A stretch of 36,424 bases of DNA from Candidatus Sulfopaludibacter sp. SbA3 (lineage in GTDB: Bacteria; Acidobacteriota; Terriglobia; Bryobacterales; Bryobacteraceae). The DNA is taken from contig CAMAVI010000031.1 of assembly GCA_945861625.1 (NCBI GenBank), positions 1 to 36,424 on the forward strand, in the 5' to 3' direction. Every line of letters begins with the position of its first letter. Positions within the stretch are counted from its first letter, which is position 1. Positions 1-36,424 of the stretch are shown one piece after another. The translations under genes were made by a program, and so were the position numbers. The notes beneath the pieces are model-generated. The model ran no database searches. It saw only the letters and a list, made by a program, of their open reading frames with translations, and was not told the origin of the DNA.

Positions 1-515
1 GACCCGGGCTTCGCGAATCCGAGCGTCGTGTTGGCGTAGGTGTGCGGGATGATGGTCACTCCCACGACGCGATCCTCCAGCGACGCGATCGTCAGGCTGA
101 TGCCGTCGATAGCGATGGAGCCCTTGCGCACCAGGTAGCGGTCCAGTTCAGCGGGTACGCGGAGTTTCAGCCACCAATTGCCGTCCCGCAGTTCTTCCAA
201 CGAAATCAGTTCGGCAGTGCCGTCCACGTGGCCTTGGACAATGTGTCCCGACAAACGTGTCGCCACCGTAACGGAGCGTTCCAGATTCACGCGAGAGCCC
301 GCGGCGAGATCACCCAGATTGGTGCGCGCCAAAGTTTCCGGCGCCAGATCCGCGGCAAAACTGTTGGCCGTAAGATCGAGCGCCGTCAGGCACACTCCGT
401 TCACGGCGATGCTGGAGCCCAGCACGGCGTCCGCCAGCACCGCGCGGCATTCGATCGCCAGGCGTGTACCCGCCGACTTGACCAGCCCAAGTTCTTCAAC
501 GATTCCCGTAAACAT
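1..515 (-). CDS. ribE: Riboflavin synthase alpha subunit, 3' end beyond window
   Basis: Riboflavin synthase dismutates two 6,7-dimethyl-8-ribityllumazine molecules to riboflavin in the cytosol. The reverse complement from ATG at 515 opens with MFTGIVEELG, the hallmark N-terminus of the family. It continues through the first lumazine-binding barrel (AVNGVCLTA, then SGHIVQGHVDG) into the second (KGSIAIDGISLT, PHTYANTTLG). About 171 residues are visible, and the family is usually 195-220, so roughly 30-40 C-terminal residues lie off the left edge. The start lies 4 nt after the ribD stop, so the two are surely co-transcribed. A weak GGTGA precedes the ATG. No FMN riboswitch is seen upstream. Confidence 0.95.
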   Translation of the reverse strand, partial: MFTGIVEELGLVKSAGTRLAIECRAVLADAVLGSSIAVNGVCLTALDLTANSFAADLAPETLARTNLGDLAAGSRVNLERSVTVATRLSGHIVQGHVDGTAELISLEELRDGNWWLKLRVPAELDRYLVRKGSIAIDGISLTIASLEDRVVGVTIIPHTYANTTLGFAKPG

Positions 516-519
516 GTGA

Positions 520-1623
520 TCACCAGTGGGATTTCGCAACCCACGCTTCGACGGCAAATTCGTTGGCGGTAATCTGGTGCAGTTTCACGTCGCGAAAGGC
601 GATGGCATCGGCGCGGCGCAGGCGTCCGGCGCCTCCGGCTACCGGCAGCGACTGCGTTCCACCTAGAATCTTCGGCGCGTAGTAAAAGTAAATCTTGTCG
701 GCGACACCGGATTCCAGCGCACTCCAGTTGACGCGGCTGCCCGCCTCGATCATCAGTGACTGATATTGCTCGCGAGCCAGGATCGCGGTGAGCGCGCGGA
801 GGTCGGCGCGGCCATCGGATCCTTCCAGCACTTCCACGCGGACGCCTCTGGATTCGAGACGCTTGCGGCGCTCAGTGGAAGCCGCCGAGGTGGTGACCAC
901 AAGCACATCAGTGTTACAGGACGTAACCATCTTGGATTCGGCAGGCAGGCGGAGCTGCGAATCCAATACGATGCGCAGCAGCGGGCGGCCGCGCTCTTCG
1001 CCGGTGCGGTCGGTGAGCAGACAGTCGTCGGCAAGCACGGTGCCGATACCAGTGAGGATCGCATCGGAGCGGTGGCGCAAAATCTGCACGTGGGCGCGGG
1101 CGGCTTCGCTGGTGATCCAACCCTGATTGTCTTCGGGAGCGGCGATCTTGCCGTCAAGCGTCACAGCCGCTTTCACCGTCACCAGCGGCAAACCCGTGCG
1201 CATGAAGTGCACGAAGGCTTCGTTGAGCGCGATGGCGCGCGCGCTGTAGGCGGAATCGATTTCAACTTCGACGCCGGCGGCACGCAGGCGGGCGAATCCC
1301 CTGCCCTTCACGCGAGGGTTGGGGTCCTCCATGGCGGCGACCACTTTCTTGATTCCGGCGGCGATCACGGCGTCGGCGCACGGCGGCGTGCGGCCCTGAT
1401 GCGAGCACGGTTCCAGGTTGATGTAGAGCGTGCCTCCTTTGGCGCGCTCGCCCGCTTGTTCGAGCGCGATCACTTCCGCGTGCTTCATGCCTGACCAGGT
1501 GTGAAATCCACGGCCGACGACTTCGCCGGCGTTCACTATGACCGCTCCGACCGCGGGATTGGGACTCACACGGCCCAAGCCTTGCGCAGCGAAATCAAGC
1601 GCTTCCTCTAAATGCGATTTCAT
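520..1623 (-). CDS. ribD: Bifunctional riboflavin deaminase/reductase RibD
   Basis: RibD carries out the deamination and then side-chain reduction of the GTP-derived pyrimidine intermediates of riboflavin synthesis. The N-terminal CMP/dCMP-deaminase domain (about 1-145) has the zinc site H48-A-E50 and PCSH(x)5PC (C73, C82). The reductase domain (about 146-367) begins LVTVKAAVTLDGKIA. I chose ATG at 1623 (MKSHLEEALDFA), giving 367 aa, the usual family length. The reading frame stays open 17 codons further to a TTG, but that stretch is an 18-bp tandem repeat encoding TELGY-type units, so it is unlikely to be native protein. The gene lies between ftsY and ribE on the same strand. Confidence 0.95.
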   Translation of the reverse strand: MKSHLEEALDFAAQGLGRVSPNPAVGAVIVNAGEVVGRGFHTWSGMKHAEVIALEQAGERAKGGTLYINLEPCSHQGRTPPCADAVIAAGIKKVVAAMEDPNPRVKGRGFARLRAAGVEVEIDSAYSARAIALNEAFVHFMRTGLPLVTVKAAVTLDGKIAAPEDNQGWITSEAARAHVQILRHRSDAILTGIGTVLADDCLLTDRTGEERGRPLLRIVLDSQLRLPAESKMVTSCNTDVLVVTTSAASTERRKRLESRGVRVEVLEGSDGRADLRALTAILAREQYQSLMIEAGSRVNWSALESGVADKIYFYYAPKILGGTQSLPVAGGAGRLRRADAIAFRDVKLHQITANEFAVEAWVAKSHW

Positions 1624-1624
1624 G

Positions 1625-1678
1625 GCCAGCTCAGTCCAATAACCCAGTTCAGTCAAATAACCCAGTTCAGTCAAATAA
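1625..1678 (-). repeat. Three tandem 18-bp copies spanning the ftsY stop and ribD leader
   Basis: On the minus strand the unit TTATTTGACTGAACTGGG occurs perfectly twice (1678-1661 and 1660-1643). A third copy (1642-1625) carries three substitutions and ends one base before the ribD ATG. Each unit contains the last codons of ftsY plus its TGA, so the true ftsY stop (1669-1667) lies in the first copy. The unit is six codons long, so it keeps the ribD frame open upstream. The divergent third copy supplies a GGACTGAG stretch where a ribosome-binding site would be expected. Confidence 0.9.
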
Positions 1679-2635
1679 CGATGATACGAACTGCTCGGGA
1701 TCGAAGGGGAGCAGGTCGTCGATCTGCTCGCCGACGCCCACGTAGCGGATGGGAAGATTCAGCTCGCGCGAAATCGCGACCACGACGCCGCCTTTCGCGG
1801 TGCCGTCGAGCTTGGTCAGGATGATGCCGGTGACCGCGCTGGTCTCCGTAAACTTGCGCGCCTGTTCCAGGCCGTTCTGTCCCGTAGTGGCTTCGAGCAC
1901 CAGCAGCACTTCATGCGGAGCCGAAGGAATCACGCGCGAAATCGTGCGGCGCATCTTTTCGAGTTCGGCCATCAGATTGGTTTTGGTGTGCAGACGGCCC
2001 GCGGTGTCAATGATGAGGTAGTCGATCTTGCGGGCCTTGGCCGCTTGGACGGCATCGAAGGCAACGGCGCTGGGGTCCGCGCCGGATTGCTGGCGGATCA
2101 AGTCCGCTCCTGTGCGTTGCGCCCAGACTTCGAGTTGCTCGATGGCGGCAGCGCGGAAGGTGTCGGCGGCGCACAGCAGCACGCCGCGGCCCTCGGACTG
2201 GAGACGACGCGTGAGCTTGCCGATCGAGGTGGTTTTTCCCGCGCCGTTGACGCCGACGACCATGATGACGGCGGGGGGCTCGGTGACTTTGGGAAGCGGG
2301 CGTTCGGTGGCTTCCAGAATTTCGAGAAGATGCTGGCGGATCAGGCTCTTGAGTTCGCGGGCGTCGCCGAGCATGTGGCGCTCGACCTGCTGGCGGATGC
2401 GTTCGAGAATCTCGGCCGTGGTGCGCGCGCCGATGTCGGCGGTGATCAGAGCGTATTCCAGTTCCTCCAGAACTTCGGCGTCGATTTCCTTCTTGCCGCT
2501 GACGGCGTCTTCAATTTTTTCCAGCAGCCCGGAGCGGGTCTTCTGGATGCCGGCCTTGAGGCGATCGAGGAGGCTGCCGCCTCCGGTCGAGGGAGAGTCG
2601 GGCGGCGGAGTGCCGAAAAGCGATTGGATGGCCAT
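1667..2635 (-). CDS. ftsY: Signal recognition particle receptor GTPase FtsY
   Basis: FtsY docks the SRP-ribosome complex at the inner membrane for co-translational insertion. The 322-aa product has a short N-terminal region, a four-helix N domain (about 22-105), and an NG GTPase domain. The GTPase motifs are P-loop GVNGAGKT (128-135), DTFRAAA (158-164), DTAGR (210-214) and TKLDG (274-278). The usually invariant Asp of the DATTGQ segment is Glu here (LEATTGQN, residue 248), a conservative change. The acidic A domain of E. coli FtsY is missing, as in many short FtsY proteins. Start is ATG at 2635. It probably shares a transcript with ribD and ribE downstream. Confidence 0.96.
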   Translation of the reverse strand: MAIQSLFGTPPPDSPSTGGGSLLDRLKAGIQKTRSGLLEKIEDAVSGKKEIDAEVLEELEYALITADIGARTTAEILERIRQQVERHMLGDARELKSLIRQHLLEILEATERPLPKVTEPPAVIMVVGVNGAGKTTSIGKLTRRLQSEGRGVLLCAADTFRAAAIEQLEVWAQRTGADLIRQQSGADPSAVAFDAVQAAKARKIDYLIIDTAGRLHTKTNLMAELEKMRRTISRVIPSAPHEVLLVLEATTGQNGLEQARKFTETSAVTGIILTKLDGTAKGGVVVAISRELNLPIRYVGVGEQIDDLLPFDPEQFVSSLFD

Positions 2636-2685
2636 CTAACTGGAAATCTCAGTTTAGCAGGGCACCGGCGCGCAGCCGCTAAGAA

Positions 2686-3471
2686 CTACTTCTTCTTTTG
2701 CCCTGGGCGCGCTTCGATCTGGCCGCCGCTGGGAATCGCGGGGCCGATGAGGTGCGGCACGTCCTTGTTATTTTCCTGGCAGATGTACTCCATGATTTCG
2801 CCCTTGGGCATGAGGCGCGCCGTAAACGTCACGGTGAATGGTTTAGAGTAGGCGCCGGGGTCGTCGATGGTGATTTGGCGCACCAGCGTGCCGAAATCCT
2901 TTCGGGTGTATCGCTCAACGGTGTGGAGTTTTTCGGTGTGCGGGTGGCCGCGGAAATCGAACCAGAACTTGTCGTTGAAACCGACGGTGTCAATCACCAG
3001 CGTGTCGCCGTCCCAGCGTCCGATGGAATCGCCGTACCAGGTCGGGTTGAGATCTTTTGGGTGCGCGCGCCCGTCCATGAAAATCTGGCGGTAGCTGTGA
3101 ATGTTGCCTTCAAACAGGATGAACAGGCGGCCAGGGGCGGTGGCGAAAGTCCATGGGTAGGGCGCATAGCGAGGGACGCCCGTGGGGAGGCAGCTGGCTT
3201 CCGGGTCGTCTTTGGAAAGCCGCGCCTGCATCAGCTTTTGCGCGGAGGGCAGCAGCGGCATTTTCTCGCCCTTGGGCAGACCGAAGGAAATGTCATCGCC
3301 GGGCCCGCCGCCCATCCAAACGCCGGAGAGATCCGGCTTGCCGTCAGCGAGGCGCGGTACCGGCCCACGGCTCTGCTCAGGAGTGGCGTAATCGGTGGGC
3401 GCGACGGATTGTCCAGGGAGCAGCGCGGCGGTGAGCACGAGGGCGGCGAAAATGGCAACGAAGGTCTTCAC
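2686..3471 (-). CDS. Secreted hypothetical protein, Solibacter-type 'LSGVW' family
   Basis: No enzymatic function is recognised. The protein (261 aa) has a clear Sec signal peptide (MKTFVAIFAALVLTAALLPGQ). The mature part opens with a proline-rich stretch and 'DGKPDLSGVW', followed by a beta-rich body with 'PTWYGDSIGRWDGDTLV' and 'GFNDKFW'. I recall this combination from large families of secreted proteins in Acidobacteriota, but I can assign no activity. It ends in a basic tail (GQKKK). Start is GTG at 3471, chosen because an AAAGGAGT ribosome site lies 6 nt upstream and the signal peptide begins there. It lies 50 nt before ftsY on the same strand and may be transcribed with it. Confidence 0.8.
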   Translation of the reverse strand: MKTFVAIFAALVLTAALLPGQSVAPTDYATPEQSRGPVPRLADGKPDLSGVWMGGGPGDDISFGLPKGEKMPLLPSAQKLMQARLSKDDPEASCLPTGVPRYAPYPWTFATAPGRLFILFEGNIHSYRQIFMDGRAHPKDLNPTWYGDSIGRWDGDTLVIDTVGFNDKFWFDFRGHPHTEKLHTVERYTRKDFGTLVRQITIDDPGAYSKPFTVTFTARLMPKGEIMEYICQENNKDVPHLIGPAIPSGGQIEARPGQKKK

Positions 3472-3548
3472 GTTGGGACTCCTTTCAGGTTCATTGCAAC
3501 GGGACTACCAGGGCGCCAGACGGGTTCCGGGCGCGAGGCTTACCGGCC

Positions 3549-3563
3549 TACGATTCTATCGTA
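3549..3563. repeat. Short perfect inverted repeat (6-bp arms)
   Basis: TACGAT-tct-ATCGTA lies between the stop of the Gly-rich gene and the GTG of the secreted protein. It may be an operator half-site pair or a weak hairpin. There is no T-run after it, so it is not a convincing terminator. Confidence 0.35.
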
Positions 3564-3580
3564 CTCGGCGGGTTAATCTT

Positions 3581-4345
3581 TCACGGCAGCTTGAATTCCA
3601 CCCTGCGGTCGCGATTGATCTGCTCGCTGAAGCGGCGGTCCACGGTGGAAAGCGGCGCCTGGCGATTCACATGCTCGCGGGTGGTCCAGGACAAGGTGTC
3701 GCCGTCAATGTAGTAGGTGAGCGCGGCTTGGATAGTGTTGTCGTCAAACGCGATCAGGTAGAAGTCGGGAGTCCGGTAAAACGAACTCCGTTCGCGATGC
3801 GGCGCCGGGGGATAGTAATTTTGAACCTCCGTGGCTGGAGGGCGAGGGGATGGCGGCGGAGTATAGCTTGGCTGATACGAGTAGCCGTAGGTGTAGGAAT
3901 AGGGATCGTAGAGAAAGGGGTCGTAGACGTAGGGAGAACTGTAAGCGCCGTAGCTGTAGGGATAACTACCGCGGTATCCATACGAGGGATAACCCCACCC
4001 GCCGCCAAAGAAAGCGCGGGACCCGGAATAGAACCGGTTGCCCGAATATCCGCCGCGAAAGCCGCCGATCGCGGGACCTCCGTAATAGCCGCCCCGATAG
4101 CCGCCTCCGGAGTAACCTCCCCGGAACCCCCCGCCGCCAAATCCACCACTTCGAAAGCCGCCGACGGCGCCGCCACGGAATCCGCCTCCCGCGTATCCAC
4201 CTCCAGCCCCACCGCCCCTAAACCCGCCGCCTCTAAATCCGCCACCCCCATATCCACCACGCTGGGCGAATGCGGGCGCGACAAGGATGAACAGTAACGG
4301 CAGGAACAACGCAGCGGACAAAACAAATCGACGCGGGACTCTCAT
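3581..4345 (-). CDS. Secreted Gly/Tyr-rich low-complexity protein
   Basis: The function is unknown. The 254-aa product begins with a signal peptide (MRVPRRFVLSAALFLPLLF...APAFAQ). It continues with about 90 residues of GGGFRGG/GGYRGG-type repeats, a Tyr/Ser/Pro-rich stretch (about 115-165), and a more ordinary C-terminal segment. That segment reads 'FYLIAFDDNTIQAALTYYIDGDTLSW' and looks like a small folded beta domain. I chose ATG at 4345 because GGAGG lies 9 nt upstream and the signal peptide starts there. The frame runs 14 codons further upstream without support. The composition suggests a cell-surface or matrix structural protein, which is inference. A long antisense ORF on the plus strand is a by-product of the repeat composition. 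Confidence 0.8.
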   Translation of the reverse strand: MRVPRRFVLSAALFLPLLFILVAPAFAQRGGYGGGGFRGGGFRGGGAGGGYAGGGFRGGAVGGFRSGGFGGGGFRGGYSGGGYRGGYYGGPAIGGFRGGYSGNRFYSGSRAFFGGGWGYPSYGYRGSYPYSYGAYSSPYVYDPFLYDPYSYTYGYSYQPSYTPPPSPRPPATEVQNYYPPAPHRERSSFYRTPDFYLIAFDDNTIQAALTYYIDGDTLSWTTREHVNRQAPLSTVDRRFSEQINRDRRVEFKLP

Positions 4346-4427
4346 GACTTCGAGCCTCCTGCTTTGAAGGTACTCCTGGAGGACCAATGCCGCAAGGGCC
4401 TATCTCTGGGCATGTCACTGGGCTGCG

Positions 4428-4925
4428 TCAACCCATGCTGCCTTCATCGGCCGAGGGTCCGTAGATCGAAGGCACGGAAAGGTTGTTCAAGCGGAGATAG
4501 ACAGAGAGCTGCCCGCGATGATGGATGACGTGGTTCAACACAAAGGTGCGGACCACGGCGATCTTGGGCATGGTCATCAGCGTCTTATCGCCGTTCTTGA
4601 GAGACCAATTCTTGAAGAACGCATCGTCGGCGGCGGCAGCCAGGGCGGCGCGGGCCGCGGCCACGTTCGCGTCAAACTTGGCTAACACTTCGGCAGGCGA
4701 AGCAAGGGACGGCGGCTGGTAACCCGCGATGTCCAACGAATCCTGAGCGAGCGTAGGGACAACCCACGCGGGCATCTCCGCGATGTGACCCGCGAGCGTG
4801 CCCATGGACATGGATTTTTCATGGGGCTTATAGCCGAACTTATCCGCCGGAACACGCTCGATTACCGTGCGCGCGGTGGCCATTTCGTGATCGAATTCCG
4901 GCAGCAAAGAAGCGCTGATTGACAT
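4428..4925 (-). CDS. DinB-fold metal-dependent protein
   Basis: This is a small four-helix-bundle protein of the DinB/YfiT superfamily, whose members bind a divalent metal and often act as thiol-dependent transferases or stress proteins. The 165 aa are typical for the family. The likely metal ligands are H47 in 'LAGHIAEMP' and H132/H136 in 'LNHVIHHRGQL', the classic DinB C-terminal motif. The substrate cannot be predicted. Start is ATG at 4925 with GGAGG 8 nt upstream. A TAGAAT -10-like box sits on this strand at 4954-4949. The gene diverges from the Ser/Thr kinase. Confidence 0.88.
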   Translation of the reverse strand: MSISASLLPEFDHEMATARTVIERVPADKFGYKPHEKSMSMGTLAGHIAEMPAWVVPTLAQDSLDIAGYQPPSLASPAEVLAKFDANVAAARAALAAAADDAFFKNWSLKNGDKTLMTMPKIAVVRTFVLNHVIHHRGQLSVYLRLNNLSVPSIYGPSADEGSMG

Positions 4926-5003
4926 CTGGTGATTCCTCCGTAGCGTTCATTCTACATCCATCAAGCGCGCCGGAAATGACGGTGGGGTAAAATAACGGCA
5001 GGC
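4926..5003. promoter_or_regulatory. Divergent intergenic region dinB-like / Ser-Thr kinase
   Basis: The 78-bp spacer carries a -10-like TAGAAT on the minus strand (4954-4949), 23 nt before the DinB start with GGAGG between. On the plus strand TAAAAT (4988-4993) lies only 10 nt before the kinase GTG. No convincing -35 box is visible for either. The kinase transcript would have a very short leader if TAAAAT is its -10. Confidence 0.4.
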
Positions 5004-6689
5004 GTGGAAAATGTCGGGCGTTACCGGATCGTCGGGGAACTGGGGCGCGGGGCCATGGGCGTGGTTTACAAGGCCCAGGATCCGGCGATCGGACGGTTCA
5101 TCGCCATCAAGACGATCCGGCTGAATGAGCTGACCGACGCCAGCGAGCGCGAGCGCATGCGCGACCGCCTGTTCCGCGAGGCCCAATCCGCCGGCCTGCT
5201 TTCGCATCCCGGCATCGTCACCATATACGACATCGCCGAGCAGGACGGGCTGGCCTACATCTTCATGGAGCTGGTGAACGGGCCGCAGCTCGATGAAATG
5301 CTGCGCGCGCCGCAGCCTCCCGGCAAGGGAACGCTGTTGAGCCTGTTCCGCCAGGTCGCGGTCGCGCTGGATTACGCGCACAAGAAGGGCATTGTTCACC
5401 GCGACATCAAACCGGCCAACATCATGGTCCATGAGGATGGCACGGCCAAGATCACCGATTTCGGGGTGGCCAAGATTGTCTCCCAGCAGATGACGCAAGC
5501 GGGAACCATCATGGGTACGCCCAACTACATGTCCCCGGAGCAGGTGCAAGGTGGAGAGATTACGGGCAAGACCGACCAATTCGCGCTGGCTGTCATCGCC
5601 TATGAAATCCTGACCGGCGAAAAACCCTTCGCCGCGGAGTACCTGCCCACGCTGCTGTACAAGATCGTGCGGGAAGAACCAACGCCTCCGCGGCGGCTAA
5701 ACCCGACCCTTTCCCCGGAAGTGGAATTCGTGATGCGCAGGGCGCTGGCAAAAAATCCGGCGATCCGCTATGAGACCTGTGCGGAATTCGTAGATGCACT
5801 CGCGGCCGCCTGCAATGCGTCCGGTGACTGGGTCCCGCTGCCGCGCGGAACCAGCGCGAACATGCCGACGGCGGGATCGCAAGGAGGATTCGCGGCCACG
5901 TTAGCGGAGACGATTGCCGCTCCGTTGCCCGCGCCCGCACCGGCTCCACCCCCGGCTGTCATTGCGCCGCCGGCACCACCCGCGCCTCTGGCACCACCCG
6001 CGCCGCCGGTAGAGCGAGCTCCTCTGGTCAAACCAAATCAAGTGGCCCGCAACGCGCTGCTGGCGGTTGCCGGCTTGACGGCGATCGGACTGGGAATCTA
6101 CTTCTTCTGGCCGGGAGCGCAGGCTCCTGCTCCGCAACCGGCGCCCGCAGCGGAAGCCGCCGCACCTCCAAGCCAGCCTGTCCCTGCTCCGGAGCCTCCA
6201 CGTACGACCGAGCCCGCGCCCCCACGCGCCGCCGCGCAAGCGCCCGCGCAACCAGCGGCCCCGGCGGCGCCCAGCGAGGCTACGTTCACTTTGAACACAG
6301 CCCCCAGCGGGGCGGAAGCGACCTTCGACGACAAGCCGGAAGTCCGCTGCACGACACCGTGCAACATCAACCTCGCGCTGGGACGCCACACGCTGACGAT
6401 CCGCCGCCAGGGCTATCGCGAAACGCAGCGCGTATTCTCTCTGCCCAACGAACCCGGACTGATTGTCAGCCTGGAAGCGGCATCCGGAACCTTGGCGTTG
6501 GTGACGAATCCGGCCGGGTTGACCGTGATCATTGACGGCCAGGAGCAAACCCGCAAGACTCCGGCAAACTTTGCGCTACCGGTCGGCGAACACCGCGTGC
6601 AAGTAAACCGGGGCGACGAGAAACAGGAATTCGCCGTGGATATCCGCGACGGGGTGATCAGTCAGAAGAGTATCGACTGGGGACCCTAG
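5004..6689 (+). CDS. Membrane Ser/Thr protein kinase with C-terminal PEGA domain
   Basis: This is a Hanks-type kinase that phosphorylates proteins on Ser/Thr. The cytosolic kinase domain (about 7-270) is complete, with the Gly loop GELGRGAMG (11-19), catalytic Lys K36, HRDIKPAN (132-139) with D134, DFG (152-154) and GTPNYMSPEQ (171-180). A Pro/Ala-rich linker (about 305-345), one transmembrane helix (about 350-369) and a second Pro/Ala-rich linker follow. The outside part has PEGA-like repeats (about 427-490 and 495-555: 'APSGAEATFDDKP', 'NPAGLTVIIDGQ'). Start is GTG at 5004. The DinB gene is divergent and rpoD convergent, so it is a single-gene unit. Confidence 0.95.
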   Translation: MENVGRYRIVGELGRGAMGVVYKAQDPAIGRFIAIKTIRLNELTDASERERMRDRLFREAQSAGLLSHPGIVTIYDIAEQDGLAYIFMELVNGPQLDEMLRAPQPPGKGTLLSLFRQVAVALDYAHKKGIVHRDIKPANIMVHEDGTAKITDFGVAKIVSQQMTQAGTIMGTPNYMSPEQVQGGEITGKTDQFALAVIAYEILTGEKPFAAEYLPTLLYKIVREEPTPPRRLNPTLSPEVEFVMRRALAKNPAIRYETCAEFVDALAAACNASGDWVPLPRGTSANMPTAGSQGGFAATLAETIAAPLPAPAPAPPPAVIAPPAPPAPLAPPAPPVERAPLVKPNQVARNALLAVAGLTAIGLGIYFFWPGAQAPAPQPAPAAEAAAPPSQPVPAPEPPRTTEPAPPRAAAQAPAQPAAPAAPSEATFTLNTAPSGAEATFDDKPEVRCTTPCNINLALGRHTLTIRRQGYRETQRVFSLPNEPGLIVSLEAASGTLALVTNPAGLTVIIDGQEQTRKTPANFALPVGEHRVQVNRGDEKQEFAVDIRDGVISQKSIDWGP

Positions 6690-6699
6690 CCGGCTCGTG

Positions 6700-6719
6700 G
6701 GGACAGAGTGTACTGTCCC
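6700..6719. terminator. Perfect 7-bp hairpin between convergent genes
   Basis: GGGACAG (6700-6706), loop AGTGTA, CTGTCCC (6713-6719) lies in the 60-bp gap between the converging kinase and rpoD genes. There is no clean U-tract on either side, although the plus-strand continuation is T-rich. A bidirectional terminator or a dispersed repeat-type palindrome both fit. Confidence 0.45.
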
Positions 6720-6749
6720 GGGTTTGAGAGTTTGAGTTTCGGTTTTCCG

Positions 6750-8435
<1,686 letters not shown>

Positions 8436-8466
8436 TCTACTTCAACGACCCCTTTTCATCGCCCCG

Positions 8467-8485
8467 GAATCCTTCATGCGGATTC
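8467..8485 (-). repeat. Inverted repeat in the dnaG-rpoD spacer
   Basis: GAATCC-(7 nt)-GGATTC lies in the 113-bp leader upstream of rpoD (8436-8548). It could form a small hairpin in the mRNA. The rest of the spacer has an AT-rich patch (TATTGTAAACT on the minus strand) that could be an internal rpoD promoter, but no full -35/-10 pair is clear. Confidence 0.3.
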
Positions 8486-8548
8486 TCCAGCACCCAGCCG
8501 TCACCAGTTTACAATACAGCCCCAGTCCAACCGGCGCGCGCGATGCCT

Positions 8549-10339
8549 TCACTCGCCCTTGACTTCCTGCTCCAACCTATGTAGTTCGGAGAACCACTGC
8601 AGCGCTTCTTCCGCTTTCCCTTCCCGTTCCGCGGCCTTCACTCGAGTCCGCAATTCATCGAGCTGCCGGCGGCGGACATCGTCTTCAAGCCGGCGCAGGC
8701 AGGCTTCGGCTTGCGCAAGGCATTCGGCGTCATCCCCCATCTCATCGGCAGTAACCATCCCATGCAGTAGAGCGCGGGAGGGCTCGTCCAGCCGGGCATC
8801 CAGCTCTGAAAAAGCGACCGTGCCCGCTGCCGCCATCTGGCGCAACGCGTCGAAAATAGCATGACTGGCGAAGCGCGAAGTCATTGCAACCGTAAGGCGG
8901 GGTAGAATCTGTTGGCGAGTTCCGGCACTGGAAAGAAGCGCATTTAACAAGATACATTCAATGGCCGTGACCGGGCTCGTGGCCGGCGGCCGTGGCGAAG
9001 GCGGCTGGCCACGAATGGTGGGGGCGGCGGTCCGGCGGTCCAATGCCGCGCGCTTGAATTGTTCAAGGACCAAGCCGGGATCCACGCCAAGGTAGCCCGC
9101 CAGATCATTGACCACGGCGGCGCGCTCCAATTTGTCTGGAATTCTCTGCACGGCCGGAAGCAGGAACTTGAACGCATCCATGCGGCCGTCCGTGGTGCGC
9201 ATATCGAAGCGGCCGCGCGCGCGGTCGGCGAGCCAATGGAAATATCCGCTGGCGGAATCCAGCTTGGCGCGATACGCTTCAGCGCCAAATCGCTTCACGT
9301 ATTCATCGGGGTCAAGCTTCGCCCCGGTGCCGTCACTGCCCAGCGCCAGCACCTTCACGTGCAGGCTCTCATCAAGCAAGAGAGGAATCGCGCGCTCGGC
9401 GGCATTGGCGCCGGCGTCGTCGGGATCGAAGTTCACGATGACGGTATCGGCATGGCGATGCATCGCGCGCGCCTGCGGGTTGGTGAGCGCCGTTCCGCAA
9501 CTCGCCACAACTTCCTTCACGCCGGCGCTGTAAACACCGATTACATCCATGTAGCCCTCGACCAGCACGGCGCGATTGTGTTTGCGCATGCCGTCACGCG
9601 CGCGATGGAGATTGTAGAGGACCGAAGTCTTGCGGTAGATGGGCGTCTCCGGCGAATTCAGATACTTCGGTTGATCTTCATCGCGCATGCCGCGGCCGCC
9701 GAAGGCGATGACCTTACCGGATTCATCATGAATGGGAAACATGAGGCGCCCGCGGAATGCGTCGTAATATCCCGCGCCCTCCGTGCGGCGGCGGACCAGA
9801 CCGGAAGCCTCCATTTGTTCCGGCGTGAAACGCTCGTCGGTAAGCCTGCGCGTAAGAATCTGCCCGGAAGGGTCGGAGTAGCCCAGTTGGAATATCTCCA
9901 TCAACTCGGGATTCATGCCGCGCTTTGCCAGATACTCCCGCGCTTCCCTGCCCTGCGGGCCCTGCAGGGCCGCGGCATAAAGCTGCGCGGCGATCGAGTG
10001 CATGTCGTGCAGCGCCCCACGCAATTTTGAGTTAGCGTCGGTGTATTCGGTACGCTGCGGCATGGGAATGCCATTGCGCTCGGCCAGCATCTTCAGCGCC
10101 TCGGGAAAAGTCAGGCCGTCCACTTCCATCACGAAGTTCAACGCATCGCCGCCCTTGCCGCAGCCGAAGCATTTGAAAAACTGGCGGGTCTGATTGACGT
10201 TGAAGGAGGGCGTCTTTTCCTGATGGAAAGGACACAGCCCCACGTAGCGGCCGGTGGCGCCAACGCGCCGCAGGCGCACGTACTCGCCAACCACTTTGAC
10301 GATATCGATGGAAGATTTGAGTTGAGCGGCGAAGTCCAT
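8549..10339 (-). CDS. dnaG: DNA primase DnaG
   Basis: DnaG lays down RNA primers at the replication fork. The 596-aa protein has the CHC2 zinc-binding domain (C36-P-F-H39, C57-F-G-C60). The RNA-polymerase core with TOPRIM follows, with E261 in 'VLVEGYMDV', the acidic loop 'NFDPDDAG' (304-311) and 'FGGRGM'. A Pro-rich linker (about 443-455) leads to the C-terminal helicase-binding domain. Length and order match the family. Start is ATG at 10339. It is followed by rpoD and diverges from the small Cys protein at 10429 across 89 bp. Confidence 0.97.
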   Translation of the reverse strand: MDFAAQLKSSIDIVKVVGEYVRLRRVGATGRYVGLCPFHQEKTPSFNVNQTRQFFKCFGCGKGGDALNFVMEVDGLTFPEALKMLAERNGIPMPQRTEYTDANSKLRGALHDMHSIAAQLYAAALQGPQGREAREYLAKRGMNPELMEIFQLGYSDPSGQILTRRLTDERFTPEQMEASGLVRRRTEGAGYYDAFRGRLMFPIHDESGKVIAFGGRGMRDEDQPKYLNSPETPIYRKTSVLYNLHRARDGMRKHNRAVLVEGYMDVIGVYSAGVKEVVASCGTALTNPQARAMHRHADTVIVNFDPDDAGANAAERAIPLLLDESLHVKVLALGSDGTGAKLDPDEYVKRFGAEAYRAKLDSASGYFHWLADRARGRFDMRTTDGRMDAFKFLLPAVQRIPDKLERAAVVNDLAGYLGVDPGLVLEQFKRAALDRRTAAPTIRGQPPSPRPPATSPVTAIECILLNALLSSAGTRQQILPRLTVAMTSRFASHAIFDALRQMAAAGTVAFSELDARLDEPSRALLHGMVTADEMGDDAECLAQAEACLRRLEDDVRRRQLDELRTRVKAAEREGKAEEALQWFSELHRLEQEVKGE

Positions 10340-10416
10340 CGGGGCAAACTCTTAAGCGAAGATCAGAGTTCCAGATTAGCGCTTTGCGCCGTGAGGAGTA
10401 TGAAACAAATCGATGC

Positions 10417-10422
10417 TAGAAT
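10417..10422 (+). promoter_or_regulatory. Putative -10 box (TAGAAT) 6 nt before a GTG start
   Basis: TAGAAT ends exactly 6 nt before the GTG at 10429, with no ribosome-binding site between. A sigma-70 start 7 nt downstream of the box would fall on the start codon, giving a leaderless mRNA. Confidence 0.5.
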
Positions 10423-10428
10423 GATTTT

Positions 10429-10629
10429 GTGACGCTGGATGCCGAACAGGTAAAAGCATTTCAGGAACACACGGCCGGCAAGGTTCGCGATCTGCGCTGT
10501 CCGGTTCACGGCCGCGCCCCACGCCTCCGCTTCCAGGGAACGACTCTGCGTGAAGTCGATATCCGGATGAGCGGCTGCTGCGAGCAGTTGATCGGGCTGG
10601 CCAACCAGAAGATCGCGCAGCAATCGTAA
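10429..10629 (+). CDS. Small conserved Cys protein, function unknown
   Basis: The 66-aa cytosolic protein has no signal peptide. It contains C24-P-V-H27 ('RDLRCPVHGRAPRL') and a vicinal pair C50-C51 ('MSGCCEQLIGLA'), which could bind a metal or do redox chemistry. That is inference from residue pattern only. Regular amphipathic content and a well-placed -10 box support it as a real gene. Start is GTG at 10429. It diverges from dnaG. The outer-membrane protein follows 50 nt downstream. Confidence 0.7.
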   Translation: MTLDAEQVKAFQEHTAGKVRDLRCPVHGRAPRLRFQGTTLREVDIRMSGCCEQLIGLANQKIAQQS

Positions 10630-10679
10630 GCCTCTCCATTCCGTTGAAACCGGAACCCATTCCATAGCGTCAGCAGGGA

Positions 10680-11858
10680 ATGGCGCACCGTTGTCTTCGC
10701 GTTATGGCTTTGGCAGCGTTGCTGCCGTGGATGTGTTCTGTCGCGATCGGTCAGGACATCACAATCGGCGCAATTGCCGGTACCAACATTACCGATGACG
10801 TCCGGTCGGGCCACCAGACTTTTTCCAACGGCACGCCATCCCCGGAATCTCCGGCGACAACCTATATTGTCGATCCCGGTGAGCGCAGGCCCATTCTCGG
10901 GTTCAAGATAGAATACCGTCTGCCCGGCAATTTCGCACTGGAGTTCGACGCGCTGCATCGCGAGCTGAAGTACACCACAACCACAATCTACTCGCCTCCC
11001 TTTGAGTGTTGTGATGGTTTTAAGATCTCGAAATTCGGACCTTCTACCAGCACTCTCGCAACGTGGGAATTCCCGCTGCTGGCGAAGTATCGATTGCCGT
11101 TGGGAAGGCTGCATCCGTTTATCGCAGCAGGGCCATCCTTCCGTCCGGGAGGTTCGGGAACCGGACTCTCGCACGCCGGCTTCGCGGCGGGAGGCGGCCT
11201 GGAGTTCTTCACCAGAGGTTTCCGCATCTCGCCGACGTTGCGGTACACATACTGGCCGTCGGCGAATGCGTCTTTCTTTAGCCAGCCGCTTCCGAATCAG
11301 GTCGAGTTCCTGGTCGGCCTGGACCGGCCATCGACGGCGGCAGGATTCGGGGCGTTCGGCCGGCGGCTTTCCGCAGGAGTGATCGCGGGCGTTGGGCTGG
11401 GGCAGGATTTCAGAGCACTGAACTCCGGCCGAGTTCCAGAGTCCAACAGTGGCATCTACGGTGTGATGCTCGAGGCCTCCTTACCGAAGAATTTGGCCGT
11501 CGAAGTCGATGGGCTCTACCGCCCGCTGCACGGCTCCGACAATGAGTTCGGCCAGTCGGTGCGTTTCGCCCACCTGACATGGGAATTTCCCGTGTTGTTG
11601 AAGTACAAGTTTTGGAACGACCGGCGATGGCGGCCCGTGCTGGAAGCTGGACCGTCGTTTCGCGCCGAAGGAAATTTGAATTTGCAGCCCGTTTCGCATT
11701 TTGGCGCCACGGTAGGAGTGGGACTGGAAACGAAATTGTCCAAACTCAAGATCACTCCGATGGTGCGTTACACCCACTGGGGCAGCCAGACGAATTACCT
11801 GTTCCAGCCGCAGACCTGGGCGAATCAGACCCAGTTGCTCGTATCCTTTACGTTTTGA
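10680..11858 (+). CDS. Outer-membrane beta-barrel protein with two duplicated barrels
   Basis: The 392-aa secreted protein has a signal peptide ending near AIGQ (residue 24) and ends in Phe (LLVSFTF), as expected for a BAM-inserted barrel. It is an internal duplication. Residues about 25-212 and 228-392 align through the shared blocks 'TWEFPLLAKY' / 'TWEFPVLLKY', 'AAGPSF' / 'EAGPSF', 'LRYTYW' / 'VRYTHW' and 'NQVEFLVGL' / 'NQTQLLVSF'. Each half would give an eight-stranded OmpA/OmpX-like barrel. Function is unknown. Start is ATG at 10680 with CAGGGA upstream, and a TAGCGT box 9 nt before the start. Confidence 0.88.
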   Translation: MAHRCLRVMALAALLPWMCSVAIGQDITIGAIAGTNITDDVRSGHQTFSNGTPSPESPATTYIVDPGERRPILGFKIEYRLPGNFALEFDALHRELKYTTTTIYSPPFECCDGFKISKFGPSTSTLATWEFPLLAKYRLPLGRLHPFIAAGPSFRPGGSGTGLSHAGFAAGGGLEFFTRGFRISPTLRYTYWPSANASFFSQPLPNQVEFLVGLDRPSTAAGFGAFGRRLSAGVIAGVGLGQDFRALNSGRVPESNSGIYGVMLEASLPKNLAVEVDGLYRPLHGSDNEFGQSVRFAHLTWEFPVLLKYKFWNDRRWRPVLEAGPSFRAEGNLNLQPVSHFGATVGVGLETKLSKLKITPMVRYTHWGSQTNYLFQPQTWANQTQLLVSFTF

Positions 11859-11876
11859 TGACGGCCGCGCTGGCGC

Positions 11877-13565
11877 TTAGGTGCCCGGTGCGTACTCGAT
11901 GACCAGCGCCGTGATATCGTCGCGGATCGCGCCGCCTTCGGTGAACTCATCCACGGCCTTCAGCAACGCGGCATGCAGTTCCGTCGCGCTCAATCCGGCG
12001 TGCGTGCGCAGGCACTGCCGCAGGCGCTCCGTATCGAAAAACGCGCCACTGTAACTTTCCGCATCCGTGAGACCGTCGCTATAGATAACGATCTTATCGC
12101 CCACCGCCAATTTGGTCTGCACCATTTGAAAGGTGGCTTCTTCCAGCATGCCCACGGGCATGGACGTGGTGTGCAAAGTGCGGATGCGTCCATCAAGGCT
12201 CAGCAGCAACGGAGCACAGTGGCCGGCGTTGGAATAACTCAGCAAGCCTGACGATTCCAGAATCCCGTAAAAAACAGTGGCGTACTTTTCACCGCGGGTG
12301 CGCTCCAACAGAAATTCATTGAGGCGGGCCATGCGCGGCTGAATGTGCAGCGGATCGCCGGAGGCCATCAGGAACGTCCCCTGCAACAGACTCGCCAACA
12401 GGGCGGAGCTCACGCCCTTCCCGGAGACGTCGGCCACAACCGCGGTCCACGATTCCGGGGAATTCTGGTGGACATCGAAATAATCACCGCCCACCTGCGC
12501 CGAGGGTGTACTGGAGCCGGCCGCGCGGAACCAGCCATCTTGCGGCATGGAGACGGGCTGCAAGCCCTGCTGGATCTGACGGGCGATGCGAAGCTCGTCT
12601 TCCATGCGCGCCTTGCCGCGTTCCTCTTCGAGGAGCCGCGCGTTTTCCAGAATGGTGGAGGCTTCGATGGCGAGCGTCTGCAGGAGCTCCCGGTTGCCGG
12701 ACGACAGATCGGCGGGGGTGGCCCGCGAGTCCATATAGATCAGCCCCACCGTGTCTTCGATGGCGGAAATGTTGCGCGTCGCATCCGCGGTTCCGGAGCC
12801 ACCGCGCAAGCGGATTAAGGGTAGACATACGGCGCTGCGGAGCTCCAGTTGCGCCACGGTCATCTCCGGCCGCACGCCCTCCCGATCGAAAGGATCGAAC
12901 GACATGGATAGCAGATCACGGCGGGTGGCCAGCGCCTCATGGATAACGTGCGAAGGAACGCGCAGGTCCTCCGGATTCAATTGACGTCCCGATTTGTCGC
13001 GAGCAACGGTAACGTTCAATTCGGCGGAGCGGTCAGCGGTGGGGCGAAGCAGCAGGAATCCGCGTTCGCAGCCGGTGACGGCCAGCGCGGCATCCACGAC
13101 GGCGGCGAGCACTTCATTGGTGGAGAGCGCATTCTGCAGAGCCCGGGCGACTTCCACCAGGGATCGCAACTTGACCAGATCCCGCGCCTTGCCGGCATCT
13201 TCTCCGGACTGCGACGCAGACGGCAGTTGTTCCAGCAGGCGCCGGATCTCCCTGTGCTCCAGCGAGAAAGTGATCTGGTAGGAATCGCGAACACCGAATT
13301 CGATGCGATCGGAATTACGCAGCACATGCCGCGCGATCCGTGCGCCGTTCACCCAGGTGCCATGCCGGCTGTTTAAGTCCTCGATGACGTAAGAATCATT
13401 CTCGAAAGCGATCCGGCAATGGGTGCGGGAAGCGCGGTTATCGCGCAAGACCAGACTGTTGCCCGCCTGGCGGCCGATCGAAAATGGCAATGCGTTCAGT
13501 TCGAGGCGTTGGCGTTCGCCGGAAAGGTCGACGACCTGCAAAACGGCAGAAGGACGGTCCGCCAT
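11877..13565 (-). CDS. FHA-GAF-SpoIIE (PP2C-type) phosphatase, RsbU-like
   Basis: This is a multidomain signalling phosphatase. An N-terminal FHA domain (about 28-96: SIGRQAGNSLVL, SRTHCRI, NSRHGTWVNG) reads phosphothreonine. A GAF domain (about 145-305) and a coiled linker (305-335, RIARQIQQGLQP) follow. The PP2C-SpoIIE catalytic domain (about 350-560) carries the metal-binding acids in GGDYFD (D361), DVSGKG (D379), YSDGLTDAE and DDITALVIEY. Such proteins usually dephosphorylate anti-anti-sigma factors. None is encoded here. The FHA domain suggests input from a Ser/Thr kinase, perhaps the one at 5004. I chose ATG at 13565, which overlaps the fur stop as TGATG, so translation is coupled. Confidence 0.92.
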   Translation of the reverse strand: MADRPSAVLQVVDLSGERQRLELNALPFSIGRQAGNSLVLRDNRASRTHCRIAFENDSYVIEDLNSRHGTWVNGARIARHVLRNSDRIEFGVRDSYQITFSLEHREIRRLLEQLPSASQSGEDAGKARDLVKLRSLVEVARALQNALSTNEVLAAVVDAALAVTGCERGFLLLRPTADRSAELNVTVARDKSGRQLNPEDLRVPSHVIHEALATRRDLLSMSFDPFDREGVRPEMTVAQLELRSAVCLPLIRLRGGSGTADATRNISAIEDTVGLIYMDSRATPADLSSGNRELLQTLAIEASTILENARLLEEERGKARMEDELRIARQIQQGLQPVSMPQDGWFRAAGSSTPSAQVGGDYFDVHQNSPESWTAVVADVSGKGVSSALLASLLQGTFLMASGDPLHIQPRMARLNEFLLERTRGEKYATVFYGILESSGLLSYSNAGHCAPLLLSLDGRIRTLHTTSMPVGMLEEATFQMVQTKLAVGDKIVIYSDGLTDAESYSGAFFDTERLRQCLRTHAGLSATELHAALLKAVDEFTEGGAIRDDITALVIEYAPGT

Positions 13566-14038
13566 CAGCTTGGCTGTTGCTGGGTTTTCTCGGCGGCCTC
13601 CCGCGCGATCTGAGGCTGGCAATCCGGGCAGTAGCCGCCCAGTTCGGTGCGGGCGACAATAATCTTGAAGCCGAAGCTGCTCTCCACCTGTTTGCGCATC
13701 GACTGCAGAGGCTCGCCGAAGAACTCTTCGATTTTGCCGCAGCGCAGACAGATCAGGTGGGCGTGCTCCTGTTTCAGGCGGCTTTCGTAATAGTGCTGAT
13801 CGCCTTCAAAGTGCAGGAGATCGAGTTCATCCACCAGCCCGCCTTTCTTGAGCAACTTCAGCGTGCGATAGACGGTGACGCGATTCAGCTTGGGGTCTTC
13901 CTTGATGGCCATCTGGTAGAGCGCCTCGGCGTTCAGGTGACGGCCGGAGCGATCCAGGAGGTCCAGCAGGATGCGGCGCTGACGGGTAAGCCGTACCCCG
14001 CGCTCCTTGAGCGAATTCTGCATTCCCGCAGTTGGCAT
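13565..14038 (-). CDS. fur: Fur-family metal-responsive repressor
   Basis: This winged-helix regulator binds DNA when loaded with metal or when its metal site is unoxidised. From ATG at 14038 it is 157 aa, normal for the family. It has the DNA-binding domain (about 10-80, 'RLTRQRRILLDLL', 'NRVTVYRTLKLL'), the metal region 'EHAHLICLRCGKIEEF' (H92, H94, C97, C100, E104) and a second Cys pair C137-P-D-C140 that completes a structural Zn site. Whether it is Fur, PerR or Zur cannot be decided. The open frame extends 41 codons upstream without family similarity. It is translationally coupled to the SpoIIE phosphatase. Confidence 0.9.
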   Translation of the reverse strand: MPTAGMQNSLKERGVRLTRQRRILLDLLDRSGRHLNAEALYQMAIKEDPKLNRVTVYRTLKLLKKGGLVDELDLLHFEGDQHYYESRLKQEHAHLICLRCGKIEEFFGEPLQSMRKQVESSFGFKIIVARTELGGYCPDCQPQIAREAAEKTQQQPS

Positions 14039-14177
14039 GGATATCTTGAGGGTAGCAAATCGTGAGTCACGGCAGACTTGAAACTTTAAGTTCCACGGAT
14101 ACCGGAGGTTAGCGCCGCGCGCCCGCGGCCGGCGGCCGCTTCGCATATAAGATTGACGCAAGAAAAGGGTGCCGCTG
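14039..14177. promoter_or_regulatory. Divergent region fur / unknown gene
   Basis: The 139-bp spacer carries TATAAGAT (14146-14153) on the plus strand, a fair -10, followed by AAAAGGG 8 nt before ATG 14178. On the minus strand TACCCT ends 10 nt before the fur ATG. A very GC-rich run (14113-14140) lies in the middle. No clear Fur-box palindrome was seen. Confidence 0.4.
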
Positions 14178-15077
14178 ATGACAACGCATGTGCATTTGTA
14201 CTGGCTGAGAGAGTCCGGTTGCGATATGGGGACGCCGCTGCGGATTGCGGATCTCGATCCGGCGATTCAGCAGAAGGTCGCCGCTTTGGCCCACGGGGAT
14301 GCCGGTCCGTTGACGCTGCAGCTTCCCTTCTTCAATCGCCGCGAATCGCGACGCCGCGCCGAGGTGTTGCGGGGATTGCAGCTGGTCCGGGAGGGCGATG
14401 TCATCCGCAGCATTCCCGCCACGGCGGCGGCGGCCTTGCGGGATTACACGGCCTTGCTGCTGGCGTCAGAGCCGGGCTGGATGAATGCTCCCAATGAAAC
14501 GAACCCTGGATACTTTGCCGCGTGGCAGAAAGTTTCGCTCGCGCTGCAAAGGGCCCTCCGGCAATGGATTCCCGAGATTTACTTCCGCGACGCCGCGAGC
14601 TATGAGGATCGCCCGGCAGCCTATCCACTGCTGGTGTATGAAGCGAGCAAGATGTGCTTCGGCCGGCCGCGCACGGAGTTCACTTATGACCTGGCCGATC
14701 CGGACACGCTGCCGCGCGCGATGTACATGATTGGACAATCGCTACAGCGGGTGCTGGCGGGGGTGGAACGCAGACTGTTCGACGAAGGGCGTCCCGAACT
14801 GGCCCGCCGCTACGCACCCATCTGGTACGAAGATATTTTGCGGGCGGTCCGCGCCAAGCCCCGGCCCCTGATCACACTGGTGGGCGACGAAGCCCTATTC
14901 ATCAATGCGGTAATCGACCTGGGAAGCGCGCGAAAGTTGGAAGCCGTAAAGCCGTTCGCGCGAACGGCGAATCTGGCGCTGCGGACAATTTATGCCATGG
15001 ATCTGCGAACGCTGGCTCCGGCGCTGCTCGCCGAAGCCACCAAGGCTTTGCAAAACGCGAAAGGGGCGAACGGATAG
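14178..15077 (+). CDS. Protein of unknown function, helical, cytosolic
   Basis: The 299-aa product is not recognised. It has no signal peptide or membrane helix and is predicted from composition to be mostly alpha-helical. Features that might be conserved are 'LPFFNRRESRRRAE' (about 50-63), 'NETNPGYFAAWQKVS' and 'YPLLVYEASKMCFGRPRTEFTYDL'. I chose ATG at 14178 with AAAAGGG 8 nt before it. A GTG three codons earlier and an ATG 16 codons later (before GTPLRIADLD) are alternatives. It diverges from fur and converges with the copper-monooxygenase gene, so its context gives no functional clue. Confidence 0.75.
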   Translation: MTTHVHLYWLRESGCDMGTPLRIADLDPAIQQKVAALAHGDAGPLTLQLPFFNRRESRRRAEVLRGLQLVREGDVIRSIPATAAAALRDYTALLLASEPGWMNAPNETNPGYFAAWQKVSLALQRALRQWIPEIYFRDAASYEDRPAAYPLLVYEASKMCFGRPRTEFTYDLADPDTLPRAMYMIGQSLQRVLAGVERRLFDEGRPELARRYAPIWYEDILRAVRAKPRPLITLVGDEALFINAVIDLGSARKLEAVKPFARTANLALRTIYAMDLRTLAPALLAEATKALQNAKGANG

Positions 15078-15110
15078 CTCCGCCCGCCCCCATTTGCGAC
15101 TTACAGGTTT

Positions 15111-16457
15111 CTATTTCGTGTTCATTGCCCCGAGCGTGCTCAACGCCGGCCCAGCGCCCTGAGGACGCGGCAGGAGACTTGGGCCGGTCGATCGCAAAAC
15201 CTCCCCGATATCCGTGTTTACGGGGACCAGGAAGCCTAGGAAGCTGGACTGCATCTCGTCCCAATTCTGCAGGCCCCAATACACTTCCTGTTTGGGGTCG
15301 GGATTGAACTTGTTGTTGGGCGAGTTGTCGAAGTGCACGATGGTGACGATGCGGGTGCCTTTGGGCAGCAGGATCGGCTCTTGCAAGCTATAGCCGAGCT
15401 GCCATTCGAAATCGAACTTTCCTTTGAAGACCGTCTGGGTTTCGCCGGTCGGATAAATCAGCCGAAGCTCATAGTCCTTGCCGCGCAGGTGCATGTGCGG
15501 CTGGATGTAAGTGAGCTTGGTTTCCACACCCACGGTGCTTTCGGCAACCACCTCGGCGTTGCTATCGCCAGCCGGAATCACAAGGTTCAGGGCCGCCGGA
15601 GTACCGGGCGAAAGGAAGTAACGCACATTGGGCTTGGATTTGGCCAGCACCACTCCGACCTTGGAACGGTCCGTGGTGATCTTGCCCGCGGCTGTGTAGT
15701 GCAGCTCAAAAACAAAATCCGATCCCTTGGGGATCAACTTCGCCGAGCCGTCGATATCGAACGATTGCGCGCCCAGGCCCGGATTGAATTTGCCGAGAAT
15801 GTCGTTGCCATCGCTCAAGCTGACTCTGCCGGCTTCGCGGCCCTCGTAGGGCTTGCCGGGTTCGGCGTCGGCCATCCATTTCGAGCCGGGAGGCAGGACC
15901 CACACTTTGCCGTGATGCAGAACCTTCGGATTGCTGGGGCGCATCTCGGCGGCTTCCACCCACAGATCTTCTTTAATATTGCCGGGGACGCGGATGTACT
16001 TATAGTTGATGGTGCCGGCCGCGGGGAGCACGAAATCTTCGGGCATCTCAATGACCAAGTCCGGTTTGATCTTCCAACCGGAAGTGAACTGCACCGGCGC
16101 GGGCTTGTCCTTGGCGTCGCCTTCCGGGGCGCCGCTATCGGCCCACGCGGAAAGAATATTGATCTCTTCCTGGCTCAGCCGGCGGTCATTCGCGAAGTGG
16201 CCGTAGCTGGGATCGGCAAACCAGGGCGGCATCTTCTTGCTGAGCACGGCGGCCTTCATGGCCTTGGCCCAGGGACGCGCCTCCGCATACGTCAGCAGCG
16301 ACATGGGGGCGACCTCGCCGGTGCGATGGCATTCCTGGCAGTTCTTCTGCAACACAGGAAGGACTTCCTTATTAAAGGTGACGTTGGACGCGGCCATGGC
16401 GGCAACGCCGGCCAAACAACCTAGTCCCACAAATCGAACCAGCGGCGGAATCCTCAT
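15111..16457 (-). CDS. Cytochrome c fused to PHM-like copper monooxygenase
   Basis: This is a periplasmic redox enzyme candidate of 448 aa. After an N-terminal signal (1-22) comes a c-type cytochrome domain (about 25-110) with C40-QE-C43-H44 and a likely axial Met in 'KKMPPW' (M76). The remainder resembles the two-domain fold of peptidylglycine alpha-hydroxylating and dopamine beta-monooxygenases. All six copper ligands have counterparts: H181-H182 ('KVLHHGKVW'), H253 ('FELHYT'), H321/H323 ('QPHMHLRG') and M402 ('WDEMQSSF'). The substrate is unknown. Heme could donate electrons in place of ascorbate, which is inference. It is the last gene of a three-gene operon. Start ATG 16457 has TAGGAGG upstream. 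Confidence 0.85.
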   Translation of the reverse strand: MRIPPLVRFVGLGCLAGVAAMAASNVTFNKEVLPVLQKNCQECHRTGEVAPMSLLTYAEARPWAKAMKAAVLSKKMPPWFADPSYGHFANDRRLSQEEINILSAWADSGAPEGDAKDKPAPVQFTSGWKIKPDLVIEMPEDFVLPAAGTINYKYIRVPGNIKEDLWVEAAEMRPSNPKVLHHGKVWVLPPGSKWMADAEPGKPYEGREAGRVSLSDGNDILGKFNPGLGAQSFDIDGSAKLIPKGSDFVFELHYTAAGKITTDRSKVGVVLAKSKPNVRYFLSPGTPAALNLVIPAGDSNAEVVAESTVGVETKLTYIQPHMHLRGKDYELRLIYPTGETQTVFKGKFDFEWQLGYSLQEPILLPKGTRIVTIVHFDNSPNNKFNPDPKQEVYWGLQNWDEMQSSFLGFLVPVNTDIGEVLRSTGPSLLPRPQGAGPALSTLGAMNTK

Positions 16458-16485
16458 CAGACTAGCCTCCTATCGGCATCCAGAA

Positions 16486-17001
16486 TTATTTCACAATTTC
16501 GACCTGGAGGGAAACGTCCAGAGTCTTGGGAGGCAAGCACATACTGTCATTACAGGCCTGATAGCGGAGCTTGCCGGTCAGAGTCGCGGGCCCTGGCGCG
16601 GCGCTCGCGGGCGCCTTGAAGCGAGTAACGATCTGAAAGTCGCCCGTGAAAACGGACAGCGGCTTCTCCGAGAACTTGTACTTTTCCATGTGCGGTTTGG
16701 GGAACGTAAAGCCGGTGGCCTCCAGCGGCCCGGTGTCCCAGGTGAGACGCAAGGGAATGAGATAGTCGTCGGAAGGAGTGTTGCTGTTGACGTGGTAGCC
16801 GGGCCGCAACTCCACCGGCAAGACTGAATCAATCGTGGCGCCGGGTTTCGCAACGGCCTTTTTCGGCGGCACGAAGTTCAAAACGCCGGGCTGGGCGAAC
16901 CCCTTACCGATGAGCTGGGCGAAGCAAGCCGGCGAGCAGGCCAGGACCAGCGTCATGTAAAGCAGCGCTCTTGGGATCTTCAAGCAGTTTAAGAATCTCA
17001 T
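16486..17001 (-). CDS. Stand-alone DsbD N-terminal-domain-like periplasmic protein
   Basis: This resembles the alpha (periplasmic) domain of the thiol reductant transporter DsbD, which relays electrons to periplasmic partners, but it lacks the membrane and thioredoxin parts. From ATG at 17001 it is 171 aa. A signal peptide (MRFLNCLKI...SPACFAQ) leads to an immunoglobulin-like domain with 'RPGYHVNSNTPSDDYLIP' and the redox motif 'RYQACNDSMCLPPKT' (Cys-x4-Cys). The start lies inside the 3' end of the TlpA gene (98 bp shared). It precedes the cytochrome c/copper enzyme by 28 nt, so it may supply electrons for, or help assemble, that protein. This is inference. Confidence 0.8.
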   Translation of the reverse strand: MRFLNCLKIPRALLYMTLVLACSPACFAQLIGKGFAQPGVLNFVPPKKAVAKPGATIDSVLPVELRPGYHVNSNTPSDDYLIPLRLTWDTGPLEATGFTFPKPHMEKYKFSEKPLSVFTGDFQIVTRFKAPASAAPGPATLTGKLRYQACNDSMCLPPKTLDVSLQVEIVK

Positions 17002-17494
17002 TCTGGTAATCACTCTTGTCCACGAGACCTACGTGGTGGGCGGCAACCCGGCCCTGGCGGTCGAGAATAAAAGAGGTCGGCAGCGCGTCAATTTCGCCGT
17101 ACTTCTGGGCCACCGTATCGTTGCCGATGACGATGCGGTACGTCATCTTGTGCGCAGCCATGTAGGGACGCACGGATTTCCAGCCGTCATCGTCCATGGA
17201 AATTCCCAGCACAGCGAAATCGCGGCTCTTATACTTCTGCTCAAACTCGATAAACCAGGGGATTTCGGCCTCGCAAGGCCCGCACCACGTGGCCCAAAAA
17301 TTGATCAGGACCACTTTACCTTTATAGTCGGCCAGGCTGACCGTGTCGCCGTTGGCGTCTTTGAGCGAAATCTCGGGGGCCTTCTGGCGCTTGGATTCAG
17401 CCGGCATACGGGCTTCAATCTCCTGCTTTGACTTAGAACAAGAGGCCAGACCCAGCATAAGGACCAAAGCGGCGGCGCGATAATAGCGGCTCAT
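16904..17494 (-). CDS. TlpA/ResA-like thioredoxin-fold lipoprotein
   Basis: This is a membrane-anchored periplasmic thiol-disulfide oxidoreductase of the TlpA/ResA kind, often used in cytochrome c maturation or copper-site assembly. The 196 aa begin with a lipoprotein signal (lipobox LASC, C19). The thioredoxin domain (about 38-175) has the active site W70-C-G-P-C74 and the cis-Pro loop 'IDALPTSFILD'. The C-terminal tail after 'LKLLED' looks non-conserved and is the part overlapping the next gene. Start is ATG at 17494 with TTAGGGA upstream. It is first in the operon with the DsbD-alpha-like and cytochrome c/copper proteins. Confidence 0.9.
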   Translation of the reverse strand: MSRYYRAAALVLMLGLASCSKSKQEIEARMPAESKRQKAPEISLKDANGDTVSLADYKGKVVLINFWATWCGPCEAEIPWFIEFEQKYKSRDFAVLGISMDDDGWKSVRPYMAAHKMTYRIVIGNDTVAQKYGEIDALPTSFILDRQGRVAAHHVGLVDKSDYQNEILKLLEDPKSAALHDAGPGLLAGLLRPAHR

Positions 17495-17525
17495 TACATC
17501 CCTAACGTATCACGCCAGAAACTCC

Positions 17526-17564
17526 GGTGTGACAGGCGGGGTGTGACAGGCGGGGTGCGACGGC
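17526..17564. repeat. Short 14-bp tandem repeat, about 2.7 copies
   Basis: GGTGTGACAGGCGG is repeated exactly (17526-17539, 17540-17553) and then partly (GGTGCGACGGC). It lies in the divergent region (17495-17619) between the TlpA-like gene and the secreted protein. Tandem GTGTGACAGG units could be operator repeats or simple slippage. Confidence 0.6.
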
Positions 17565-17619
17565 CCCCAAGGCCCACGCAACAACTGTGTCATGATGAAG
17601 GGCGCCGGGAGGCGGAGAA

Positions 17620-18795
17620 ATGATCACAGGAATCCGGAAACGAGGCCTTTTCGCTGCCGCGCTTGTCGTTTTTTTTGGGATGGTGAGCCCCTGCCTGGGG
17701 CAAACACAAACCATCCTGCCGCAGATCGCCGACGGCGGGAACTGGCGCACGGCGGTCATGCTGGTGAATACGACAACGAGTTCCGGAACCGTCAGTTTGA
17801 ATTTTTTTCAAGGTGTAGCGGCCGGCAACACGATTCCCTGGAATCCCCCGTTTCTGGAAGCAAGCAGCACCCAGAATCTTACGGTGGCGGCGGGCGGAAC
17901 GATGTTTCTCCACACTCCGGGAACGTCCCCGATTCTGGCCCAAGGATGGGGCCAGGTCAGCGGATCTCCCGGAATTTTCGCTTACGCCATTTACACCTAC
18001 GGAGGCATACCCGGGCGCCCGGACCAGGACGGAACCTCTCCGGCGGCCGGGTCCGCCACGCGAATCCTGGTGCCTTTCGATAACGTGGCGGGATTTTCCA
18101 GCAGTATGGCCATCGTGAATCCCACTGGATCCGCGGAAACCGTCTACGTGAACATTCAAAACGACAACGGAGCCATCACGCAGACCACGCTGACCGCCCC
18201 TCTCCCGGCCAGTGGGCAACTGGCCTTTGTGCTCGCACAACAGTTTCCGGTAACGGCCGGGCATCGCGGACTGGCCGAATTTTACGTCACCACGGGCGGC
18301 GGAATCGCCATCTCCGCATTCCGTTTCAATCCCACGATCGCGCTGACGTCCATTCCCGTGGTCCTGACTGGCGGGCCGCCCATCATCGGGGCGACTCCGC
18401 CACTACCATCGTTAGCCGGTAAGAGTTTCGTGATCGACGGAACCATGGACGTCGCGAGTCAGACTGTCACCATTCAGATCCAGGCCGCGCCCACGGGCGG
18501 TGGAGGCTATGGCTTGTTACTGACGCAAATCGCGCCGCAATCGCCTGTTAGCGTCAAGTTCGGATACAGCGGCACGGTGCCCACGCTGGTGGACAACACG
18601 ATCGCGTTTAGCGGCGCCACCGTTGGCGGGCTGTACACCAACAATGGAAATTTGTTCACCATTACTTCCGCTACGTTGGCGCTTACGGTGACGGAAGTGA
18701 AGAAGGACAGCCCCGTCACCGGAACCTTGCGCTTTGTTTCAGCGGCCGGCTCGGTGGATGCGACCATCACCGGAACCCTGACGGCGATTCAGTAG
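17620..18795 (+). CDS. Secreted beta-rich protein of unknown function
   Basis: The 391-aa protein has a signal peptide ending near CLGQ (residue 27). It then has two related segments typical of secreted Acidobacteriota proteins: 'LPQIADGGNWRTAVMLVNTT' near 32-51 and 'FDNVAGFSSSMAIVNPTG' near 153-170. These open Ig-like beta domains, the first ending around 150 and the second around 245. A third beta region with 'IDGTMDVASQTVTIQIQA' fills 255-391. It may be a surface or adhesion-type protein. No catalytic motif is visible. Start ATG 17620 has GGCGGAGAA before it. It converges with the HExxH gene, with a 4-nt gap. Confidence 0.8.
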   Translation: MITGIRKRGLFAAALVVFFGMVSPCLGQTQTILPQIADGGNWRTAVMLVNTTTSSGTVSLNFFQGVAAGNTIPWNPPFLEASSTQNLTVAAGGTMFLHTPGTSPILAQGWGQVSGSPGIFAYAIYTYGGIPGRPDQDGTSPAAGSATRILVPFDNVAGFSSSMAIVNPTGSAETVYVNIQNDNGAITQTTLTAPLPASGQLAFVLAQQFPVTAGHRGLAEFYVTTGGGIAISAFRFNPTIALTSIPVVLTGGPPIIGATPPLPSLAGKSFVIDGTMDVASQTVTIQIQAAPTGGGGYGLLLTQIAPQSPVSVKFGYSGTVPTLVDNTIAFSGATVGGLYTNNGNLFTITSATLALTVTEVKKDSPVTGTLRFVSAAGSVDATITGTLTAIQ

Positions 18796-18799
18796 CCGC

Positions 18800-19279
18800 T
18801 CACACGGCCAGGGTCGCGTCCTTGGGGAAGTTTCCAGCGAACCAATTGCGGCGCGCGGCGCGGGCGCGCCCGGTCAGCGTGAATTCGTCGTGAGCGCGGA
18901 GCCTGGAATACATCCAGGCCGCGGTATCGCAAAAACTTTCGCAGGCATAGCGCCGCCAGCGGGGCGTGCGCCGCAAGATATCCCGGGGCCGAACGGCCGC
19001 CTTGCGCCATTCCGCGCTCCAACCGAGTTCTCCGCGCACGCCAGCGGCAAATTCACGCGCGATCACTTGCTCCCAGGCGCGGCGCTTGGCGTTGGACAGA
19101 CGCACCCAGCCGTAATGAAATATTTCGTGGATCAGGATGCGCTCAAATTCCCCGCGGCGGGAAAAGACGGAGGAATCAAGATAAATTTGCCGGCCTGGAA
19201 TCGAACTGGCGGCGAGGTGCGCTCCCAGCGACGGGCGCACAATGACGCGGATCGGCCCGCCGGATAAAATCGGCAGCAC
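18800..19279 (-). CDS. Putative HExxH metalloprotease-like protein
   Basis: The 159-aa product contains H51-E52-x-x-H55 ('LIHEIFHYGWVRL') and, 58 residues on, E114-x3-D118 ('CESFCDTAAW'). This HExxH...ExxxD layout matches zinc gluzincins. It is small and shows no signal peptide. 'RQIYLDSS' before the motif resembles the edge strand of minimal metallopeptidase folds. Substrate unknown. Start is GTG at 19279, 3 nt after the stop of the parvulin gene, so the two are in one operon and may act on the same clients. The link to protein quality control is inference. Confidence 0.7.
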   Translation of the reverse strand: MLPILSGGPIRVIVRPSLGAHLAASSIPGRQIYLDSSVFSRRGEFERILIHEIFHYGWVRLSNAKRRAWEQVIAREFAAGVRGELGWSAEWRKAAVRPRDILRRTPRWRRYACESFCDTAAWMYSRLRAHDEFTLTGRARAARRNWFAGNFPKDATLAV

Positions 19280-19282
19280 GGA

Positions 19283-20269
19283 CTACTTGGGAGAGGCCCG
19301 CGGAGGGGGTGCGGCGCCGGGCTGCCCTGGAGCAGGCTGACCCGGGACGGACTGCGTGAAAAACTGGGGATTCTCCACCTTGAGTACGAAGCGTTCGCGA
19401 ATCTGCGTGAACCACTCATTGACGTGCAACTGCCGGATTTCCGCACTGATGGGATCTCTGGCCTCATCGACGCTCTGCCCCGTCCGGTCCTCAACACGAA
19501 TGACGTAGAACCCCGACGGCTGGCGAATAGGATCAGTGACATCTCCCGGCTTGGCAGCCATGACCGCATTCTTGATTTCATCCGGATAGACGCTACTGGC
19601 GCTGACCGCGCCGAAGTCTCCGCCGGCGGCCTTGGACGCAGCGTCTTCAGAGTATTGCGTCACGAGTTTGGCGAAATCCGCGCCGTCGCGACTCTGATTC
19701 ACGATGTCCTCGGCGAGCGCCTTTGCCTCCGCTTCCGATCGTTGTACCTGGCCGGCCGCCGCCGCGGCAGCGGCTTTAGCAACATCCTCAATGGAAGCGG
19801 TGGTCCCCATGGCCGGGGGCTTGAATCCGATCAAGATCACCTTGATTTTGGATTGCAGATACTTCGCCTTGTTCTTGTCGTAGTATTCCTGAATCATTTC
19901 GCTCGAAACCTGGAAATGATTGTGCTCCCAACTGAGCATGGACGAGGCCAGGACGTTGGCGCGTAATAGAGCCAACTGCTCCCGGAGAGGGCTCTCGTCG
20001 CCTAACTTGGCTTTCTCGGCTTCGGCCGCCAAATGGTTCATGACGTACATCTGCTGGATCGCAACCTGCGGATTCTGCCGGTACAACTGCGTAAACTCCA
20101 CGGGCATGTTGGCAATCGCGGCGCGAATTTCTCCCGCCGTCAACTTCTTCCCGTCCACGACGGCTACCACGGTATCCGCCGAAATCTCCCCGGCGGGCAC
20201 AATCTGGGCGCGCGCAATGCCAAGAGACAGCGTGCAAGTCAAGAGCAAGAGAATACTCGATTTCTTCAT
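19283..20269 (-). CDS. Periplasmic peptidyl-prolyl cis-trans isomerase, parvulin type
   Basis: This is a SurA/PrsA-like folding factor. The 328 aa begin with a signal peptide (MKKSSILLLLTCTLSLGIARA). An N-terminal helical chaperone region follows ('VVDGKKLTAGEIRAAI', about 38-130). The parvulin domain (about 195-265) has 'GADFAKLVTQYSEDAASKAAGGDFG' features and ends 'PSGFYVIRVEDR'. A Pro-rich tail closes the protein. Start ATG 20269 is preceded by AAGGAG. The next gene in the operon encodes the HExxH protein. The BadF-type kinase is divergent, 49 bp away. Confidence 0.9.
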   Translation of the reverse strand: MKKSSILLLLTCTLSLGIARAQIVPAGEISADTVVAVVDGKKLTAGEIRAAIANMPVEFTQLYRQNPQVAIQQMYVMNHLAAEAEKAKLGDESPLREQLALLRANVLASSMLSWEHNHFQVSSEMIQEYYDKNKAKYLQSKIKVILIGFKPPAMGTTASIEDVAKAAAAAAAGQVQRSEAEAKALAEDIVNQSRDGADFAKLVTQYSEDAASKAAGGDFGAVSASSVYPDEIKNAVMAAKPGDVTDPIRQPSGFYVIRVEDRTGQSVDEARDPISAEIRQLHVNEWFTQIRERFVLKVENPQFFTQSVPGQPAPGQPGAAPPPRASPK

Positions 20270-20318
20270 AGCGCTCCTTCAAATTTAGCATCCATCGGTT
20301 CGCTATAGTAGCTGGGAA

Positions 20319-21281
20319 GTGAGCGAACATCAGTGGTTCCTAGGCGTCGACGGCGGGCAATCCAGCACCTCGGCGATCATCAGCGATGAGACGGGGCGGG
20401 TGGTGGGCGTGGGCCACGCCGGCCCCTGCGATCACGTGGGCACGGCGGAAGGCCAGGCACGTTTTCGGGAGGCGCTCGGGGGTGCGGTCGGGGGTGCGCT
20501 CGAAGCCGCGGCACAAACAGCCGGCCTGAAAGAGACGGTCTTCGCGGCAGCCTGCCTGGGAATCAGCGGCGGGCCCGCCGACAAAGACGCTCTGGCTCGC
20601 GAGATCATTCGCGCCGAAAAATATCTAATCACGACCGATGCTGTGGTGGCGCTCACCGGGGCGACCGCGGGCGAACCAGGCGTCATCGCGATATCAGGTA
20701 CGGGTTCGATTGCATTCGGCAGAAACGCCGAAGGCAGAATCGCGCGCGCCGGCGGCTGGGGATATGTGTTCGGCGATGAAGGAGGCGCCTTCGATATGGC
20801 GCGCCAGGCCGTACGCGCGGCATTGCGCCAGGAAGAGGGATGGGGAGGAACAACCACGCTGCGGGCGAAGTTGCTCGCCGCCACCGGCGCTCCCGATATG
20901 AACCACCTGTTGCATGCGTTCTATACGCCCGAGTATCCGCGATTCAAGATCGCGTCCTACGCCAAGCTGGTGGACGAAGCGGCTCACGAAGGGGACGCGG
21001 TCGCGCGCGAAATCCTGCTGGGCGCGGCACAGGCGCTGGCAACGCTGGTGGCGGCCGTGCGGCGGCAGTTGTTTCATCGTGGCGATCCGGCGCGCATTTC
21101 TTACATCGGCGGAGCATTCGCCAGCGACATCCTGCGCGAGCGTTTCGGAATCATCGTGGAACTGGAAAGCGGCACACACGTTCATCCACCAGCCTTCGGC
21201 CCGGCGACAGGCGCGCTCCTGGAGGCGTACCGGCTGGCGGGACTGCATGTCCATCCAATCGGAGCCCCCCAGGGCGTGTAG
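20319..21281 (+). CDS. BadF/BadG-type ATPase, N-acetylglucosamine kinase-like
   Basis: This is an ASKHA-fold sugar kinase-like protein, most similar by motif to eukaryotic-type N-acetylglucosamine kinase and the BadF/BadG/BcrA/BcrD group. Residues 9-17 (GVDGGQSST) form phosphate loop 1. 'ISGTGSIAFGR' is the second ATP loop and 'GGWGYVFGDEGGAFD' is the signature that follows. The 320-aa length fits. It may recycle amino sugars from the cell wall, which is inference. Start is GTG at 20319. A TATAGT box (20304-20309) lies 9 nt before it. The alpha/beta hydrolase follows 12 nt downstream. Confidence 0.88.
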   Translation: MSEHQWFLGVDGGQSSTSAIISDETGRVVGVGHAGPCDHVGTAEGQARFREALGGAVGGALEAAAQTAGLKETVFAAACLGISGGPADKDALAREIIRAEKYLITTDAVVALTGATAGEPGVIAISGTGSIAFGRNAEGRIARAGGWGYVFGDEGGAFDMARQAVRAALRQEEGWGGTTTLRAKLLAATGAPDMNHLLHAFYTPEYPRFKIASYAKLVDEAAHEGDAVAREILLGAAQALATLVAAVRRQLFHRGDPARISYIGGAFASDILRERFGIIVELESGTHVHPPAFGPATGALLEAYRLAGLHVHPIGAPQGV

Positions 21282-21293
21282 GATGAAATCATC

Positions 21294-22163
21294 TTGTCCA
21301 CACATCCGCCCGGCGAACCGATTTCGCACTTCTTCTATTCCAGCCGCCTCAAGCTCCAGTTCTGGGATTTCGGCACGGAAGACAAGCCGCCCCTGATTCT
21401 GGTCCACGGCGGACTGGATCATGCCCGCAACTGGGATTTTGTCGCGAAGGCTCTGCGGGAAGATTTCCACGTGTATGCGCTCGATCTGCGCGGCCACGGC
21501 AATAGCGCATGGGCGCCGGGAGCCCTGTACAGCATCGCTGAACACGTGCTGGATCTATCCGCGCTGGCCGATATTATCCACGGCTTCCCGGTGAGCATCA
21601 TCGGCCATTCCCTGGGAGCGGTCACGTCGCTGATGTATGCGGGCGTGTTTCCGGAACGCGTAGGCAAGCTGGTCGCGATTGAAGGCCTCGGCCTGCCCAT
21701 CCAACAAAAGCAATACCCGCCGGCCGAGCGGATGCGGCGCTGGATCGAAAAAGTCCGCGACGCGGAAACCCGCAACAGCCACAGCTACCCGAATCTCGCG
21801 GCGGCTGTCGCGCGCATGAAAGAGGCCAATCCGTTTCTCTCCGACGAGGTCGCCGAGCATTTAACGCTGCACGGCACCAACTGGAATTCGGATGGATCCA
21901 TGATCTGGAAGTTCGACAACTACGCGCGCGTATTCCCTCCGTATGGAGCGAATCTGGACGAGGCGGCGCAGGTGTTGCGCCAAATTAGCTGTCCGTGCCT
22001 TCTGTTCTGGGGCCGGCAAAGTTTCGCCCAGGATCCGGACGCGGATCCGCTGACGCGGGAAATCGCGAACCATCGCGTCGTGAAAGTGGATCAGGCCGGA
22101 CATTGGCTGCATCACGACCAGCTCGAAATCTTCCTGCGCGAAACCAAGGCCTTTCTAATCTAA
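21294..22163 (+). CDS. Alpha/beta hydrolase
   Basis: The 289-aa cytosolic hydrolase has the oxyanion-hole HGG (38-40), nucleophile elbow G104-H-S106-L-G, a cap region (about 135-215) and catalytic His H270 ('QAGHWLHHDQ'). An acid in 'QDPDAD' (about 247-251) completes the triad. Substrate is not predictable. The only start in frame after the previous stop is TTG at 21294 (STHPPGEPISHFFY), 12 nt past the kinase gene, with AGGATGA upstream. An ATG at 21283 is out of frame. It is in one operon with the BadF-type kinase. Confidence 0.88.
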   Translation: MSTHPPGEPISHFFYSSRLKLQFWDFGTEDKPPLILVHGGLDHARNWDFVAKALREDFHVYALDLRGHGNSAWAPGALYSIAEHVLDLSALADIIHGFPVSIIGHSLGAVTSLMYAGVFPERVGKLVAIEGLGLPIQQKQYPPAERMRRWIEKVRDAETRNSHSYPNLAAAVARMKEANPFLSDEVAEHLTLHGTNWNSDGSMIWKFDNYARVFPPYGANLDEAAQVLRQISCPCLLFWGRQSFAQDPDADPLTREIANHRVVKVDQAGHWLHHDQLEIFLRETKAFLI

Positions 22164-22196
22164 AATCAGGGACTTTAAAAACGGGGCCTTTCTAAT
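22148..22196. repeat. 12-bp direct repeat duplicating the hydrolase stop region
   Basis: GGCCTTTCTAAT occurs at 22148-22159, covering the last hydrolase codons, and again at 22185-22196, 37 bp downstream in the spacer before the DUF6152 gene. Confidence 0.6.
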
Positions 22197-22224
22197 TGAG
22201 TAACATTAGAGCGGGAGCTTCGTC

Positions 22225-22626
22225 ATGAGATTCAGCCTCACTTTGTTGACCGCCGCCAGCCTGCTGCTGGTCACGGCCCCGGCCTTCGCCCACCATTCGA
22301 TTGCAGGCGATTACATCTTGGACCAGACAGCTTCCGTCGAAGGCGAAGTCGTGAAGTTTGATTTTCGCAATCCGCACTCCTGGGTAGAATTCACCGGCAA
22401 AGATCCCAAAACCGGCGAGACGGTCACCTGGAACGCGGAATGGAATGGCGCGGCTCGGCTCGGCAAGGATGGGGTTACGGCGGCTTCGCTGAAAGTCGGC
22501 GATCGTCTGATTATCAGCGGACAGCCGGGACGCAAGCCGGAAGAACACAGGATACACGTGCTGACGATTACCCGGCCAGCGGACGGCTGGAAGTGGGACC
22601 GCGCCGGCGCCAGCCCACGCTACTAG
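22225..22626 (+). CDS. Small secreted DUF6152-family protein
   Basis: The 133-aa periplasmic protein has a signal peptide cleaved near APAFA|HH (residues 22/23). The mature start 'HHSIAGDYILDQTASVEGEV' and the core 'FDFRNPHSWVEF' are the marks of the DUF6152 family. This family is of unknown function, is frequent in Acidobacteriota, and has an OB-like fold with conserved His that might bind metal. Start ATG 22225 has GGGAGC 6 nt before it. It lies 61 nt after the hydrolase and converges with ispG. Confidence 0.88.
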   Translation: MRFSLTLLTAASLLLVTAPAFAHHSIAGDYILDQTASVEGEVVKFDFRNPHSWVEFTGKDPKTGETVTWNAEWNGAARLGKDGVTAASLKVGDRLIISGQPGRKPEEHRIHVLTITRPADGWKWDRAGASPRY

Positions 22627-22636
22627 AGTTTCAACT

Positions 22637-23878
22637 TCAGGCGTCCACCGCTTCGAGCGCCTTCTCCGCATACGTGCGCTCGACGTAGTCGTTCAGGATG
22701 CCAATGAATTCCTTGACAATGTGATCGCCACGTAAGGTGCACTTCAGCTTGCCGTCCACGTAAACGGGCGCCACCGGCTCCTCAAACGTGCCGGGAAGCG
22801 AAATCCCCAGATTGGCGTGCTTGGATTCGCCCGGCCCATTCACCACGCAGCCCATCACCGCGACTTTCATTTCTTCCACACCCGTAAACTTGGCGCCCCA
22901 GACCGGCATTTGGGTGCGCAGATAGGTCTGAATCTGATCCGCCATGTCCTGAAAAAAAGTGCTGGTGGTCCGGCCGCAGCCCGGGCACGCGGTGACCTGC
23001 GGCGTGAAACTGCGCAATTCCAGAGCCTGCAGAATCTGTTGGCAGACGATGACTTCCTCGGTACGGTCGCCATTGGGCAAAGGAGTCAGCGACGCGCGGA
23101 TGGTGTCGCCAATCCCCTCTTGCAGCAGCACGCCGATGCCGGCAGTGGAAGCGACGATGCCCTTCGAGCCCAGCCCCGCTTCGGTCAACCCAACATGCAG
23201 AGCGTAATCGCATTCGGCGGCCAGCATGCGGTAGACACGGATCAAATCCTGCACGCCGCTGACTTTCGCGCTCAACACAATCTTGTCGCGGCCCAGCCCG
23301 TACTGCTCGGCGGCCTGAGCGGAATTGACGGCGCTGGCAACAATTGCTTTCAGCGTCACCGTCTTGGCATCCAGCGGTTCCGGCAGATGGTTATTCTCAT
23401 CCATCATGCGGGTGAGAAGAGCCGCGTCGAGCGAGCCCCAATTCACCCCGATGCGCACCGGCCGGTTGTATTCAACCGCGGCTTCGATCATCACGCGGAA
23501 ATTATCGTCGTGCTTCTTGCCGATGTTGACGTTGCCTGGATTGATGCGGTACTTAGCCAGCGCGCGGGCCATCTCCGGATACTTCTTGAGCAGCAGATGG
23601 CCGTTGTAGTGAAAGTCTCCGATGATGGGGACCCGCACGCCGAATTTGTCGAGCGTGTCAACGATCTTCGGAACCGCGCGCGCGGCAGCGTCCGTGTTCA
23701 CGGTCACACGCACCAGTTCGGAGCCGGCGGTAGCCAGCGCCATAACCTGGTTCACGGTGGACGTCACGTCAGCGGTATCCGTATTGGTCATGGATTGCAC
23801 CACAATCGGATGCCCGCCGCCGATCTTCACTTTACCGACGCTTACCGCCACCGCATGACGGCGGAGCTGTGTTGCCAT
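22637..23878 (-). CDS. ispG: 4-hydroxy-3-methylbut-2-enyl diphosphate synthase IspG
   Basis: IspG makes HMBPP from MEcPP, the penultimate step of the MEP isoprenoid pathway, using a [4Fe-4S] cluster. The 413-aa protein has the TIM-barrel part ('[16 protein letters not shown]', 'GDFHYNG', 'RINPGNV'). The cluster ligands are C298, C301 ('[10 protein letters not shown]'), C344 and E351 ('[12 protein letters not shown]'). Start ATG 23878 has GGGGAGGG just upstream. It stands alone on this strand between the DUF6152 gene and the secreted helical pair. Confidence 0.97.
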
Positions 23879-23954
23879 GAACCCTCCCCAGACTTAGACC
23901 CGGCGCCAAAAAACCGTGTGAATCCTCATTGTACCGTGCTAACCTTTTTTATAA

Positions 23955-24701
23955 ATGGCGGGCATGATGAAGCTACACAGGACTAAGCTGCACATGTTGT
24001 GCGCTGTTTTTGCCGCCGCGGCTTGGGGACAAGGTCAACCCGAAGCCCTTTCCGGCTTTCAGCAGAACGCGGAGCGGCGCGCCGCCGAGTGGTCCACTCT
24101 AGCGGTAAATTTGGAACAGCGCGTCACGCGCTTGCTGCCCTGCGATCCCCGCGTCCGCGGCGCGATCGAGGAAACCGGCCGGGCATCAGAGGCGCGGATC
24201 GCGGCTCTGAGCACGTATTGGATGGCCGTGGCTGGAAAATCCAGAGGCCAGACGGAATCCATCGCGAGGCTTTTGGCGCAAGAGGAAGGGCAAAAAGGCG
24301 AATGGACGAACGAGCGTGCCCACGCCGGCGAAGAGCGCGCGGCCGTGGCCGAGCAGAACGGATTTTTGGCGGTCAGCGCGAACCGTCTGCCGGCTCTGGC
24401 TTCCGTGCAAACTTCCTTGACTGCCGCCACGCAGACGCTGCAACAGATTCATGCGCGGATGCAGGCGCGCGAATCTGCCGGCGCTTCGCTGTTGGGGGAA
24501 TTGCGTGACCTGCTCACGGCCGCGCAAATCCGCCAGAACGATATCGACGCGCAACTCAAGTCCCTGGGAGCCGAAGGCGTGCGCTGGAGCGCTTATTACG
24601 ACGCGCGTTTGAAGCGCGCGCAGATGGAGTGCGCGATTACGAATCCACGCGCGGAACCCAGCCCGCCGGCGCAGGCGCCGCGCCAGGGGAAGAAAAAGTG
24701 A
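23955..24701 (+). CDS. Secreted helical protein of unknown function
   Basis: The 248-aa protein is unrecognised. An N-terminal signal (within residues 1-24, cleavage near AAAAWGQ) leads to a nearly all-helical body rich in Ala, Glu, Gln and Arg, with a Pro/Lys-rich tail. Its start is uncertain: ATG at 23955, 23964 and 23967 are in frame. TATAAA at 23950-23955 would suit a leaderless start at 23964, while TAACCT (23940-23945) lies 9 nt before 23955. It overlaps the next gene by 4 nt (GTGA), so both act together. A long antisense ORF was not accepted. Confidence 0.7.
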   Translation: MAGMMKLHRTKLHMLCAVFAAAAWGQGQPEALSGFQQNAERRAAEWSTLAVNLEQRVTRLLPCDPRVRGAIEETGRASEARIAALSTYWMAVAGKSRGQTESIARLLAQEEGQKGEWTNERAHAGEERAAVAEQNGFLAVSANRLPALASVQTSLTAATQTLQQIHARMQARESAGASLLGELRDLLTAAQIRQNDIDAQLKSLGAEGVRWSAYYDARLKRAQMECAITNPRAEPSPPAQAPRQGKKK

Positions 24702-25819
24702 CCGCCGGCCGCATCGGTTTGCCGCTGGCGGTACTCGCTCTGGCGCAGGTGGCGAGTGTCGCGCAACAGGAACGCGACGCGCATCTCGGTGCCTACCAGA
24801 GCTGGCGGCAGGCTGATCCCACTCTCGAGCGCGATGCCGCGAGCGCCGGGGCTGCACTGGGTGCCCGCGCGGACAGAGTTGCCGGGGAAGCCGCCAAGTA
24901 TTACGCGTCACATAAGACCTACTTGGATGCTCAGCGCACTGCCCTGGAACAGAGGGCCTCGGCCATTGAAGCTCTGCCGGTTGCGGCTGACTTCGCCGCA
25001 CTTCCGGTGAATTTCGCGGCGACGCAGGGCGCGATCGTCTCCGCCAGCATTAATACGATCGCGGCGGAACCGGATCGTGTTATCCAACGGTTGCGGCAAT
25101 CGCTGGAGCTGGAGCGCAGTGCCCTGACCGCGCTCAGCACGGCTCTGGACGAGACCCGGAAGAGTCTGGAAGCGGTCAAGCGCAGCAGCACTACAGGAGA
25201 GCAGGCGCGGGCGAGACTCGCCGAGCATTATAAGAGCCTGGCCGCGGACTTCCAACGGGACGCCCTGCAGACCACGGAAGCGGGAACTTCTTGGGCGAGC
25301 TATTACCGCGCGCTTGCGGAGGCGTCGAGCAGCGCGGTGACTCACGGGCCCGCGCTCTCTTCGGTCATCGCTCCGCTACGGGCGCCCGGCGCTACGCCAC
25401 CCCCGGCCGCAAGGGAGGCTGGAAGCCCGCCTCTTCTTCCACGGGCACCGTCCATCACGCCGCTCCCGCTATACCGCTACACCGGCGAGTGGAATTACCC
25501 AAGCATCGGCGCTCAGTTCCATGGGACACAGCCACAATCCGTGGACCTGGCCGTGCGCGAGGACGGCGGGCAGGCCAAGGGAACCATGGTCGTGCGCTTC
25601 CAGGTACCTCCCGGCGGTGTGATCGATTCATCGATGCGTTTTACGTTCGAAGGGCCATTTCAGCAGACGCGAAATCAATCTTTCCCACTGGTAACCAGCA
25701 CAGGCGCCAAGGGGACTATCGAGCTGACCCCGACTTCCGTATTCAACATGCTCCAGGTGGCTTACAAGATCGAAGCCAATCCGCCGCGCCAGGGTGATTT
25801 TCTCGTCGTTAAGAAATAA
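24698..25819 (+). CDS. Secreted protein: helical N-terminus plus beta C-terminal domain
   Basis: The 373-aa product is unrecognised. From GTG at 24698 it begins with a hydrophobic segment (LPLAVLALAQVASVAQQ) that looks like a signal peptide. A helical region follows (about 25-235), similar in style to its upstream partner. A Pro-rich hinge (about 237-265) leads to a beta-rich domain ('YTGEWNYPSIGAQFHG', 'VREDGGQAKGTMVVRF', 'GTIELTPTSVFNMLQVAY'). GTG overlaps the previous stop as GTGA, with GGGGAAG upstream, so translation is coupled. It could be a surface complex with the first protein, which is inference. Confidence 0.75.
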   Translation: MTAGRIGLPLAVLALAQVASVAQQERDAHLGAYQSWRQADPTLERDAASAGAALGARADRVAGEAAKYYASHKTYLDAQRTALEQRASAIEALPVAADFAALPVNFAATQGAIVSASINTIAAEPDRVIQRLRQSLELERSALTALSTALDETRKSLEAVKRSSTTGEQARARLAEHYKSLAADFQRDALQTTEAGTSWASYYRALAEASSSAVTHGPALSSVIAPLRAPGATPPPAAREAGSPPLLPRAPSITPLPLYRYTGEWNYPSIGAQFHGTQPQSVDLAVREDGGQAKGTMVVRFQVPPGGVIDSSMRFTFEGPFQQTRNQSFPLVTSTGAKGTIELTPTSVFNMLQVAYKIEANPPRQGDFLVVKK

Positions 25820-26125
25820 AGAAGGTAACGAAGTAGAGAAGGTTCAAGAAGCTAGTGTAGTGTCCTCATAGCTGCGTTGCGGAATTGGATGGCTTCGAGC
25901 CGCGCGCGAGCCGCGCGCAAGCCATGGGATGAAATTGAAGAGTATCGGATGAACCAGAATTACTGGCACTGCATCAGCAGGCCGACCCGTACGAGTTGGC
26001 CCGCAGTATCCGCCAGAAAGCGGAACCGATCATGCGGCAGGCAGGCGTGCTGTAGAGCCGCACCGGGCAGCGAGCATGCGCTCGATCTGTTGAACGGCTG
26101 CAAGCCACGGGCTGGTTAGGTCCAG
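25820..26125 (+). other. Gene-free stretch with a probable decayed ORF
   Basis: This 306-bp stretch follows the secreted pair and precedes the 3' end of a minus-strand gene. It holds no intact gene. A 39-codon fragment (25939-26055) opens right after a TGA and has protein-like composition. The stretch around 25895-25920 is a CG-rich direct repeat (GAGCCGCGCGC twice). No terminator or promoter is evident. Confidence 0.5.
25939..26055 (+). pseudogene. Possible remnant of a transposase or other C-terminus
   Basis: Frame 25939-26055 encodes '...PELLALHQQADPYELARS' followed by 'IRQKAEPIMRQAGVL' and a stop. No start codon is usable and the upstream frame is closed by TGA at 25936. The 'ADPYELARxIRQK' style recalls the C-terminal tails of some integrase-core transposases, but I cannot name a family. 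It may equally be chance. Confidence 0.3.
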
Positions 26126-26641
26126 CTACCGCGCGTATGCCGCGATCCGGCGCAGCATCGCGGTTCCCTGAGAGCAGCCGATGCGGGAGGTCTTTTGGCC
26201 GCAGGGACAGGGAGAGGCGTCGACGTACTCGCTGTCGATGGGCAGGCGGGAAGACTTAAGGTGCAATCCGTCGTGGGCTTCACATTCCGACGCCAGCAAC
26301 TCGCCTGATTTTCCGATCACTTGCTCGAACACGGGTAGGCGGAACGCGTCCCACAAGCAGTCACGGTCGGCCTCGGTGAGGCGCTCCTGCCCGGGCCGCC
26401 ACACCACGATCACCCCATGCGTCAACGATGGGATGGGGACGCGCAGCAGCTCTTGCCATTGCTCCCAGGTGGCGGCGATCGCCGCGGGGGCGAAGTCGGC
26501 CACCTCCGGCCCCCAGCCTTTCCGAAAGACACGAATCGGCCGCGGCCGAAGGACTCCGGCGGCAAATCCGCCGGCAGAAAACCAGGGAACCAAGACAGCC
26601 GTGCGCGGCACCGGCGCGATGGGATATTCGAATGCTTCCAC
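26126..26641 (-). CDS. Hypothetical protein with a Cys-rich C-terminal motif
   Basis: The 171-aa cytosolic product is unrecognised. The N-terminal half contains 'PWFSAGGFAAGVLRPRPIRVF' style beta strands and 'ATWEQWQELLRVP'. Near the C-terminus 'SPCPCGQKTSRIGC' looks like a variant of the SEC-C zinc motif (CxCx8CC/H) with a shortened spacing. Start is GTG at 26641. No good ribosome site is present, and TAAACT lies 9 nt before it. It follows the amidohydrolase by 16 nt and is the last gene of the histidine-kinase operon. Confidence 0.65.
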   Translation of the reverse strand: MEAFEYPIAPVPRTAVLVPWFSAGGFAAGVLRPRPIRVFRKGWGPEVADFAPAAIAATWEQWQELLRVPIPSLTHGVIVVWRPGQERLTEADRDCLWDAFRLPVFEQVIGKSGELLASECEAHDGLHLKSSRLPIDSEYVDASPCPCGQKTSRIGCSQGTAMLRRIAAYAR

Positions 26642-26657
26642 GCAAACTAGAGTTTAC

Positions 26658-27566
26658 TTAGGGGGCTAGGATTCTCACGAGATTTTCGCCAAAAATCGCG
26701 CGCGCCCCGGCTAGATCCAAACCCAGTTCGTAGAGCGCCGTGGACTGCTCGTCGAAAATCTGAAAATGCCAGCCGCGCGGGAAGAACGACGAATCGCTGC
26801 CGAACAGCAGGCGTTTGGGTCCAACGACTTCCAGGGCCTGGCGAAAGACGGCGCGCAGATCCAGGTGTGGCGCGTGATAGCGCGTCCAACGATTGGAACT
26901 GGAGGTGTCCAAGTAAACATTCGGACACAGATCCGCCAGCATCAGCGCCTCGCGAAAATAGCCGGCCCCAAAATGCGGAATGATGAACGGCACTTTGGGA
27001 TGCCGCGCGGCGACCATGTGGAGGTCCACGGGATTCGACAGCCGTAGATCAAACGCCGAGGGCAACCCGAGTTTCTGGCGGACGCCAACGCTCAAAGCCC
27101 CGCAGTGCACGAACACGGCCCGGCGGCCCTGCGCTGCCCAGGTGAGGACGGGCTCCACGATTTCATCCTGAATGGAGTAGCCGTGCATCGCGGGAAACAG
27201 ACACACCACCCGAACATCGGAAAATGCTTCCGCCTTCCAATTTTTCGGGTTCACCATGGCGAAGGCGAAAAAGCGGTCCGGGTGCGCGCGCGCAGCCGCG
27301 GTAACCGACTCATGGTCGCCCGGAATGCTGGCAATGAGCGCGGACTGGTCCACACCGTGCCGGTCCAGCTCGCGGGCCCAGGTCTCGGCCAGCGCCTCAG
27401 CGGAGGCGGGCGGAAACTGCCAGTCCAGTTGGCTCTGGATGCCTTCGACGGTGAGTCCAGGCTTCTGTGTCGCGAGAATCTCGAAGAAATGCCGCGAGAA
27501 GAAATGCACGTGCGCATCGGCCACGATCAGCGGGCCCCACGGGGATTGGCGGGCAATGCGCTCCAC
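26658..27566 (-). CDS. Amidohydrolase (Amidohydro_2 family)
   Basis: This is a TIM-barrel metal-dependent hydrolase or decarboxylase, 302 aa. The metal-binding motif D18-A-H-V-H22 is near the N-terminus, later His in 'IPHFGAGYFRE' supports the barrel, and the terminal Asp lies in 'LFGSDSSFFPRGW'. The family includes ACMSD-type decarboxylases, and the substrate is not predictable. Start is GTG at 27566, 3 nt after the response-regulator stop, with GGGAGC upstream. It belongs to one operon with the two-component pair. Confidence 0.88.
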   Translation of the reverse strand: MERIARQSPWGPLIVADAHVHFFSRHFFEILATQKPGLTVEGIQSQLDWQFPPASAEALAETWARELDRHGVDQSALIASIPGDHESVTAAARAHPDRFFAFAMVNPKNWKAEAFSDVRVVCLFPAMHGYSIQDEIVEPVLTWAAQGRRAVFVHCGALSVGVRQKLGLPSAFDLRLSNPVDLHMVAARHPKVPFIIPHFGAGYFREALMLADLCPNVYLDTSSSNRWTRYHAPHLDLRAVFRQALEVVGPKRLLFGSDSSFFPRGWHFQIFDEQSTALYELGLDLAGARAIFGENLVRILAP

Positions 27567-27569
27567 GAT

Positions 27570-28229
27570 TTATTCGGCTCCCAATTGGGTCAGCCCGGTG
27601 GATAACGCGAGCTGGGTCAGTCCCGCGACGTTGTTGACACCAAGTTTCTTCATCATGGTCTTGCGATACGTGCGCACGGTCTGCTCGCTCAAGTCCAGAA
27701 GCGTGGCGATTTCCTTGCTGGTCTTGCCGTCAGCCACCAAACGCAGCACCTGTACTTCGCGCGGCGACAGCACACTCAGCGCCGATTCCGGCTTGGACGC
27801 AAGGTCGCCTTTCTGGATGCGCGTCAAAAGGCGGTCGGATACTTGCGGACTCAGATACGCCCCGCCATTGGCAACGACGCGCAGGGCTTCCAGCAGGTCG
27901 CTGTCGGAGACTTTCTTCAAGACGAATCCGCGCGCGCCGGAGCGCACGGCGCCCACCACGGAGTTCTCGTCGTCATACATCGACAGGATGACAACTTTGC
28001 ACTCGGGGTGATGGCGCAAGATCTCGGCGGTTGTATCCACGCCCTTTAACCCCGGCAGGCCGATATCCATCAGCACCATGGCCGGCTTCTGCTGTTTGAC
28101 GAATTGGAGGGCTTCCGCGCCGTTCGCCGCCTCGCCCACGACGGTGAAATTGCCGTCGCGGCTCAGGATGGCTTTAATGCCATCGCGCATGATCTTGTGG
28201 TCATCCACGAGAAGAACGTCGAATGGCAT
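27570..28229 (-). CDS. NarL/FixJ-family response regulator
   Basis: This is a cytosolic transcription regulator of 219 aa. The receiver domain (about 3-120) has D9-D10, phospho-acceptor D55 ('MVLMDIGLPG') and Lys in 'FVLKKVSD'. The LuxR-type HTH (about 150-215) has 'LSPREVQVLRLVADGKTSKEIA' style sequence, split as LSPREVQVLRL and GKTSKEIATLL. All key residues are intact. I chose ATG at 28229. The TTG upstream (28244) is less likely. It overlaps the histidine kinase gene by 29 nt. Confidence 0.93.
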   Translation of the reverse strand: MPFDVLLVDDHKIMRDGIKAILSRDGNFTVVGEAANGAEALQFVKQQKPAMVLMDIGLPGLKGVDTTAEILRHHPECKVVILSMYDDENSVVGAVRSGARGFVLKKVSDSDLLEALRVVANGGAYLSPQVSDRLLTRIQKGDLASKPESALSVLSPREVQVLRLVADGKTSKEIATLLDLSEQTVRTYRKTMMKKLGVNNVAGLTQLALSTGLTQLGAE

Positions 28230-28806
28230 AGGTAATGGAAACAATTGTACCTTTTTCTGTTATGACGCCGAAGTCGAGACCGGAATGCAGGGCCCGCAGC
28301 GAGGCGGCGGCCAGATCTTTCTTCGCAACCTTTCCCGAATGAGATACTCGCGCGGTGACCGCATGCGCGCCGGAAACGGAAATCGCTATGTCTTTGGTTC
28401 CATCCGCATTCGCCACGGCGCTGGCGATTGCATGATACATGGCGTCGGCGATGTCCAAGGGCAAGATTGCGGTGGCAGTGTAACGCAACCGCACACGTGC
28501 GGCGCCGCCGGAGCCGCCCGCCAGATCCAGCAACGCGTTTTTCAGGCCGGTGCGGCGGACAGGCGAAGGCTCCAATGCGCGGCTGAGAGCGCGCAAGTGT
28601 TCCATCACGCCTTCGAGCGCCTCGCTGACTTCGGCGGCCCGCTCGGAGGCCGCGGGAAAGTCCATGCGCAAAAGCTGCAAACGGAGGCCCGCGACGGCCA
28701 AGAGGGAACCCACGTCGTCATGAAGAACTTGTGCCGCGCGGCGAAGTTCCTGGCGGCTCCGGACACACTCTTTCGCGAGTTCGTCCGCGTGCGAATCGCG
28801 TGGCAT
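28201..28806 (-). CDS. Sensorless histidine kinase of the NarX/DesK type, degenerate ATPase
   Basis: The 201-aa cytosolic protein has a HisKA_3 dimerisation helix with phospho-acceptor H29 in 'QVLHDDVGSLLAV', the correct HD(D/E)xG context. The HATPase part (about 105-195) is eroded. The N-box is 'AIASAVANAD' with the usual Glu and first Asn missing. No DxGxG box is seen (in its place 'SHSGKVAKKD'), while 'GVITEKGTIVSITY' resembles the G2 end. There is no sensor or transmembrane domain. It may be a phosphatase or pseudokinase partner for the downstream regulator. Start ATG 28806 has TACACT 6 nt before it. Confidence 0.8.
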   Translation of the reverse strand: MPRDSHADELAKECVRSRQELRRAAQVLHDDVGSLLAVAGLRLQLLRMDFPAASERAAEVSEALEGVMEHLRALSRALEPSPVRRTGLKNALLDLAGGSGGAARVRLRYTATAILPLDIADAMYHAIASAVANADGTKDIAISVSGAHAVTARVSHSGKVAKKDLAAASLRALHSGLDFGVITEKGTIVSITYAIRRSSRG

Positions 28807-28812
28807 GGATCA

Positions 28813-28818
28813 AGTGTA
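28813..28818 (-). promoter_or_regulatory. Putative -10 box (TACACT) 6 nt before the histidine kinase ATG
   Basis: On the minus strand TACACT (28818-28813) is followed by TGATCC and then ATG at 28806. There is no room for a Shine-Dalgarno leader, so a leaderless transcript is implied. No strong -35 is visible. Confidence 0.5.
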
Positions 28819-28870
28819 ACGCGCGAAGATAACGCACCAAAATCGCAAAACAAAGCCGCGCGGAGAAGGT

Positions 28871-28876
28871 TACACT
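28871..28876 (+). promoter_or_regulatory. Putative -10 box (TACACT) 6 nt before ATG 28883
   Basis: TACACT is followed by AATCCA and the ATG. It is the same hexamer and spacing as the divergent box at 28818-28813. The two boxes face away from each other across 52 bp. Confidence 0.5.
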
Positions 28877-28882
28877 AATCCA

Positions 28883-30166
28883 ATGTCCGTATTGGCCGCG
28901 CTCGCCAAGCTTAAAGGGAAATTCGGCGTTGCCGCGGCGCGCCAGGCGGCGGCTCTTCTGGAGCGCGCGCAGCGGATGCGTTTTCGCGATCCCGAAGAAC
29001 TGATCGAATTCCACGAGACTGTGCTGTTTCTGCGCGCCTATCCCCAGAGCGCCCGCGTGCTCAAATTGGCTGACCAAATCCTGTTTCCCTTTGCGGAACG
29101 AGTGCGCGGGTTGGAGCGCGAACCCCTTGAATATTCCGACGTATCGGGCATCGCGGGCACCGGCCTGACCACCAACTTCAGCTATCCCTTCGCCCGCAGC
29201 CTGGCCGAACGCCACGACGGTAATGTCCATATCGATTGGATGCAGTACGGACACGCGGACCGCTTGGGCCCCATCCTGGGGCGGTTAATTCGAGAAGCAT
29301 TCGAGGACTGGGCCGTAGCGCCGCACGCCGATTGGCGGCGCTGGTACGAGAAGGCGGGCGGAAGCTTGCGCTGGCTGATCTCTCAAGTCAGACCCGAGGT
29401 CTACGATCTATTGGAACTGCCGCTGCGTTGGGAACTCGGCGACAGCCCGGCCTCGCGCTCGCGGGCGCGCACTCCGCGCAAGAAGATGTTCTATCATAAC
29501 GGGCCATTCCTGGCGCGCAAAGATGTGTCCTTCGCAGCCGAGTTTGCCGCGCCGAGGATTCCGGCGGAACGCTTGCCGCGCGAGCAGGCCCGGAAGCTTG
29601 TGGACATCATCATCGACGCGTCAGCAGTCCGGTATAGAGAACTGTACGGATTCCTGTATCCCGATCTCGGGGGAGTGTTTCATGCGGACTTGGGGCGCGG
29701 GATCGATTTCTATTTCTGCGGTCTCCCTCGCCAGTGGCGTCTGCCGAGGCGCGATTACTACGCCGGAATGTATTTCAAGAATGGCGTGCCCATCGGTTAT
29801 GTGGAAGTGATCTCGTCGCGTGACAAGACCGGCGTGCGCATGGAGGTCGGCTTCAATCTGTATTACACGTTCCGCCAGGGCGAGACCGCGTGGCTGTATG
29901 GGCGCCTGCTGAAGCTCTTCCGCGAGCGCTACAAGGTGACGGCCTTCGTCATCGATCCCTACCAGATCGGACACCAAAACGACGAAGCAATTGAGTCGGG
30001 CGCGTTCTGGTTCTACTACAAGTTGGGTTTCCGGCCCGAATCGCCGGAGATCGCCGCGCTCGCCGAGCGGGAAGAGAAAAAGGTCGCGGCGCGCCCCGGC
30101 TACCGCACTTCCCGAGCTACGTTGCGGAAATTGGCGGCGGGAACGATGGCCTATCGTTGTGAGTGA
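28883..30166 (+). CDS. Protein of unknown function with GNAT-like C-terminal part
   Basis: The 427-aa cytosolic product is unrecognised overall. The N-terminal half is helical with 'FHETVLFLRAYPQS' and 'DWMQYGHADRLGPIL'. From about residue 250 the pattern becomes alpha/beta. 'GIPIGYVEVISSRDKTG'-type strands (actual text NGVPIGYVEVISS) and the end 'ESGAFWFYYKLGFRPESP' resemble the last helix-strand of GNAT acetyltransferases. A true acetyl-CoA loop was not located. Start ATG 28883. Its last 16 nt overlap the 3' end of the convergent phosphatase gene. Confidence 0.78.
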   Translation: MSVLAALAKLKGKFGVAAARQAAALLERAQRMRFRDPEELIEFHETVLFLRAYPQSARVLKLADQILFPFAERVRGLEREPLEYSDVSGIAGTGLTTNFSYPFARSLAERHDGNVHIDWMQYGHADRLGPILGRLIREAFEDWAVAPHADWRRWYEKAGGSLRWLISQVRPEVYDLLELPLRWELGDSPASRSRARTPRKKMFYHNGPFLARKDVSFAAEFAAPRIPAERLPREQARKLVDIIIDASAVRYRELYGFLYPDLGGVFHADLGRGIDFYFCGLPRQWRLPRRDYYAGMYFKNGVPIGYVEVISSRDKTGVRMEVGFNLYYTFRQGETAWLYGRLLKLFRERYKVTAFVIDPYQIGHQNDEAIESGAFWFYYKLGFRPESPEIAALAEREEKKVAARPGYRTSRATLRKLAAGTMAYRCE

Positions 30167-31128
30167 TGTGAAGACTTGGCGCGCCAGCGTCTGCCCAGCG
30201 CGGGGATGATCGCGCCGCCTAGATTCGCCAAGTTCAGGTCCGGGAACGGGGGTCGTTCCGCCCGCGGATTAAGCGCGCGAAGGAACGCTCCAGCGAACCG
30301 GCCCAGGGCCCCCAACTTTTCCCCCACTGTATATTGCAATTTGCGGCCGTTGGAGCGTAGCACCAGCACTGTGACATCGTCGTCAGTAAGATTTTGTGGA
30401 TAACGCTCCGCTATTTCCGTCAGTAACTTCTTGATCACGTCTTCGGGATCCAATTCGCCCAGCAGGCGCAGAATCCGCAGGACACCATCTTCACCCAGCA
30501 TTTCACCGCTGGGGTCGTTCGACTCCATTAGCGCGTCGGTATAGGTGAGGACGCAATCGCCGGGCTCCAGCTCAATATCGAAGTGATCGTATTCGGAAAG
30601 CTTCAGCAGCCCGAGCGGAAGATTCGTGGGTCCGCTGCGTATTCTGGCGTTTGCGTGTTTCGTATCCGGGTGCCCGAGGAAATCCCAACTCTGGCTCGCG
30701 GCCCGATACAGGATCGGCCGGGGATGACCGGCATTGCACACTGTCATCCGCCGGCTCGGTTCAAAAAATGTAACGACCACTGCCGTGGCGAACGCCCCGT
30801 CCTTGGAAAGTTCCGTGAACTGTTGATTGAGAAACCGCACGAACTCAGACTGATCCAGGCGGTTGACGAAGCGCCGCATCAGCGTTCTCAGGTCGGCCGC
30901 TGTCGAAGCGACAGAGGACCCATGGCCCGCGACATCGGCCAGCAATAGACGGGCGATCCGGCCCGTAGCGCAGCTCGACGCGTAATAAACGTCGCCGCCA
31001 TGCTGGGCATCATCGTAGGGCTTGCTGTAGACCCACACATCCAATCCACCGAAAGCTACGCCGCGCGCAGTGAGTTGGCTGCCTCCCCAGACTTCCATGC
31101 ACTGCATTTGCTGCTGGTTTTCACTCAC
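30151..31128 (-). CDS. SpoIIE/PP2C-type phosphatase
   Basis: This is a single-domain RsbU-like Ser/Thr phosphatase, 325 aa from GTG at 31128. The catalytic acids lie in 'HGGDVYYAS' (D46), 'LLADVAGHGSSVAS' (D65), 'YTDALMES' and 'NLTDDDVTVLVLR'. No sensor domain is present. A basic C-terminal extension of about 65 residues follows ('FPDLNLANLGGAIIPALGRR'). Its target is probably an anti-sigma-factor antagonist encoded elsewhere. TTG at 31131 and ATG at 31107 are alternative starts. A consensus TATAAT lies 6 nt before the GTG. Confidence 0.9.
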   Translation of the reverse strand: MSENQQQMQCMEVWGGSQLTARGVAFGGLDVWVYSKPYDDAQHGGDVYYASSCATGRIARLLLADVAGHGSSVASTAADLRTLMRRFVNRLDQSEFVRFLNQQFTELSKDGAFATAVVVTFFEPSRRMTVCNAGHPRPILYRAASQSWDFLGHPDTKHANARIRSGPTNLPLGLLKLSEYDHFDIELEPGDCVLTYTDALMESNDPSGEMLGEDGVLRILRLLGELDPEDVIKKLLTEIAERYPQNLTDDDVTVLVLRSNGRKLQYTVGEKLGALGRFAGAFLRALNPRAERPPFPDLNLANLGGAIIPALGRRWRAKSSHHSQR

Positions 31129-31134
31129 CAACGA

Positions 31135-31140
31135 ATTATA
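31135..31140 (-). promoter_or_regulatory. Consensus -10 box (TATAAT) 6 nt before a GTG start
   Basis: TATAAT (31140-31135, minus strand) is followed by TCGTTG and GTG at 31128. CTGACG (31165-31160) could serve as a -35 with a long 19-nt spacer. No ribosome-binding site can fit in the predicted transcript. Confidence 0.6.
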
Positions 31141-31212
31141 TCTGGCTATGGCTGGGAAACGTCAGCAGGCCGCGTCCATCATGCGCATCCCCAAATTACA
31201 GGTTCCGACCGG

Positions 31213-32568
31213 TCATAGAGAAGGCGTGCGTTCCGTCATCCCCAACATGTCTTCCGCCGCGGCCGCGACGTGCAATAGCAGGTCCTCCTGTTCGGCGGCC
31301 GCGATGATCTGGAGACCGATGGGCAGGCCGGCACGGGTCAATCCGCAGGGAATCGATATCGCGGGCAGCCCCAGCGCGTTGAAGCCCCGCGTAAACCGCG
31401 TCGCGGCGGCGCGGACATCCTCCTTGGCACCGCCCACTTCCACCGTAATGTCACCAATTTTCGGTGCTGTTATAGGCGTGGTGGGAGTGAAGATGCAATC
31501 CACGTGATCGAACAGTTTGGCGAACTGGCGGCCAATGCGGCGGCGCGTGCGCTGGGCCGCGATGTAGTCCATGCCCGAGATCCCTTTGCCCTGATCGAGC
31601 AGAGCCAGCACATCAGCGCCAAAGTCCGCGCGGCGGTCGAAGTAGGGGCGCATCTCGGTGGCGGCTTCCACCAACAGGCATGTCGCGGCGGCGGCACGCA
31701 ACGCTTCCATATCCGGCACGGTGATCTCGATAATCTGGGCTTTTCGTCCAGCCATGGTCAGAATCGCCGTCTGCACTGCCGCCTCCACCTCGGGTTCCAC
31801 ACGGTCGCGGAAGAAATTGGCCGGATAGCCGATGCGCAGGCCGGCCGGGTCCGGCGCGTCGCCAGGAATGTAACCACTGGGTTCGTCGACCATCGCCTGC
31901 AAGGCCAAAGCCGCGTCACGCACGGTGCGAGTCATGGGCCCGACGTGATCCTGCGAAAAACCAAGCGGTAGTACGCCCTTCACGCTCACAAGTCCATACG
32001 TCGGCTTCAGGCCGACGACGCCGCAAAACGACGCCGGGATACGGATGGAGCCGCCCGTATCCGTACCAATGGCCAGCGGCACGATTCCTGCCGCCACAGC
32101 CACCGCCGAGCCGCCGCTGGAACCACCGGAGATGCGCTGCAGATCCCAGGGGTTGTGGATGGGGCCGTAATGCGGATTGTTCGATGTAATCCCGTAGGCC
32201 AGCTCGTGCAAGCCCGTCTTACCCATCGAAACCGCGCCGGCTTCGCTTAGCTCGGTAACGATTTCGGCGTCGCGCGTGGGCACGTAGTGCGCAAAGATCT
32301 TGGACCCCGCCGTCGTGTGCACACCTTTGGTCCGAATGAGATCTTTGTAGGCGACAGGAATGCCATGGAGTATGCCGCGGTCGAAGCCGCGAGCCAGTTC
32401 TTCATCACGCGCGACTGAAGACTCCAGAGCCGCATCGCCGGTCACGGTGATGAACGAATTGAGCTTGCGATCCCACCGTTTGATCTTGAGCAGCGCTTCT
32501 TCCACCAGTTCGCGCGAGGAGACATCCCCGTTGCGCAGAGCCTGGGCGAGGATCGGCAGTGTGGCCAT
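31213..32568 (-). CDS. Amidase (amidase signature family)
   Basis: This is a Ser-cisSer-Lys hydrolase of 451 aa. The triad is K75 ('VAYKDLIRTKG'), cis-S150 ('SGGSSGGSAVAV') and nucleophile S174 ('GTDTGGSIRIPA'). 'FCGVVGLKPTYGLVS' completes the signature. It resembles GatA, but no gatB or gatC is adjacent, so a stand-alone amidase or a distant GatA paralogue is possible. I chose ATG at 32568 (MATLPILAQAL). The frame runs 93 codons further, but that part overlaps the divergent acyl-CoA dehydrogenase gene. Confidence 0.92.
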   Translation of the reverse strand: MATLPILAQALRNGDVSSRELVEEALLKIKRWDRKLNSFITVTGDAALESSVARDEELARGFDRGILHGIPVAYKDLIRTKGVHTTAGSKIFAHYVPTRDAEIVTELSEAGAVSMGKTGLHELAYGITSNNPHYGPIHNPWDLQRISGGSSGGSAVAVAAGIVPLAIGTDTGGSIRIPASFCGVVGLKPTYGLVSVKGVLPLGFSQDHVGPMTRTVRDAALALQAMVDEPSGYIPGDAPDPAGLRIGYPANFFRDRVEPEVEAAVQTAILTMAGRKAQIIEITVPDMEALRAAAATCLLVEAATEMRPYFDRRADFGADVLALLDQGKGISGMDYIAAQRTRRRIGRQFAKLFDHVDCIFTPTTPITAPKIGDITVEVGGAKEDVRAAATRFTRGFNALGLPAISIPCGLTRAGLPIGLQIIAAAEQEDLLLHVAAAAEDMLGMTERTPSL

Positions 32569-32575
32569 AAGCTCC

Positions 32576-32585
32576 AGTCTACAAT
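32576..32585. promoter_or_regulatory. Overlapping back-to-back -10 boxes in a 23-bp divergent spacer
   Basis: The spacer between the amidase ATG (32568) and the acyl-CoA dehydrogenase ATG (32592) is only 23 bp. It holds TACAAT on the plus strand (32580-32585, 6 nt before ATG) and TAGACT on the minus strand (32581-32576, 7 nt before ATG), sharing two base pairs. Any -35 elements must lie inside the opposing coding regions. Confidence 0.5.
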
Positions 32586-32591
32586 TGGGGA

Positions 32592-33737
32592 ATGCGCCCG
32601 CTGACGCATCTGAGTGACGAAGAGGAGTTGTTCCGTTCCACCGTCGCGCAATTTGCGAAGGAACGCCTGGCTCCGCACGTGCGCCAAATGGACGAAGCCG
32701 GCGTCTTCCGTAAAGATCTGCTCGGCGAGTTTTTCGAACTCGGCCTGATGGCCGTGGATGTTCCCGAAGAGTTCGGTGGCCAGGGCGGTAGCTTCTTTCA
32801 ATCCGTGCTCGCCATCGAAGAGCTAGCCAAGGTGGACCCCTCGGCATCGGTCATTATCGACGTGCAGAACACTTTGTGTACCTCGGCTATTCAGCGCTGG
32901 GGGACTTCCGATCAGAAGCGCCGCTTTCTGCCGCGCCTGGCCAAAGACACGGTGGCGTCGTATGCGCTGTCGGAAGCCGGTTCCGGCTCGGACGCTTTCG
33001 CGCTGGCGACGCGCGCGGTGCCGGATGGTGCGGACTTTCGGCTCACCGGCCGCAAGTTGTGGATCACCAACGCCGCTGAAGCCGGACTGTTCCTGGTGTT
33101 CGCCACCGTCGATCCCGCGGCCGGATACCGCGGCATCACGGCATTCGTGATCGAACACGGCACGCCGGGACTTTCCATCGGCAAGAAGGAAGACAAACTC
33201 GGCATCCGGGCCTCGTCAACGTGTGAAGTGATTTTCGATGACTGCCCCGTGCCTGCCGAAAACATCCTGGGTGAAGTTGGTAAGGGTTACAAGGTCGCGA
33301 TCGAGACGCTCAACGAAGGGCGCATCGGGATCGGCGCGCAGATGACCGGGCTGGCGCAAGGCGCTCTCGACCACGCGCTGGCCTACGCCAAGCAGCGCAA
33401 ACAGTTCGGCAAAGCGATCGCGGAGTTCCAAGGCGTGCAGTTCGAACTGGCTGAGATGGCCGTGGACGTCGAAGCAGCCCGGCTCATGACCTACAACGCG
33501 GCACGTTTGAAAGACGCGGGCCTCCCCTTCGTGAAGGAAGCCGCCATGGCCAAGTTCTTCGCGGCGCAGATTGCCGAGCGCTGCGCCTCGCGCGCGATAG
33601 AAGTTTTGGGCGGAGTCGGCTTCACCAAGGAGTACGGAGTGGAAAAGCTTTACCGCGATGCCAAGATAGGCCGGATCTACGAAGGCACGGCCAACATGCA
33701 GCGGTTGACGATCGCGAAACACCTGCTGGGGAAGTAA
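32592..33737 (+). CDS. Acyl-CoA dehydrogenase
   Basis: This FAD enzyme oxidises acyl-CoA to enoyl-CoA in fatty-acid or amino-acid breakdown. The 381 aa are typical for the family. The N-terminal helical domain runs to about 120. The FAD/substrate strands include 'YALSEAGSGSDA' and 'GRKLWITNA', and the C-terminal helical domain has the catalytic-base Glu E364 ('GRIYEGTANMQ') in the position used by short- and medium-chain enzymes. 'KQFGKAIAEFQ' is also canonical. Chain-length preference cannot be told. Start ATG 32592. It diverges from the amidase gene. Confidence 0.95.
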   Translation: MRPLTHLSDEEELFRSTVAQFAKERLAPHVRQMDEAGVFRKDLLGEFFELGLMAVDVPEEFGGQGGSFFQSVLAIEELAKVDPSASVIIDVQNTLCTSAIQRWGTSDQKRRFLPRLAKDTVASYALSEAGSGSDAFALATRAVPDGADFRLTGRKLWITNAAEAGLFLVFATVDPAAGYRGITAFVIEHGTPGLSIGKKEDKLGIRASSTCEVIFDDCPVPAENILGEVGKGYKVAIETLNEGRIGIGAQMTGLAQGALDHALAYAKQRKQFGKAIAEFQGVQFELAEMAVDVEAARLMTYNAARLKDAGLPFVKEAAMAKFFAAQIAERCASRAIEVLGGVGFTKEYGVEKLYRDAKIGRIYEGTANMQRLTIAKHLLGK

Positions 33738-33790
33738 GCCGCGCGCAACCTTCTGCGCCCCGGCTTCGTCAGGATTATAGTGGAGGTAGT

Positions 33791-34594
33791 ATGCGGACAC
33801 TCCCTTGGTTGGCTTTGATGACATTGTGCGCGGCCACTCTTGCCGCCCAGAAATCCAACGACCTCTCGCAGGCCCAGATCGACGATATCGTGCAGAAGTT
33901 TGCCGCCAAGGAAGCGGCTTTTTCCAAGGCCCGCGAGGCTTATACGTACCGGCAGACGGCGCGCATCCAGGAACTCGACGAAGGCGGCGCCATCATGGGC
34001 CGCTGGGAAACCATTTCCGACATCGTCTTCAGCCAGGAAGGCAAACGCACGGAGAAAGTGGTTCGCTCTCCTGTTCCCACGCTGAAGAACATCACGCTGA
34101 CGCCGGAGGACCTGGAAGACATGCGCAGCGTGCAGCCGTTTGTTTTAACGACAACCGAGCTTCCGAAATACCTGATCCGCTACCTTGGCCATCAGAACGT
34201 GGACGAAATCGGCTGCTATGTCTTCGCCGTCAAACCCAAGAAGATCGAAGGCAACCAGCGGTACTTCGCCGGCCAGGTGTGGGTGGATGACCGCGACCTC
34301 CAGATCGTCAAGTCCTACGGCCGCGGCGTGGGTAACGTCAGCCGCAAGGGCGATAACCAGTTCCCCAAGTTTGAGACCTATCGCGAGCAGATCGACGGCA
34401 AGTACTGGTTCCCGACTTATACCGTCGCCAACGATACGCTGCACTTCCAAAGTGGCGATCAGCGCATCCGCCAGACCATGCGTTACGAAGACTATAAGCA
34501 ATTCGGCGCGGAAACCAAGATCACCTTCGGCGACGAGGTCAAAGACGAGGCGAAGCCGGTAACGCCGGCTCCGCCGAAGCCACCGGCCAAGTAA
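33791..34594 (+). CDS. Secreted LolA-like/outer-membrane lipoprotein-sorting-like protein
   Basis: The 267-aa protein has a signal peptide (MRTLPWLALMTLCAATLAAQ). It has a beta-rich body with 'SDIVFSQEGKRTEKVV', 'GCYVFAVKPKKIEGNQRYFAGQVWVDDRDLQIVKS' (the last part, GQVWVDDRDLQIVKS, is typical of LolA-like half-barrels) and 'YREQIDGKYWFPTYTVA'. A Pro/Lys tail ends it. This is the lipoprotein-carrier fold without clear family assignment. Start ATG 33791 has GGAGG 4 nt before it and TATAGT 9 nt before it. It follows the acyl-CoA dehydrogenase by 53 nt. Confidence 0.75.
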   Translation: MRTLPWLALMTLCAATLAAQKSNDLSQAQIDDIVQKFAAKEAAFSKAREAYTYRQTARIQELDEGGAIMGRWETISDIVFSQEGKRTEKVVRSPVPTLKNITLTPEDLEDMRSVQPFVLTTTELPKYLIRYLGHQNVDEIGCYVFAVKPKKIEGNQRYFAGQVWVDDRDLQIVKSYGRGVGNVSRKGDNQFPKFETYREQIDGKYWFPTYTVANDTLHFQSGDQRIRQTMRYEDYKQFGAETKITFGDEVKDEAKPVTPAPPKPPAK

Positions 34595-34662
34595 GGCAGC
34601 CCAGGATCAGCCTCAGGCGTATACCCTAAACTCCCCATCGGAATCCGCCGATAGAAGGGTGT

Positions 34663-35778
34663 ATGCCGGGTGCTCCCAGTGCCGATGTCGAACGCGCGGA
34701 GTTCGAACAGCTCAAGGGGACCTTCTTATCCAATCTCAATCACGAGATCCGCACGCCCTTGAGCGGGATTCTGGGCATGGCCGACCTCCTGCTGGAAACG
34801 AAACTGGACGACGAGCAGAAGGAATACGTGCAGGCCGCCCGCCTTTGCGCTGAAAATCTCTTCCACGTTCTGAATTCCACGCTGGAATTTTCGGCGCTGG
34901 AAGCCGGCCAGTTGAAACTCGACGAAACCGAATTCAGCTTGCACGAGATGTTAGACTCCGTGGTTGGTCAGGAGCGTGAGAAGGCAGAAGCTAAAGGGCT
35001 CCGCCTGATCTCCCGCTTGGAGCCGTCCCTGCCGGAGACCATGATCGGCGACGCAGCGAGGATTCGCGATGTTCTGGCTCACCTGCTCGACAACGCCATC
35101 AAGTTCACCTCACAAGGGAGCGTTACGCTCACTTTGAGCCGCGACTACGATCAACTGATCGCCTCCGTCCTGGATACCGGAATTGGCATTCCGGCCGACT
35201 GCCAGGCTCACATTTTCGAGTCCTTCCGGCAAGGCGAAATGGGCTTATCCAGAACCTATCCGGGATTGGGCCTGGGGCTGGCCCTGGCGCGAAAGCTGGC
35301 GAGCCTGATGGGCGGCGGAATCGAATTTGAGAGCCAGTTGGATGTAGGCTCCACGTTTACCTTGCGCATCCCTCTGCGTCAACCGGCGGCACAACCGGAA
35401 GCGCAGCCGGCACACTCCCCGCGCATTCTTGCCGTGGAAGACAATCCGGTGGGCCAAATGGTATTGCGTCATTCCCTCAAAGGCCGCCCCATCGAATTGG
35501 ATGTGACGGGCAGCGGGCCGGAAGCGCTAGAGGCAGCAGTCACTCATTCCTACGATCTGATTCTGATGGACCTGCAAATGCCGGCCATGGACGGTTTTGA
35601 GGCAACGACCGCAATCCGCAAGCTGCCGGGCTACCGGAATATTCCTATTCTCGCGTTAACAGCCAATTACTCCGATACCGTACGCCAGCAGTGCCAGCAG
35701 TTCGGCATGCAGGGATTCCTTTCCAAGCCCGTGCAATCCGCCGAACTCTGGTCCGCCATCTCGCAAAATCTGAGTTAA
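34663..35778 (+). CDS. Soluble hybrid histidine kinase/response regulator
   Basis: The 371-aa cytosolic protein has no sensor domain. HisKA (about 12-80) contains phospho-acceptor H27 ('NLNHEIRTPLSG'). HATPase_c (about 125-238) has the N-box N144 ('LLDNAIKFT'), G1 D171-T-G-I-G and G2 'GLGLGLALA'. A receiver domain (about 253-371) has D260, phospho-acceptor D303 ('LILMDLQMP') and K355. All catalytic residues are intact. It must sense an intracellular cue or act through partners. Start is ATG 34663 with GAAGGG upstream. It lies 43 nt before flgB, so a motility link is possible but inferred. Confidence 0.94.
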   Translation: MPGAPSADVERAEFEQLKGTFLSNLNHEIRTPLSGILGMADLLLETKLDDEQKEYVQAARLCAENLFHVLNSTLEFSALEAGQLKLDETEFSLHEMLDSVVGQEREKAEAKGLRLISRLEPSLPETMIGDAARIRDVLAHLLDNAIKFTSQGSVTLTLSRDYDQLIASVLDTGIGIPADCQAHIFESFRQGEMGLSRTYPGLGLGLALARKLASLMGGGIEFESQLDVGSTFTLRIPLRQPAAQPEAQPAHSPRILAVEDNPVGQMVLRHSLKGRPIELDVTGSGPEALEAAVTHSYDLILMDLQMPAMDGFEATTAIRKLPGYRNIPILALTANYSDTVRQQCQQFGMQGFLSKPVQSAELWSAISQNLS

Positions 35779-35791
35779 AGAATTCGCGGCG

Positions 35792-35807
35792 TGGCATGCG
35801 GCGTGCA
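35792..35807 (+). promoter_or_regulatory. Sigma-54-like -24/-12 promoter before flgB
   Basis: TGGCATG-CGGC-GTGCA matches the consensus TGGCACG-N4-TTGCW at 10 of 12 specified positions, with exact GG-to-GC spacing. Transcription would start near 35818, leaving only about 4 nt before the flgB ATG. Sigma-54 control of rod genes is known in many flagellated bacteria. Confidence 0.6.
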
Positions 35808-35821
35808 ACGCCTTTGCCATC

Positions 35822-36160
35822 ATGCTGAATGGATTGACCTCCAGCCTGGAGCGTTACCTGGACCTTCTGAGTACCCGCCAGAAGCTGACCGCCTCCAACA
35901 TCGCCAACACCGACACGCCGAAGTATCAGACGCAAGACATTGATTTTCAATTCGAATTCGCAAGCCTGCTGCAGGGCCAACAACCGCAGATCATCCAGGC
36001 CCAGGGGCTAAAAACAAAGCCGGACGGCAACAACGTCAACCTGGATCGCGAGGCGCGGATGCTCGCCGAAAATGCCGTGCGTTTCAACCTGGCATCCACT
36101 TTGCTACGCAGCAAGCTCAAGATGGTACAGCAGGCCATCCAAGGAGGTACTTCATCGTGA
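35822..36160 (+). CDS. flgB: Flagellar basal-body rod protein FlgB
   Basis: FlgB is a proximal rod subunit of the flagellum, exported through the flagellar type III system. The 112-aa product has the typical opening 'LTSSLERYLDLLSTRQKLTA' and the rod signature 'SNIANTDTPKYQTQDIDFQ'. The C-terminal helix 'EARMLAENAVRFNLASTLLR' fits the family. It is slightly short (usual about 130). Start ATG 35822 has no Shine-Dalgarno site and lies behind a sigma-54-like promoter. The stop overlaps the flgC GTG as GTGA. Confidence 0.93.
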   Translation: MLNGLTSSLERYLDLLSTRQKLTASNIANTDTPKYQTQDIDFQFEFASLLQGQQPQIIQAQGLKTKPDGNNVNLDREARMLAENAVRFNLASTLLRSKLKMVQQAIQGGTSS

Positions 36161-36276
36161 GCCTGTTCTCTTCTTTACAGGTCAGTTCGTCGGGCATGAC
36201 GGCGCAGCGGACGCGCGCCGAAATGCTGGCGGAAAACATGGCCAACGCGGAAACCACGCGCACGCCCGAGGGCGGC
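36157..36276 (+). pseudogene. flgC: Flagellar rod protein FlgC, 5' fragment cut by an insertion sequence
   Basis: From GTG 36157 (AAGGAGG at 36141-36147) the product starts MSLFSSLQVSSSGMTAQRTR and continues to 'ANAETTRTPEGG', the normal first 40 residues of FlgC. The expected next residues (PYRRKxV) are absent. After 36276 the frame runs a few codons of foreign sequence to a TAG at 36289. FlgC is usually about 130-150 aa, so about 100 residues are missing from this copy. The break coincides with the edge of a transposase-bearing element. Confidence 0.85.
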
Positions 36277-36424
36277 GGGTGCGCGACATAGAAGTTGAGA
36301 TCAAGCGGCACGACGGGTCTCCCAGTAATCTTCAAACCTTCCGTTGAGGAGGCAACATCGCAAGGCGATGATGGAGTTGGCGCCGCGGAGTGTCCAGAAC
36401 ATACCGGACTGTTTGAGGCGGGAG
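36277..36424 (-). mobile_element. Insertion sequence, one end, probably ISKra4 family
   Basis: The sequence from about 36277 to the right window edge is foreign to flgC and carries a minus-strand transposase C-terminus. The element end (about 24 bp, 36277-36300) precedes the transposase stop. The exact boundary is uncertain by a few bases because GGC/GGG is ambiguous at the junction. Target duplication and the other terminal repeat lie off the window. Confidence 0.7.
36301..36423 (-). CDS. Transposase C-terminal 40 residues, ISKra4-like
   Basis: The reverse complement from the window edge reads 'SRLKQSGMFWTLRGANSIIA' followed by 'LRCCLLNGRFEDYWETRRAA' and a TGA at 36303-36301. I recognise the 'GMFWTxRGANxIxALRC...RFEDYWE' ending from transposases annotated as ISKra4 family, so the family call rests on memory of that motif. 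It would catalyse element transposition by a DDE mechanism. The rest of the gene lies beyond the right edge, so its integrity is unknown. Confidence 0.7.
   Translation of the reverse strand, partial: SRLKQSGMFWTLRGANSIIALRCCLLNGRFEDYWETRRAA

Follow-up and report, generated by a model that had tools for sequence, protein, structure and literature searches.

The question raised by this locus is whether the hexamer TANNNT, which recurs a few nucleotides ahead of its start codons, is a promoter element lying so close to the genes that their mRNAs would carry no leader. The window, by which we mean the whole stretch of 36,424 nucleotides that was analysed, comes from a Bryobacterales-like Acidobacterium. 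A preliminary description of it named 14 such boxes and took them as a sign that this lineage uses leaderless initiation heavily. All 14 are present at the offsets given there: five are separated from the start codon by six nucleotides (N6), one by seven (N7), six by nine (N9) and two by ten (N10), the gene at 14038 being on the minus strand. Motif, position, genomic context and conservation can be read directly from the DNA, and the account given here is built on them.

Genes were called with a home-made coding model, without use of the motif in placing starts, across 1.63 Mb of the 3.82 Mb genome to which the window belongs; 1351 of the 1398 genes called were used, those with no neighbour in their stretch or lying fewer than 80 bases from its end being left out. 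The genome-wide search proposed in the preliminary description, in which operon-leading and internal genes are separated, gives a peak at a gap of exactly six nucleotides. TANNNT stands there in 68 of the 857 leading genes, against a background of 10.83 per offset (binomial P ~3e-32), and in only 5 of the 480 operon-internal genes, a much weaker signal over a background of 2.11. The earlier statement that the motif occurs far above chance is thus borne out for the portion of the genome that was covered. The peak persists when the window contig is left out (65 of 831 leading genes, background 10.46, P ~1e-30), with longest-ORF starts (76/857, background 9.7), with ATG starts only (52/596, background 7.5), and in each half when the contigs are split in two (48/468, background 6.1, and 20/389, background 4.7). 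Among divergent leading genes the motif is found at gap 6 in 44 of 414 (background 5.86); leading genes whose neighbour lies on the same strand and over 100 nt away show little signal (4/212, background 2.4). No gap-6 peak is seen at internal in-frame start codons (74/30282, background 103) or at out-of-frame start codons (32/12629, background 44).

Start regions are often A/T-rich, and the peak might reflect a translation-related preference for A/T-rich, weakly structured start regions on mRNAs with ordinary leaders. The operon-internal genes do show an excess at neighbouring gaps (12/480 at gap 7, Poisson P ~2e-6, and 8/480 at gap 8, background 2.1), which agrees with such a preference; the TA of these internal boxes may be supplied by upstream stop codons. 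We nevertheless regard this explanation as very improbable, since the peak belongs specifically to TANNNT and to a single offset. Nine further A/T motifs were counted at gap 6. TNNANT, which overlaps TANNNT, is the sole one with a marked excess (40 against 12.6); AANNNA (20 against 13.1) and TNANNT (15 against 9.9) lie slightly above background. Operon-internal genes, which are also translated, lack a comparable gap-6 peak, and the box is most frequent where divergent genes are so close that there is scant room for a leader.

This last point is clear from the spacing of divergent genes. With rising divergent gap, TANNNT at gaps 6–8 precedes 21/44, 18/68, 19/98, 4/102 and 9/96 starts, the extremes being the 21 of 44 in gaps of 15–44 bp and 13 of 198 in gaps of at least 150 bp, and two sets of control offsets keep within 1.0–7.4%. 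This genome has no clear surplus of ultra-short divergent gaps over other genomes (25/214, compared with 7/86 in four relatives, P 0.42, 1/29 in E. coli, P 0.33, and 2/20 in Thermus), and such a surplus was rejected as evidence. The positive control, Thermus pTT27, has TANNNT at gap 6 in 10 of 83 (background 0.49), and the negative control, E. coli, in none of 125 (background 3.09). Thermus internal genes share the peak (10/101), and its absence from internal genes is therefore no rule of such systems. A genome of the same family, G030, has no clear gap-6 peak (2/106, background 1.0).

Taken with the box conservation of the acyl-CoA dehydrogenase (ACAD) gene described below, the gap-6 peak, the Thermus and E. 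coli controls and the trend with divergent spacing lead us to conclude that the N6–N7 boxes are very probably a leaderless signature. From these data we infer the transcription start sites, the sigma factor and leaderless translation as follows. The N6 and N7 boxes would be -10 elements set directly against the start codon, probably of primary-sigma promoters, the first transcribed base would be that of the start codon or the one before it, and the gene would be read as a leaderless mRNA with no Shine-Dalgarno (SD) site. Ordinary SD-led genes coexist with these, as the preliminary description also held; ispG (GGAGGG) and dinB (GGAGGAA) are examples, and the 16S tail GGATCACCTCCTTTCT is intact. 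The excess over background is 6.7% of leading genes at gap 6 and 13.8% over gaps 6–10, which suggests a leaderless share of about 7–14% of operon-leading genes, a sizeable minority for which "heavily" is too strong a word. We hold with high confidence the combined reading that N6/N7 -10 boxes give rise to leaderless mRNAs in some 7–14% of leading genes and that a few gene pairs share one core.

The leaderless habit itself is already reported for the phylum. In Zheng et al. 2011, all three Acidobacteria genomes (3/3) have 9.7–19.4% leaderless genes, with a mean of 13.3%, and TA-led leaderless genes carry a TANNNT core ∼12 bp upstream of the start, its middle degenerate in high-GC genomes (PMC3160421). 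Our results resemble that survey in the TANNNT at gap 6 and in a leaderless share of the same order; they differ in that it is at genome level, whereas here the evidence is gene by gene, with conservation and a tie to divergent spacing (PMC3160421). The preliminary description had named Deinococcus-Thermus and Actinobacteria as the known homes of TANNNT leaderless genes, an account that omits the Acidobacteria of that survey (PMC3160421). For Deinococcus-Thermus, a further paper describes TANNNT adjoining ORFs in ∼1/3 of D. radiodurans genes and identified experimentally as -10 (PMC12340547). The boxes here likewise lie directly upstream, but in another phylum and in a smaller share of genes, and they are read from sequence, as compared with those experiments (PMC12340547). 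The evidence from single genes, with its conservation, supports leaderless initiation as a regular mode in a phylum of soil bacteria that is large but has been little studied, with consequences for start-site annotation and promoter prediction in Acidobacteria, and the box-to-start spacing could be an aid in correcting start codons. No paper in the literature searched combines Solibacter usitatus, reportedly one of the three Acidobacteria in Zheng's survey, with leaderless genes.

Within the window, motif-blind calls place N6 boxes before three of 26 leading genes (28806 on the minus strand, 28883 and 32592), and for three N6 genes, the ACAD gene, 28883 and the SpoIIE-type gene, relatives keep the box together with the start codon. 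The ACAD gene (plus strand, ATG 32592) has TACAAT at 32580..32585; its relatives have a box at gap 5–9 in 16 of 18 cases, compared with 2 of 18 at control offsets 20–24. The 427-aa protein encoded from ATG 28883 on the plus strand has no Pfam match and is preceded by TACACT (28871..28876); a box is found at gap 5–8 in 10 of the 15 relatives scored, at gap 9 in one and in none of the other four, two partial G016 loci being left out of the count. The SpoIIE-type phosphatase gene (minus strand, GTG 31128) has TATAAT at 31135..31140, and N6 TATAAT recurs in four of the six close relatives to which the comparison was confined, all more distant matches being left out; the box moves with the start relative to the protein alignment. 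The coding model chose another start for this gene, but that at 31128 is supported by the relatives. The HisKA_3 protein gene (minus strand, ATG 28806), with TACACT at 28813..28818, was compared with one relative, which has TAAACT at N6. TAGAAT at 10417..10422 precedes GTG 10429 on the plus strand, the start of a conserved small protein of 66 aa whose ORF is conserved in 9 of 22 relatives, with alignments that begin at residue 5–8, and was called in one of two coding-model gene calls. The N7 box, TAGACT at 32576..32581, precedes the amidase gene (minus strand, ATG 32568) and has its TA in common with the plus-strand ACAD box. The leaderless interpretation is supported in part: for the N6/N7 boxes, which behave as promoter-like -10 elements, recur mostly at leading genes and are conserved at three window genes, and more weakly for those at N9–N10.

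The preliminary description had grouped the N9 and N10 boxes with those at N6, for which we find no support. Leading genes do show a modest excess of TANNNT at gaps 8, 9 and 10 (23, 27 and 22 against 10.8 expected), and in two ACAD orthologs, L130 and L132, TACAAT stands at N9, as would be expected if a second promoter class, with leaders of 2–4 nt, were as widely used as N6. We find such a class rather doubtful, because neither of the two window N9 genes that were compared with relatives, matches without a given locus being left out, keeps its box in most of them. For the BadF-type ATPase gene (plus strand, GTG 20319), with TATAGT at 20304..20309, the box is not conserved: only 5 of the 24 relatives have one, placed at gap 6, 8 or 9. 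The second gene (plus strand, ATG 33791) has TATAGT at 33776..33781 beside a GGAGG SD site; 9 of its 24 relatives have a box, with gaps scattered over 5–11, and AGGAG lies upstream of the start in 9 of the 15 box-less relatives. We judge its TATAGT to be a chance or non-leaderless box and the gene to be SD-led; the coding model places the start elsewhere. A single class spanning N6–N10 was rejected, since both these N9 genes fail in relatives. TAAACT at 26651..26656, before GTG 26641 on the minus strand, also speaks against a second class, being operon-internal: the gene follows 16 nt behind a same-strand gene (26658–27566) and is therefore not operon-leading. The remaining N9 boxes are TAGCGT at 10665..10670, before ATG 10680 of a plus-strand beta-barrel protein gene whose start is uncertain (the motif-blind call is 10731), TACGTT at 17504..17509, before ATG 17494 of an AhpC/TSA-type gene on the minus strand, and TAACCT at 23940..23945, before ATG 23955 on the plus strand, a weak case in which the ORF has no Pfam match and was not called by the coding model. 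At N10, TACCCT (14049..14054) precedes ATG 14038 of the minus-strand Fur-family gene, whose start is uncertain, the coding model preferring 14023, and TAAAAT (4988..4993) precedes GTG 5004 of a plus-strand protein kinase gene, where it is possibly a short-leader promoter.

The ACAD and amidase genes are divergent, and the 23-bp region between their start codons (32569..32591) is a candidate bidirectional leaderless promoter, its opposite -10 hexamers overlapping in the symmetric core AGTCTACAAT (32576-32585). In such pairs, with 22–23 bp between start codons, the -10 boxes overlap on a shared TA (A-NNN-TA-NNN-T). Since this TA is self-complementary, one symmetric core should fire both ways and yield two leaderless mRNAs; with such bidirectional firing, RNA polymerase would be there in one direction at a time, so the two genes would compete with each other for expression. 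The pairs could instead be ordinary, with one gene leaderless and the promoter of the other inside its neighbour's coding region. This would suit the amidase gene, which has a box at gap 5–9 in 6 of 29 relatives and none in 23, the shared-core form being confined to its two nearest relatives, L123 (N7, core AGTCTACAAT) and L124 (N8, core AGTTTAAACT). We think it unlikely, however, in view of a second divergent pair, C17, in which opposite-strand -10 hexamers overlap in the core AGTTTACACT. Of 14 relatives, 8 retain its symmetric core, the boxes lying 6–9 nt from each of the two starts. The remaining six have a longer or altered region, in which 11 of 12 gene starts have their own box at gaps 5–10. 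Among ten divergent pairs with gaps of 15–30 bp, three have a core flanked by 5–10 nt on both sides (0.19 expected). Symmetric cores are also enriched in divergent regions of 80–149 bp (45 against 15.3), a result not relied on since the control core T-NNN-AT-NNN-A is raised too (37 against 19.1). On balance we lean towards the view that some divergent pairs are joined by a 22-bp element, the core with 6 nt to each side of it, with a shared -10 that gives two leaderless mRNAs and is selected across the genus.

Bidirectional promoters with symmetric -10 elements were reportedly described by Warman in 2021. In one account of such promoters, with opposite symmetric -10 elements, divergent starts lie 7–25 bp apart, most commonly 18 bp (PMC10268837), and another paper lists five E. 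coli mRNA pairs with divergent starts 10–23 bp apart (PMC12825309). From the geometry of C17 and of the pair in the window, starts 23 bp apart are predicted, a distance that falls inside the 7–25 bp range of the first account and does not match its commonest value, and here the boxes share the TA (PMC10268837). A further difference is that the starts predicted here fall on the start codons, or 1 nt before in the case of the amidase. What seems to be new is the probable sharing, in a few pairs of genes lying back to back, of one promoter of 22–23 bases for both leaderless genes; no paper in the literature searched combines leaderless genes with a bidirectional promoter and divergently transcribed genes. 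If true, 22 bp would contain an entire promoter for both directions together with the two translation starts, and the 22–23 bp pairs would be a minimal natural system for the choice of direction by the polymerase, with both transcripts leaderless.

The N6 boxes resemble TA-N-A-[A/C]-T: apart from the letters fixed by the search motif, A is over-represented at -9 and A/C at -8, and the commonest hexamers are TACAAT, TACACT and TATAAT. The preliminary description held that the N6 group has no usable SD site. An SD core is indeed present in only 3 of 68 N6 genes, compared with 178 of 656, but the box sits on the SD position, which accounts mechanically for at least part of this lack. Several control motifs placed there exclude the SD as well, and its depletion was rejected as evidence for a leaderless class. 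Matches to TTGACA of at least four letters are not enriched at N6/N7 promoters (20/100, compared with 47/273 control boxes, P 0.54). Those of at least five letters are enriched (11/100 compared with 11/273, P 0.02), suggesting that a minority of these promoters may carry a -35 element.

TANNNT boxes had been described at 6, 7, 9 or 10 nt before 14 gene starts of the window, and all 14 are present at these offsets; the Fur-family gene at 14038 lies on the minus strand. The motif was searched by operon position in 1.63 Mb, window included, of the organism's own genome (3.82 Mb in 174 contigs, the window being G000:C31). Genes were called with a coding-potential model blind to upstream sequence; 1351 of the 1398 called had enough upstream sequence and a neighbour to be usable, and background is the mean count over offsets 25–59. 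The preliminary description had held the boxes to be far above chance, and this is borne out among leading genes, where 68 of 857 have TANNNT at a gap of exactly 6 nt from the start codon, against a background of 10.83. The box is found at this gap at 44/414 divergent starts (background 5.86, s.d. 1.76), at 20/231 same-strand starts lying 30–100 nt from their neighbour (2.60), at 4/212 of those separated from it by over 100 nt (2.37), and at 5/480 operon-internal starts (2.11). Counts among leading genes are weaker at gaps of 7, 8, 9 and 10 nt (32, 23, 27 and 22 of 857). With the window contig left out, the gap-6 box remains in 65 of 831 leading genes, and the peak persists with longest-ORF starts, with ATG-only starts and in each of two halves of the contigs; internal start codons scored as a control show no peak at gap 6. 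The excess among leading genes ranges from 6.7% (gap 6) to 13.8% (gaps 6–10), and is 8.7% of all usable genes. At a gap of 6 nt, a −10 hexamer spanning −12 to −7 would place +1 on the start codon. At operon-internal starts TANNNT also occurs at gap 7 in 12/480 (background 2.1) and at gap 8 in 8/480; the TA of the gap-7 boxes may derive from upstream stop codons.

If these genes are leaderless, the box is expected most often at closely spaced divergent starts, where a leader would hardly fit. Such a box, at gap 6–8, is seen at 21/44 starts when the divergent genes are 15–44 bp apart, at 18/68 for 45–79 bp, 19/98 for 80–149 bp, 4/102 for 150–299 bp and 9/96 for 300 bp or more, while two sets of control offsets stay at 1.0–7.4%. 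Divergent spacings of 0–44 bp are not clearly commoner here (25/214) than in four relatives (7/86).

The free positions of the boxes in the 68 gap-6 genes resemble those of a −10 element: position −9 favours A (0.47), position −8 favours A or C (0.49 and 0.37), and there is a weak G at −14, the most frequent hexamers being TACAAT, TACACT and TATAAT. No general −35 consensus was found, at least four matches to TTGACA occurring in 20/100 promoters versus 47/273 control boxes; at least five occur in 11/100 versus 11/273, so that a minority of promoters may have a −35 element. A Shine-Dalgarno (SD) core is present in 3/68 gap-6 genes versus 178/656 box-less genes, a depletion that is weak evidence because several control motifs at the same place exclude SD too. 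The 16S tail has an intact anti-SD, GGATCACCTCCTTTCT, and SD-led genes do stand alongside, as had been noted, with GGAGGG at ispG and GGAGGAA at dinB. A sigma-70 factor gene (regions 1.1 to 4) adjoins a DNA primase gene at 6750–10339 of the window.

The acyl-CoA dehydrogenase gene (32592) adjoins the amidase gene in 18 of 29 relatives' loci; counting any in-frame candidate start, which somewhat raises chance hits here and in the counts that follow, it has a box at gap 5–9 in 16 of these 18 (14 of the 16 at 5–7) and at control offsets 20–24 in 2/18. This box is kept despite a spacing from the amidase that varies from 22 to ∼710 bp. The amidase gene itself (32568, minus strand) has a box at gap 5–9 in 6/29 relatives. 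For the gene at 28883 the box lies at gap 5–8 in 10 of 15 scored relatives, at gap 9 in one, and is missing in four; its product (28883–30166) has 427 residues and no Pfam match, and is present in 17 of 61 genomes searched, including its own. TATAAT is found at gap 6 of the SpoIIE-type phosphatase gene (31128, minus strand) in four of six close relatives and is missing in two, the start position shifting against the protein alignment among them. The small ORF at 10429 is conserved as a reading frame in 9/22 relatives. Among the gap-9 genes, by contrast, 20319 (BadF-type ATPase) has a box in 5/24 relatives, at gaps 6, 8 and 9; 33791 has one in 9/24, the gap varying widely, and 9 of the 15 relatives that lack it have AGGAG; and 26641 (minus strand) begins 16 nt downstream of a same-strand gene. 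We conclude that the genes with gaps of 6–7 nt are very likely leaderless, as had been proposed; those with gaps of 9–10 nt should not be counted alongside them, the boxes of 20319 and 33791 being poorly kept.

The best matches of the window ispG (84–86% identity) come from Acidobacteriota MAGs that carry the labels Terriglobia and Bryobacterales. In control genomes put through the same pipeline (200 kb each), Thermus thermophilus pTT27 has the gap-6 box in 10/83 leading genes (background 0.49) and in 10/101 internal genes as well (0.17), and E. coli K-12 in 0/125 leading genes (3.09). Three other Acidobacteriota, likewise sampled at 200 kb each, give 7/107 (background 1.54), 6/106 (0.94) and 4/98 (0.69); in a fourth, a genome of the same family sampled to the same extent, the peak is not clear (2/106; 1.00). 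Pooled named ispG loci give 8/102 for Acidobacteriota (1.09), 3/81 for Proteobacteria (1.09) and 1/33 for Gemmatimonadota (0.06). Zheng et al. (2011; PMC3160421) reported TANNNT-led leaderless genes in three of three Acidobacteria genomes, with a mean leaderless share of 13.3% (range 9.7–19.4%). The excess in our genome (6.7–13.8% of leading genes) is of the same order as the share stated there, and the leaderless class described here thus belongs to an already known kind. Experiments in Deinococcus (PMC12340547) show that the start-adjacent box acts as a −10 element.

The part that merits experiment is a proposed two-way leaderless promoter of 22–23 bp. The amidase (32568, minus) and acyl-CoA dehydrogenase (32592, plus) start codons are 23 bp apart, and their boxes, TAGACT (gap 7) and TACAAT (gap 6), share TA to form the symmetric core AGTCTACAAT, which is kept in the two closest relatives only. 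The same architecture, with gap 6 on each side and the core AGTTTACACT, occurs in the 22 bp (locus L098, 5853–5874) between the starts at 5852 and 5875 of another contig, C17; the genes there code, according to Pfam, for a DUF3108 protein and for an ABC-2 type transporter protein. Both genes could be located in 14 relatives, of which eight, all from one genus, keep this architecture, with the cores AGTTTACACT, AGTCTACACT, AGTGTACACT and AATGTACACT; the remaining six have a lengthened or otherwise changed region, in which 11 of 12 starts have a box of their own. Among ten divergent pairs 15–30 bp apart, a symmetric core (A-NNN-TA-NNN-T) lies anywhere in four (1.11 expected by shuffling; matched in 8 of 300 shuffles), and one with flanks of 5–10 nt on both sides in three (0.19 expected). 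In divergent regions of 80–149 bp such cores are threefold enriched (45 versus 15.3 expected), but the control core T3AT3A is doubled there too (37 versus 19.1). Bidirectional promoters based on −10 symmetry are known, the commonest start spacing being 18 bp (PMC10268837), and divergent transcription starts lie 10–23 bp apart in five E. coli mRNA pairs (PMC12825309). A literature search, most subscription papers being outside its coverage, found no paper joining leaderless genes with bidirectional promoters. The window decamer AGTCTACAAT recurs in the 30 bp gap of a divergent pair on a further contig (G000:C35, 17239–17269), leaving 7 nt to one start and 13 nt to the opposite one. Boxes are also present on both sides in four of the eight divergent pairs of this genome with spacings of 35–39 bp, where they stand back-to-back, 11–14 bp apart.
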